Origin: a virus
Length of the DNA: 40,223 nucleotides
Virus record (IMG/VR): IMGVR_UViG_3300025108_000135
Span: 1-40,223 of that record
Direction: 5' to 3' (one strand)
Shown one piece after another: positions 1 to 40,223 of the stretch. The number at the start of each line of letters is the position of its first letter. The stretch's first letter is position 1. The position numbers and the translations under genes are program-made. The notes beneath the pieces are model-generated. The model made no database searches, had not been told where the DNA came from, and saw only the letters and a list, made by a program, of their open reading frames with translations.

Positions 1-18
1 TTTGTTTGAAATCTCCAT
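1..18 (-). CDS. 5' end of a further gene, cut by the window edge
   Basis: An ATG at 18-16 opens a frame of six codons (MEISNK) before the window ends. It is the first possible gene after the terminator that closes the helicase operon. The bases upstream are A-rich (AAAAAAGAGATTACAAA) with only a weak GAG as ribosome-binding site. No product can be named from six residues, and it may not be a gene. Confidence 0.35.
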
Positions 19-61
19 TTTGTAATCTCTTTTTTCTTTAATTAAACGATTTATTTTTAGA

Positions 62-90
62 CAAAAAAAGCCCGGGGTGTAACCCGGACG
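62..90 (-). terminator. Intrinsic terminator after the helicase gene
   Basis: On the minus strand a GC-rich stem (TCCGGG pairing with CCCGGG around a short loop) is followed by seven T. It is the most GC-rich spot in an AT-rich region and lies just after the helicase stop codon. It also lies downstream of an ATATTTAT motif at 100-107, so it could attenuate transcripts that start there. Confidence 0.85.
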
Positions 91-99
91 TGCTTTTAT

Positions 100-107
100 A
101 TAAATAT
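100..107 (-). promoter_or_regulatory. ATATTTAT motif, candidate late promoter
   Basis: The motif reads ATATTTATATAAAA on the minus strand, directly after the helicase stop. It is 82 nt before the ATG at 18. Unlike most copies it is separated from that start by a terminator hairpin at 62-90. Confidence 0.5.
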
Positions 108-111
108 GACA

Positions 112-1467
112 TCATCCCAATGTTCCGCCTAGATCTTTAAACTTTTGCGCAAGATTTTTTTTCACAATATTTTCTCCCGTTTTCATTACCTGAGTCGTTT
201 GCTTTCCTTGTGCAGTTTGTGGCTCAAAGAATTGAAATTGTCCATTATTTGTATTTATTTTACATGGCAACGTTATTCCGTCAGGACCAAATCTATTTTT
301 AATTACATGCCCTCTACCAGTACCTGACATTTTATCTTCTACTTTTCTAGAAAGCGACATTAAAAAGTCTGCTACCATTACTTTACCATATGATGACGCA
401 ATTTTGTCGGCTTCAATAACATCTTCTTCTAATGCAGATCGACCTGCTTGCGATGCTGTCCATACTGGTATGTTATATTCACCAGCCATACCTCGCATTT
501 CTTCATATAATTCTTCTAATGCTTCATGTTTGTCTTTTTTGGTATTTACCTTTAAAAGATCTCCGTAATCTATAATAATTAGATCTGGATTATTTCCTAG
601 CATTATAGTTTTCTCTATATGAGCTTTAATACCAATAACTCCTATAGATTTAGTTGGATAATGTTTTATGACCAATTCGCCTTTTAGTTTATCCATTTTA
701 TCTTGAATATCTTCTTGATAATTTTTTAGATTTTGTGCGTTAATGCCTGTTACTACTGAGTCATATCGTTGTCCTACATAATTCTCATTGAGTTCTAATG
801 TATAGTGAATAACAGTTTTACCAGCTTTTACTGCATTTGCTCCTATATTAATAAGCAACCATGATTTACCAATACCAGCTGGTGCCATTACTACTCCTAA
901 TTCTCCTGGGGCAAGACCGCCATCCATTAAATCGTCAATAACATCCCAACCAGTTGTCATGGTATCTCGGGCTGCTTCGTCATAACGTAAAGACACAGTA
1001 TCTTTATACTCTAATCCTATATCAGTATCTGCACCAGCTTTCATAGCACCGTCAATTTTGCTTTTAATTTCGTCATAATTACCCATTTTAAGTAATCCGA
1101 CACTATCCATTATTGCTCTTTTAATTTCTTGATTCTTACAAAACTTGAGTATTTCGTCTTTAACAAATGTTAAATCGTCTGACTCCATATATCTAAAAAC
1201 GTCTTTGAGTTGTTCTAATATGGCGGTCTTAAGCACATCATTTTCTATACCAGTAACTTTAACTTTTAATACGTCTTTTGTAGGGGGTGTTTTATATTCT
1301 CGAAAATGGTCTAATATAACTTCTAATAGCCAACTATTAGCATCTGACTCAAAATAGTCTGCTTGTATAATATCAGTAATTTGCTGTAAAAATACTCTAT
1401 CTGTAAACATTGCTGCTAAAACTTTTACTTGAAAGCTCCAACCGTATTCACTTAACTTATCTGTCAT
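112..1467 (-). CDS. DnaB-type replicative DNA helicase (T4 gp41-like)
   Basis: This is a probable ring-shaped ATPase that unwinds DNA at the phage replication fork. Of its 451 residues, the N-terminal 150 or so are helical, as in the DnaB N-terminal domain. The RecA-like core has a Walker A motif APAGIGKS at 195-202 and a Walker B motif PDLIIIDYGD at about 294-303. WTASQAGRSALEE further on fits the DnaB motif that contacts DNA. It is the last gene of the operon SSB-RecA-FEN-helicase, 34 nt after the FEN gene, and an intrinsic terminator follows. The family call is firm; whether it works like gp41 or like DnaB is inferred. No primase domain is fused to it. Confidence 0.9.
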   Translation of the reverse strand: MTDKLSEYGWSFQVKVLAAMFTDRVFLQQITDIIQADYFESDANSWLLEVILDHFREYKTPPTKDVLKVKVTGIENDVLKTAILEQLKDVFRYMESDDLTFVKDEILKFCKNQEIKRAIMDSVGLLKMGNYDEIKSKIDGAMKAGADTDIGLEYKDTVSLRYDEAARDTMTTGWDVIDDLMDGGLAPGELGVVMAPAGIGKSWLLINIGANAVKAGKTVIHYTLELNENYVGQRYDSVVTGINAQNLKNYQEDIQDKMDKLKGELVIKHYPTKSIGVIGIKAHIEKTIMLGNNPDLIIIDYGDLLKVNTKKDKHEALEELYEEMRGMAGEYNIPVWTASQAGRSALEEDVIEADKIASSYGKVMVADFLMSLSRKVEDKMSGTGRGHVIKNRFGPDGITLPCKINTNNGQFQFFEPQTAQGKQTTQVMKTGENIVKKNLAQKFKDLGGTLG

Positions 1468-1501
1468 ATTAGATAATAATAAAAATTATAATAAAATCAA
1501 A

Positions 1502-2554
1502 TCATTTATGTGTTTGTTTTGCATATGCATCTAACGAAAGCCATGTTCGAGTCAACCAGTCTGGTAAATTCTTCATTACAGCCCACATTTTATCTTCATA
1601 AAATAATCTTTGAAACTCAGCTCTATTTAAAGCAGATACTGGTTCTGACATTATTCCTCTAATTTTAGAAGATACATTTGCAGATATATCTAATAATTTT
1701 ATATCCATGAGTTGCCAATTTTTAATTAACGTTTCACGATTGTCTAAAATCTTTTGATATTTTTTTGTTTCCGTTAAAAGTTGATTACTTTTTTCGAATA
1801 ACTCTTCTAACGTAACTTGTTTTTCATGTACGATTTCTGGGATAAGTTTTAAGATAGTCTTTGGACCTATACCAGTTACACCAGGAATATTATCTGATTT
1901 ATCTCCCGTAAATGATCTATATAATACCATATTACTAGGATGTACACCAAACTCATCTATAACTGCTTGGGTGTCATACATTTTCTTTTTAATAGGAGAC
2001 CATACTTGTATCCGATCGTCTACTAATTGATAGAAATCTCTATCGGTAGAAACAATTGTAATTTTTTTACATGTTTCATTGTACATTTGTGCAATATAGG
2101 CAATAGTATCATCTGCTTCTATGCCGTCCATTGCTAAAAAGGTTACTGGTAAATTATCTAAATATGAAACTAATCTACTAAATTGCTTTCTCATTGACTC
2201 TTGTTCATCTTCTATACTTGTTTCGTGATGATCAAATCTTCGAAGTTTAGTTTTATTAGCTCGATTTGCTTTATAACCTTTATAAATTTTTCTTCTTTTA
2301 GCGTTACCGCCTCTTCCGTCAAATGCAATTACACATCTACTAGGCTTAAAGTCTCTAACAGTTTTACCTATAGAATATAAGAATCCAGTAATACCACCAA
2401 TATGGTCACCATCTTCATTATATGCTGGAGTTGCACCAAAACTTCTAATAAAGGTATTGAGCCCGTCAAATACCATGATATGATCATTAGCATCCTTCGG
2501 GCTCGTTTCCTTTTCTTTCTGTAACTCTTTAAATAATCGTTGATACTTATTCAT
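1502..2554 (-). CDS. 5'-3' exonuclease / flap endonuclease (T4 RNase H-like)
   Basis: It probably removes RNA primers and flaps during lagging-strand synthesis. The 350 residues show the FEN/5'-exonuclease family pattern: a metal-ligand Asp in VFDGLNTF (about 28-35), another in IAFDGRGG (about 76-83), then GIEADDTIAYIAQ, VSTDRDFYQLV and a helix-hairpin-helix segment GDKSDNIPGVTGIG. The basic segment KRRKIYKGYKANR is typical of the helical arch. The start overlaps the stop of the RecA gene (TAATG), which points to coupled translation. There is no polymerase domain, so this is the stand-alone phage form rather than the N-terminal part of a bacterial Pol I. Confidence 0.9.
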   Translation of the reverse strand: MNKYQRLFKELQKEKETSPKDANDHIMVFDGLNTFIRSFGATPAYNEDGDHIGGITGFLYSIGKTVRDFKPSRCVIAFDGRGGNAKRRKIYKGYKANRANKTKLRRFDHHETSIEDEQESMRKQFSRLVSYLDNLPVTFLAMDGIEADDTIAYIAQMYNETCKKITIVSTDRDFYQLVDDRIQVWSPIKKKMYDTQAVIDEFGVHPSNMVLYRSFTGDKSDNIPGVTGIGPKTILKLIPEIVHEKQVTLEELFEKSNQLLTETKKYQKILDNRETLIKNWQLMDIKLLDISANVSSKIRGIMSEPVSALNRAEFQRLFYEDKMWAVMKNLPDWLTRTWLSLDAYAKQTHK

Positions 2555-3723
2555 TATCCTTCTTCGTCAATTACTTCTTCATCGATAACAACATCATCGA
2601 TACCTCCGTCTATACCAGCTTGATATTTGAATATATAAGCGTCGCAGATTCTTTTGTATAACCTTTCTTTTGCTTCGGGGTTTTGCATTACCTTACTAAC
2701 AAAATCTTTGCTTTGGAACTTCATTTCTCCAAAGACTTCTCCAGTTTCATGATCTACATCTTCTAATGTGTACCATGCACCTGCTTGTTTAACCAATTTG
2801 AATTTCTTCATCAAATTTAACCAACCGCCAAAGTTGTCAATACCACTATCATAATAGATTTCATAATCAATCTTACGATGTGGTGGCCCCATACGGTTTT
2901 TGACTACCTGCACACTGGTTTTGCTACCCACTACTTGCTCTGCACCATTAACCGTTGCTTTAATTTGACCGGTATTTTTTAATCTTAGTCTGACAGATGC
3001 ATGAAAAGGAATTGCCTTACCACCTGCTGTTGTCCACTGATCTCCAAATGACACGCCCATTTTAACTCTTAGTTGATTAGTAAAGATCAAACAGATTCTC
3101 TCTCGAGCAATCCAATTTGTAACCTTACGCATTGCTTTAGACAATATGATCGATTTAGAAGTTGCATATCCATCTTTATCATATTCTGCTGCTAACTCAA
3201 TCTTTGTAGATGCACCCATTATGGAATCAACTACAATTGTTACCAATCTGTCTTTGTCTGATTTACGTACACCGTCAACGATAGTTTCAATCGTTTCAAA
3301 GATTTCCTCTACCGTTTCGAGTGGTACATATAACATGGTTTTCAAATCGGCGCCGATTGCAGTCAAGAATTCCGAACTAGTAGCTGACTCAGTATCAATA
3401 TAAACTGCTAACCCTCCTTTTTTCTGCGTTTCTGCTAAGGTATGCGCTGCTAGCAATGATTTACCCGACGCTTCTAACCCTGTTATTTCGGTTATTCTAC
3501 CAACAGGAAATCCTCCGTTAGGTCGATTAGATATTGCTAAATCCAATGAATCACACCCAGACGATATCCACTCTTTCACATTACTAGGAGAATCATCATC
3601 TCCATCTAAAAAGAATGCAGTCTTTAGTGTCTGTCCTTTGAATTGTTTATTTATACTATCAGCTAATGTGTTTGCTAATGCATCTTCCAGTTCGTTCTTG
3701 CTTTTGCCTTTTTTCTTTGCCAT
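2554..3723 (-). CDS. RecA/UvsX-family recombinase
   Basis: This is a strand-exchange ATPase for recombination-dependent replication and repair. Walker A is GLEASGKS at residues 82-89, followed by VYIDTESA, and Walker B is IVVDSI. The stretch FTNQLRVKMGVSFGD plus TTAGGKAIPFHASVRLRL closely follows the bacterial RecA pattern (NQIRxKIGVxFG, TTGGxALKFYASVRLDI). As I remember T4 UvsX, that protein differs clearly here, so I regard this one as nearer to RecA. The C-terminus is acidic (DEEVIDEEG), as in RecA. It lies 8 nt after the SSB gene and overlaps the FEN gene by one base. Confidence 0.92.
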   Translation of the reverse strand: MAKKKGKSKNELEDALANTLADSINKQFKGQTLKTAFFLDGDDDSPSNVKEWISSGCDSLDLAISNRPNGGFPVGRITEITGLEASGKSLLAAHTLAETQKKGGLAVYIDTESATSSEFLTAIGADLKTMLYVPLETVEEIFETIETIVDGVRKSDKDRLVTIVVDSIMGASTKIELAAEYDKDGYATSKSIILSKAMRKVTNWIARERICLIFTNQLRVKMGVSFGDQWTTAGGKAIPFHASVRLRLKNTGQIKATVNGAEQVVGSKTSVQVVKNRMGPPHRKIDYEIYYDSGIDNFGGWLNLMKKFKLVKQAGAWYTLEDVDHETGEVFGEMKFQSKDFVSKVMQNPEAKERLYKRICDAYIFKYQAGIDGGIDDVVIDEEVIDEEG

Positions 3724-3731
3724 TGAAGCCC

Positions 3732-4514
3732 CTACTTGTTAAATAAATCGTTAAATGCTGATGCTACATCTGTTTGCTTTTCTTCGGTCTTTGTTTCCGT
3801 AGTTGCATTATTAGTGCTAGATGTATCTGTTGTTGAGCTAGATGATGTGCTAACGTCTGAACTGTCATCGTCTGGATTCATCCAATCTTTAAGAGCTTGT
3901 TCTAACTCTTCATAAGTTGGTTCTGGGAAGATATCAGTGATAGTTGGCTGATTCATAATCTTTTCTGCAATTGCTTTGTCTTCAGTTGCAGCTGATGTAT
4001 TAGGTTTAACACGAATAGCAGTTTTAGGATATCCTCCACCTTCTGCTGGTGTAAACTCTACGTCGATGTCACGACCATTTAATAGATCGGTGATATCACC
4101 ATAATCTGGATCAGATACAATTGAAAGCAATTCAGTGTAAATTGTTTTGCCAAATCCCCAAAATTTAACTCCTTCAGATTCTTTACCTCTTACGATAACC
4201 GGAACATATGTTCTCATTTTAGGTTCGATTTTACGACCCATTAGCCATTCATCTTTGTCACCAGTCTTTTTTAGTTTTTCTGCAAATTCAACTACTGGAT
4301 CTGCATTACCGAATGATACCGGTGATAGCATTGATCTTTTAGCAATGTCATAATGAAAATACAATTCTAAGAATGGATTATCTTTGCGATGAACATACGG
4401 CACGATTCTTACACGTGTCTTACCAGCTTCTGGTTTCCAAAGATTGTTTCGACGATCGTTGTTGTTGTTTAATTGATTAAGTTTTGCCTTGATGGCGTCT
4501 AAATTAAGTCCCAT
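3732..4514 (-). CDS. Single-stranded DNA-binding protein, gp32-like, no zinc site
   Basis: It coats single-stranded DNA during replication and recombination. The N-terminal part is Asn-rich and basic (NNNNDRRNNLWKPEAGK). The core has the gp32-family segments VRIVPYVHRKDNPFLELYFHY and SPVSFGNADPVVEFAEKL. A Ser/Thr-rich linker leads to a short tail ending SAFNDLFNK, the usual acidic protein-interaction tail. T4 gp32 binds zinc through Cys residues; this 260-residue protein has no Cys, so the zinc site is absent. It is the first gene of the replication operon, with AAAAAAAGGAC as ribosome-binding site. No ATATTTAT motif precedes it, in line with early or middle expression. Confidence 0.85.
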   Translation of the reverse strand: MGLNLDAIKAKLNQLNNNNDRRNNLWKPEAGKTRVRIVPYVHRKDNPFLELYFHYDIAKRSMLSPVSFGNADPVVEFAEKLKKTGDKDEWLMGRKIEPKMRTYVPVIVRGKESEGVKFWGFGKTIYTELLSIVSDPDYGDITDLLNGRDIDVEFTPAEGGGYPKTAIRVKPNTSAATEDKAIAEKIMNQPTITDIFPEPTYEELEQALKDWMNPDDDSSDVSTSSSSTTDTSSTNNATTETKTEEKQTDVASAFNDLFNK

Positions 4515-4620
4515 TTAAGTCCTTTTTTTGTTAAGTTATTAATTTATGTTATTTATTAATTATATATTAGATAATTAAATCGTTAAGTCCAAGTAATTGT
4601 TTAAATTTTTTATTATTTTT

Positions 4621-5523
4621 TTATAAGCCTTGTTTGCTTAGATATTCTTGTATCCACTGATCATTTATTCCGTATTTATCAGCAATATCGTCGTCTTGTA
4701 TATCAATTGATATAACATCACCATCTGCATCTAACATAATTGTGATATCAATTTCATCGTTATTAATATTTATACTACAATCAAATTTTATATCAGACAC
4801 CATTCGTGTTATGTCAAATCTAGAACCACCGTCAATATTATTGTCTTCAATATATGCTTCAATATCTCCTAGAGTTTCTTCTACAAATTGAGAATCTAAT
4901 ACGCCACTTTTTTGAATAGACATATTTGAATAGTTTAAATCAACTTCTGCATAGTTAACTATAATGTCTATATTTTGCGTTTGAGAATTTCTACCTATTA
5001 TTTGTAAAATTTTAGCTACATTGGGATTAGTATTAATAGAATTTACTATTTTATATGCTTTAAGTGGTTTTTGCTGTTTAATAGCTAGAAATGCTCTATG
5101 ATTACCATCCATAACTTCGCCGTTACTATCTATTGTAATAGGAGGCATTTTTGATAGGTCTACGTTTCTAGGATCTGAATCTGTGTCTCTAAAATATTTG
5201 TCTACTTTACCATCAATATAGTCTTGATATTTTTTTTCTCTATCTTTCATTACTTGAGGATCTAATTTAAGATCAGTATGATTGATAGATACAGGTTCTT
5301 CTAGTTTAAATTTATCTATATTAAAAATAAATCTTTTAAATTCAGCGTATGAATCATTTTTATAATTATAATCTAATAATTCTTTTTGTTTAGGAAACAT
5401 CTGAATCAATAAATCATGAATTTGTTTCGCCTTAACTGGATCACGCAAAACATTACCTATCTGATTAAAATCAGATTTTGTCATTTGGTTTTCAGTTAAA
5501 AGTAATGTTTTTAATCGTATCAT
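4621..5523 (-). CDS. ParB/sulfiredoxin-like domain protein
   Basis: The function is unknown. Residues 127-160 read PPITIDSNGEVMDGNHRAFLAIK and onwards. This matches the DGxHR core of ParB/sulfiredoxin-fold proteins (Asp139, Gly140, His142, Arg143), which bind nucleotide and in some phages act as nucleases or modify proteins. The first 90 residues are helical and charged. The C-terminal 100 residues are rich in Asp, Ile and Asn, without a motif I know. An ATATTTAT motif lies 22 nt upstream. It sits between the polymerase/nuclease cassette and the replication operon, so a role in DNA metabolism is possible but unproven. Confidence 0.55.
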   Translation of the reverse strand: MIRLKTLLLTENQMTKSDFNQIGNVLRDPVKAKQIHDLLIQMFPKQKELLDYNYKNDSYAEFKRFIFNIDKFKLEEPVSINHTDLKLDPQVMKDREKKYQDYIDGKVDKYFRDTDSDPRNVDLSKMPPITIDSNGEVMDGNHRAFLAIKQQKPLKAYKIVNSINTNPNVAKILQIIGRNSQTQNIDIIVNYAEVDLNYSNMSIQKSGVLDSQFVEETLGDIEAYIEDNNIDGGSRFDITRMVSDIKFDCSININNDEIDITIMLDADGDVISIDIQDDDIADKYGINDQWIQEYLSKQGL

Positions 5524-5544
5524 ATTATTAATATATTATATATA

Positions 5545-5552
5545 ATAAATAT
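5545..5552 (-). promoter_or_regulatory. ATATTTAT motif, candidate late promoter
   Basis: The motif GATATTTATTATATATAA lies between the 127-residue ORF and the ParB-like gene, 21 nt before the ParB-like start codon. The spacing agrees with the copies before structural genes. Confidence 0.6.
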
Positions 5553-5556
5553 CAAA

Positions 5557-5940
5557 CTACCAAGAAACCTTCTTGAAAAATAATAAATCAACAACACGAT
5601 AATTGTCATCATCAGTTAGTATAAATGAATTACGATAGTTGGTCCAATCAACTTGAAATGTTTTATCTAACACCCCATTATTCACACGACGAATAATTGC
5701 ATTAAGAGCATTAACTGTGTATAGCGTGTTAGTTTCTTTTTTTCGGTGAATACTAATAGTATTCTGTCCTCTTGTTTCTGATGAATCTGCGTTATATGTG
5801 CAATATAACTGAGATGGTAATTCAGCATTAGAAAACACAAATATTCTTTGTTCTGGTATAGTATAACTTTGTTGTATGTAGTCAGTTATAATATTTAAAT
5901 CTGATTGATGTGCAAATGTGCACAGTAGTTGCGTTCTCAC
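5557..5940 (-). CDS. Conserved-looking small phage protein, function unknown
   Basis: The 127-residue protein begins MRTQLLCTFAHQSDL and holds the segments TISIHRKKETNTLYTVNALN and FQVDWTNYRNSFIL. I remember similar proteins from aquatic T4-type phage genomes, always without a known role. There is no signal peptide, membrane segment or catalytic motif that I recognise. The start lies 2 nt after the stop of the nuclease-like gene, so the two are very probably translated from one transcript. Confidence 0.7.
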   Translation of the reverse strand: MRTQLLCTFAHQSDLNIITDYIQQSYTIPEQRIFVFSNAELPSQLYCTYNADSSETRGQNTISIHRKKETNTLYTVNALNAIIRRVNNGVLDKTFQVDWTNYRNSFILTDDDNYRVVDLLFFKKVSW

Positions 5941-5942
5941 TA

Positions 5943-7184
5943 TTATCCCTGTCCTTGTATGTATTCATATCCTTGAGATGATGGTATATTTTTCTGCACA
6001 AATCTATATCTACCCTGCGACACCACATCAATAGCAAAATCTTCAGCTAGACCAATATGTGGTTGTGGGTTTCTATAATTATACCAAATTAAACCTAATA
6101 TACTATTAAAGAATGTGTTTTTAATAGTATTTAAATCAAATAAAAAGTTTTGTGGGTTTTTTATAAATTCATGTCGTTCTACACGCTTAAACCATATAAC
6201 AATATTTGAATTAACATCATCAACAGGATCACCAACAAAAACGTCAGCTGCAGTATCTTCGCCGGCTGATAACTCTATTTCTTCTACATCTTCATCAGAT
6301 ATCCAATATGACTTTTGCTTTCCATCGGTATTAACCGTTAATCTTGTATCTTTTACTGTTGTATCTAAATTTGTTTTATAGAATACGTCATGTAATTCTT
6401 TGAATCCTTCATACCAGTTATGCATTGCTGATTTTTTCCATTCAAATGATGCTAATTTATCTGGGTCTATAACTGACTCAAATCTTGTTTCAAATATACG
6501 AATTAGTTTTTTTAAATCTTCTGCGGATTCTGGATTTACTAGATGTTTTAATGATTGATATGGATCTCCAATTTGTGAAACTGGTACAACTATATCTTTA
6601 TAAAAATCTTTTATTTTGTTTGTTAATGCATATTTTGATGAAAGACCTGCTTTTGCAGGGTCAAAATTTCCAGACTTTAATTCTTTAACTTCCCATTCAC
6701 CTGCAGGCATAACAATATCATGTTGTGCGGTACCGCCTGGCATCGACTCTTTAACTCCTAATAGAATTGATATTTCACCATTACCCATTCCTCCGCGAGC
6801 ACCGCCGACATTTACTAAAAAGAATTCTTTAAATGCTTTCCAACCCTCAGCTACGAATGAATCTATACTATGCTTTCTGAAATTATTATCAAATAATACT
6901 CGATCATCATTATTTAAACTGTTATATACAGCCATGATTTGATCTACTACCGGTGCTGGTAATTTTAGTTTGTTAGTTAATACAGATTCAACGTCTAAAA
7001 TATTTGATTCATCTTCTTGTTCAGACAATCCTTTGGCTTTTCGGATAATTGCCATTCGCTCTGTTTCAGATAAATCAGTCATTTCAATTAATACACGATC
7101 TAGTTCTTGATAATCTGATTCAGAGTCGGGATATCCTTTTGGTAATCGATATGTCCACTCTGTAATTAAAGAATTTATATTCAT
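5943..7184 (-). CDS. Possible PD-(D/E)XK nuclease-fold protein
   Basis: The role is uncertain. Residues 128-170 hold GGARGGMGNGEISILLGVK, then HDIVMPAGEWEVKELKSG. This fits the PD-(D/E)XK arrangement: a helix Glu (Glu137), an Asp (Asp156) and an E-x-K strand (Glu165, Lys167). Phage proteins with a 'G-GE ... G-D ... EVK' layout are, from memory, usually assigned to this nuclease fold. The rest, including an acidic segment near 310-330, shows no motif. The start overlaps the stop of the polymerase-like gene (ATGA), and an ATATTTAT motif lies inside that gene's end, so it can be expressed both with the polymerase and alone. A structural virion role cannot be excluded. Confidence 0.5.
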   Translation of the reverse strand: MNINSLITEWTYRLPKGYPDSESDYQELDRVLIEMTDLSETERMAIIRKAKGLSEQEDESNILDVESVLTNKLKLPAPVVDQIMAVYNSLNNDDRVLFDNNFRKHSIDSFVAEGWKAFKEFFLVNVGGARGGMGNGEISILLGVKESMPGGTAQHDIVMPAGEWEVKELKSGNFDPAKAGLSSKYALTNKIKDFYKDIVVPVSQIGDPYQSLKHLVNPESAEDLKKLIRIFETRFESVIDPDKLASFEWKKSAMHNWYEGFKELHDVFYKTNLDTTVKDTRLTVNTDGKQKSYWISDEDVEEIELSAGEDTAADVFVGDPVDDVNSNIVIWFKRVERHEFIKNPQNFLFDLNTIKNTFFNSILGLIWYNYRNPQPHIGLAEDFAIDVVSQGRYRFVQKNIPSSQGYEYIQGQG

Positions 7185-8503
7185 AACGTAATTGTTCTCA
7201 TTTTATCATAAATATCGCCAACTTTACATTTCACCGGAAAATTCCCTTGTTCTAACAAGTTTTTTAATTCTGGTAAAATACTCTTAGCTTCTGATAAAGG
7301 AACATCGAATAATACGGAGTCATATGTATATAATATTATACATGTTTTGTGATCTTGTAAATAGTCTTGAAGTTGTGATAATTTATTAACGGATACTTCT
7401 GTTTCAGTGGCTTGTAAATAATAATTAAACAATTTAAATGAAGTCATATTGGTAACTTGATCTTTGCATATACTGCGACCAATAATCGGCGTTTTTACGC
7501 ATCCATTACGTTTCCACTTATCCCATAGGTTAAACACAAAATCATTTACTTGCTGAAAAAATGGAATACTTAAAAACTCTTTGTCAATACCTCCATATAA
7601 AAGACGAAATGTTATTGATTTGCTTTCATTTCTTTGTTCATCTGTTAATGCATCTGTGCCAAAATAGAATTGGCCGAGATAATCATGTATACTTGTTTCA
7701 GGTAAATTATATCCGATTAGTTTTGCAATTAATCTAACATGATAACTATCAAAATCCATTTCAATTAAAGCACCATTATCAAAACGACTACAAAATGCAG
7801 ATCTAGTACCATCTTCTTTGTTCATAGCCGCATAATTGAATCCGCCGAATGCGTTACTTGGCCGGCCAGTGGTGGTATGATAATTATATTGCGAATATAC
7901 CATATTGTCACTAACCTGATCAGGAAATTTAAAATTACTATTAACTTGTAATCCATTACTTTCTATTTGAGCAAATGTTTTAGGATATAAATTGTTAAAT
8001 TTTAAATATGAATCAGTTAATTTTGCATTCATACACATTGGCCAAGAATAATGTCGTATCTTTTGACACATTGCCAAATGTTGCTGCATTGGAATCACTG
8101 CATTTACCTCTTTAAGAGATTTCAATCTTCTCCAATAAAATTCATGTGCTGCAGTTGGATAGTGATTCTCATCATATGCTTCATTATACGTGTACCACCA
8201 TAAACTCTTAACGTCCCATACGGCATTGTTTCCGCCCGATTGTAACCATCGCTTCTTGTCGTGGATAAATATATCAGTTAATGATAAGAACTGTTCTACG
8301 TATTCGGGAAAGCCCCTTATTTGTTCAGTGTGATGAATTGGGATTATCCATTCACTCTCATCTTCACAATAAACGTAGATTGCATATATATCTTGAATAC
8401 ATGTATGTGATGTTGAGTTTGCATAGATAGGAACTAGCAATGTCTTGCAATCTGCAATTATTTGCAAACACTTTGTTACATCAGATTCATAGTCCACTAT
8501 CAT
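7181..8503 (-). CDS. Compact family A DNA polymerase-like protein
   Basis: The C-terminal half carries the family A polymerase motifs. TTGRPSNAFGGFNYAAM (211-227) matches TGRLSSxxPNLQNIP. Motif A is DFDSYHVRLIAKL with catalytic Asp250. Motif B is RNESKSITFRLLYGG with Arg291, Lys295, Phe299 and Tyr303 all kept. Motif C is YTYDSVLFDV with Asp395. Two positions are odd: the steric-gate Glu of motif A is His255, and the HDE of motif C is Tyr-Asp-Ser. Residues 20-60 align by eye with the start of a 3'-5' exonuclease domain but lack its acidic metal ligands. At 440 residues it is far shorter than a full Pol I. It is coupled to the nuclease-like gene by an ATGA overlap. Both catalytic Asp are present, so it could be active. 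Confidence 0.8.
   Translation of the reverse strand: MIVDYESDVTKCLQIIADCKTLLVPIYANSTSHTCIQDIYAIYVYCEDESEWIIPIHHTEQIRGFPEYVEQFLSLTDIFIHDKKRWLQSGGNNAVWDVKSLWWYTYNEAYDENHYPTAAHEFYWRRLKSLKEVNAVIPMQQHLAMCQKIRHYSWPMCMNAKLTDSYLKFNNLYPKTFAQIESNGLQVNSNFKFPDQVSDNMVYSQYNYHTTTGRPSNAFGGFNYAAMNKEDGTRSAFCSRFDNGALIEMDFDSYHVRLIAKLIGYNLPETSIHDYLGQFYFGTDALTDEQRNESKSITFRLLYGGIDKEFLSIPFFQQVNDFVFNLWDKWKRNGCVKTPIIGRSICKDQVTNMTSFKLFNYYLQATETEVSVNKLSQLQDYLQDHKTCIILYTYDSVLFDVPLSEAKSILPELKNLLEQGNFPVKCKVGDIYDKMRTITL
7208..7215 (-). promoter_or_regulatory. ATATTTAT motif inside the polymerase gene end
   Basis: The motif GATATTTATGATAAAA lies within the last codons of the polymerase-like gene, 23 nt before the start of the nuclease-like gene. 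The spacing matches the intergenic copies. Because the bases also encode protein (GDIYDK), chance cannot be excluded. Confidence 0.4.
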
Positions 8504-8527
8504 ATAACATATAATAGTAAAAATTTA

Positions 8528-9145
8528 TTAGGAATCCAATACGTTAATATCTTTTGGAGTTACATTGTCATTATCAACATAATACTGTAATAGATCCGTA
8601 AAATATAAAGATATACCAGGTACTGTGATTTCTGCTGTTTGCAATTCTTTGTAATTATTGCTCTGTACACCCGGAATTGTTATGTTGCCTTGTTGAGTAT
8701 CATTGATATTTCCTGTAATATACCATTTAAGTTTAACAGCTAAGTACAATACCGGATCTATATCTTCGCTAGTATATGCATCATATGTGTCACTGTTAAC
8801 TTCATAAAATATGTTGTCATTAGATCGTTTAATTATAAATCTATCAATATACCCGTTATTAATATTTTCTTTGGTAATTACAACGTTATACGTGTTAAAT
8901 GATTTATAATTGATTTCTATATCAGAAATTTTATTGTACTCAATAACAGACTCTGGTTGTTCTTTGTATTTAATTAATTTTACTGATTTATTTTTGTTCC
9001 ATGTTGGTTGTGAATATATTTCGCCTGTTGTGTATTTATGATATAATCCGACATAATCTACATTATCAGTAGTCATTAGCTCTTGACCAGTAGTATATAA
9101 ATTATTAACTATTTCATTGGCGCTATAATATGACTTTATTCTCAT
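8528..9145 (-). CDS. Putative baseplate-associated protein, function unknown
   Basis: The 205 residues are rich in Asn, Tyr, Ile and Thr and probably form mostly beta strands. No motif is recognised. The start overlaps the stop of the hub gene (ATGA), so it is translated right after it and is likely to be a virion or baseplate component. The segment YIDRFIIKRSNDNIFYEVN and the ending YFTDLLQYYVDND show no enzyme signature. It is the last gene of the tail block before the polymerase-like gene, 24 nt away. Confidence 0.6.
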   Translation of the reverse strand: MRIKSYYSANEIVNNLYTTGQELMTTDNVDYVGLYHKYTTGEIYSQPTWNKNKSVKLIKYKEQPESVIEYNKISDIEINYKSFNTYNVVITKENINNGYIDRFIIKRSNDNIFYEVNSDTYDAYTSEDIDPVLYLAVKLKWYITGNINDTQQGNITIPGVQSNNYKELQTAEITVPGISLYFTDLLQYYVDNDNVTPKDINVLDS

Positions 9146-11274
9146 TGTGTGAAATCTATTCTAGGTCTCATTATGCATTGTATTGACGTGTTCCATTCAC
9201 CGGTTGATGAGACACTATGATTTATTCCGATGATACAAAATACAGTGTTATTAGTATATCTTTTTGGTAATCCAGAAAATTCCAAAACATCCCCATATCT
9301 AAAACCATTTACGCCTTCTACTGTAAATGATGCATCAAACGGTATGACTGGTGCTTTTAAATTAACAGAATCTTCTAAAGCTGATTTAGGATATTGAATG
9401 TATTTTTGCAAACTAGTATGTAATTTTGTTTGATTTTTACTTTCATCCATGTTTTTACCATATAATGCTATAGATCCAGATACTGGATCAGTTAATTCAA
9501 ATAAATATTTTGCATTATTATCCTCGTATGACTGTTTAATTTTATTTAATGTTTCAACATTTGTTATATTTGAAACTGTGTCATTTCCGTTTGCATCACG
9601 CCGTGTCTGTGTTGCACTATACATGTATGATAAGAATGGAGCTATTTCAGATTCTGATATATCAGCTGGATTCTGATTTAATACATATGCTAAATTAGAC
9701 GCATCACTCGGTAGTTTGCCATTGAAAGTAAAATCTTTAACAATAGTACCGGCTTCGTTATTTGCAAACATTGGCACATTAAATGCGTTGGGTACAGTAC
9801 TAAATGACTTAACATTGTTACTATCATAATATAATAGTGCATTTTGGTTATCTGGGTGAGTGACTAATTTTAAATCATAAGCTCCGCCTGATGCATAATT
9901 TATTCTAGCAGATATTCGTTGTAAAAACTCAGCAACAGTGTATATTTTGTCTGTTGCCATTGCTGTTATTATTTGTTCAATAATTGTAGTTGATATGTAT
10001 ATTAATGTGCAATATGATTCGGGCTTCGTGATATCCGCTTTGAAAAACTTAGGTTTTTTACTGTCTAACTCACCATACCATGTAAATGAACCATAATTAT
10101 CCTGGCCAGGGAAGAACACAGACAATGGATCCGCAGATACTAAATTTTCGTAATATTTACATGTATTTATTTCTCGATCAAAAACAATTTCAACATTTCC
10201 AACTACTGGAGCTGCTTTTGGCAGTATGAACTTATTAACAAAATTTATCAGTGCTTTCAATGTAATATATTTCATAGACTGCATATCTGATTTTGGAGCT
10301 CCCCAAATATAACTAACATCTTTTAATTTAGTATCAGTTTCATCGATATATATACCAGACGTCTTCGATCCTAATTCTATTCGCTTTTCTTCGATTACCT
10401 TTTCTATTTCTTCATGGAATGTAGTGACTGCAACTCCTTCAGCAGATCCACTCGTATTAGTTTTTTTACTAGTATCACTCATAGCCATCGAAAGATCAGT
10501 ATATACTTGTGTGGTGCCTCTCATTGTTAAACTTGCAGCAACACTTGCATCTTGTTGATAATCCAATGTAAATGAAATAATAACACCGTCAAAAACAAAT
10601 GCATTCATTTTTTTATATTGTTGTTCCTGTTCTGGTGTTATATCCGGATATAACTCTTTGAGTTTTTCAGTTGATGGAATTGATCCTGGTGTTAAATATG
10701 CAGTTTCACCAACAATAGCTGTATTAGGATGTTCTATATATATCTTTACATTTCTGCCTGGTCTTAAATAAACGGATTCGAAATAATCTAAATCTCTTCC
10801 AGGATTTGGTATTGTGACATTTGCGGTTGCAGTTTGCATAACACCCATCGAATCGTCACCTATAGAAACTTCTAATCCAGTTAAATATGGAGGTATTCGC
10901 TTTGATGTGTTGGTTCGTTGATCCGCTTTACCATCTGAACCAGTAATGCTATATATTCGATCGGTTATAAACCCACGTGGACCTGTTGGTAAATATTCGC
11001 CTTGCCTTACTCCAGCACCTCCTAATATTGCTTCAGTAATTGGTTCTTTTTTCGACGAAAATTGTTGTGGATTTCCATTTAGTGCTGCTCCTAGGGCTTC
11101 AATAGTATTAGTAGGGACATATGTAATATCATATGGAGTTATTGACACATTGGCAATTTTACTAACCATGTAGTTAATGTCTTTGGTTCGGCGATTGCCT
11201 TTACCTGCTGCTGCTCGAGCTAGTAATTCTAGTTGTAAATTAGCATCTACTTGTGAATAAAAAATATCACTCAT
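9142..11274 (-). CDS. Baseplate hub protein (gp27 / gpD-like)
   Basis: It probably forms the central hub joining the tail tube to the baseplate. The 710-residue protein has an early segment LTGLEVSIGDDSMGVMQTA followed by VYLRPGRNVKIYIEHP and, later, FDGVIISFTLDY, a layout seen in hub and late-control-D proteins. The C-terminus has GFRYGDVLEFSGLP and IIGINHSVSSTGEWNTSIQC, the typical closing beta segments of hub proteins. The gene position, after the tape measure, tube-like and LysM-like genes, fits gp27. The start overlaps the stop of the LysM-like gene (ATGA). The exact T4 counterpart is inferred from layout, not from a search. Confidence 0.7.
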   Translation of the reverse strand: MSDIFYSQVDANLQLELLARAAAGKGNRRTKDINYMVSKIANVSITPYDITYVPTNTIEALGAALNGNPQQFSSKKEPITEAILGGAGVRQGEYLPTGPRGFITDRIYSITGSDGKADQRTNTSKRIPPYLTGLEVSIGDDSMGVMQTATANVTIPNPGRDLDYFESVYLRPGRNVKIYIEHPNTAIVGETAYLTPGSIPSTEKLKELYPDITPEQEQQYKKMNAFVFDGVIISFTLDYQQDASVAASLTMRGTTQVYTDLSMAMSDTSKKTNTSGSAEGVAVTTFHEEIEKVIEEKRIELGSKTSGIYIDETDTKLKDVSYIWGAPKSDMQSMKYITLKALINFVNKFILPKAAPVVGNVEIVFDREINTCKYYENLVSADPLSVFFPGQDNYGSFTWYGELDSKKPKFFKADITKPESYCTLIYISTTIIEQIITAMATDKIYTVAEFLQRISARINYASGGAYDLKLVTHPDNQNALLYYDSNNVKSFSTVPNAFNVPMFANNEAGTIVKDFTFNGKLPSDASNLAYVLNQNPADISESEIAPFLSYMYSATQTRRDANGNDTVSNITNVETLNKIKQSYEDNNAKYLFELTDPVSGSIALYGKNMDESKNQTKLHTSLQKYIQYPKSALEDSVNLKAPVIPFDASFTVEGVNGFRYGDVLEFSGLPKRYTNNTVFCIIGINHSVSSTGEWNTSIQCIMRPRIDFTQ

Positions 11275-11570
11275 CTTGTTCTATTTGTTTGTATAACTTG
11301 ATCTAAAAATTCTGTTTTTGCTGGTATTCTCATTTTGGTATTTGCTGGGACAACTAAAGTTCCTTTTCCTAATCCATTTGCTGCAGCAATTACCCACCAC
11401 AATGAAACATCACCATAAAATGTATTAGCCAATTTATCTAATCGATCTGCACTAGTAGTGATTATGAATGTGTCATTTGCAGTAGCTGGTATAGTTGGGA
11501 ATATAGTAGTACTACGTCTACGCTTACCGTTTAGGTCTTTCATTATATTTGTGGTTGAATATCTACTCAT
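11271..11570 (-). CDS. LysM-like baseplate protein (gp53 / tail protein X type)
   Basis: The 99-residue protein has the layout of small LysM-like baseplate proteins: FIITTSADRLDKLANTFYGD, then LWWVIAAANGLGKGTLVVPA and a final RIPAK. In known contractile tails such domains (tail protein X; the LysM part of T4 gp53) lie between hub and wedges. The start is 2 nt after the stop of the upstream gene, and the end overlaps the hub gene by four bases. The LysM-like fold is well supported by the ADRLDxLAxxFYGDxxLWW pattern. Which T4 protein it corresponds to is less certain. Confidence 0.75.
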   Translation of the reverse strand: MSRYSTTNIMKDLNGKRRRSTTIFPTIPATANDTFIITTSADRLDKLANTFYGDVSLWWVIAAANGLGKGTLVVPANTKMRIPAKTEFLDQVIQTNRTR

Positions 11571-11572
11571 TA

Positions 11573-13078
11573 TTAGCCCCTTGCTGCATTTCTTTCTTCT
11601 CTTCTTGCGTCTTTTTCTAGTCGTTTAGCATCTGCCTCGGCTTGGCTTTTAGCTATTTTTGCTAATTCATCGACACTTAATTCTGCATTATTCCTAGTAT
11701 CACTTAACCAATTGTCATTTCCTGGTAGTGGTAGTCCCGAATCACCATCGAATCGTTTAGCCAATGAATAGAACTTGCCTCCTTTTTGCGGTAACCAATC
11801 TGTGATAGGTGTTACTGTCATATTAACGTCTACCTTATGTGGTGTTTGCATCATCTGTGGATCTTGTTCTATGTTAGTTTCCCATGTTGTATCTGCACTA
11901 TGTAATGTGTAATTAACACTTTTTACTATCACTGCTTGTTGATTGAATAAGTCTCCTATAGTTATACGCATCCATGGGCCTACTAGTGCAATATTATCTG
12001 TGGTATATTCTGGTGCGGTATATCCGGCCAATGCATTTAATTTTCTCCAAATTGGTTTAACTTCATCTCTGTCTGTTGCATACACAGTAAAATCAATTGA
12101 TATGTCTCTGGTAAATCCGCCATACTGAAAATTTTGATCTCCCCTACCTATAAGTTGAAATCCATTCCATGACGCATTGAAGCTATCAGAAATCGAACCA
12201 ATTACTGCACGGAAAACTATGATATCGTCTTCCTCGGTAGTGTTCCCGGCATGAAGCTTAGGTCCAGTAAAGAAAAACTTTATAAGATCTGCTGTTGTTC
12301 CGACTTTATCAAAAATCGCCGCATCTCCAAATATTTTAGGTTTAGGCAACCATCGATATGCATCTTTTAATTCTCGTTGACTAAAATCTATAACATTGAC
12401 TTTATCACCTCGGAATGGTGTTGCTTTAGATAATAGGTTTTTAGTAGGAATCCATGATCCTGGATCTTGTTTATAGTTACCTGGGCCAGATTCATCTGTC
12501 GACACATCGTTTACAATACCAGGAGACCATTGAGTAGCTACATGACTTTGTGCTGTAAAATCATTTCTCAAAGCATATGGATTATCATGATCTCCCCAAC
12601 CATACAATGTTTGCAAGTTAAATATAGAATATGGACCATACGGAGAAATAGATGTAGCAGAATATAATCCGGAGCGAATTGCATTTTTATTATTACCAGC
12701 ATCTGAGCGATCGAATAGTGTTCTTTGCGATACCGCTAATCCGTCTACTCGTTTTGTTGATAATGCAATTGCAGTATCTACTCCCTCTTTAGGGAATTTT
12801 CTTGCTCTGAAGTCTGGATATTGTATTCCAACATTATTAGTTGACTTTAAAGCATTAACGGCAGATACAGCATAAGCAGATTTAGGAGAATAATTTTCTG
12901 AGCTATTAGTAAAACTTTGTCCAATTTGAGCTACTTGCGGTATTCCAGATAAACTACCAATTGCGCCTACGGCAAACCCTGTTGCTTTTTGAGCTAAACT
13001 ACCTAGAGTGATATTTGTGGTTTTAGCTTGTAGCGGAGTCCATTCTGCTGCATTTGGATATGTAGTATTAGTTGGCAT
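11573..13078 (-). CDS. Tube-fold baseplate protein (gp48/gp54 position)
   Basis: The 501-residue protein lies directly after the tape measure gene, where T4 has gp48 and gp54, the proteins that start the tail tube. The segment from VIGSISDSFNASWNGFQLIG to FTRDISIDFTVYATDRDEV, and later WMRITIGDLFNQ and VKSVNYTLHSADTTWETNI, looks like the beta-rich fold of tube-initiator proteins. The C-terminal 40 residues are a charged helix rich in Lys, Glu and Ala. The start overlaps the tape measure stop (TAATG). The role is inferred from position and strand pattern; the sequence alone does not prove it. Confidence 0.6.
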   Translation of the reverse strand: MPTNTTYPNAAEWTPLQAKTTNITLGSLAQKATGFAVGAIGSLSGIPQVAQIGQSFTNSSENYSPKSAYAVSAVNALKSTNNVGIQYPDFRARKFPKEGVDTAIALSTKRVDGLAVSQRTLFDRSDAGNNKNAIRSGLYSATSISPYGPYSIFNLQTLYGWGDHDNPYALRNDFTAQSHVATQWSPGIVNDVSTDESGPGNYKQDPGSWIPTKNLLSKATPFRGDKVNVIDFSQRELKDAYRWLPKPKIFGDAAIFDKVGTTADLIKFFFTGPKLHAGNTTEEDDIIVFRAVIGSISDSFNASWNGFQLIGRGDQNFQYGGFTRDISIDFTVYATDRDEVKPIWRKLNALAGYTAPEYTTDNIALVGPWMRITIGDLFNQQAVIVKSVNYTLHSADTTWETNIEQDPQMMQTPHKVDVNMTVTPITDWLPQKGGKFYSLAKRFDGDSGLPLPGNDNWLSDTRNNAELSVDELAKIAKSQAEADAKRLEKDARREERNAARG

Positions 13079-14994
13079 TATATTCGTTTCCTCCCGTTCA
13101 TTGATGTGTCACCCATTACGTTGCTTCCTCGAAGTGTAACAAGTATGCTTTGCAGAAGACTTTCCATTCTTGCATTTGATGTTACTGGTCCTCCTGCGGC
13201 ATAACCAACTGGTCCGCCACTATTGATTTTGTCTAGCAATGATTTGTTTCTTCTGGTAGCTGCGGCATTAATAACATATTCACCGTCGGATAATCGGGCT
13301 GGTATCGAATCTGATGTTCCGGTGCCTGCGCCTGATATGTATCCACCAGTTGCTTTACCTGTTACTACTGGTTCAGCTGATGGATCTTTTATTATTGTAG
13401 TTAAATCCGTTATCTTCCCAGCAATCTTATCTATTCCTTTTCCTAATACTCCTGGTAATACCTCACCCAGTTGTTTTAATGGAACAAGTGATTCTTGCAA
13501 TCTATCACTAACAATACCTAGACTTCCAATGCCTTTTATAAAGTTCGGCTCTGTAAATGTTTCGGATGCTTTTCTTGCAAATTCCATCGATGCTTTAACC
13601 GAATCGTTGAGGTCCTTTGTAAATACAGCTCCCGACGGGCCATCAGCAGTTCGTTTACCATCCCCAGCAATTATTCCGCCTTGTCCAATAAATGCTATAT
13701 CTTTTTTTATTGCGTCTAATGAGTCAGCGCTTCTTTCTGCAGGTGTTCTGGTGTCTGATGTTTTAAGTAACTCATCAATTTTTTTAAGTTTATCTTCATC
13801 ACCTTTAGCTTCTTCTTTAAGTTTTTGTATGGCACTTTGAGCATCATCAGCTGACATATTCATTATATCTTCAGCATTTAGATCGACCAATAGTTTTCTT
13901 TTCTGAATCATTTTGGCTAATGTTGCTTCGTCAGTTCCCATTAGCTGAGCAGCTTTCTGTCGTGCAAATAAATTCTTTTCAAGAGTATCACCTTCACTAG
14001 CAATGAATTGATTCATTAACTCTGCTTGTTTAGTAGCATCACCAGTTACAGTTGCCAGTCGATATTCGTTTGTTAAACTTTTACCTTGATTGTCTAATAA
14101 TCGCCGGCCGGTTAGTTGTTGGTATTCCATTTCTGCACCAATACTGGATTCTATGTTTAACAATGATTCTCCAGTACCATGTAAACTTTCCATGGATGTG
14201 CCTAACAATCTGGCTTTCATTGTGGCTACTTCTAATTTGTTTCCAACCCCACCATATTGCAATTGTAGATCTGATCCCATAGCAGCTATGTCTTGCATAA
14301 TTTGAGATTGTTGTTGCACTGCATCTATTCCGGTAAATTCTTCCAATGCTCTAGACATTTGTTCAATTTCACCTGCTGCTTCAGCTCCTGTTTTTCCGAT
14401 ACCCGCAGCATATAATTCAAAGCTCTGTGCGCCTTCTTCTGATAATCCTATATTGTTTTGTAAAAATGTTTGTGTTTTAATTAGATTACTTAATGTAGTT
14501 TTTTGTACTTTATTAGACGTTATAAACCCACCAGTAATCTTTCCTAATCCTGCAGCATATTTAAATAGTTTAGCATCGCCAATTTCAACGTTAATAGCTC
14601 GTAACCGTTTAGAAAAATCAAATCCGCCGGCACTACTCAATTTAAATTCTTTTTGTAAGTCTTTTTGACTTTCTATTAAGAATGTGAGATTTTTTATTGA
14701 CTTTTCGGTTGCTTTTGCAAAATCATCAAAATAAGCAGTGGCTCTACCAACACCTGCTGACAATGCTGCAAATTCGCTGATGTTGGCTGAAACGAGCTTA
14801 CTCACATCTTCAATAGCCGGACCAACACCTTTTAATGACGCAGCGAAGGTATCGATTTCTTTAGCAATTTTAGCTACAGTACCGCCTTTATTTAAATCGC
14901 CAATAGATTTAGCAAATTTGTCAAATTCATTTGCCATACCGAGTCTAGGCTGCTTCTTTAATTCGTTAATAGACACGTGTTTTGAAGATCTCAT
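13078..14994 (-). CDS. Tail tape measure protein
   Basis: It probably sets the tail length and sits inside the tube. The first 450 of its 638 residues are mostly helical with repeated hydrophobic patterns, typical of tape measures. The C-terminal part has GGYISGAGTGTSDSIPARLSDGEYVINAAAT, a common phage tape-measure segment, and a Gly-rich end. At the usual figure of about 0.15 nm per residue it would measure a tail of roughly 96 nm, close to T4. A later ATG (Met20, MANEFDKF) is possible, but the first ATG is 17 nt from an ATATTTAT motif and has normal spacing. The chaperone genes lie just upstream, as expected. Confidence 0.85.
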   Translation of the reverse strand: MRSSKHVSINELKKQPRLGMANEFDKFAKSIGDLNKGGTVAKIAKEIDTFAASLKGVGPAIEDVSKLVSANISEFAALSAGVGRATAYFDDFAKATEKSIKNLTFLIESQKDLQKEFKLSSAGGFDFSKRLRAINVEIGDAKLFKYAAGLGKITGGFITSNKVQKTTLSNLIKTQTFLQNNIGLSEEGAQSFELYAAGIGKTGAEAAGEIEQMSRALEEFTGIDAVQQQSQIMQDIAAMGSDLQLQYGGVGNKLEVATMKARLLGTSMESLHGTGESLLNIESSIGAEMEYQQLTGRRLLDNQGKSLTNEYRLATVTGDATKQAELMNQFIASEGDTLEKNLFARQKAAQLMGTDEATLAKMIQKRKLLVDLNAEDIMNMSADDAQSAIQKLKEEAKGDEDKLKKIDELLKTSDTRTPAERSADSLDAIKKDIAFIGQGGIIAGDGKRTADGPSGAVFTKDLNDSVKASMEFARKASETFTEPNFIKGIGSLGIVSDRLQESLVPLKQLGEVLPGVLGKGIDKIAGKITDLTTIIKDPSAEPVVTGKATGGYISGAGTGTSDSIPARLSDGEYVINAAATRRNKSLLDKINSGGPVGYAAGGPVTSNARMESLLQSILVTLRGSNVMGDTSMNGRKRI

Positions 14995-15010
14995 TAATTG
15001 ACTCTTTATT

Positions 15011-15018
15011 ATAAATAT
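15011..15018 (-). promoter_or_regulatory. ATATTTAT motif before the tape measure gene
   Basis: The motif AAATATTTATAATAAAG lies 16 nt before the tape measure start. It sits in the short gap after the second chaperone reading frame. Confidence 0.65.
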
Positions 15019-15025
15019 TTACAAG

Positions 15026-15304
15026 TTAATTTTTGAACTTTGGTCTGTTGATCTTATTTTTTTGTCGATTGACTTGATCTTGTTGATCTGCTGCAGCATC
15101 ACTCCGTATCTTGTTGATTCTAGATACCCATAGTTTACGAATTCGCAAAGGCATCGTGTATATGTCTTCAAATGACCAACGACCTTCACCAGCCCATAAT
15201 AGGTCAAATAATTGATTATGAAATAATACTTGGTCTTTTGCTTTAAAACCAAAAAAGGTCGAGCTTAAATTGAAATGTGGCAGGATAAGTGGCTCCCGCA
15301 TCAT
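15026..15304 (-). CDS. Tape-measure chaperone second frame (gp51-like), probably made by frameshift
   Basis: The frame encodes PHFNLSSTFFGFKAKDQVLFHNQLFDLLWAGEGRW and DIYTMPLRIRKLWV, a pattern I know from gp51-like baseplate and tape-measure chaperones of T4-type phages. Its first 62 nt overlap the end of the gp26-like gene in another frame. A start at ATG 15304 is possible but has no good ribosome-binding site, and an in-frame TAG lies two codons before it. The overlap holds six T (minus strand, 15256-15251) where a +1 or -2 shift would join the two frames. This layout resembles the G/GT chaperones of other tails. The C-terminus is Asn/Lys-rich. Confidence 0.7.
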   Translation of the reverse strand: MMREPLILPHFNLSSTFFGFKAKDQVLFHNQLFDLLWAGEGRWSFEDIYTMPLRIRKLWVSRINKIRSDAAADQQDQVNRQKNKINRPKFKN

Positions 15305-16025
15305 CCACTACTTCTGTTTCATAATTAATACCGGGTGCTGATTCCACAATATATTTTCTAAGTTTTCTACTATCTATTGCTCGCAGTTCATATTTTAAAT
15401 ACTCTTCTATAATATTAACGTCCGTATCTCCGTTTATTGCATGGATTGACATTTTGAGAAATGAAGAGTTAATTGATTCGTCTTCTACTTTATTAGCATC
15501 TGCAGCTGATAAATATTTAAATTTAATAACATCGTTATTACTAGGAATAATATATTCAAAACAACCGTTACTATCTGCTGCTTTATCAAATGTTCGTGAT
15601 TTTAACTTTGATAGATCCAATATTGCACTTACCGGCTTATCTGTTTTAGGATCAGTGACTGATACTGGATATTCATTTCCATATCCTAATATTCTGGCAG
15701 ATATAATTAACCATTCTTTGTCACCAATAACAAGCTCAGAAATATCAACTCCTGGTGTTACAATTAATGCTTCTAGCAGTTTATCAAACATAACACCTTC
15801 GCTTATATAACTACTATTAGATAGTATGTCTTCATCATATGCAGTCATGTGCCGCATTTCTATTTTTCCTGAATTTAACACTGATGTTTCTGCATATACT
15901 TTGCCTTGAGATGGCAATGTAATTATGTTTGCAGGAAATTTGCTGTTTTGCTTTTGTTGCTCGTACTGCTTTTTTGCTAATTCAACAATTTGTTTGTTGT
16001 CTAATCGATCGGTAACTTTACTCAT
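15243..16025 (-). CDS. Baseplate hub assembly / tape-measure chaperone (gp26-like)
   Basis: The 260-residue protein has the features of the T4 gp26 group: FPANIITLPSQGKVY, LNSGKIEMRHMTAYDEDIL, SYISEGVMFDKLLEALIV, then GVDISELVIGDKEWLIISAR. In T4 relatives this protein helps the hub and tape measure to assemble and is not necessarily in the final virion. It is followed by an overlapping gp51-like frame and then the tape measure, the usual order for tail chaperones. An ATATTTAT motif is 24 nt upstream and GAGG precedes the ATG. The last residues (FKLDLFWF) overlap the proposed frameshift site. Confidence 0.75.
   Translation of the reverse strand: MSKVTDRLDNKQIVELAKKQYEQQKQNSKFPANIITLPSQGKVYAETSVLNSGKIEMRHMTAYDEDILSNSSYISEGVMFDKLLEALIVTPGVDISELVIGDKEWLIISARILGYGNEYPVSVTDPKTDKPVSAILDLSKLKSRTFDKAADSNGCFEYIIPSNNDVIKFKYLSAADANKVEDESINSSFLKMSIHAINGDTDVNIIEEYLKYELRAIDSRKLRKYIVESAPGINYETEVVDDAGATYPATFQFKLDLFWF
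15251..15257 (-). promoter_or_regulatory. Candidate ribosomal frameshift site
   Basis: On the minus strand the sequence is GACCTTTTTTGG. In the gp26 frame it reads GAC CTT TTT TGG and a stop follows two codons later (TTT TAA). Skipping one T, or slipping back two within the T run, enters the gp51-like frame as GGT TTT AAA GCA. No downstream pseudoknot was checked. Confidence 0.5.
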
Positions 16026-16048
16026 AATATCCTCATTATAACTTTATT

Positions 16049-16056
16049 ATAAATAT
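16049..16056 (-). promoter_or_regulatory. ATATTTAT motif before the gp26-like gene
   Basis: The motif CATATTTATAATAAAG lies 23 nt before the start and about ten bases after the T tract of the terminator at 16067-16094. Transcription of the chaperone and tape measure block is therefore probably reset here. Confidence 0.65.
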
Positions 16057-16066
16057 GGGTGAACAC

Positions 16067-16094
16067 AAAAAATGGGTAGAAATTAATCTACCCA
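16067..16094 (-). terminator. Intrinsic terminator after the tail tube gene
   Basis: The minus strand forms a perfect 8-bp stem (TGGGTAGA with TCTACCCA) around a six-base loop, followed by six T. It separates the very highly expressed tube gene from the chaperone genes. Confidence 0.9.
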
Positions 16095-16117
16095 CTCTAT
16101 TAATATAATTTGTATTT

Positions 16118-16642
16118 TTAGAAATTTAAGAATGCCCAATCGTATCGAAGATCCATTGAAATTTTAACAACGTCTTCACTTGACCAATCTAATTCACCAA
16201 AGTTTGTACTAGTAATATATGTTCCTTTTAATATCCATTCCTCAACTTTTTCACCTAATGGAGAAAGTGATGTCAATGTTACTTCTTTTTTATACATTGA
16301 TGAATACCCATCTCTACCAGTTGCAGATTCATGATGCAAACGTACCCAATCCATAACAGACTGTGCTGCTGATGGTACAATTGGATCATATAGTGATATT
16401 GAGATTCCATTCCATTTAGTTTTACCTTTTACGTAACGTTGAACGTTCATGTGATCTAATACAATTTCTCCATTGTCTAGACTAGGTTTAGCAGATGAAT
16501 GTATAAGATATGCAGGTATGCCTTCTATTTCCATGATAAATTGATGCGACTTCTTTGGTTCCCATGAGTATGCGTTTTGCCAATAATTATTGTCAATACC
16601 ATAATCTTGAAAGTTCGCGTTTAATTGATCTTCTAATGCCAT
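16118..16642 (-). CDS. Tail tube protein (gp19-like)
   Basis: It probably builds the inner tube of the contractile tail. I chose the ATG at 16642, giving MALEDQLNANFQDYG and 174 residues, because the longer frame would run into the ATATTTAT motif and has a poor start; AAGGA precedes the chosen ATG. SHQFIMEIEGIPAYLIHSSAKPS and the ending VKISMDLRYDWAFLNF follow the gp19 pattern (KSxxFxxxIxGxPxxLxKxxxxP and a closing beta strand). It follows the sheath gene, as in T4, and both flanks carry intrinsic terminators, so it is its own transcription unit. Confidence 0.9.
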   Translation of the reverse strand: MALEDQLNANFQDYGIDNNYWQNAYSWEPKKSHQFIMEIEGIPAYLIHSSAKPSLDNGEIVLDHMNVQRYVKGKTKWNGISISLYDPIVPSAAQSVMDWVRLHHESATGRDGYSSMYKKEVTLTSLSPLGEKVEEWILKGTYITSTNFGELDWSSEDVVKISMDLRYDWAFLNF

Positions 16643-16664
16643 ATTGTATTCCTTGTATTTTAAT

Positions 16665-16672
16665 ATAAATAT
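16665..16672 (-). promoter_or_regulatory. ATATTTAT motif before the tail tube gene
   Basis: The motif TTATATTTATATTAAAA lies 22 nt before the tube start. It directly follows the terminator at 16683-16712, four bases after the conserved ACTGTT that trails the T run. Confidence 0.7.
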
Positions 16673-16682
16673 AACGAACAGT

Positions 16683-16712
16683 AAAAAAGGCAGAACCAAA
16701 ATCCTGCCTTTT
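16683..16712 (-). terminator. Intrinsic terminator after the tail sheath gene
   Basis: The minus strand forms a 9-bp stem (AAAAGGCAG with CTGCCTTTT) with a ten-base loop, then six T and ACTGTT. The same TTTTTTACTGTT follows two other terminators in this window. Confidence 0.9.
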
Positions 16713-16728
16713 GTGTTATTTTTTAATC

Positions 16729-19209
16729 CTATTCAGGAAATGATGCACCCGTAGGTTGAATATTAAAGTCTAAGACAATAAATTCTGCCGTTCTAGTTGG
16801 TTGTAAAAATATTTGACCATACATTATATTTCTATCTATTACGTCTGGTGTGTTATTTGTTTCATCCATTACTACACGGAATGCTGACAAACCTTGTTGT
16901 GCTCTTACTTGTTCTAAATAAGGATTCACAATGCTCAAGAATCTGTTTCGTGTTGCTGAAGTGTTTTGTTCGAATACTAGGTATTTAGTTGACGACGCAA
17001 TAAACTTCTTAACTTCGATAAGCAAACGACGCACATTGACACGGTCTAATGCACTCGGACGAGCTTGCAATGTCTTTTGCCCCCAAACACAAATTCCTTC
17101 ATTAGGGAAGTTTGCTATAGGATTAACACGATTCTCATACAACTCATCTCTATCTGATTGACTTAGATTCTTATATGTACCAATTGCTGTTGTCAAACCA
17201 CCTCTAGTTAAACCAGCTGGTGCATACCATGGTGCAGTTACAACATCATTAAATGCTAATACACCTGGCATCACTACTGATGGCGGAACGAAAATTGGTT
17301 TATTTTTTCCTGGATCTACAACTCTTACCCATGGGAAATATGTTGCTGCATAATTGCTATCAATATTTGTTACTTGTTGAACTACAGTATCAATATTATC
17401 TGTTAATGCATTACTATCCATTATATAGAATGTGTCTTGTCTTTGTTCTACCAAGTTTCTAGCAGCACTAGTTACTAATGGGTGAAGGCTATCAATAACA
17501 CCTGGTGTTATCAACATGTTCATATCATAATAATCTGCATTACTTAGCAATGTGAATGCTTTATTATATGCCTTAGTTCCAGTTGTGGCTGTACCACTAC
17601 AATCAAATCCAAATGTGTTTGTAGATTTAATATTTGTTCCTGATAGTTTAGGTAAATTAGGACGAGCTCCATCAAACCCACCTTGCATTGGCACCATAAA
17701 CTTTCTAGTGTTAATAGAAACGTTGCTAGTAAATGTATTAGCATTCAATGCTGTTGTCAATGATCCACTATATGCAGTTGCTGCTGTTGGGAAATTTGCT
17801 TCCGCATCTTGGCTTACATCACCTAGATAAAAGTCTACATTACTACCAGTAGTCGAATTAGAAGTTGGAATTGGAGATAAATAATTCAAGTTATTCAAAT
17901 TATCAAAATCAAATCCGAAATAATTTCTGCTATTAAATGTGGTTTGAACTTGTGATGTTAATGTTTCTGTTGCTGGTAAATTAAGTGATGCACTATACAT
18001 CGGAATTGGCGATGTTAATGCCACAAACCCAAATGGTATCAATGTTTCACTGTTTGTTTTTTCTGCTACACCTGGATCAACTTCCACTCTAATAAATTTA
18101 GATAAATTAGGATAATCACCATTAACAACAATATCACCAGCATCAGTTACTGTGCTATATCGGTCTCCAATTACTCTAGAAATATATCTAGGAGAGTCTG
18201 GATCTAAATTTAGATTTGTAAATGATTCAACAATATCCGGTGTTCTGTCTGTGTCTTGTGATGAATATGGAGTATTAGCAATATTGGTAGTGTTTACACG
18301 TCTTACCTCTACTGTAAATGTTCCGTATCCATTTGGATCTGAAACTTCGCTAGCAAGTCTAATATCACGAATACCAATTTTCACTTCAGAACTAACTGAG
18401 GTACCATGTGATAGTGTGTGAAATTTAAATAGATTCTTTGCCGTTGTTCCAATTTTCTGAGAAGTAATAAACGGTGTTGCTGCTGTTTTATAATCTTCTA
18501 AAAATGCATAGTTACTACCAGTTACTTGTTCCAATGAAATAGTGACATCAGCCATATTATTAAACAAGCTAGATGCATTTTTATTTTCATATTGTACATA
18601 TACTGGATAATCTACTGATTTAGGAGACTTACCATATGTTTTTGTTATATATGAATTATCAGTCGATACAATTGAAGCTGATACTGAAGCTCCGTTCCCT
18701 GCTAAGAATGCACTAAAGCCTGGTATTGTTGTGTCAGTAGTAAATGATCCAGATACTTTTATTTCAAATGAACCTGACGAATTATTATTAATAACCGAGT
18801 CTTCAAAATATGCCGCATTCACAACACCACCAGCACCTAATACTGCTTGCGTTGGATGAAGTATATGTGTTACGGTTTCAACTGCATCTGCACCTGATCC
18901 TGATTTTGCAATGACGCCAATTGCCCCATTTGGTATAGAGTAACCATCTTCATATAAAAGTCGTGTTACTGTTATTACATTTCCATTTCTCAGGTAGTCA
19001 TTAACTACAAATGGAACATATGAATCATCTGTATATGATCCGAATATTTGTTCAAATTCACCATATGATGTAATTTGAGTCGGTACTAGTGCAGGCCCCT
19101 TTACGGTTGACCCTACTATTGCTGCACCAATTTGTGCTACTCCTCCGGCTAAAAACGATTGATCAACTTCATTCGTAAATACACCAGGCGAAACAATTCT
19201 TTCTGCCAT
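16729..19209 (-). CDS. Tail sheath protein (gp18-like)
   Basis: It forms the contractile outer sheath. The N-terminus SPGVFTNEVDQS and GGVAQIGAAIVGSTVKGPAL is the classic sheath start, and the C-terminus YGQIFLQPTRTAEFIVLDFNI is the classic end. At 826 residues it is longer than T4 gp18 (659). The extra length lies in the middle, where beta-rich segments probably form surface domains. The start has AGGAG at good spacing and an ATATTTAT motif 27 nt upstream. It follows the fibre module and precedes the tube gene, as in T4 (18-19). Confidence 0.95.
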   Translation of the reverse strand: MAERIVSPGVFTNEVDQSFLAGGVAQIGAAIVGSTVKGPALVPTQITSYGEFEQIFGSYTDDSYVPFVVNDYLRNGNVITVTRLLYEDGYSIPNGAIGVIAKSGSGADAVETVTHILHPTQAVLGAGGVVNAAYFEDSVINNNSSGSFEIKVSGSFTTDTTIPGFSAFLAGNGASVSASIVSTDNSYITKTYGKSPKSVDYPVYVQYENKNASSLFNNMADVTISLEQVTGSNYAFLEDYKTAATPFITSQKIGTTAKNLFKFHTLSHGTSVSSEVKIGIRDIRLASEVSDPNGYGTFTVEVRRVNTTNIANTPYSSQDTDRTPDIVESFTNLNLDPDSPRYISRVIGDRYSTVTDAGDIVVNGDYPNLSKFIRVEVDPGVAEKTNSETLIPFGFVALTSPIPMYSASLNLPATETLTSQVQTTFNSRNYFGFDFDNLNNLNYLSPIPTSNSTTGSNVDFYLGDVSQDAEANFPTAATAYSGSLTTALNANTFTSNVSINTRKFMVPMQGGFDGARPNLPKLSGTNIKSTNTFGFDCSGTATTGTKAYNKAFTLLSNADYYDMNMLITPGVIDSLHPLVTSAARNLVEQRQDTFYIMDSNALTDNIDTVVQQVTNIDSNYAATYFPWVRVVDPGKNKPIFVPPSVVMPGVLAFNDVVTAPWYAPAGLTRGGLTTAIGTYKNLSQSDRDELYENRVNPIANFPNEGICVWGQKTLQARPSALDRVNVRRLLIEVKKFIASSTKYLVFEQNTSATRNRFLSIVNPYLEQVRAQQGLSAFRVVMDETNNTPDVIDRNIMYGQIFLQPTRTAEFIVLDFNIQPTGASFPE

Positions 19210-19214
19210 TATTA

Positions 19215-19264
19215 TTCTCCTATATTTTGTTTATTATAAATATGACGGTTTAATCCCAAACCTA
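19215..19264 (-). repeat. Duplicated promoter region, copy A
   Basis: By eye, about 45 of 50 bases are shared with 20599-20648, including GGTTTGGGATTAAA, the ATATTTATAATAAA motif and CAAAATATAG. Copy A leads into the sheath gene with its AGGAG ribosome-binding site. Copy B has GCAGA at that place and leads into a fibre remnant. Confidence 0.8.
19236..19243 (-). promoter_or_regulatory. ATATTTAT motif before the sheath gene
   Basis: The motif CATATTTATAATAAACAAA lies 26 nt before the sheath start. About 50 bp around it (19215-19264) recur at 20599-20648. A weak stem GGTTT/AAACC precedes it. Confidence 0.7.
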
Positions 19265-19289
19265 ATTGGTTAGAGAAACAAGCTATACT

Positions 19290-19544
19290 TTAAGGTGTTT
19301 CAACTTCATACTGAGCTAGTCCTTCTAAAGCTCTAGTCATTAGATTAGCTTCACCTTCATAATTTAGATTAGCTACAGGGATATTTTCTAATAATACTCC
19401 ATAAAGTTTACTATTAGTAGTTTGCAGTGTTACACTCAAACTAATCTCATTGCGTAAAGCATGAACTGAAATTGAATTTGCGTCTACTGTGATTGTTGGG
19501 TTTGTGATTTCAGTGTTGAATTGTGGAAATTTGTATGTTGCCAT
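19290..19544 (-). CDS. Small protein of the fibre module, function unknown
   Basis: The 84-residue protein starts MATYKFPQFNTEITNPTIT and looks all-beta. The segment LYGVLLENIPVANLNYEGEANLM has no catalytic motif. I recall similar small proteins next to fibre genes in aquatic phage genomes, but with no assigned role. It is the last gene before the sheath gene and lies 17 nt after the DUF1566-like gene. A role in fibre attachment or as a small tail protein is a guess from position. Confidence 0.65.
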   Translation of the reverse strand: MATYKFPQFNTEITNPTITVDANSISVHALRNEISLSVTLQTTNSKLYGVLLENIPVANLNYEGEANLMTRALEGLAQYEVETP

Positions 19545-19561
19545 TTTTTATTTTTTTTAAA

Positions 19562-20200
19562 TTATGTTAATGTTGTTCCTGTTACTGTGAAATCTCTTAC
19601 TGCAAATCCATCTTTTGCTGATAGGTTTGTTTTACCTTGGAAATCAAAAATCCCCATATCATTTCTATACCTTAATGCTCCTCCAGACCATCGTGGAGAT
19701 GTTGTTGAAGTCCACATTGCACTTCTAGCCCAAACACCACCAAAAGCACTTTTAAACCAAATTGAATAAGATAATGGTGGATTAAGACTAAAATTACAAA
19801 CATTGACAGCCTCATTCAAATTTGGTAACCTCCACCCAGAAGTAAACGAACTCACTGAATGGCTGCTAGCTAAGCTTAAAGCGGAAGACCAAGTAACCGT
19901 TGAATTTGTTCCAGTTGCGCCACTATACCCAAGTACAGTCGACCCATCATAAGTAGACCAATCAACTAAAACTCCTATACTATAGGACTGACCTCCTAAA
20001 TAGTCTGTAAATCTGTTCGTATTTCCATGAGGGTTATTACTAGGAAGAGTGAAAAAATCTGTTGCTCTTCCAGCTTCTAGATCACCATCATCACCAGTAG
20101 CATAAGATACTGTCTGTCCAGTTTTCGGTATTTTTGCTCCAACAGAACCACCTCCTCCTGATGCTCTAGCTTTTATATAATATGAATCTTGTACTGGCAT
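19562..20200 (-). CDS. DUF1566/Lcl-like protein, possible receptor-binding tip
   Basis: The 212-residue protein has a Gly-rich start, then KTGQTVSYATGDDGD and the segments SFTSGWRLPNLNEAVN, VWARSAMWTSTTSPRW and KDGFAVRDFTV. This WRLPNxNE ... WTSTT ... FAVRDF layout matches the DUF1566 (Lcl C-terminal) domain, related to the C-type-lectin/sulfatase-modifying fold that often binds ligands at cell surfaces. Its place among fibre genes suggests a host-contact role. The start has AAAAGG upstream and lies 3 nt after the previous gene. Such domains can be targets of diversity-generating retroelements; no reverse transcriptase is in this window. Confidence 0.6.
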   Translation of the reverse strand: MPVQDSYYIKARASGGGGSVGAKIPKTGQTVSYATGDDGDLEAGRATDFFTLPSNNPHGNTNRFTDYLGGQSYSIGVLVDWSTYDGSTVLGYSGATGTNSTVTWSSALSLASSHSVSSFTSGWRLPNLNEAVNVCNFSLNPPLSYSIWFKSAFGGVWARSAMWTSTTSPRWSGGALRYRNDMGIFDFQGKTNLSAKDGFAVRDFTVTGTTLT

Positions 20201-20203
20201 ATT

Positions 20204-20512
20204 TTATCCTTTTGTGGTGTTTAATCTTATTACTGCGGCTGTACTTACTTGCACAGTTATTTTAGCACCTGCTGATATAGAGTTACCTAAAGTATAACCT
20301 TGGTCTGCTACTCGAATTGCGGTTGTTGGACTATTTAATATATTTGTAACACTATCAATTGACATAGCATATGGAGCATAAAAATCAACTGAAGTTTCAT
20401 CTATTAATTCTACTATAAACTCTGGGTTTTCTTCCATTTCTGTTCTAGCATCATTCCAAGTGGTTCTAGTTAATATCCCATCCGGGATACTGATTCCCAT
20501 TATTTTTGCCAT
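20204..20512 (-). CDS. Small protein of the fibre module, function unknown
   Basis: The 102-residue protein begins MAKIMGISIPDGILTRTTW and has an acidic middle (MEENPEFIVELIDETSVDFY). The C-terminal half is beta-like with many Ser and Thr. No motif is recognised and there is no signal peptide. It lies just 3 nt before the DUF1566-like gene and downstream of the fibre remnant, so it probably belongs to the same tail-tip cassette. The ribosome-binding site is poor (TAAAATATGG), as for several genes here. Confidence 0.6.
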   Translation of the reverse strand: MAKIMGISIPDGILTRTTWNDARTEMEENPEFIVELIDETSVDFYAPYAMSIDSVTNILNSPTTAIRVADQGYTLGNSISAGAKITVQVSTAAVIRLNTTKG

Positions 20513-20533
20513 ATTTTATTTTTTAATTAATTT

Positions 20534-20600
20534 TTATATTTCAATCCATGTTCCATATGGTCTGAAGGTGATTGTATAACCAGTAGTTGCAATATTTTCT
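20534..20600 (-). pseudogene. Remnant of a fibre gene C-terminus
   Basis: The minus strand encodes ENIATTGYTITFRPYGTWIEI and then a stop. The last 14 residues match the end of the 411-residue fibre (MITFKPDGTWIEL), and the DNA of the two ends is similar as well. Upstream the frame runs straight into the duplicated promoter region with no ATG, so this is a leftover C-terminus, not a gene. It marks a past deletion or exchange within the fibre module. Confidence 0.7.
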
Positions 20601-20648
20601 GCTATATTTTGTTTATTATAAATATAGCGATTTAATCCCAAACCTATG
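20599..20648 (-). repeat. Duplicated promoter region, copy B
   Basis: This is the second copy of the segment in front of the sheath gene (copy A at 19215-19264). It carries an intact ATATTTATAATAAA motif at 20618-20625, but its ribosome-binding site reads GCAGA instead of GGAGA and no ATG follows. It starts at the stop of the coiled-coil gene and ends in the fibre remnant. It may still promote transcription of 20204-20512. Confidence 0.75.
20618..20625 (-). promoter_or_regulatory. ATATTTAT motif in the duplicated segment
   Basis: The motif TATATTTATAATAAACAAA is identical in its core to the copy before the sheath gene. The nearest intact start downstream is at 20512, about 105 nt away. Confidence 0.5.
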
Positions 20649-20913
20649 ATTGTGTAAATGTACCTGTATTGATATCAATTGATCCTTCGCCATATCGCTC
20701 TTTAAGATCTGTCATTAGGTCTTGTTCTTGTAAACGTATTGTTTCAAATTTAGTTAATTCAGTCGCATGTAATTTTTCAAGTTCTTCTACCCGCAACGAC
20801 AGTGTAAATTTTTCAATTTCTAAATTTCCTAGTGTCGTTGTTAGTTCATCATAGCGTTGACCAATAGATTGTATTGCATCTAAATCTTTTTTGTCCAGTT
20901 TTTTAGTTGACAT
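20644..20913 (-). CDS. Small coiled-coil protein, function unknown
   Basis: The 89-residue protein is strongly charged and helical: MSTKKLDKKDLDAIQSIGQR, then heptad-like segments (LEIEKFTLSLRVEELEKLH) that suggest a coiled coil from about 25 to 70. It ends IDINTGTFTQS. Proteins of this kind occur in fibre modules of aquatic phages, perhaps as trimerisation or assembly helpers, but no function is known to me. It lies about 100 nt after the 411-residue fibre gene and ends against the duplicated promoter segment. Confidence 0.65.
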   Translation of the reverse strand: MSTKKLDKKDLDAIQSIGQRYDELTTTLGNLEIEKFTLSLRVEELEKLHATELTKFETIRLQEQDLMTDLKERYGEGSIDINTGTFTQS

Positions 20914-21011
20914 ATTTTATAACCTTTTTTTATATTATATGTAATTAATATGATATATCCAAATTAAATAATTAAATTTTTCTAAAATCTACATCAATTT
21001 TACTATAATTT

Positions 21012-22247
21012 TTATAATTCTATCCATGTTCCATCTGGTTTGAAAGTAATCATATACTCTCCGTCAAATGAAGCACCTATGTAATGACCTACAATTCTAA
21101 CTATATCCCCAGTACCTGTAGGAGCTACATTTGTTATTTCTCCTGTTGTTGTTGATGAATATAATGGTTCACCAATACTACTAACTACAAGATAAGAATC
21201 ATCCATTGCTATAACACCATCTATCAAAACATCAGTATTAGATCCACCACCCACTGTTTTAAGTGCAATTCCCATAAGATATGTTGTACTAGTAGAATTA
21301 GCATCGGCAGGATACCATCTATTATTTGCTGCTTTAACAATTAATTGTCCTTCAGTTAAAGATACTCCAGCTTGTTGGGATGTTAAAACTTGTCCTTGTA
21401 AGGTTTGTGAGTTGAAATCACCAGGATTTATTGCTGAAGTTGCTCCATTTGCTAATGTATATGTTGAGTTAGGAAGAGCATCTTCTCCTGCTAAAAAATT
21501 TGTAGTTACGTGGGCCTTATTTGTAACCTGTAACTCACCCGATAACCTCATAGCGCCGGAAGCAGTAATATCAGTCGATACTACTAATGAACCTGCTATA
21601 CGTGCTTGTGAATTTGGTTCATCTAAAGTTAGTATAGAAGATGTTACAGAGTAAGTACTCGAACCTACCCAAACCTTTCCTTCTGGTAAATTTGGTACAT
21701 CATTTGATCTACCTGAACCATAAACATATCCTGAACCATTTGTTGCATCTACCTTACTAACTACTCCTAGGTTTTGTATTAAATTATCGGATCCTTGTGG
21801 TTTTACATTTGTAAACCCACCACTCTCTCCTACATATATTACATCTCCTTCTCCAAAAAGTGAAGTATTTACACCATTTATATATCCTGTGATTATTGCT
21901 AAACCTTCAGCATCGTTTGCTAAAGTCTCATTAAGTACATAGGTTGCAGGCATCGTAGAAGCAACTGATGCTGATGCTGCTATAACTTCAGAGGCATTAC
22001 CTGCTGTTCCATTTGCGTGTACTGGGGTTCCTTTTTGTAGTGTTCCACCTGATACGTTTTTTACATTTGCATATACTGCGGATCTGGTGAAGCTTAAATT
22101 TCCTGCTCCATCTGTAGATAGAAAGTCTCCATTATCCCCATCGGTATCGGGATATATTAAACCTGAAGCTGTTAAGCTGGTTGTTGCGTTTAAACTATTT
22201 AAAGATGCGTCGCTACCAGATATGATAACTTTTTTCCAATTTGGCAT
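21012..22247 (-). CDS. Tail fibre-like protein
   Basis: The 411-residue protein starts MPNWKKVIISGSDASLNSLN, an N-terminus shared with the 498-residue fibre, and so probably docks at the same site. The rest is Gly/Ser/Thr-rich and beta-like, with two related blocks (NVKNVSGGTLQKGTPVHANG and LTEGQLIVKAANNRWYPADA). The end MITFKPDGTWIEL recurs in the remnant at 20534-20600. A long leader of about 90 nt with a possible stem precedes the ATG, and AAGGA is the ribosome-binding site. Which host structure it binds cannot be told. Confidence 0.75.
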   Translation of the reverse strand: MPNWKKVIISGSDASLNSLNATTSLTASGLIYPDTDGDNGDFLSTDGAGNLSFTRSAVYANVKNVSGGTLQKGTPVHANGTAGNASEVIAASASVASTMPATYVLNETLANDAEGLAIITGYINGVNTSLFGEGDVIYVGESGGFTNVKPQGSDNLIQNLGVVSKVDATNGSGYVYGSGRSNDVPNLPEGKVWVGSSTYSVTSSILTLDEPNSQARIAGSLVVSTDITASGAMRLSGELQVTNKAHVTTNFLAGEDALPNSTYTLANGATSAINPGDFNSQTLQGQVLTSQQAGVSLTEGQLIVKAANNRWYPADANSTSTTYLMGIALKTVGGGSNTDVLIDGVIAMDDSYLVVSSIGEPLYSSTTTGEITNVAPTGTGDIVRIVGHYIGASFDGEYMITFKPDGTWIEL

Positions 22248-22262
22248 ATTATATTTCCTTCA

Positions 22263-22328
22263 TGTTGTTGGTTAGTTACATACACTTATGCCGTGCGTGT
22301 GCCTACTTCCTTTCGGCCGAACAACTAT
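22263..22328 (-). promoter_or_regulatory. Structured, GC-richer leader of the fibre gene
   Basis: Between the ATATTTAT motif and the 411-residue fibre gene lies a 5' leader that is GC-richer than its surroundings. Its ends can pair (GUUGUU, one bulged C, GG with CC, AACAAC), and it holds the palindrome TTCGGCCGAA at 22312-22321. The ribosome-binding site AAGGA follows at once, so the fold could affect translation. No known riboswitch was recognised. Confidence 0.4.
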
Positions 22329-22337
22329 TAATTTAAT

Positions 22338-22345
22338 ATAAATAT
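22338..22345 (-). promoter_or_regulatory. ATATTTAT motif before the fibre leader
   Basis: The motif ACATATTTATATTAAATT lies 90 nt before the fibre start, one of three copies with a long leader. It begins next to the stop of the small gene at 22347. Confidence 0.6.
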
Positions 22346-22346
22346 G

Positions 22347-22592
22347 TTATGATTTTGTTTTACGGGTTGATTTTTTTGCAGGTTGAGCATTTTCAATTTC
22401 TTTAATGCCATTTGTCTTTTTTGCTTCTTCTTGTTTTAAAATATGTTGTGCTGAACTTATTTCATTATCAAGTTTATTTTGTAGTGTAGCAATAAATTGA
22501 GCCGATGACCCTTTTATATCAATTACATTTAATGATTGTCTCATTGCTGCAATTTCTTCTATAGACAAATTTTCAATCGAGAATAATATCAT
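22347..22592 (-). CDS. Small helical protein, function unknown
   Basis: The 81-residue protein begins MILFSIENLSIEEIAAMRQS, continues as predicted helices (SAQFIATLQNKLDNEISSAQ) and ends in a basic tail (PAKKSTRKTKS). No motif or membrane segment is recognised. It lies 6 nt after the other small gene at 22599, between the two fibre genes, so the pair may help to assemble or attach fibres; this is a guess from position. Confidence 0.6.
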   Translation of the reverse strand: MILFSIENLSIEEIAAMRQSLNVIDIKGSSAQFIATLQNKLDNEISSAQHILKQEEAKKTNGIKEIENAQPAKKSTRKTKS

Positions 22593-22598
22593 AACTAT

Positions 22599-22805
22599 TT
22601 ATTTTTTAATATTTACATATTGTTGTTGTAATTTTAATACAAGATTATATAGTGATTCGATATCTTCTCCACTAAACGTTGATCGTTTAACCAAAGAAAG
22701 CAAAGTCACAATTTCTGTTTCATTTAAATCAATGTCAGGTTGTGACTTTGCTTTAGTTTGTACAGTTTTGTTTTTAATAATTGTATTAGTTGCCTTAAAT
22801 CCCAT
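22599..22805 (-). CDS. Small protein between the fibre genes, function unknown
   Basis: I chose the ATG at 22805 (MGFKATNTIIKNK, 68 residues). A longer frame from 22868 would overlap the end of the 498-residue fibre and adds a segment that looks untranslated (MRVFGYMHNILYIIKR). The C-terminal half, LNETEIVTLLSLVKRSTFSG then EDIESLYNLVLKLQQQY, forms two or three amphipathic helices, a pattern common in small phage proteins without known role. Confidence 0.6.
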   Translation of the reverse strand: MGFKATNTIIKNKTVQTKAKSQPDIDLNETEIVTLLSLVKRSTFSGEDIESLYNLVLKLQQQYVNIKK

Positions 22806-22842
22806 ATATTTACTCGTAACTCTTTTTATAATATATAAAATA

Positions 22843-24339
22843 TTATGCATATATCCAAATACTCTCATCTCCTGATGATACGTATATGTTACCTGCTTTA
22901 TTATATCTAGCTGCTGGTCCTGATGTATTTGGATTAGTGCTTGCTAGAGTTGTTACTGCTGACATAAATGCGTCTGGTGTAAATGCTGCACTATCTGCTG
23001 AAAACGCAGTTTTTAGTCCCCAACGTGTTTCTCCTGAATCATAACCAAATAATTCACCAACATCTTGAGTTGCTTGCTGCACAACAATACCACCGTCTCC
23101 AGTACCAGTTGAACCAGAAGCAAATAATACAAATCTATCTGCTACTTGTAAATTAGTAGTATTTTGGAATGAAGCTGTACCATTAACTATTAAATCACCC
23201 GATATATTAATATTATCTGAGAATGTTCTATCGCCGGTAATTGTGTCTGCTAATCCTAAAGTATAAGAAGGTCCTCCTCCTAATGCTTGTGCTGCTGATC
23301 CTACGTCTCTTGTTAATTCACCAGATGCAACATTTACTGTTATTGTCGTGTTACCTTGTACTGCATTGCCTGCACTAGAACCGTAATCGACAGATAATGC
23401 TGAACCAGCACCACCACTTAATCCTGTTCCTGCAACACTTGCGGCTAATGCATCGGCATCAATTCCGCCGTCTTTTACACTAATTGTTCTAGCACCAGAT
23501 CCATCAAAAGTAGTTCCACTATTTAATTGTATCGTAGCATTGTCGACAGTTAACGCATTAGGTACTTTAAGCACAGATAACGTGTTACTAGATACTTCAA
23601 TTGTAGATGTATCGGCAACATTGGTGTTTAACATACTACCTTCTACGGCAGTTGATTGAATGGTTGAAACACCATTAGTGTCAACGTTTACATCTCCAGC
23701 AATTGTATCTATGATAGATCCTGAAATGGCAGAGATTAATGTAGTGGTGTTAACGGCAACATCATTAGTGTTAACTGTGATGTGAGTACCTGCTCCAACT
23801 GCTGCTGTTCGGGCTGTTCCTCCGTTATATGCCGCAGATGATGCTAAACCAGCTCCTATAGTAAGATCATCTAGATCGGTTCCCAACGCCTTTCCGCTAA
23901 TTGTGCTATTCGATAAAGCTGAATTGGCTACGTTTGCTAATGTGCCGCCTAATGTTATAGTACCTGTTGTTGTAATAGGCCCACCAGTTAATGTTAAACC
24001 ATTTACTGTCCCGGCAGTTGCTACATTAGTTACCGTTCCAGCTCCTAAGCCATCTGCTGCAATAGTAATAGATCCAGCTCCATTTGTAACAGAAATACCT
24101 GATCCTGCTGTAATTGTTGATACAGTAGGATCTCCAGTTCCGTCTCCAATTAGTAATTGACCATTTGTTAATACTCCCGTTGCTGTTATAGCACCAGTTC
24201 CACTACCTAATAGTATTCCGCCATCTGTTAAAGATGTTGCGCCAGTTCCACCTGATTCTACAGGTAAGGCTGTATCTAATGATAATGATGCTAGATCGGC
24301 AGCTGATCCTGATACTATTACCTTTTTCCAATTTGCCAT
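22843..24339 (-). CDS. Tail fibre-like protein, Gly/Thr-rich
   Basis: The 498-residue protein starts MANWKKVIVSGSAADLASLS, homologous to the start of the 411-residue fibre. Long stretches of Gly, Thr, Ala and Val follow (for instance TVNGLTLTGGPITTTGTITLG) as expected for a beta-helical shaft. The C-terminal part (DNINISGDLIVNGTASFQNT, then AGNIYVSSGDESIWIYA) resembles the head of many aquatic phage fibres. An ATATTTAT motif is 24 nt upstream. No chaperone or peptidase domain is seen at the end. A receptor cannot be inferred. Confidence 0.75.
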   Translation of the reverse strand: MANWKKVIVSGSAADLASLSLDTALPVESGGTGATSLTDGGILLGSGTGAITATGVLTNGQLLIGDGTGDPTVSTITAGSGISVTNGAGSITIAADGLGAGTVTNVATAGTVNGLTLTGGPITTTGTITLGGTLANVANSALSNSTISGKALGTDLDDLTIGAGLASSAAYNGGTARTAAVGAGTHITVNTNDVAVNTTTLISAISGSIIDTIAGDVNVDTNGVSTIQSTAVEGSMLNTNVADTSTIEVSSNTLSVLKVPNALTVDNATIQLNSGTTFDGSGARTISVKDGGIDADALAASVAGTGLSGGAGSALSVDYGSSAGNAVQGNTTITVNVASGELTRDVGSAAQALGGGPSYTLGLADTITGDRTFSDNINISGDLIVNGTASFQNTTNLQVADRFVLFASGSTGTGDGGIVVQQATQDVGELFGYDSGETRWGLKTAFSADSAAFTPDAFMSAVTTLASTNPNTSGPAARYNKAGNIYVSSGDESIWIYA

Positions 24340-24362
24340 TTGTATTTCCTATTTCTTTTTAT

Positions 24363-24370
24363 ATAAATAT
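24363..24370 (-). promoter_or_regulatory. ATATTTAT motif before the large fibre gene
   Basis: The motif TATATATTTATATAAAAAG lies 23 nt before the start of the 498-residue fibre, in the short gap after the 135-residue gene. It opens the fibre module. Confidence 0.65.
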
Positions 24371-24383
24371 ATACGTACTTAAA

Positions 24384-24791
24384 TTAATCTAGTCCTACAA
24401 ATAAACTAGATGATGTAAAATATATTGCACCAATTGGTGCTGTCGTTGTTAGTTCTTGTGATTGAGTTGCAAATATAACTACACCACTTTCTGATACTGC
24501 TAATATGGGAGCAAATGATGTGTCTCTAATTAAAAACATTGTTGGTGCATCATTAGTAACTGTAACAGCTCCTGATTCTTTAACTGTTAATACTTCAACG
24601 CTGGATGATTTAATAAGAAATATATCTCCGCCTGTTCCATTAATATCTAATGAGCCGGTTATTTTAGCATCTCCGATAAACGGAAAAGGTGATGTTGTAT
24701 TTAATGCATGGGAGGCGGTTATTGCAAATGATGAGGATATATTATATAAAGACCCCGTTTGTATTTGCCCTGGTCTAATCTGTCTAGCCAT
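24384..24791 (-). CDS. Fibre-like or collar-like small structural protein
   Basis: I chose the ATG at 24791 (MARQIRPGQIQTGSLYNISS, 135 residues). It overlaps the stop of the upstream gene as TAATG and has GGGAG nine bases before; a start three codons earlier (24800) would sit directly on that site. The protein is rich in Ser, Thr and Ile with repeated short strands (SSFAITASHAL, KITGSLDINGTGGDIFLI) like fibre shafts. No enzyme motif is present. It links the neck genes to the fibre module and may be a fibre connector. Confidence 0.6.
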   Translation of the reverse strand: MARQIRPGQIQTGSLYNISSSFAITASHALNTTSPFPFIGDAKITGSLDINGTGGDIFLIKSSSVEVLTVKESGAVTVTNDAPTMFLIRDTSFAPILAVSESGVVIFATQSQELTTTAPIGAIYFTSSSLFVGLD

Positions 24792-26017
24792 TATTGCCAT
24801 CTCCCATTAATAATAATTGCATCGGTATCTATAATATCATAACCCAATACATTAGTATCAAATACTATTGTTTGAATTGTAGCATCATTTGGCGTCCATG
24901 TGTACCCACTACTATCGATATATTGTCCATTAACATATATGTCAAACTCATTTACATTTGCAAATTGTAGATTGGTTGGATTGATTGCTGGTTTTGCGTT
25001 TACTGTTACCGTAGTAGCAGATACATATGTTGCAGTTTTATCTGTCAATGTAGTTAAATATGTTAATACATTACCATCGATTGTCGTACGACTACCTCCA
25101 GCACCGTTAACAATTACAGTTCCGCCTCCTACAATAGTTTGCGATGAATTTAATAATTGAGTAGGAATTTTTGTTGTTTCAAATATATTACTATCAACAT
25201 CGACAACTGTTTGAAATACTAATTTTTTTACTGAATACATTTTTTGCAGTGTAGATATTTTAGTTTCGTGTTCTGATAATAATGTTCCGTGTACTGTTAA
25301 TGGTATTGTGGCTCTAACTAATCGATCTTCTCCTACCGTATTAACCGTTTCAAAACTTACATTTCCAATTATAGTTTCATAACGATTTTGTTCATTTCCC
25401 CATGCAAATCTACCATATGGTAATATTTGATCTACCAATTCATTCATTTGTGTAGTAAAATCACACCAGAGCATCAAGTCATATTCAATAGTAACATATT
25501 TAGGAACGTCTACTACATATACTTTTTGAGATTTCTGTTTAGGATTTGTTGGTATAGGAAATAGTTCATCTTCATATCTATTTCTACTATTATATTTAGA
25601 TCGATAAATTAAACGATTATCAGTTAACTTTCTATTAACATCTAAACCTTTTCTGTTGTCACGTTCTGACATTGAATTTCGTTTAAGCATTAATAAAGGA
25701 GATTGTAACATTCCTTTTTCGTCTCGTATATATCCTAGTCTACGAACATTATCCCACTTTTCACCATTAGCAAAAATAGTAGGAACTGATATTAAATTTT
25801 TATTTGCTGTAATTTGAGGTTCAATTTCATTTTCAATATACCATTTTATAGCATAATCAATATCATATATAGTACGAGAAGCACTTCGAATTACATCATC
25901 ATCACGGCGTGTCTGTTCCGATCTATTTAAGATTGGATCGGCTCCTAATCCCTCTGTTCTATCGGGATTTGGTTTATTTGTTTTTCGATCGATATTTTTT
26001 CTATTATACTTTGGCAT
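24791..26017 (-). CDS. Tail completion / sheath terminator-like protein (gp15 position)
   Basis: The 408-residue protein follows the gp13-like and gp14-like genes, where T4 has gp15. The central part (VPKYVTIEYDLMLWCDFTTQ, MNELVDQILPYGRFAWGNEQ, then NVSFETVNTVGEDRLVRATI) looks like the fold of tail-terminator proteins. The first 170 residues are charged and hydrophilic, and the C-terminal 100 form an additional beta domain with no known relative (NEFDIYVNGQYIDSSGYTW). The start has AAAGGAG. Identity with gp15 rests mainly on order and partial pattern. Confidence 0.55.
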   Translation of the reverse strand: MPKYNRKNIDRKTNKPNPDRTEGLGADPILNRSEQTRRDDDVIRSASRTIYDIDYAIKWYIENEIEPQITANKNLISVPTIFANGEKWDNVRRLGYIRDEKGMLQSPLLMLKRNSMSERDNRKGLDVNRKLTDNRLIYRSKYNSRNRYEDELFPIPTNPKQKSQKVYVVDVPKYVTIEYDLMLWCDFTTQMNELVDQILPYGRFAWGNEQNRYETIIGNVSFETVNTVGEDRLVRATIPLTVHGTLLSEHETKISTLQKMYSVKKLVFQTVVDVDSNIFETTKIPTQLLNSSQTIVGGGTVIVNGAGGSRTTIDGNVLTYLTTLTDKTATYVSATTVTVNAKPAINPTNLQFANVNEFDIYVNGQYIDSSGYTWTPNDATIQTIVFDTNVLGYDIIDTDAIIINGRWQ

Positions 26018-26538
26018 TAATCTCCTTTATATGCAGGTGAATTATTATTACCACCAAAACGCATATCTAAAATACCTTGCGGCGTTTGTCTAGTTGCATG
26101 TGCATCAACAACTACTGACACACTATATCCATGATCTGTTCCATTAGGCCATGTTTCAGGATTTTTACCTACAAAATATTGATTAGAATCTACGTTGTCT
26201 AATTCAAAATATTCATTATCCCAAAAAACAATATCACCCACTTCTGGATAAAAGTCTGCTTTTACTAGAATGTCTCGAGCGATAGCAAATTTAGAAGTAC
26301 GAGTATATGTATGTCCATAATCATCCATACTAGAATTTTTATCGTCTTTAGTAATTAGACATGGAATCAATATAGAGTCATAATATGATTTAGATTCAGA
26401 CTCACCGTATAAATTCGAATTCGATGACTCAACAACAAGTTTATAAAATTCAATTTCTGTATCAATGACAGCGTTTATTAGTTCTGAATTAATTGAAGCT
26501 AAAAATTTAGCATCCCTCTGACCTCCAAACAATGCCAT
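26017..26538 (-). CDS. Neck protein (gp14-like)
   Basis: The 173-residue protein begins MALFGGQRDAKFLASINSEL, then IEFYKLVVESSNSNLYGESE, and has PEVGDIVFWDNEYFELDNVD and NQYFVGKN. This matches the gp14-like neck proteins of T4-type and cyanophages as I remember them. In T4, gp13 and gp14 close the head after packaging and carry the tail. The start has a strong GGAGG, the best in the window, and its stop overlaps the start of the following gene (both at 26017). Confidence 0.75.
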   Translation of the reverse strand: MALFGGQRDAKFLASINSELINAVIDTEIEFYKLVVESSNSNLYGESESKSYYDSILIPCLITKDDKNSSMDDYGHTYTRTSKFAIARDILVKADFYPEVGDIVFWDNEYFELDNVDSNQYFVGKNPETWPNGTDHGYSVSVVVDAHATRQTPQGILDMRFGGNNNSPAYKGD

Positions 26539-26548
26539 AATCTACCTC

Positions 26549-27772
26549 CTATCCTACATATATTTTTAATGGAACTTTTCCTAATATTTCCATTTGTTGT
26601 GTTGCTTCTGTGTTTTGCCTTGTTAACATCTGTTCTTTAGTTAACTTGTCTAAAAATTCTCTAAGTTGTGTTATCAATGCTTCTTTTTCAGACTGTCCTT
26701 GTGTCACTAAATCACTACCATTTAAGGTTACTTCTCCATTTGGTATTGGAACTGACGAATATTTATTACGTACATATCCCAATGTCTCTTTCACAATGGC
26801 AGATGCATATCTATATATCCAACTACGGCCCATATCATTAATGTTAGCGTATTTTTGATATGAATATGGTATATTAGATGCGTCTGACACTACTCCGTTT
26901 AGAAGTGCGCTATTCCCAAATAACACACCGCTATTAGTTTTATCTTTTTCATATATAAATTCAAACCAAACCTTATCATAAAATGGAGTAGATATTGTTC
27001 CCTGAGTACCAGGTACTGGATATAATTTAATGTCATCTCCATGAATCTCAAAAGAAAATGCTGATTTACGTATACGATCATTAAACTCAATACCTTGTAT
27101 ACGGAACAAATCCATATGTAATGGCATCATCATAAAGTTTACACTAGGAGAAAATCCACCAAAGTCAAATGCATCCATCATGTTTTGTGAACCCATACCT
27201 GTTCCTACAAATGGATCAAAGTATCTAACAATTGCAGGAGGTGGTGCATGAAGTACTCTACGTATCTCAACGCCGTTATTATCTGTTATATCTACTCCCA
27301 ATGATGCAGATACGGCATCTCTAATACTATATGTTTGTTTGCCGTCGACAACATCAATTGATGCACTATACCAACGCACATCACCACCTGAATCTGCTTC
27401 TGTTCCATATGCTTTTGATAGTCTGGTTATGTAGCTTAAATTACCTCCTACTAATGCTCCGGTGAATCCGTCATTAGTTAAAAAATCAGATCCGGTTTCA
27501 ACACCTAATGTATTTATTAAATTATTAACAATATTAATTTGATTTACTTGATTAGAATATTCAATAACAGCAGCTTCAAAAGCTGTATAGAAATTTATAT
27601 CTATTAATTCAACATCCATAATCGGATATCCAACGTTATTTGCAGCAAATTGTGCAAAGCTGTCAGCTTCCGCTTGGAATGATGTATCAGTATCAAAGAA
27701 ACCAAATGGAGTTTTTCCGGGGCTAAATGAAGAGCTTCCGGGCCATATTGGTTTATTTTCTGAGTAGTCCAT
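26549..27772 (-). CDS. Neck protein (gp13-like)
   Basis: The 407-residue protein begins with the motif WPGSSSFSPGKTPFGFFDTD, then FQAEADSFAQFAANNVGYPI and AAVIEYSNQVNQ. These segments are familiar from gp13-like neck proteins of aquatic T4-type phages. The middle has the Met-rich stretch SVNFMMMPLHMDLF, and the C-terminus a charged helix (EALITQLREFLDKLTKEQML). It lies directly before the gp14-like gene and 15 nt after an ATATTTAT motif. The gp13 assignment is by pattern and order; a search would confirm it. Confidence 0.7.
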   Translation of the reverse strand: MDYSENKPIWPGSSSFSPGKTPFGFFDTDTSFQAEADSFAQFAANNVGYPIMDVELIDINFYTAFEAAVIEYSNQVNQINIVNNLINTLGVETGSDFLTNDGFTGALVGGNLSYITRLSKAYGTEADSGGDVRWYSASIDVVDGKQTYSIRDAVSASLGVDITDNNGVEIRRVLHAPPPAIVRYFDPFVGTGMGSQNMMDAFDFGGFSPSVNFMMMPLHMDLFRIQGIEFNDRIRKSAFSFEIHGDDIKLYPVPGTQGTISTPFYDKVWFEFIYEKDKTNSGVLFGNSALLNGVVSDASNIPYSYQKYANINDMGRSWIYRYASAIVKETLGYVRNKYSSVPIPNGEVTLNGSDLVTQGQSEKEALITQLREFLDKLTKEQMLTRQNTEATQQMEILGKVPLKIYVG

Positions 27773-27786
27773 TAATATCCTTTATA

Positions 27787-27794
27787 ATAAATAT
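27787..27794 (-). promoter_or_regulatory. ATATTTAT motif before the neck genes
   Basis: The motif GATATTTATTATAAAGG lies 14 nt before the gp13-like start and overlaps the last base of the PhoH stop codon. The ribosome-binding AAAGG follows directly. Confidence 0.65.
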
Positions 27795-28459
27795 CAATAC
27801 TTTTCATTTAGAAGGTTCAAAATCTCTTCTAAAGATTCATGACGATGATTATCTGTTAAAATAGTTTCATTTACATAGCGAGATTCTTTGATTTTTGGAA
27901 CATCATGTATTGCTGAATCATTTTTAAATTTTAAATCAATTTGATATCGATCTCCGCATAATATCATAGTAGATCCTTTTCCTAATCTACTCAATACCAT
28001 TTGTAGTTGTTGTTTAGTTAAATTTTGAAACTCATCTACAATACATATGGAATTATCAAAAGTACGTCCTCTAAAGTGTGCTAAAGAAACTAATTCAATA
28101 TTTTCTTCTTTTTCCATTTTTTCTAATAGCTCTGGTTTATTATATACCTTTCGCATATTACTTCTGATTGGAACTAGCCATTCGCTCATTTTTTCTTCTA
28201 ATGAACCTGGTAAAAATCCGTTATCTTCTGTTGACACTGTTGGCCGAGTAATTATAATTTTATCTATTTCGCGTTTAAAATATTTGTCTAGCGCTACTTG
28301 TACTGCTAATAATGTTTTACCACTACCAGCTTTACCTAATATAAAATTAAATGGAGTTTCTAATATTTTTGACTTTGCAACTTTCTGTTCTTCTGATAAT
28401 GTTATAGAAAATTTAATACTATTTTTTGGAGGGGTTTTGACCCGATTTGATGTTGGCAT
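27794..28459 (-). CDS. phoH: PhoH-like ATPase
   Basis: I chose the ATG at 28459 (MPTSNRVKTPP, 221 residues), which has AAAGG upstream; the longer frame from 28543 would run back into the previous gene. Walker A is GKAGSGKT at 42-49, Walker B is ICIVDEFQN, and GDRYQIDLK plus NHRHESLEEIL complete the PhoH pattern. PhoH proteins are common in marine phages and, where studied, are linked to RNA or phosphate metabolism, but the phage function is not established. It sits between capsid and neck genes, an unusual place for a metabolic gene. Confidence 0.88.
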   Translation of the reverse strand: MPTSNRVKTPPKNSIKFSITLSEEQKVAKSKILETPFNFILGKAGSGKTLLAVQVALDKYFKREIDKIIITRPTVSTEDNGFLPGSLEEKMSEWLVPIRSNMRKVYNKPELLEKMEKEENIELVSLAHFRGRTFDNSICIVDEFQNLTKQQLQMVLSRLGKGSTMILCGDRYQIDLKFKNDSAIHDVPKIKESRYVNETILTDNHRHESLEEILNLLNEKY

Positions 28460-28473
28460 TTTTATAACCTTTA

Positions 28474-28749
28474 TTAACTTAATTTTGTGAGTGTTGATTG
28501 TCTGTAAGATAGATCTGTTAATGTTTCTATCTTGCCTAAACAAATTTGTCGAATTGCGTCAAATGTTTGTTTTGGAGGATATGGACTTAGAATTTTAATT
28601 TTAATTAATTCTTTTTTTGGTCCTAAGTCTTTTTCTATATGTACCATTAAAACTAAACGTATAGCTCGTATACGGTCTAATACATCTACTAGTCTACCTT
28701 CATATCGAATATCAGCAAACATTTCGTATTTTATTCTTGGAACTGCCAT
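28474..28749 (-). CDS. Small protein downstream of the capsid gene, function unknown
   Basis: The 91-residue protein begins MAVPRIKYEMFADIRYEGRL and has DVLDRIRAIRLVLMVHIEKD, then IKIKILSPYPPKQTFDAIRQ. The strand-helix-strand pattern could be a small alpha/beta fold, but I recognise no family. Its own ATATTTAT motif lies 17 nt upstream and the capsid terminator precedes that, so it starts a new transcription unit with PhoH, 14 nt on. Confidence 0.65.
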   Translation of the reverse strand: MAVPRIKYEMFADIRYEGRLVDVLDRIRAIRLVLMVHIEKDLGPKKELIKIKILSPYPPKQTFDAIRQICLGKIETLTDLSYRQSTLTKLS

Positions 28750-28765
28750 ATTATTTCTTTTTTAT

Positions 28766-28773
28766 ATAAATAT
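28766..28773 (-). promoter_or_regulatory. ATATTTAT motif after the capsid terminator
   Basis: The motif GATATTTATATAAAAAAG lies 16 nt before the start at 28749. It is four bases after the conserved ACTGTT that follows the capsid terminator. Confidence 0.7.
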
Positions 28774-28780
28774 CAAAAAC

Positions 28781-28814
28781 AGTAAAAAAGGGGATGACCG
28801 AAGCCACCCCCTTT
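28781..28814 (-). terminator. Strong intrinsic terminator after the major capsid gene
   Basis: The minus strand forms a 12-bp stem (28814-28803 with 28798-28787, including two G-U pairs) closed by a C(UUCG)G tetraloop, then six T and ACTGTT. This is the best terminator in the window, as expected after the most abundant virion protein. Confidence 0.95.
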
Positions 28815-28864
28815 AAACTCAATTATTAATTCTTTAAATCAAAAAGTGTTTAACTATTTAAATA

Positions 28865-30535
28865 CTAAAGAGTCTCTAATCCTTTGACATATACTTTTCC
28901 GTAGAATTCTGGACGAACTACTTTCTTCGCGTAACGTGTCATAACACCTTTACGTGGAGTGAAGTTTACCGGATCGTATACCAATGGAGTCATGATAAGA
29001 GGTACGTATGGAGAGAAAACTGCTCCAGTCTCAAGGAATTGTGCTCCTCTGAATCCCATTAGGATTACATTCTCTTTCATGTATGGGTTTTTGTAAACTG
29101 TGTAACGGTTATTGATTGCACCAATCTTTTGTACACCAGCTGCAAATTCCATTTTATTTCCATCTGTGTCTGCAGCAAATCCAGGAATAGATTCTAGGAT
29201 AGTTGCCACTGCTGGAGATGTTACTAAGAAGTTAGCACCACCACGCAATGTTTTTTGATGAATTTTATTTGAAACTTTTTGCAGTTTAGTACCAAGAGTT
29301 TGGAACCATCCGCCTTGAGTGTTATAGAACCCACCATTGCCAACTGCAGCTGCAGCGTCAAATGATGTACCGTTCCAGAACTCATTGTTTACTGCTGACC
29401 AATACTCAGTAGTTGGTGCAGAAGAAATCAACATATCAAGAATCTCTAAATCAATTTCCATTGATACATACTCAGACAACATTGAAGTCAATTCTGCTTC
29501 AGCATCGATTGAGTGGTAAGCGTTAAGATCTTGAGCAAACTCAGGAGTCCAAACAGCTTTTAGTTTTCTTGTCTTAGCAACGATTGGCTCAGACTGAAGT
29601 TCCAAGTTAACTTCTGGAATGTCAATGTCTGTTCCATCATCGATACCAGTACCAGCACCAGATCCTTTAAACGGATTAGCATCTTCAAAGTCACCTCTTG
29701 TAATATCGGTTGGAGCTTTGCTATAGTTAAGATCCAAGTTATTAGCAACGATTGCATCATTAATTCCAGCAGCTAATGAAGCAGTTACAACGAATGATGC
29801 AGTAAAGTCAGAGTCAATAGTTGAGAATGCTTGTACAGGAATAATTTCTGCGTTATTAGACCCAGATGCCAATGTAAATGATCTAACAGCTAATGGATCA
29901 GCGTCAGTAGGTACATTAACTTCTAATACAAAATACTGATCAGAATTTGCAGTGTAAAGTGAATCAAAGTTTAATGATGCACTAGATGCTGCAGCTGCAG
30001 CGGCACCAGAACCAGTAGTAGCAGTTACGTCTGTAGCCACTACGTTAGGGATTGAATATCCAAAACGACCAGCACCATAAAGACCACCTGATGGGTCACC
30101 TGATGTATTAGTTACACCAAACATAGAATCGTCAGCTTCTGGAGAACCGAATGGGTGTCCATCACCTTCTGCATTATCATCGTCAAATCCTGGACGAGCT
30201 GTACCATATTTAAAGTCTAAGTAAAATACTAGACCTGATGGCAAGTTCATTGGTTGAACAGATACAAATTCTTTTGCTGCAAATTCAGCAAAGATTCTTC
30301 GTACCAATGGAAGAGCAACTCCTGCCCATTCCTCAGAACCTGCTGCTGTACCTGTAGCAGATGATTCTTTTACTAATTGTCTTGCTTGGTTTTCAAGCAA
30401 TGTAGCCATTCCGGCTTTTTCTGTCTCGTTTGAGAGACCTTCTAGAAGACCTGTCTTTTCCCATTTAGAAACGTGTGCTTTTACAGCTGTTCTTTGAGAA
30501 GCGTCAGGACTTTGTAATAATGAATTAAGACTCAT
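28865..30535 (-). CDS. Major capsid protein (gp23-like)
   Basis: It builds the head shell. The 556 residues (T4 gp23 has 521) contain AGMATLLENQARQLVKESS near residue 45, then EWAGVALPLVRRIFAEFAAK and PMNLPSGLVFYLDFKYGT, all typical of the gp23 family. Near the C-terminus, FSPYVPLIMTPLVYDPVNFT and GVMTRYAKKVVRPEFYGKV follow the same pattern. It lies directly after the scaffold gene, as 22-23 in T4. The N-terminal region before the shell domain is probably removed by the prohead protease; the cleavage site was not located. A-rich leader with AAGGA upstream, no ATATTTAT motif of its own. Confidence 0.93.
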   Translation of the reverse strand: MSLNSLLQSPDASQRTAVKAHVSKWEKTGLLEGLSNETEKAGMATLLENQARQLVKESSATGTAAGSEEWAGVALPLVRRIFAEFAAKEFVSVQPMNLPSGLVFYLDFKYGTARPGFDDDNAEGDGHPFGSPEADDSMFGVTNTSGDPSGGLYGAGRFGYSIPNVVATDVTATTGSGAAAAAASSASLNFDSLYTANSDQYFVLEVNVPTDADPLAVRSFTLASGSNNAEIIPVQAFSTIDSDFTASFVVTASLAAGINDAIVANNLDLNYSKAPTDITRGDFEDANPFKGSGAGTGIDDGTDIDIPEVNLELQSEPIVAKTRKLKAVWTPEFAQDLNAYHSIDAEAELTSMLSEYVSMEIDLEILDMLISSAPTTEYWSAVNNEFWNGTSFDAAAAVGNGGFYNTQGGWFQTLGTKLQKVSNKIHQKTLRGGANFLVTSPAVATILESIPGFAADTDGNKMEFAAGVQKIGAINNRYTVYKNPYMKENVILMGFRGAQFLETGAVFSPYVPLIMTPLVYDPVNFTPRKGVMTRYAKKVVRPEFYGKVYVKGLETL

Positions 30536-30567
30536 TTTTCTTTTCCTTTTTCTTTTTTAAAATTAAA

Positions 30568-31602
30568 TTACTTTAAACCCGCTAGTTTCTTCCAACGGTT
30601 GGCTTGTTCGAAGCCTTCAGTTAATACCTGAGTTGTTTCTTTACTTGGAGCAGTAGTAGCTACTGGACGAGATGCCATTGATTTTGATTCTTTAACAATT
30701 TTCTTTCCTGCCTTTGGCGTTTGGAATGATTCTGCTAAAGTACTAAATACTAGTTTTGCTTCTCTTGTATTAGCTGCTCTGTCAAAGTTTTCGATCACTT
30801 TCATTTTTTGTGATTCGCTCAACTCAAAATTTCGGAACAATTTGTTTGTGTAAAGAAGTTTTGCATTTAAAAGATTAACTTCATTAATAACTGATTTAAG
30901 ATGTTCTACTGTTTTATAAGCTTCTTCAAGCTCTTCTTTCAGTCCTTCATCTTTTGCCTCATCTTTAGAATCAGCCATTTCACCAATTACTTCTTCTTCT
31001 TCTGCTTCTACTTCTTCTTCTGCTAAGATTGCTTCAATGAGTTCTTCAATTGAATTATTAGATTCATATATACCTTCTTCAACGTCTGCTTCGTTATACA
31101 TACCTTCTTCAACGTCTTCTTCGTCGATACCTGCAGCAGCTGCATCTGAATCTAAATCTTCTTCAAGCTCTCTAATGATTTCTTCAAGATCCATGTCGTC
31201 ATCATTCATGTCGTCAGCCATGTCGTCAGTCATTTCCATTTCTGGTGACACGTCGTCTGTTTCAGCTGGAAGCATATCATCCATGTCTTCTTCATCATCC
31301 ATACCAATTTCACCCTCTAGATCATAATCACCGTCATTGTCTAAATCGACAGCAACACCAACCATATCTGGAGTTTCGTCAGCCATGTCTGAATCCATAT
31401 CCATGTCATCCATACCCATTTCTACCTCTTCGCCATCTACCATGTCTTCATCTTCTAATTCATTCATTAGTTCGTTTTCGAGCATGCTTTTGATTCTAGG
31501 TTGAAACGCTTCTTGAAGAGCAATCTTCGCATTAGCTAATGCAGTTTCTTTAACCGCCTTTGCGTCAGCAATCGCTTCTTTTAGCAAATCTGATTTTGCC
31601 AT
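30568..31602 (-). CDS. Prohead core scaffold protein (gp22-like)
   Basis: The 344-residue protein is the inner scaffold for capsid assembly. Its first 35 residues are a helix, the middle (about 45-225) is extremely acidic with many Asp, Glu and Met, and the C-terminal part (YKTVEHLKSVINEVNLLNAK onward) is helical and ends EQANRWKKLAGLK. That layout and the place between protease and capsid fit gp22. The acidic part holds one DLDNDGDYD motif, like the motifs in the ORF at 33585, and a short tandem repeat (DVEEGMYNEA / DVEEGIYES). The start has AAGGAG and a 100-nt leader. Confidence 0.8.
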   Translation of the reverse strand: MAKSDLLKEAIADAKAVKETALANAKIALQEAFQPRIKSMLENELMNELEDEDMVDGEEVEMGMDDMDMDSDMADETPDMVGVAVDLDNDGDYDLEGEIGMDDEEDMDDMLPAETDDVSPEMEMTDDMADDMNDDDMDLEEIIRELEEDLDSDAAAAGIDEEDVEEGMYNEADVEEGIYESNNSIEELIEAILAEEEVEAEEEEVIGEMADSKDEAKDEGLKEELEEAYKTVEHLKSVINEVNLLNAKLLYTNKLFRNFELSESQKMKVIENFDRAANTREAKLVFSTLAESFQTPKAGKKIVKESKSMASRPVATTAPSKETTQVLTEGFEQANRWKKLAGLK

Positions 31603-31633
31603 TTGTTTTCTCCTTAAATTTGTTTTTTGGAAA

Positions 31634-31653
31634 TAAGATTATTTGAAATCTTA
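31634..31653 (-). other. Small hairpin in the scaffold gene leader
   Basis: In the leader of the scaffold gene TAAGATT and AATCTTA can form a 7-bp stem with a six-base loop. No T run follows at once, so it is not a clear terminator. It may stabilise the leader or have no function. Confidence 0.35.
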
Positions 31654-31702
31654 ATAGAATTTGTTTTTTATAGACACTATATAGAGATAGCGTATTTCCT
31701 TA

Positions 31703-31710
31703 ATAAATAT
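31703..31710 (-). promoter_or_regulatory. ATATTTAT motif before the scaffold and capsid genes
   Basis: The motif lies inside the inverted repeat CCTTA-TATTTAT-TAAGG, about 100 nt before the scaffold start and just after the terminator at 31729-31761. It is the only copy that can serve the capsid gene, so it should be one of the strongest. Confidence 0.7.
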
Positions 31711-31728
31711 AAGGCTACTTAAAAAACA

Positions 31729-31761
31729 GTAAAAAAGTCCTAACATTTCTGCTAGGACCTT
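31729..31761 (-). terminator. Intrinsic terminator after the bS21 gene
   Basis: The minus strand forms a 9-bp stem (AAGGTCCTA with TAGGACTTT, one G-U pair) with a ten-base loop, then a T run and ACTGTT. The TTTTTTACTGTT tail is the same as after the sheath and capsid genes. Confidence 0.9.
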
Positions 31762-31782
31762 ATAATATATAATATAATATGC

Positions 31783-32031
31783 TTAATCGTCTCGATGCAT
31801 ATCTTTAATTTTCTGGATATACTTTGCTTTAATTAGTTTTGCTCTATGTTTTACACTAGGTTTAGTAAATGTACGATTTTCTTTAATATGTTCTAATATT
31901 CCAGAATTCTTTACTTTGCGTTTAAAATTCTTTAAAGCAAATGCAAGATCTCTATCGTCTTTACCTGTTACGGAAACAGCATTTGCATTTCCTGGTACTA
32001 TGCTTTTATGGTACTTTTGGTTTCTACTCAT
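31783..32031 (-). CDS. Ribosomal protein bS21 homologue
   Basis: The 82-residue protein has the bS21 core: DLAFALKNFKRKVKNSGILE, then IKENRTFTKPSVKHRAKLIK and AKYIQKIKD. bS21 sits near the anti-Shine-Dalgarno end of 16S rRNA and takes part in start-site choice. The C-terminal pattern KPSVxxRxxxxxAxYxQ with Tyr71 resembles bS21 of Bacteroidota rather than the Arg-rich E. coli form, from memory. The first 25 residues are an additional N-terminal stretch. Phage bS21 genes are known from other aquatic phages. It lies in the head gene block, just before a terminator, so it is expressed with late genes. No clear ribosome-binding site. Confidence 0.82.
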   Translation of the reverse strand: MSRNQKYHKSIVPGNANAVSVTGKDDRDLAFALKNFKRKVKNSGILEHIKENRTFTKPSVKHRAKLIKAKYIQKIKDMHRDD

Positions 32032-32041
32032 ATAACTTGTT

Positions 32042-32512
32042 TTAAAATTTTCTTTGTTTCATTTTTTTAGACTCTTTACTCTTAGGTGCTTTAAAAGCAA
32101 ACTTTAAAAGTTCTGGTAATTGAGCAAAGTAGCCTTGAATCTTTTGTGATTCTGTTCCTGGATCTTCTCCTAATCTAAAATAAAAATATCCCGTACGGCC
32201 TGACTTTGACTTTTCATGTGATATAATAGTAAAGCCTTTTTTAGTAGTCCAACGTTGAATATCTTTTGCAACTGCATTAGCTTCTTGTGGGTCTCTTAAT
32301 TGATATATAACATGTCCATTGTAATCAGATAAGTTGTTAACTAGTTGAGCTTCGTCTAATTCTGATTCAGCTAATCCAGCATCTTTCATTGCATCTCCTA
32401 ATTTTTCAATAGCATCAGTTGATTTTTCGATTTCTTCTGGATTTGGTATCTTTGAATCATTTTGTTCTTTTAAACCAAAAAACTCTTTATACATGTTTTT
32501 AAACTTACTCAT
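32042..32512 (-). CDS. Head-region protein, function unknown
   Basis: The 156-residue protein begins MSKFKNMYKEFFGLKEQND. Its N-terminal half is helical and acidic; the C-terminal half is a small alpha/beta region (GHVIYQLRDPQEANAVAKDI, GFTIISHEKSKSGRTGYFYF). It ends with a basic tail (SKESKKMKQRKF). I recognise no family. Placed between the protease and scaffold genes, it is probably a prohead-core or head protein. A variant of the promoter motif (TTATTTATATAA, around 32532-32538) lies 20 nt upstream. Confidence 0.6.
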   Translation of the reverse strand: MSKFKNMYKEFFGLKEQNDSKIPNPEEIEKSTDAIEKLGDAMKDAGLAESELDEAQLVNNLSDYNGHVIYQLRDPQEANAVAKDIQRWTTKKGFTIISHEKSKSGRTGYFYFRLGEDPGTESQKIQGYFAQLPELLKFAFKAPKSKESKKMKQRKF

Positions 32513-32531
32513 TATTATTCTCTTATATTAT

Positions 32532-32538
32532 ATAAATA
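32532..32538 (-). promoter_or_regulatory. Degenerate copy of the ATATTTAT motif
   Basis: TTATTTATATAATATAAG differs by one base from the core. It lies 20 nt before the start at 32512 with AGAG as ribosome-binding site. It may be a weak promoter. Confidence 0.35.
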
Positions 32539-32556
32539 ATTAGTTAAATTTCCAAA

Positions 32557-32961
32557 TTATCCTACTTCAAAGTATTTTTGAATACCCTGAGCTATATCTT
32601 CAAATGCAGCTTCCATTCTACGTTCTTGAATCATTACTTCATTTGCAGATGATTGAAATGCCTTAAGTGCTCCAGATACTTCTTTCATGTGTCTACTAGC
32701 AGATACTTTGTCAACTAAATCTTCTTTTTCAGTAACAAGTTGTGAAGCAGTTTCAACTATACTAGAGATACGTTCTACAATCTCTTTTAATTTACCATTG
32801 CTATATACAGACTCACCCATCTGCGAAAATGTTTTTACTGCTTCTGCAAATTGCTGTTTTTGTTCATTAGTTAATGGTGCAGGTCCTTCACTAAACACTG
32901 TTTGTTTGTCTTCGTTTAATAGATCACGCAACGCTGTTAAATTTTTATTTTCAAATTTCAT
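32557..32961 (-). CDS. Helical head-region protein, function unknown
   Basis: I chose the ATG at 32961 (MKFENKNLTALRDLLNEDKQ, 134 residues): AGGA lies eight bases upstream and a longer frame would overlap the protease gene. The protein is almost all helical, with probable coiled coil (KLKEIVERISSIVETASQLV, then TEKEDLVDKVSASRHMKEVS). It starts 2 nt after the protease stop. Small helical proteins at this place in T4-type phages are often prohead-core components; no specific family is recognised here. Confidence 0.65.
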   Translation of the reverse strand: MKFENKNLTALRDLLNEDKQTVFSEGPAPLTNEQKQQFAEAVKTFSQMGESVYSNGKLKEIVERISSIVETASQLVTEKEDLVDKVSASRHMKEVSGALKAFQSSANEVMIQERRMEAAFEDIAQGIQKYFEVG

Positions 32962-32962
32962 T

Positions 32963-33583
32963 TTATATCCTACATTTACCATCTTCACATAATATTGATG
33001 TGATTATGTCATTAACCGTTTTATATTTATTAGTTATACCTTTCTCAACTGATTCTTTCATTACTCCCATAAATGCTCCATGGGTAGATGGATTTGAGAC
33101 AAAGTCCCAACAAATCAATTCAAAGTCATCCTGCACTTCTACTACGCCTTCATTTCTAAGTTCTTTTACACTACCCAATCCTCTACTAGAAATACCTAAT
33201 GTAATGCCTTCTTTAAATAATGACTTTAATATTTTACCAGATGGAGTATCTAATACTTGAACGGTTCCTTTTAGATCATCGCCATCCCACCATATTTTTA
33301 AAACATTATGAGATACATTATTTAAATTCACAACGCTAGATTCTGGATGATCTAGTTCACCTAATGCTCTATTCTGATCTATATACTCACGTTGATATCG
33401 TTGACATTCACGCATTAAAATATTTTTAGGATATACTCTGCCGTTTTGATTTTTAGCACCAGCTCTCTGTAAAACGCCTTGTACTACGAATCCTCCTGGT
33501 ATGCCGTATTTTGCTCCGTTTGATTCATTAAGTGAACCAACTGGTTTAAATTGCATGAAGTCTTCTAATATTAATTTTGACAT
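32963..33583 (-). CDS. Prohead protease (gp21-like serine protease)
   Basis: It probably cuts scaffold, core and capsid proteins during head maturation. The 206-residue protein has the herpesvirus/gp21 protease pattern: NGRVYPKNILMREC near 48-60, catalytic His79 in GELDHPES, a Ser in LGISSRGLGS (Ser132 or Ser133) and WDFVSNPSTHGAFM towards the end. The place between portal and scaffold genes is the T4 order 20-21-22-23. The start has AGGAG. Self-cleavage is expected for the family, but no site was mapped. Confidence 0.88.
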   Translation of the reverse strand: MSKLILEDFMQFKPVGSLNESNGAKYGIPGGFVVQGVLQRAGAKNQNGRVYPKNILMRECQRYQREYIDQNRALGELDHPESSVVNLNNVSHNVLKIWWDGDDLKGTVQVLDTPSGKILKSLFKEGITLGISSRGLGSVKELRNEGVVEVQDDFELICWDFVSNPSTHGAFMGVMKESVEKGITNKYKTVNDIITSILCEDGKCRI

Positions 33584-33584
33584 T

Positions 33585-34199
33585 TTATTCTCCTAATGAT
33601 CTAACTCGCTCTGATATTTTAATTAATCGCTCTGATATTTTTCCTAATGCCTTGCTAGTACTAGGACCAAATCCAGAATGTGATATTCCTGATTCTGTTT
33701 TTAATCGACTAGTATATTTAATAGTTTCTTCAATTTCTTTCAATTGTTTAGCTACATTTTTAATAGATGCATTTACTTTTTTAGCAGGACTCATTTTAGG
33801 ATCACTCAATGCAAATGTTTTATAGCCTTCGATAAGACGCTCATATTTATTATCCATTGCTTCCTGGACTCTTTTATATCCTAATGCTTCAACAGTGTCA
33901 TCATCAGCTTTACCAAATGCTTTAGGCGTCATATATGCCCCAGCTCCTGCAGATGTAGAAATTTCTTCTAACTCATCTTCATCTTTATCGCTCAATGCTT
34001 TCTTCATTGACTCTTCAGTATCACCGTCGTTATCAAAATCTAAAAAATCAGGCTTAGCAGCTTCATTTTTTTCTTTTGCTGCTTTTTTCATTGACTCTTC
34101 AGTATCACCATCGTTATCTAAATCTAAAAAATCTGGTTTTGCTTTTTTTTCTTCGAGTGACTGAAAGCTTTCTTCTATTTGTTTTAAAAATGATTTCAT
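33585..34199 (-). CDS. Prohead-core protein with DxDNDGD repeats
   Basis: The 204-residue protein has two copies of KPDFLDxDNDGDTEESMKKA, at about 21-40 and 49-68, encoded by an 80-bp direct repeat. The core DLDNDGDTEE resembles EF-hand or dockerin calcium loops. The scaffold protein carries one similar motif. The C-terminal half is helical and basic (ASIKNVAKQLKEIEETIKYT). The location between portal and protease is where T4 has gp67 and gp68, small prohead-core proteins, so that role is likely. It overlaps the preceding gene as TAATG and ends 1 nt before the protease start region. Confidence 0.65.
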   Translation of the reverse strand: MKSFLKQIEESFQSLEEKKAKPDFLDLDNDGDTEESMKKAAKEKNEAAKPDFLDFDNDGDTEESMKKALSDKDEDELEEISTSAGAGAYMTPKAFGKADDDTVEALGYKRVQEAMDNKYERLIEGYKTFALSDPKMSPAKKVNASIKNVAKQLKEIEETIKYTSRLKTESGISHSGFGPSTSKALGKISERLIKISERVRSLGE

Positions 34200-35047
34200 T
34201 ATTGTATCCTATTTAATTCGTCAATTAAGTCCATATAACGCATTAATGATACGATATGGGACTCATTTAAACGTTTCATAGTTTCAACATTACAAAGCAT
34301 CTCTGAGAGTCGTGTGACCTTAATTTGTGTTACTTTGTCTGTTATGTGTTTAGAATGTTCTGCTAATTTATTTTTTAATGATGGTATTATATCGGATATA
34401 TATTCTTTTAATGCTTCGGTATCATTAACATTAGTAATATATTTATTTAACAATTGTTTCTGAGATTCTGACAATCCTGAATATTTTTCGTTAAATTTAT
34501 CAATCATTAACTTATATGTTAATAGACGTGTATCTTTTTCTTGTTTAGAGAATTCTTCAATAACAATATCTTTTTGTGTTTCTGATTTTCGTTCTATTAA
34601 TGTGTGCTCTAATACAGCATTTTTACATTCCATTAATTTTTTAGGATTATCAGAATCTTTATATTCAAACAACATGTATATTGATGCTAATGCTTTGTAA
34701 TTATTAATATGTATTTTAGAAATACGCTCAAATATAAAATTTTCAGATATTTCTTTAACTAGATTATATCGTTGTCTTTTTAATGTGCTCTGGTTGAGTC
34801 GGCTATATGATTCTCTAATAGTTCGCATAAATTCTAATGCTCTTGCTTCAGATTTATGTTGTTCTTTAATTAGTGAATTATATAAATTAAGTTCTTTTGA
34901 TAGTTCTGTATTTTTACCGAAATATTTTTTAATAATATCAATTGTTACTGTTTTATCAGATGACATTGTTTCTGATGTAAGTTTCCTTACAAGCATCTCA
35001 AATAAGATGCCGGTGTTTTTATATTTCGAATGTTTTAATTTTTTCAT
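34199..35047 (-). CDS. Conserved-looking head-region protein, function unknown
   Basis: The 282-residue protein begins MKKLKHSKYKNTGILFEMLV and is helical and rich in Lys, Glu, Ile and Leu (ARALEFMRTIRESYSRLNQS, LKNKLAEHSKHITDKVTQIK). I remember a similar KHSKYKNTGILFE start in proteins next to portal genes of aquatic T4-type phages, with no known function. No catalytic motif or membrane segment is present. The start lies 27 nt after an ATATTTAT motif; the end overlaps the DxDNDGD gene. A prohead-core or assembly role is inferred from position. Confidence 0.65.
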   Translation of the reverse strand: MKKLKHSKYKNTGILFEMLVRKLTSETMSSDKTVTIDIIKKYFGKNTELSKELNLYNSLIKEQHKSEARALEFMRTIRESYSRLNQSTLKRQRYNLVKEISENFIFERISKIHINNYKALASIYMLFEYKDSDNPKKLMECKNAVLEHTLIERKSETQKDIVIEEFSKQEKDTRLLTYKLMIDKFNEKYSGLSESQKQLLNKYITNVNDTEALKEYISDIIPSLKNKLAEHSKHITDKVTQIKVTRLSEMLCNVETMKRLNESHIVSLMRYMDLIDELNRIQ

Positions 35048-35073
35048 ACTGGTGCCAGTAGTTTTATTTATTA

Positions 35074-35081
35074 ATAAATAT
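35074..35081 (-). promoter_or_regulatory. ATATTTAT motif after the portal gene
   Basis: The motif TATATTTATTAATAAATAAA lies 26 nt before the start at 35047, in a gap of 42 nt after the portal gene. It can start transcription of the core and protease genes. Confidence 0.65.
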
Positions 35082-35089
35082 AGACAAAT

Positions 35090-36919
35090 TTATAAAATAT
35101 TGTTTTCATCTAACATTGTTCCCGAATCCGTGTCTTTTGTTTCAGGATTTAGTGTTTCTGCTATAATTTTTTGTCTTTTTTGATTCTTAAAATAATTTAA
35201 AACATTTTTTTGTTCAGATGTCATTGATAGTTTTCTTTGACGTACATCTGGTTGAAATGCATTTGTTTGATTTTTTATATTAAATGCTTGATCTAACGTT
35301 TTCTTACCAGTTGGATCCCATCCAAATTCATTAGCGTGTTGGCCTGATTTAATTCCTTCTTTAGGTCGACCGCCTTTATCTTTTTCCTCAACATCGTCAG
35401 AGCTCATATGCATTGACGCTAAGTCGTGTGGTGTTCCATATGATGTACCTGTTATAGTCGGATCATTGCCTTCTTGTTCAATTTGATTTTGACGGAAACG
35501 TAATTTTAAATCTTCAATAACATTGGTTCTTTCTTGTAACCATTGTTCTTCGGACATGTTAAATATGTATTCATATATGTATTTATCTGATACTAATTTA
35601 CTATCTTTCATTGTATTAGCAAGTTGTATTTTTTCATTCATTAATGCAACTTTTTGCTGATCATATATAATAGACGGAGATGTTAATGCTAAGTCAAAAT
35701 TAATTAAGTCTTCGCCTTCATATCCTTGTGATGCTAAATGTACGATTGCAATTTTATAAAGTTCAGATGTTATAATTTTTTGAATTCGTTCAATTGTTCT
35801 AGCAAAACGAATATCCATGGAAGCCAATGATGTTTTTCCTTCAACCCCTTCACTATAACCTAAGAATGGTTTAGGTATTTTTAGAGCAGCCATCATTTTA
35901 TTTTTTACATATTCGATATCTTCAGTACCAGTCCATGTCATACCTGGTAATGTATCTATTTGTGTTGACGACTGTCCTCCACGTACTGGTAAAAAATAAT
36001 CTTCAAGCATATTATTAAGATTAAACTTAAGATTATAATTTCCGGTATTTTGATCTACGTGTGGTATTTTTTTCATCTTATCGATGATTTGTTGCATAAA
36101 TGTGTCTACTTCATTTGGAGGAATATTTCCAATATCAACTTTAAAAATACGTTTTTCTGGAGCTCGCATTATTCTGTGAATAAGCATTGCATCTTCTAAC
36201 ATTGTTAGTTTTTGGAATTCTTGCCTTGCTCCTTCTAACATTGAACGACCATATGGTAAGAAATTTGAATCAGATAATAATCTAAAGTGAGCGATTTCAA
36301 AAACATCATACCACTCTTCGTGAGTTGATAAGTGTTTAAATTTTATTTCATATTCGCCAGTATCGCTATTATATTCTTCATATCGTTCGATCTCATAACT
36401 AGAAAGCGGTCTAGCATTAATTACTCCTAACTCATCAGCAATATCTAGTTTTAAAAAGAAATCACCATATTTTGTCACGTTACGAATCCATGACCACATA
36501 TTGAAATCGATATTCAATATATCATAGAATAGATTATAAAGTATTTTTTGTATTTTACTATCATTAGTTTTAATAGTTAATATATCACCAAATTGATCTT
36601 CTAATGTAGACTCATCCGAATATATGTCTAATGCTGAATGAATAATTGGATCTTTATCCATCATTTCGTAATCAGTATATAACTGCATACGATTTTGATG
36701 CATATAATAATTAGAATCATATCCACCATTCATTCCGCCAATCTTATGTCGATTAGCACCATGTAATCTTGTATATCTATCAGAAATTTTACTCTTTGCT
36801 AAATTTCCGTCTGATTGTAATCTATTAGTATCGAGTACACGTAGTTTGTTGTTTCCAACATTCTTTACAATTATATTTGTACTGAATAGATTTCTTAACC
36901 GTTTTCTTAAAGAAGCCAT
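35090..36919 (-). CDS. Portal protein (gp20-like)
   Basis: It forms the ring at the head vertex through which DNA is packed. The 609 residues show the gp20 layout: YEMMDKDPIIHSALDIYSDE near 84-103, ILYNLFYDILNIDFNMWSWI with RNVTKYGDFFLKLDI, LPYGRSMLEGARQEFQKLTM, then APEKRIFKVDIGNIPPNEVD and FLPVRGGQSSTQIDTLPGM. The C-terminal 100 residues are charged and probably flexible. It follows the terminase gene with a 51-nt gap that holds an ATATTTAT motif. The family is certain from these segments. Confidence 0.94.
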   Translation of the reverse strand: MASLRKRLRNLFSTNIIVKNVGNNKLRVLDTNRLQSDGNLAKSKISDRYTRLHGANRHKIGGMNGGYDSNYYMHQNRMQLYTDYEMMDKDPIIHSALDIYSDESTLEDQFGDILTIKTNDSKIQKILYNLFYDILNIDFNMWSWIRNVTKYGDFFLKLDIADELGVINARPLSSYEIERYEEYNSDTGEYEIKFKHLSTHEEWYDVFEIAHFRLLSDSNFLPYGRSMLEGARQEFQKLTMLEDAMLIHRIMRAPEKRIFKVDIGNIPPNEVDTFMQQIIDKMKKIPHVDQNTGNYNLKFNLNNMLEDYFLPVRGGQSSTQIDTLPGMTWTGTEDIEYVKNKMMAALKIPKPFLGYSEGVEGKTSLASMDIRFARTIERIQKIITSELYKIAIVHLASQGYEGEDLINFDLALTSPSIIYDQQKVALMNEKIQLANTMKDSKLVSDKYIYEYIFNMSEEQWLQERTNVIEDLKLRFRQNQIEQEGNDPTITGTSYGTPHDLASMHMSSDDVEEKDKGGRPKEGIKSGQHANEFGWDPTGKKTLDQAFNIKNQTNAFQPDVRQRKLSMTSEQKNVLNYFKNQKRQKIIAETLNPETKDTDSGTMLDENNIL

Positions 36920-36937
36920 ATGGTATTTTCTTTTATT

Positions 36938-36945
36938 ATAAATAT
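36938..36945 (-). promoter_or_regulatory. ATATTTAT motif before the portal gene
   Basis: The motif TTATATTTATAATAAAAG lies 18 nt before the portal start, between the terminase stop and the portal ATG. No ribosome-binding site is obvious between it and the start. Confidence 0.7.
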
Positions 36946-36970
36946 AAGTACTTTAAGATCCAAGCAATTT

Positions 36971-38551
36971 TTACAATAACCAAGTTAATCCTTCGTCAGA
37001 TTTACCATTATTCCAATCCCAACCAGAGTCTCTAGGTTTATTTTTACCTGTATAAATAACACTATCTGTTTTTTGAAATTGTGATAATGCTCGTTTGTTT
37101 AGATCAATTCCTTGTTGTCGTAATTTTAATGATGTATCACGTAACCATAACCCGATACAAAATGCCATAGTTAAATCATCATTATAACCACTCTGTGCTT
37201 GAGCTTTCCCATTTAACCAATGAAAGACAAATAGTTCTTGTATGAGACGCTTACTCCGTATTATTGGAGTTTTTTCTCGCATATACATTTCTAATGCTGA
37301 TATCATTAATGGTCGTGTTCTACTAGTAGTAGATACACCAGGTACCATTTTTGATTTGTCTTTCATATCATATCCTTTTTGTAGTTGGACATCCACATCG
37401 ACATAACCATCATCTTTGTATGTGTAAAATAAATTTTCGTAATTTCTATCTAGTGCTGGTTGAATTGCAGCCCATCCAATATTAGCATTTTCAATTGCCA
37501 GTAATGCGTTATTCCATTCGGTAGCAACTGTAACTAACATGTTTCCAAAATCTTTTGGAGGCAATTTACCTTTATATTCAGCTACTTGAGTTATTGTTTC
37601 TACTTCAATTACATGAAACGTGGACCAGTCGGCACTATCACCACGAGCGACATCTGCAATTACCATATAATTTTTTGAGTAGTCAGGATATTCCCAAACC
37701 CAATAACCATGATCATGTCCTCGCTTTTCTATAGGATCGGTGCATGTAGATTCATATTCGGCTAATATATTACCATCAATTACAGTGTGTCCTGAACTAA
37801 CAAAATCACAATCACACTCCTGAGCTGCTCCACGTTCTCCTAATAATTGTGTTTGTCTATCTCTCCATTCTTGATCGCGATCTGGATGCACCGTCCAATG
37901 TAACTTTATATTGTTCCATTCTGTTTGTGGATTTGTTTCTCCATCAACCCATGTTTTATGAAACCAGTTACCTATACCATTAGGAGTAGATAATACAATA
38001 GCCCCACCACCAGTTGATAGTGTTGCTTGAGATGCTATCCATATTTCTTCAATATTTCGAATAAACGCAGCTTCATCTATTATTAATAGTGATAATGCTT
38101 CTGAACGTGCACCCGTTGTCGCAGAAGAAACTGCTTTTATTTGTGATCCGTTTTTAAATTTTAACGATAATTTATTATCAGCTTCAATTGTTCCTTTTAA
38201 CCAACTAGGTAAGTTGTCATGCATTACCCTGACTTTAGTTACAAGATTTTTTGCTACTTCTTGTGTAGTTGCAATAACTAACACGTTGAAGTCTTCTTGA
38301 AATAACATGCTCCATAGTGCAAATCCAGCAGATAAAGTTGATATACCTAACTGCCTAGATTTTAAAATAACACTATATCTATTGTCTTGTAAATTGGTTA
38401 ATGAATCTTCCTGAAATGGATATAAATTAAATTTAATTTTTCCTTTTTTAGGATGTTGTATATAACAATATTGCCGCATAAAAAATACTGGATCAGCAGC
38501 ACACATTTGATATTGTTGCTGTATTATTTGTTTTATGCTAGGCTGTGACAT
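36971..38551 (-). CDS. Large terminase subunit (gp17-like)
   Basis: This is the ATPase and nuclease that packs DNA into the head. I chose the ATG at 38551 (MSQPSIKQIIQQQ, 526 residues), because it overlaps the preceding stop as TAATG; the longer frame from 38617 lies inside that gene. Walker A is KSRQLGIS at 64-71, Walker B with catalytic Glu is LLIIDEAA at 155-162, and LSTPNGIGNWF is the coupling motif. The nuclease part has IADVARGDSADWSTFHVIEV, then AIENANIGWAAIQ and GYNDDLTMAFCIG. The likely small subunit was not recognised. The gene order, terminase then portal, is as in T4. Confidence 0.94.
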   Translation of the reverse strand: MSQPSIKQIIQQQYQMCAADPVFFMRQYCYIQHPKKGKIKFNLYPFQEDSLTNLQDNRYSVILKSRQLGISTLSAGFALWSMLFQEDFNVLVIATTQEVAKNLVTKVRVMHDNLPSWLKGTIEADNKLSLKFKNGSQIKAVSSATTGARSEALSLLIIDEAAFIRNIEEIWIASQATLSTGGGAIVLSTPNGIGNWFHKTWVDGETNPQTEWNNIKLHWTVHPDRDQEWRDRQTQLLGERGAAQECDCDFVSSGHTVIDGNILAEYESTCTDPIEKRGHDHGYWVWEYPDYSKNYMVIADVARGDSADWSTFHVIEVETITQVAEYKGKLPPKDFGNMLVTVATEWNNALLAIENANIGWAAIQPALDRNYENLFYTYKDDGYVDVDVQLQKGYDMKDKSKMVPGVSTTSRTRPLMISALEMYMREKTPIIRSKRLIQELFVFHWLNGKAQAQSGYNDDLTMAFCIGLWLRDTSLKLRQQGIDLNKRALSQFQKTDSVIYTGKNKPRDSGWDWNNGKSDEGLTWLL

Positions 38552-38931
38552 TATTGAATTACTCCTACAATAAATTTGCCAGTTAGTATCGTTGTAAGAA
38601 TACCAGCACCGAACCAAACAACTTTATTATTATACCATTTAGGTTGTAACTTTTTTTGTTGTTCAATATATAAATTTATGTTAGTTTCTAATAAATCAAT
38701 TTGTTGCTGTTTATATACTAATTGTAATGAATCTAATTTAATTAGTTCATCTTGTTTATCTATAACAGCTGTTTGTTGATTTATTAGTTGATTATTAACT
38801 GAATCTTTATAATATAAATCATCTAAAGTTTCTGATATATCATGTATTTGTTGTTCTGTAAAACATGTGTCAACAACCGTTTGACTGAATCCGACTATTG
38901 GAAATAATAATACAAGTATTAATTGTTTCAT
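38551..38931 (-). CDS. Exported coiled-coil protein with C-terminal membrane anchor (spanin-like layout)
   Basis: The 126-residue protein has a signal peptide (KQLILVLLFPIVGFSQ, probable cut near 16-18), a coiled-coil part (about 25-95, rich in Gln, Leu and Asp) and a C-terminal membrane segment (WFGAGILTTILTGKFIVGVI, 106-125). The GFSQ end of the signal is typical of Bacteroidota secreted proteins. Cys23 is not in a normal lipobox. The arrangement resembles a one-protein spanin that spans the periplasm, but a structural role is possible as well. It overlaps both neighbours (ATGA upstream, TAATG with terminase). Confidence 0.6.
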   Translation of the reverse strand: MKQLILVLLFPIVGFSQTVVDTCFTEQQIHDISETLDDLYYKDSVNNQLINQQTAVIDKQDELIKLDSLQLVYKQQQIDLLETNINLYIEQQKKLQPKWYNNKVVWFGAGILTTILTGKFIVGVIQ

Positions 38932-39272
38932 CGTTTTTTCTTAGTTTTTGAAACAATATTATGTTTTGCTTGTGCTGTAGTTTTCTTTGGACGACCAGGA
39001 CGACGTTTTGCTGTTTTAGTAGCTTTTGTTTTTTTAACAGTTTCTTTTAATTCTGTTAATTCTTTTTTTACTTGTCGTTTTTGCGTTTTAACTTGATCTT
39101 CTTTTCCTTTAACACGTTCAATTTTTTTTGTGTTATCGTCAATCTTTTCTTGTATTTTTTCTACTGTTTTTCGATTACGTAATTTTCCAATTGTTGCAAT
39201 CAGAGCTAATAATCCTATAATTCCACCAATGATCCATTTACCATGTGATTTAATAGTGTTCCAAATTTTCAT
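38928..39272 (-). CDS. Membrane-anchored coiled-coil protein with basic, AT-hook-like tail
   Basis: The 114-residue protein has one N-terminal membrane segment (WIIGGIIGLLALIATIG, 13-29), then a charged coiled coil (about 33-85) and a very basic C-terminus with RRPGRPKK at 90-97, similar to an AT-hook. By the positive-inside rule the C-terminus should be in the cytoplasm. The role is unknown: a holin or inner-membrane spanin partner for the next gene, or a protein that ties DNA or RNA to the membrane. The start has AGGAG, and its stop overlaps the next start (ATGA). Confidence 0.55.
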   Translation of the reverse strand: MKIWNTIKSHGKWIIGGIIGLLALIATIGKLRNRKTVEKIQEKIDDNTKKIERVKGKEDQVKTQKRQVKKELTELKETVKKTKATKTAKRRPGRPKKTTAQAKHNIVSKTKKKR

Positions 39273-39922
39273 TTTGTTTCTCCTGTAACTGTTTTGTTTA
39301 ATTTATTTAAAAAGTCTATTTTATATGACTCAAATCCTTTTGTGATTTTTTCTTCGAATTCTTCTGGTGTCATTTGTGCAGCCCATGTTTCAGTTTCTCC
39401 TTCACTGTTAATAACTAGTTTAGATGCTTTAGTATATGCCTCTCTTAACATATCAACATCTTGTTCTGCTTTCTTTAACCATGCTAATGCATTAGCTTCT
39501 ATTTTTTTATTAGCATATTCTTCAAATTTACCCGTTTTCTTAAGTTCATGCTCCATATCAATAACACAGTCAAAACACATTCCGTGGATTGCTCTCATTT
39601 TTTGATTAAGATAATAGTTAGGATCACAAGTACATGTCTCTTTTGGACATTTAGCATATGATCTTAATTCTTCTCGAACTTCACTAAGTACTTCTGAATT
39701 TTTTGGTTTTCTTGTTCTGAATCCATCAAATTGTTCTACTATGGTAATATTACCATTAGCATCAACATCTTCCCAGATATCTCCAATTTCATGATGTTCA
39801 TTTCTTTTTTTCGTTGCCTCAGCATCACTAAATCCAACAGTTTTTTTTGTTTGGAATTTGTGAGTACCGTCAATCATTTGTTGAACGGCTTTGATGTTTT
39901 GTAACTTGTTTGTTTTTGCCAT
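39269..39922 (-). CDS. Cys-rich, possibly zinc-binding protein, function unknown
   Basis: The 217-residue protein has Cys92, Cys97, Cys99 (KCPKETCTCD) and Cys116, Cys119 (GMCFDC), enough for a zinc site. A helical part follows (IDMEHELKKTGKFEEYANKK), then TETWAAQMTPEEFEEKITKG. I recall related proteins with a MCFDCVIDMEHEL core near packaging or head genes in aquatic T4-type phages, without a role. The position upstream of the terminase gene would suit a packaging factor, but there is no DNA-binding motif I can name. The end overlaps the next gene by four bases. Confidence 0.65.
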   Translation of the reverse strand: MAKTNKLQNIKAVQQMIDGTHKFQTKKTVGFSDAEATKKRNEHHEIGDIWEDVDANGNITIVEQFDGFRTRKPKNSEVLSEVREELRSYAKCPKETCTCDPNYYLNQKMRAIHGMCFDCVIDMEHELKKTGKFEEYANKKIEANALAWLKKAEQDVDMLREAYTKASKLVINSEGETETWAAQMTPEEFEEKITKGFESYKIDFLNKLNKTVTGETK

Positions 39923-39934
39923 AACTTTTTATGT

Positions 39935-40223
39935 TTAATTTTCAGTATAATCGTCTGATGGAGATGGAGATGGTAATTTAATATCTGCATTTCTCATTGC
40001 TGTTGCGATTGCTTTTTTAAATTCTTTAGACTTTTTTGCAGTCATACCTTTCATTAAATCTTTAATTGGTTGCACAACTTCTGGTGCAACTTCGATCGGA
40101 GTAGCGTTTGCTAATTTTGATTTTATATCGGCTACAAATGAATCAACGGATGCTTTCATTTTATTAACTGTTTCAGTGGATGATGTATCAGATGTAGTTT
40201 CAGCAGTATCAGTTGATGTTGGT
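39935..40223 (-). CDS. Partial protein, open at the right window edge, function unknown
   Basis: The frame is open from the window edge to the stop at 39935. An internal ATG at 40159 is possible, but the 21 codons before it continue the same frame (PTSTDTAETTSDTSSTETVN), a Thr/Ser-rich linker, so the gene probably starts outside the window. The visible part, 74 residues after that ATG, is helical (FVADIKSKLANATPI, KKSKEFKKAIATAMRNAD) and ends with a Ser/Pro/Asp tail. No family is recognised. It lies 12 nt before the Cys-rich gene and so belongs to the same operon. Confidence 0.6.
   Translation of the reverse strand, partial: PTSTDTAETTSDTSSTETVNKMKASVDSFVADIKSKLANATPIEVAPEVVQPIKDLMKGMTAKKSKEFKKAIATAMRNADIKLPSPSPSDDYTEN

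Follow-up and report, generated by a model that had tools for sequence, protein, structure and literature searches.

The window, that is, the whole stretch of 40,223 nt analysed in this study, has ca. 33% GC with a T-rich plus strand and carries virion genes (portal, tail sheath, tail tube, and major capsid protein [MCP, 28865-30535]) as well as gp32 and a DnaB-like gene, the minus strand being the gene strand. It contains 23 copies of ATATTTAT, a number matched in 0 of 100 shuffles of the window; 18 copies lie on the minus strand and five on the plus strand, all five of the latter being intragenic. The initial annotation had proposed 15 minus-strand copies as a candidate late promoter with no -35 box. 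All 15 were present, and three further minus-strand copies (8265, 9501, and 15509) were intragenic. The intergenic set comprised 22 segments, each 15 nt or longer (1411 nt in total, mechanical gene calls), and held 11 copies in the sense direction and none in the antisense direction, while first-order Markov simulation of this DNA gave a mean of 0.74 copies and a maximum of five, with 0 of 5000 runs reaching 11. The motif is not equally frequent on the two strands, either in the window or between genes. An Rfam scan of the window gave no match at gathering thresholds.

Megablast of window positions 1-25000 against phage records gave no match, and isolate relatives, the nearest of which infects Flavobacterium, were reached by protein comparison. 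The sites are listed below; fractions are distinct orthologous upstream regions with a box, sought within 55 nt unless stated otherwise. Exactly eleven sites end 14-26 nt before a start codon, as described earlier.

36938-36945, minus strand: candidate late-promoter box, 18 nt before the portal gene (35090-36919); TATTTAT in 30/30 distinct orthologous upstreams
35074-35081, minus strand: candidate late-promoter box, 26 nt upstream of gene 34199-35047; 33/33 distinct relatives
31703-31710, minus strand: candidate late-promoter box, 100 nt upstream of gene 30568-31602 (which adjoins MCP on its upstream side), preceded by a terminator-like hairpin; within 130 nt in 29/40 distinct relatives, within 55 nt in 0/40
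28766-28773, minus strand: candidate late-promoter box, 16 nt upstream of gene 28474-28749; 52/52 distinct relatives
27787-27794, minus strand: candidate late-promoter box, 14 nt upstream of gene 26549-27772 (weak match to a head-tail adaptor, phrog_211); 50/52 distinct relatives
24363-24370, minus strand: candidate late-promoter box, 23 nt upstream of gene 22843-24339 (weak match to a tail fibre); poorly kept, only 4/17 distinct relatives
22338-22345, minus strand: candidate late-promoter box, 90 nt upstream of gene 21012-22247; 6/12 distinct relatives within 130 nt
20618-20625, minus strand: candidate late-promoter box, 105 nt upstream of gene 20204-20512; present in 1/1 relative tested (100% identical gene)
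19236-19243, minus strand: candidate late-promoter box, 26 nt before the tail sheath gene (16729-19209); 40/41 distinct relatives
16665-16672, minus strand: candidate late-promoter box, 22 nt before the tail tube ATG at 16642, after a terminator-like hairpin; 41/44 distinct relatives
16049-16056, minus strand: candidate late-promoter box, 23 nt before a baseplate-hub-like gene (15243-16025), after a terminator-like hairpin; 39/43 distinct relatives
15011-15018, minus strand: candidate late-promoter box, 16 nt before a tape-measure-like gene (13078-14994); 23/36 distinct relatives
7208-7215, minus strand: candidate late-promoter box, 23 nt upstream of gene 5943-7184; 20/22 distinct relatives, partly codon-constrained
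5545-5552, minus strand: candidate late-promoter box, 21 nt upstream of gene 4621-5523; poorly kept, 1/6 distinct relatives
100-107, minus strand: box 3' of the DnaB-like gene; kept in 49/50 distinct downstream regions of relatives, with a terminator-like hairpin after the box in 38/49
4562-4592, minus strand, for comparison: TTG-N20-TAATATAT ahead of gp32 (3732-4514), a candidate promoter of the host type (early/middle)

The claim that the motif precedes virion genes held for the portal, sheath, and tube genes but not for the MCP, protease, and terminase genes, which have no copy of their own. The orthologues of these genes lacked the box in all distinct upstreams (MCP, 0/56; protease, 0/32; terminase, 0/27), as did those of PhoH (0/60). 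Its reported absence before gp32, recA, and the helicase agreed with the counts for replication genes (gp32, 2/33; UvsX, 0/44; DnaB, 3/44). At some sites, the initial annotation stood only in part. The box at 7208 is correctly placed before its gene but is intragenic, lying in the 3' end of an upstream polymerase-like gene; that at 16665 precedes the tube gene but falls inside its longest ORF, the real start probably being the ATG at 16642; and that at 100 is present, but an intrinsic terminator follows ca. 20 nt after it, ahead of the next gene.

Across 80 related, partly redundant contigs, intergenic ATATTTAT was found 347 times in the sense and 10 times in the antisense direction, indicating that the direction of the motif is set by the genes. 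Sense intergenic DNA of the same contigs held 239 copies of TATTTATA vs. 18 of TATAAATA. Terminator-like hairpins lay ahead of 28/135 family sites, compared with 11/1000 random positions. Footprint profiles were built only from box-selected upstreams and are uninformative on how well the box itself is kept.

In the gene direction, the box reads TATTTAT, usually followed by A. Its commonest form, TATTTATA, shares six of eight bases with the T4 late box TATAAATA in the same orientation, including A-12, which in T4 stacks on Y97 of gp55 according to PMC7892883. It differs from the 8-bp T4 consensus in having TT in place of AA at -10/-9. As in T4 late promoters, a single -10-like box without a -35 element stands ahead of virion genes. 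The earlier description of the motif as the T4 box in reverse complement is literally true for the TATTTATA copies, but in the sense direction, too, these are only two central positions away from TATAAATA; since the sense box can be read as TATAAATA with -10/-9 changed, the puzzle of the reverse complement dissolves. The late promoters of T4-like cyanophages (NATAAATA) and of Aeh1 (a/gC at -13/-12), as quoted in PMC2984593 and PMC2988020, are in silico variants of the same box and indicate that the consensus can drift. These boxes, as quoted, keep the AAA centre, whereas the centre here is TTA.

A logo of 135 dereplicated sites, selected for TATTTAT, was almost flat upstream of the box and had no fixed -33/-35 element, and the best position for a TTG upstream of late sites reached only 3/37 in Flavobacterium phage immuto and 7/135 in the family sites. 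The initial observation that no conserved element lies further upstream was thereby borne out. The pattern TTG-N18-22-TAnn[TA]T was found upstream of gp32 (33/33), DnaB (42/44), and polA-like genes (28/28); this loose pattern was also found elsewhere, e.g., before the sheath gene (13/39). At 60-78 kb of immuto, TAT[AC]TTTAG boxes had a TTG at exactly 23 nt in 23/23 cases. Comparison of early and late genes, "late" being judged from gene function or family and not from expression time, thus placed the box before virion genes and TTG-N~20-TA before gp32 and DnaB. On these patterns, the replication genes of the same phages are best read as using host-type TTG-N20-TA promoters instead.

Bacteroidota sigma-A promoters have a -33 TTG element. 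Their -7 box is given as TAnnTTTG in PMC9723704, and the initial annotation had named a variant of this box as an alternative, in which case the host holoenzyme, possibly aided by an activator, would read the late genes. The Flavobacterium host of the nearest isolate is consistent with this alternative, as are the AT-rich box in the -10 region and the letters ATATTTA that the late boxes ATATTTAT have in common with the early boxes of immuto, TATATTTAG. However, the TTG fixed in the host-type boxes of immuto has no fixed-distance counterpart at the late sites, the initial T of TAnnTTT shows only 42% conservation there, the late boxes lack the final G, their logo does not show TAnnTTTG, and the two box classes go with different genes in the same phages. 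We consider reading by the host holoenzyme unlikely.

Several counts weigh against the late-promoter reading. In immuto, TATTTAT was found within 70 nt of 37 starts, 22 of them outside the virion module at 119-160 kb, and the antisense form ATAAATA was found at 18/232 starts, eight of these in the module. Genome-wide, immuto has 64 sense and 42 antisense copies of TATTTAT, although it has 31 sense and four antisense copies of ATATTTAT. A 50-kb stretch of Mel-JY01, counted in full, has 16 sense and 10 antisense copies of ATATTTAT.

The search for a gp55-like sigma factor gene led to a protein with a predicted sigma-like fold in relatives but to none in the window. This protein of ca. 232 aa, annotated as hypothetical in immuto (KNV73_gp118), has family members in 13/17 records, the query's own included. 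A gp118-profile search of the six-frame ORFs of the window, a 40-kb fragment, gave no match, and the candidate is therefore known from relatives only; no gp118 homologue was found in RM378. The AlphaFold2 model of gp118 (mean pLDDT 78.6, pTM 0.48) matched T4 gp55 (7d7c_F) in VIA-align with Z 9.1 and rmsd 5.0 over 123 aligned of 137 residues, and 49 of the 50 matches listed were sigma-factor entries, judged by their titles, although, by the tool's own warning, helical folds can commonly give Z values below about 13. Foldseek returned no significant match for the model (best E 0.45), and the best match in BFVD was an unnamed protein (E 0.006). At the sequence level, the T4 gp55 family phrog_234 matched immuto with E 0.008 in a one-genome search, whereas immuto gp118 against all PHROGs gave no phrog_234 match at E up to 0.1. 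At the same limit, 2/25 gp118 members, immuto not among them, matched phrog_234, and 3/25 matched phrog_1740; hhalign of gp118 with gp55 gave a probability of 2% and E 0.022. A sigma search with phrog_12791 found T4 only. The gp118 profile against PDB sequences matched LSm proteins only, at E 0.06 or worse, which was taken as chance. In a low-confidence alignment, N13 and H95 of the T4 gp55 -9 pocket correspond to Thr (25/25) and Tyr/Phe (20 and 5 of 25), respectively. Judging from the model, the gp118 family is perhaps a divergent gp55-type sigma of marginal sequence similarity.

The C-terminal domain of gp118 was modelled with pLDDT 88.3 but had no clear fold: the best Foldseek E was 1.3, and the best VIA-align match was a domain N-terminal to an integrase domain (Z 6.0), with a sigma-H entry at Z 3.8. 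It had no profile similarity to phage sigma-70 proteins. As to a C-terminal motif for binding the sliding clamp, one gp118 lineage, not including immuto, ends in ...LPF, and no C-terminal clamp motif common to the gp118-type sigma and the polymerase-like gene was seen. A gp45-type clamp was found in 8/15 records, the query's own included (all six contigs of at least 130 kb, G004, and Mel-JY01), and none was found in immuto or RM378. The gp33 co-activator (phrog_254) was found only in T4 among 16 records; this family is poorly conserved, as stated in PMC2988020.

The box could also be a phage late promoter read by a different phage protein, an unmistakable sigma-70-type factor of ca. 246 aa with regions 1.2, 2, and 4. 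Its Sigma70_r2 domain scored above the Pfam cut-off in 7/10 related contigs and in RM378, and regions 1.2, 2, and 4 were present in both contig proteins scanned. However, it was not found in immuto, Mel-JY01, G005, G007, and G010, all of which bear the box, some of these contigs being fragments, and it has a region 4 although no -35 element is seen. A protein search with the 246-aa sigma found no match in nine records, which shows little without a positive control, and the RM378 sigma protein as a query matched only itself. We regard this protein as an improbable reader of the box.

In Rhodothermus phage RM378, a sister box, TATTTA, was found upstream of 40/146 genes. The RM378 motif TATTTAA shares the core TATTTA and the A-rich sequence that follows, and it precedes the tube, sheath, and portal genes; it was not found before the polymerases or helicases checked. 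It differs in having TATTTAA for TATTTAT, in its frequent spacing of 7 nt to the start codon, and in occurring in a phage with its own annotated sigma factor. The distance to the start codon is exactly 7 nt for ten copies and shorter for none; a +1 at the A of ATG would be expected to give this pattern, and the spacing suggests that the mRNAs would be leaderless. The box was also observed 42 nt before a ribonucleotide reductase gene of RM378.

The distance from the end of the box to a start codon is 10-29 nt for most copies, with an A-rich stretch coming next, and this would also fit a box acting in RNA, as a translation enhancer or an mRNA processing site. This role is very unlikely given that some kept copies lie ca. 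90-105 nt upstream, that the MCP gene has no box, that terminator-like hairpins precede the boxes more often than chance, and that the RM378 sister box clusters at a distance of 7 nt to the start, with none closer. An origin in AT-rich composition or chance, for which the low GC content and T-rich plus strand of the window might speak, is practically negligible in view of the Markov simulations, strand asymmetry, and orthologous conservation.

We conclude that the motif is probably a late promoter of the T4 type with a changed specificity, and that its most likely reader is a divergent gp55-type sigma factor. The strand bias, the conservation at orthologous genes, and the split between virion and replication genes support the late-promoter reading, as do the lack of a fixed upstream element and the sigma-like protein in relatives. 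A promoter role of the boxes, without a -35 element, is strongly supported in silico. We infer from these data this role itself, the register of the box, the start site, the expression time, the reading of the box by gp118, and the participation of the clamp. The motif would form the core of late promoters in a large clade of distant T4-like phages. The box would occupy a -10-like position, with T at -13, A at -12, TATTTAT(A), and then an A-rich sequence from -3 to -1, and would work without a -35 element. Transcription would start ca. 6 nt past the box, and the first genes of virion operons would thus have short leaders; for a start about one helical turn downstream, as in T4, the RM378 spacing provides indirect support. 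The reader would be a highly diverged, phage-encoded gp55-type sigma (ca. 232 aa) bound to host RNA polymerase, and the phage sliding clamp may help, as in T4.

A further proposal is more speculative, and we hold it to be possible but rather doubtful as a whole. T4-like phages on the Flavobacterium/RM378 side would have a late code of their own (TATTTA for TATAAA) by way of an altered -9 pocket in a divergent gp55, and their late sigma would in addition be naturally fused, with a sigma-2 domain joined to a C-terminal domain of ca. 100 residues in a putative gp33/sigma-4 role at the polymerase flap and no separate gp33. According to the T4 review (PMC2988020), a fused late sigma has not been found so far.

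In the open-licence papers searched, no description of the motif, of immuto transcription, or of gene control in this phage group was found. For a widespread group of T4-like phages, in which two promoter-like classes appear side by side, the analysis yields a map of promoters and a candidate for the late sigma factor. It may provide a natural experiment on a change of gp55 specificity involving two bases and a few pocket residues, and the absence of a fused late sigma, a question raised in the T4 review, would now be testable on a real protein.

The repetition of ATATTTAT before genes is confirmed in the window, a 40,223-bp virus record in which all 45 genes taken lie on the minus strand. The motif occurs 18 times on the minus strand and five times on the plus strand, a total of 23 that was reached by 0 of 100 shuffles. 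All plus-strand copies are intragenic, while three minus-strand copies lie deep within genes and two (7208 and 16665) overlap ORF ends. Intergenic segments contained 11 sense and no antisense copies (simulated mean, 0.74; maximum, 5; 5000 runs), and the eleven box-to-start distances of 14–26 nt in the initial annotation were correct on re-measurement. In 80 loci identified as relatives through the major head protein (MCP; 74–100% identity), several of which overlap or repeat one another, 347 sense and 10 antisense copies were found outside mechanically called ORFs, versus 88 and 92 inside them.

PHROG matches in the window made up a T4-type gene set, with terminase, portal, prohead protease, MCP, tail sheath, tail tube, a gp25-like wedge, UvsX, a gp32-like SSB, a DnaB-like helicase, and part of a polymerase. 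Many window genes had no PHROG match. By MCP identity, the nearest isolates were Flavobacterium phage immuto (55.5%) and Microcystis phage Mel-JY01 (53.9%), followed, one metagenomic record aside, by Rhodothermus phage RM378 (38.8%). The host of the window virus is likely a member of Bacteroidota; the host on record for Mel-JY01 is a cyanobacterium. A homologue of ribosomal protein S21 (PF01165) is located at 31783–32031 among the head genes, and S21 is also annotated in Mel-JY01.

Orthologues of window genes were found by blastp in loci gathered by head module, DnaB, and sheath; their 60-nt upstream sequences were dereplicated by exact identity, which makes the rows distinct, yet not independent. 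TATTTAT was present within 55 nt upstream of portal (30/30), sheath (40/41), tube (41/44), hub (39/43), TMP (23/36), and the genes, named by left coordinate, g34199 (33/33), g28474 (52/52), g26549 (50/52), and g5943 (20/22). As in the window, it was absent within this distance from MCP (0/56), PhoH (0/60), g24791 (0/54), g24384 (0/38), g33585 (0/35), protease (0/32), terminase (0/27), S21 (0/42), exo (0/46), UvsX (0/44), and gp25 (0/24), and it was rare before four other genes that lack it in the window, gp32 (2/33), DnaB (3/44), polA-like (1/28), and g26017 (4/53). The proposed split between virion genes and gp32, recA, and the helicase is supported for the genes of the window, as judged by gene family. 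The gene g32042 was intermediate (14/44; the window copy lacks the first A), g22843 (4/17) and g4621 (1/6) kept the box poorly, and g30568 had it in 0/40 within 55 nt and 29/40 within 130 nt. Conservation at 7208 is partly codon constraint because the box there is also coding.

A logo of 135 dereplicated sites, out of 389 chosen for TATTTAT so that the core is fixed by choice, read ATATTTAT-nnn-AAA. The base before the core is A in 92% and the base after it in 67%; at positions 10–12 (first core T = 0), A makes up 71, 89, and 87%. No position from −50 to −3 exceeded about 0.2 bits, and a slight T enrichment between −12 and −17 is consistent with terminator tails. Nor was TTG fixed at late sites (commonest distance, 3/37 in immuto and 7/135 in the family), in agreement with the reported lack of a conserved upstream element. 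In the T4 literature cited, the late box is TATAAATA, its T and A lying at −13 and −12, respectively (PMC2984593, PMC2988020). TATTTATA is indeed its exact reverse complement; the direction of the genes decides its orientation, and in this direction it is identical to the T4 box except at −10 and −9.

The alternative that the box is a variant of the host −7 element concerns a consensus given as TAnnTTTG for sigma-A in a flavobacterial start-site map (PMC9723704). Sequences resembling promoters fell into two classes. In the small-gene region of immuto (60–78 kb), TTG lies exactly 23 nt 5′ of a TAT[AC]TTTAG box in 23/23 cases (26/30 genome-wide). These 23 early-type promoters are alike, an AGTTGC-like stretch followed by a TATATTTAGGTATC-like one before small genes. 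Among 232 plus-strand immuto starts taken from annotation tables, 37 had TATTTAT within 70 nt, 24 an early-type promoter, and two both. The virion module (119–160 kb) had the late box at 15/42 starts and the early type at 0/42, versus 3/48 and 20/48 at 60–78 kb. However, 22 of the 37 box-bearing starts fall outside the module, some in tail genes at 78–100 kb, and antisense ATAAATA precedes 18/232 starts, eight of them in the module; the late/early contrast is therefore weaker in immuto than in the clade of the window. In window relatives, a loose TTG-N18-22-TAnn[TA]T preceded gp32 (33/33), DnaB (42/44), and polA-like (28/28) genes; this pattern also has an appreciable background (sheath, 13/39; hub, 14/43). 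The small gene at 20644–20913, in the late region, has this host-type pattern in 41/45 relatives and the late box almost never. The reading of the box as a late promoter is strongly supported in silico.

In the first 50 kb of Mel-JY01, ATATTTAT was found in 9/15 called upstream regions with no antisense copy (whole stretch: 16 sense, 10 antisense). The top-scoring upstream 8-mer of RM378, whose genes lie on both strands, was TTATTTAA (20/69 regions; antisense, 10). TATTTA occurs within 60 nt upstream of 40/146 RM378 CDSs; in 10 of these its spacing to the start codon is exactly 7 nt, and in none is it shorter. Nine control 6-mers had at most one copy at 7 nt; one, TTATTT, overlaps the box and had eight at 8 nt. 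Since some rare controls also lack closer copies, the pile-up at 7 nt carries the argument. The RM378 box precedes tube, sheath, portal, and, at 42 nt, ribonucleotide reductase. It was not found before either polymerase or either helicase examined, nor before MCP, gp21, or the sigma gene. Placing TATTTA at −13 to −8 would make the A of ATG +1, which suggests leaderless mRNAs; we infer that this spacing backs the box register independently of T4.

A simple hairpin-plus-T was found within 70 nt upstream of 28/135 family sites versus 11/1000 random and 2/675 shuffled positions; the values were 3/13 in the window and, with a weaker contrast, 6/37 box starts versus 12/195 others in immuto. The box at 100–107 (minus strand) is kept in 49/50 distinct relatives. 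An intrinsic terminator (55–90, minus strand) lies about 20 nt 3′ of it, and 38 of the 49 relatives have a terminator-like hairpin there; the predicted transcript would be about 33 nt. The gene that follows is, from sequence reading, presumably ribonucleotide-reductase-like.

Two kinds of protein were considered as reader of the box. A protein above the Sigma70_r2 cut-off was found in 7/10 contigs and RM378 and not in immuto, Mel-JY01, or contigs G005, G007, and G010. It is represented, with homologues, by:
L241 (related contig), 1456–2196, minus strand: sigma-70-type phage protein of about 246 aa
L243 (related contig), 1477–2217, minus strand: sigma-70-type phage protein of about 246 aa
In two such proteins scanned, r1.2, r2, and r4 were present and region 3 was unmatched. 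This protein is the less likely reader because phages without it carry the box.

The search for a gp55-like sigma gene proposed in the initial annotation yielded a candidate, immuto KNV73_gp118 ("hypothetical protein"), matched by phrog_234 (T4 gp55 family) when that genome alone was searched (E 0.008), but a scan of this protein against the whole PHROG library gave no phrog_234 match at E up to 0.1. Homologues were present in 13/17 records (11/13 contigs, immuto as query, and Mel-JY01) and not found in RM378 or T4; 3/15 further records, including both of at least 150 kb, and at least 600 related viral stretches had them. The stretch FDPxNGAKAYSYF, kept in aligned members, resembles FDPTKGVKFITFA in the L241 protein. 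With an AlphaFold2 model (236 aa, 30 alignment rows, pLDDT 78.6, pTM 0.48), Foldseek gave no significant match (best E 0.45, a sigma model) and BFVD a protein without a name (E 0.006). VIA-align ranked T4 gp55 (7d7c_F) second (Z 9.1, rmsd 5.0, 123 aligned), and 49 of its best 50 rows were sigma-factor entries, judged from titles rather than chain identities; RPSH, RPSB, and RPSD in these titles we take to be B. subtilis sigma names. The likely reader is a divergent gp55, for which gp118 is the candidate.

In T4 gp55, as described in the structural work, Y97 stacks A−12, N13 and H95 hold A−9, and T99 holds A−8 (PMC7892883). A low-probability hhalign of gp55 to 25 gp118 members placed Tyr at Y97 (25/25), Phe at F86 (24/25), Thr at N13 (25/25), Tyr or Phe at H95, and mostly Gly (14) or Thr (7) at T99. 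At most, this alignment hints at a kept −12 pocket and a changed −9 pocket, paralleling the box changes; the −8 contact varies although the box keeps A−8.

A gp45-like clamp was found in 8/15 records, namely Mel-JY01, G004, and all six contigs of at least 130 kb, among them the source of the query; immuto and RM378 yielded none. In one lineage (L104–L114, L420–L422), the gp55-like proteins end in LPF, which might be a clamp-binding peptide; that of immuto does not. Among 16 records, gp33 (phrog_254) was found only in T4. Structure and profile comparisons assigned no fold to the C-terminal domain of gp118. A T4 review (PMC2988020) raises the question of why late sigmas do not occur in fused form; the gp118 family, with its additional domain of about 100 residues at the C-terminus, is a candidate for such a fused late sigma.

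Follow-up and report, generated by a model that had tools for sequence, protein, structure and literature searches.

Genes for bS21 are the commonest ribosomal protein genes in phages. In the ribosomes of Bacteroidota, bS21, bS18 and bS6 form a pocket that conceals the anti-Shine-Dalgarno sequence (ASD) of the 16S rRNA and in which Tyr54 of bS21 stacks on A1534 (PMC9976891), and genes led by a Shine-Dalgarno (SD) site amount to about 1-2% (PMC10783764; PMC3155529). In Flavobacterium johnsoniae, loss of bS21, loss of its C-terminus or the substitution Y54A enhances translation from SD reporters, and ribosomes whose bS21 is absent or mutated show increased SD use and decreased SD-less initiation (PMC9976891); the rpsU gene of this organism carries a strong SD and is autoregulated (McNutt et al. 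2023, PMC9976891). As for phages, Chen et al. 2022 (PMC9723584) described freshwater Bacteroidetes phages whose bS21 keeps Tyr54 and is expressed late, and proposed that it is swapped into ribosomes; according to the account cited by these authors, incorporation of a phage bS21 into the 30S subunit has been shown only for that of HTVC008M, in E. coli. Basic N-terminal extensions have been reported for the rpS21 of huge phages (Al-Shayeb et al. 2020, PMC7162821). The core idea of a first-pass annotation of the DNA described below, namely that a late-expressed phage bS21 enters ribosomes, changes access to SD sites and so favours late phage mRNAs, is thus largely published, both late expression and ribosome swapping being already in Chen et al. 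2022 (PMC9723584), but for a link of phage bS21 to SD use no report was found in the literature searched.

The window, that is, the whole stretch of DNA analysed, is a 40,223-base virus record of IMG/VR that lists no host, and in which a bS21 gene lies on the same strand as T4-type structural genes (terminase, portal, prohead protease, capsid and sheath), while replication genes (DnaB-like helicase, RecA and gp32) occupy its left end (Table 1). Profile searches confirm the bS21 assignment made by the first-pass annotation: the 82-residue product passes the cut-off of PF01165 (46.8 bits, threshold 27) and that of TIGR00030 (36.0 bits, threshold 28.95). Among solved structures, the bS21 of F. 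johnsoniae matches it best (7jil; E=3e-8). The annotation was also right that a C-terminal Tyr is kept as in Bacteroidota: Tyr71, aligned with Tyr54 of F. johnsoniae, is a Bacteroidia-type trait, whereas the short Bacteroidia-type N terminus (MLII...VK) is absent and a basic extension of about 17 extra residues is found instead. In the AlphaFold model (pLDDT 88.6) the three usual bS21 helices are predicted at residues 29-43, 45-53 and 58-80, and one more helix, spanning residues 3-10, precedes them. Compared with PDB folds, the model finds its two highest-ranking matches, both weak (E values 0.33 and 0.39), in chain Q from structures of the human mitochondrial 28S subunit, which we take to be mitochondrial S21.

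Table 1. Features of the window, in window coordinates
Feature	Position	Strand	Remark
SD GGAGG	13090..13094	minus	of ORF 11573-13078
Tail sheath	16729..19209	minus	phrog_23
SD AGGAG	19217..19221	minus	of sheath
SD AAGGAG	26022..26027	minus	of ORF 24791-26017
SD AGGAGGT	26544..26550	minus	of ORF 26017-26538; strongest of the window, -14.4 kcal/mol
Major capsid protein	28865..30535	minus	phrog_138
SD-like AAGGA	30544..30548	minus	of capsid gene
344-aa ORF	30568..31602	minus	between bS21 and capsid gene, scaffold-like position, SD-led
SD AAGGAG	31610..31615	minus	of 344-aa ORF
Phage bS21 (rpsU), 82 aa	31783..32031	minus (32031->31783)	own start without SD
Tyr71 codon	31819..31821	minus	aligns with F. 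johnsoniae bS21 Tyr54
Basic N-terminal extension MSRNQKYHKSIVPGNAN, codons 1-17	31981..32031	minus	absent from Bacteroidia bS21
156-aa ORF	32042..32512	minus	directly upstream of bS21, 10-nt gap; no family match
TATTTATA, T4-type late-promoter-like motif	32531..32538	minus	upstream of 156-aa ORF and bS21
Prohead protease	32963..33583	minus	Peptidase_S77
SD AGGAG	33590..33594	minus	of protease
Large terminase	36971..38617	minus	53-58% to immuto and Mel-JY01
Exported protein	38551..38931	minus	Q-rule signal peptide MKQLILVLLFPIVGFS, then QTVVDTC; host indicator
SD AGGAG	39280..39284	minus	of ORF 38928-39272

The 156-aa ORF and bS21 probably share one transcript, and the motif TATTTATA stands 26 nt before the former; the coding strand of the window holds 12 copies of it and the opposite strand 2, most of them 19-33 nt before structural genes, as a variant of the T4-type late promoter. 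The 344-aa ORF had no Pfam or PHROG match. The phages of Chen et al. 2022 resemble the window in the setting of bS21, which is surrounded by genes for terminase, portal, protease and capsid, in their predicted Bacteroidetes host and in the aromatic residue at the Tyr54 position. Their bS21 is linked to late expression; that of the window may be transcribed late too, a motif of the late-promoter type lying before its operon. They differ in their genome size of about 300 kb and in encoding bS21 and the structural genes on opposite strands (here bS21 lies on the late strand), whereas the N-terminal extension and the SD-led late genes belong to the window. For those phages SD sites were not reported, and blocking of the ASD was assumed to persist. 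The bS21 of F. johnsoniae (PMC9976891; 7jil) is of the same family, with Tyr54 and Tyr71 aligned, and governs the use of SD sites; its gene, however, has a very strong SD and is subject to self-repression, unlike the SD-less phage gene, and there SD use arises from the loss of bS21, while in the phages it accompanies an extra one. The rpS21 of huge phages (PMC7162821) has N-terminal extensions too, predicted to aid ribosome binding or phage initiation, but in that work SD was compared with rpS1 and no link between rpS21 and SD was reported.

The SD sites that had been singled out before late genes are real (AAGGAG at the 344-aa ORF, AGGAG at sheath and protease, GGAGG and AGGAGGT at ORFs 11573-13078 and 26017-26538). 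With genes called by a simple ORF rule, a match of at least 5 nt to the SD precedes 13 of the 40 genes of the window, against 2.4 expected from shuffles (z=-7.4). Relatives were collected by their capsid protein and dereplicated, giving 141 loci, 68 with and 73 without bS21; mean ddG is -2.03 in the former and -0.38 in the latter (p=1.8e-21). In 740 pooled upstream regions of the bS21-bearing relatives the top enriched 5-mers are GGAGA, AGGAG and AAGGA, and AGGA/GGAG peaks at -13 to -9; no such positional peak is seen in 358 upstream regions of relatives without bS21. Shuffles, de novo 5-mers and positional peak rule out chance or base composition as the source of the signal; wrong start calls are likewise discarded, given that among tightly packed genes lying behind an upstream stop the contrast is kept, SD frequency being 40% with extended bS21 and 5% without bS21 (8% with compact or short bS21).

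Groups with and without bS21 are interleaved on the capsid tree, along which bS21 changes 7 times; in the supported independent pairs SD changes in the same direction as bS21 in 4-5 of 6 and in the opposite direction in none, relatedness limiting the independent tests to a number too small for a conclusive sign test. Loci L296 and L297, for instance, have both bS21 and SD and are nested within a clade lacking both, and L076, L266 and L078, with neither, are neighbours of L026. Flavobacterium phage immuto (NC_055915) shares lineage and gene order with the window (capsid 61%, terminase 53%) but differs in lacking bS21 throughout its 160 kb, all of which was searched, and in showing no significant SD excess (z=-1.5); whole-record searches also found no bS21 in other bS21-negative records of 182, 163, 162, 132, 99 and 99 kb. 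The SD sites of this phage lineage thus co-vary with bS21, with exceptions: SD is found without a visible bS21 in L264, in the 21-kb fragment L181 and perhaps in L235, and L239 has a short bS21 (71 aa) and no SD, the compact bS21 loci taken up below forming a further set. L084, once counted among the bS21-less SD users, was dropped from them, as it does encode bS21. In L181, which belongs to the immuto clade, strong SDs precede tail genes at 7852-8976, and a bS21 gene may fall outside the record. The first 50 kb of the Bacteroides phage crAss001 (L312) are weakly enriched in SD sites (present at 9 of 46 genes; z -2.8), and no S21 gene is annotated there.

The distribution of SD sites along the genomes is uneven. 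In six large genomes with bS21 the enrichment is centred on the bS21/capsid block, SD sites preceding 66/142 homologues of structural genes against 9/71 homologues of replication and nucleotide genes (p=7e-7), so that some replication genes do carry them; in two large genomes without bS21 the counts are 0/40 and 0/24 (total 0/64). The structural-not-replication pattern is found in the window clade, where SD is restricted mainly to late genes, and in two other clades. The bS21 gene itself departs from its neighbours: the window copy has no SD (aaaattttaaaacaagttatATG), a point absent from the first-pass annotation, and among 38 loci with an extended bS21 and Bacteroidota-like features it is SD-led in none, against 275 of 618 other genes there (p=9e-10); in 37 of the 38 it falls below the median SD strength of its locus. 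An SD-less start would be expected of bS21 if it had to be made first by SD-blind host ribosomes.

The first-pass annotation had drawn attention to the C-terminal Tyr; this residue does not behave as the key. Compact phage bS21s (MLII..., 59-65 aa), some sharing the AKYIQK tail of the window protein, accompany SD-less genes, and the Tyr at position 54, kept in the window clade, is lost in other clades which likewise use SD. As the determinant of SD use the Tyr tail was rejected on both counts, L102 and L105 being compact, with the same tail and no SD, and Tyr-less SD users existing; in the compact, host-like loci L105, L260 and L092 SD is scarce or absent. The bS21 type associated with SD begins instead with a basic extension, in which a PG...GV motif is frequent, and this N-terminal extension appears to be a better correlate of SD use than the Tyr tail, within a small contrast given by the few compact, SD-poor cases inside the lineage. 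Extension length alone shows no correlation with SD strength among the phages with bS21.

It is likely that the window bS21 takes the place of the host protein, uncovers the ASD and gives late phage mRNAs an advantage. The phage would infect a Bacteroidota host in which bS21, bS18 and bS6 hide the ASD and SD sites are unused; unmodified host ribosomes would translate its SD-less bS21 gene before the switch, and this gene would thereby escape the strong-SD autoregulation typical of host rpsU. Phage bS21, with its basic extension, would then displace host bS21 on the 30S subunit and leave the ASD free, a step in which the extension may have a direct role; ribosomes carrying it would favour SD-led late phage mRNAs, and SD-less host mRNAs would probably be translated worse. 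The claim of the first pass that a phage bS21 alters SD access to the advantage of late mRNAs has strong comparative support in so far as SD tracks bS21, while incorporation into the 30S subunit, exposure of the ASD and the gain of late mRNAs are what we infer from it. On balance we also lean towards a broader reading, taken as one claim: a virus ribosomal protein would switch the initiation rule of the host from SD-blind to SD-using during infection, on a genome written for it, in which the early genes and the triggering bS21 gene have no SD and the late genes do; SD sites would be gained and lost within the lineage together with the extended bS21. Against replacement and ASD exposure stands the retention of Tyr71 in the window bS21, its F. 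johnsoniae counterpart helping to hide the ASD; the exceptional loci named above, the SD sites on some replication genes and the weak enrichment in crAss001 also count against the reading.

The host is probably a member of the Bacteroidota, as the first-pass annotation had supposed: the nearest isolate is the Flavobacterium phage immuto, the bS21 tail is Bacteroidia-like, and the signal peptide of ORF 38551-38931 fits the Q-rule of Bacteroidetes signal peptides (PMC5837995) and points to such a host. A Q near the cleavage site of signal-peptide-like ORFs occurs in 8/12 cases in the window clade, in 7/16 and 4/9 in two other clades with bS21, in 13/16 in immuto and two genomes without bS21, and in 2/9 in the Mel-JY01 clade, some matches in this tally being loose, so that it supports the host without proving it. 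When GTDB genomes were scanned with the capsid protein in search of hosts, 6 mixed MAG contigs were the only matches, which does not decide the matter. The relatives suggest a marine origin of the phage.

If the SD users of the lineage infected SD-using hosts, both SD and bS21 would follow the host and bS21 would be irrelevant to SD access. Such a situation is met in the clade of Mel-JY01 (PP395634), whose host is given as Microcystis: it shares the lineage and has bS21 at the same place, but in Mel-JY01 itself SD sites run throughout the genome (the other members were read in the capsid region), and the bS21 gene of the clade is SD-led in 9 of 12 cases. The group of L255 and L265, with a compact bS21 of a different type and SD, also fits; its related members (L255, L256, L262, L263 and L265) show strong SD use and a shorter bS21, and are possibly phages of SD-using marine bacteria. 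As an account of the window clade this explanation is nevertheless unlikely, because an SD-using host requires neither SD on structural but not replication genes nor a bS21 gene SD-less in 38 of 38 loci, because the signal peptides, by the Q-rule, indicate Bacteroidota, in which about 1-2% of genes are SD-led (PMC10783764), and because groups with and without bS21 are interleaved on the tree. In the Mel-JY01 clade (L013, 12184-12411, PP395634.1; L073, L075, L081, L089 and L243-L252) the bS21 tail, differently from that of the window, reads ..NAARKRQRK.. and has no Tyr; one exported ORF of the clade looks Q-rule-like, which casts a question on the Microcystis host.

A second possibility is that a factor travelling with bS21, such as the 156-aa ORF next to it or else a protease removing host bS21, exposes the ASD and phage bS21 fills the vacancy. 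A protease of this kind has been speculated on by McNutt 2023 (PMC9976891), and the 156-aa ORF has no known family; bS21 itself, however, is the simplest factor varying with SD that is known to gate the ASD, and phages with a compact bS21 and no SD also speak against this explanation, which we regard as very unlikely. There is, finally, only a slim chance that bS21 acts as Chen et al. 2022 would have it, mimicking the host protein (the Tyr hiding the ASD) while its N-terminal helix prefers phage mRNAs, or boosting supply, with SD unrelated: Tyr71 in the window clade and the SD-less genes accompanying host-like compact bS21s agree with it, but it leaves unexplained both the tracking of extended bS21 by SD and the placement of SD on late genes.

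If replacement of host bS21 by the phage protein is true, it offers a testable reason for the abundance of bS21 in phages, at least in one lineage, namely that it changes the messages accepted by the ribosome; it would be a natural specialised ribosome under viral control, and would explain the usefulness of SD sites in a phylum which ignores them. For work on Bacteroidota bS21, the phages would provide natural variants differing in ASD access. In L169 (LR756501.1, a 735-kb phage) a compact bS21 gene at about 19.96-20.15 kb has a strong SD, AAAGGAGG (-12.1 kcal/mol), resembling in this the autoregulated host rpsU.
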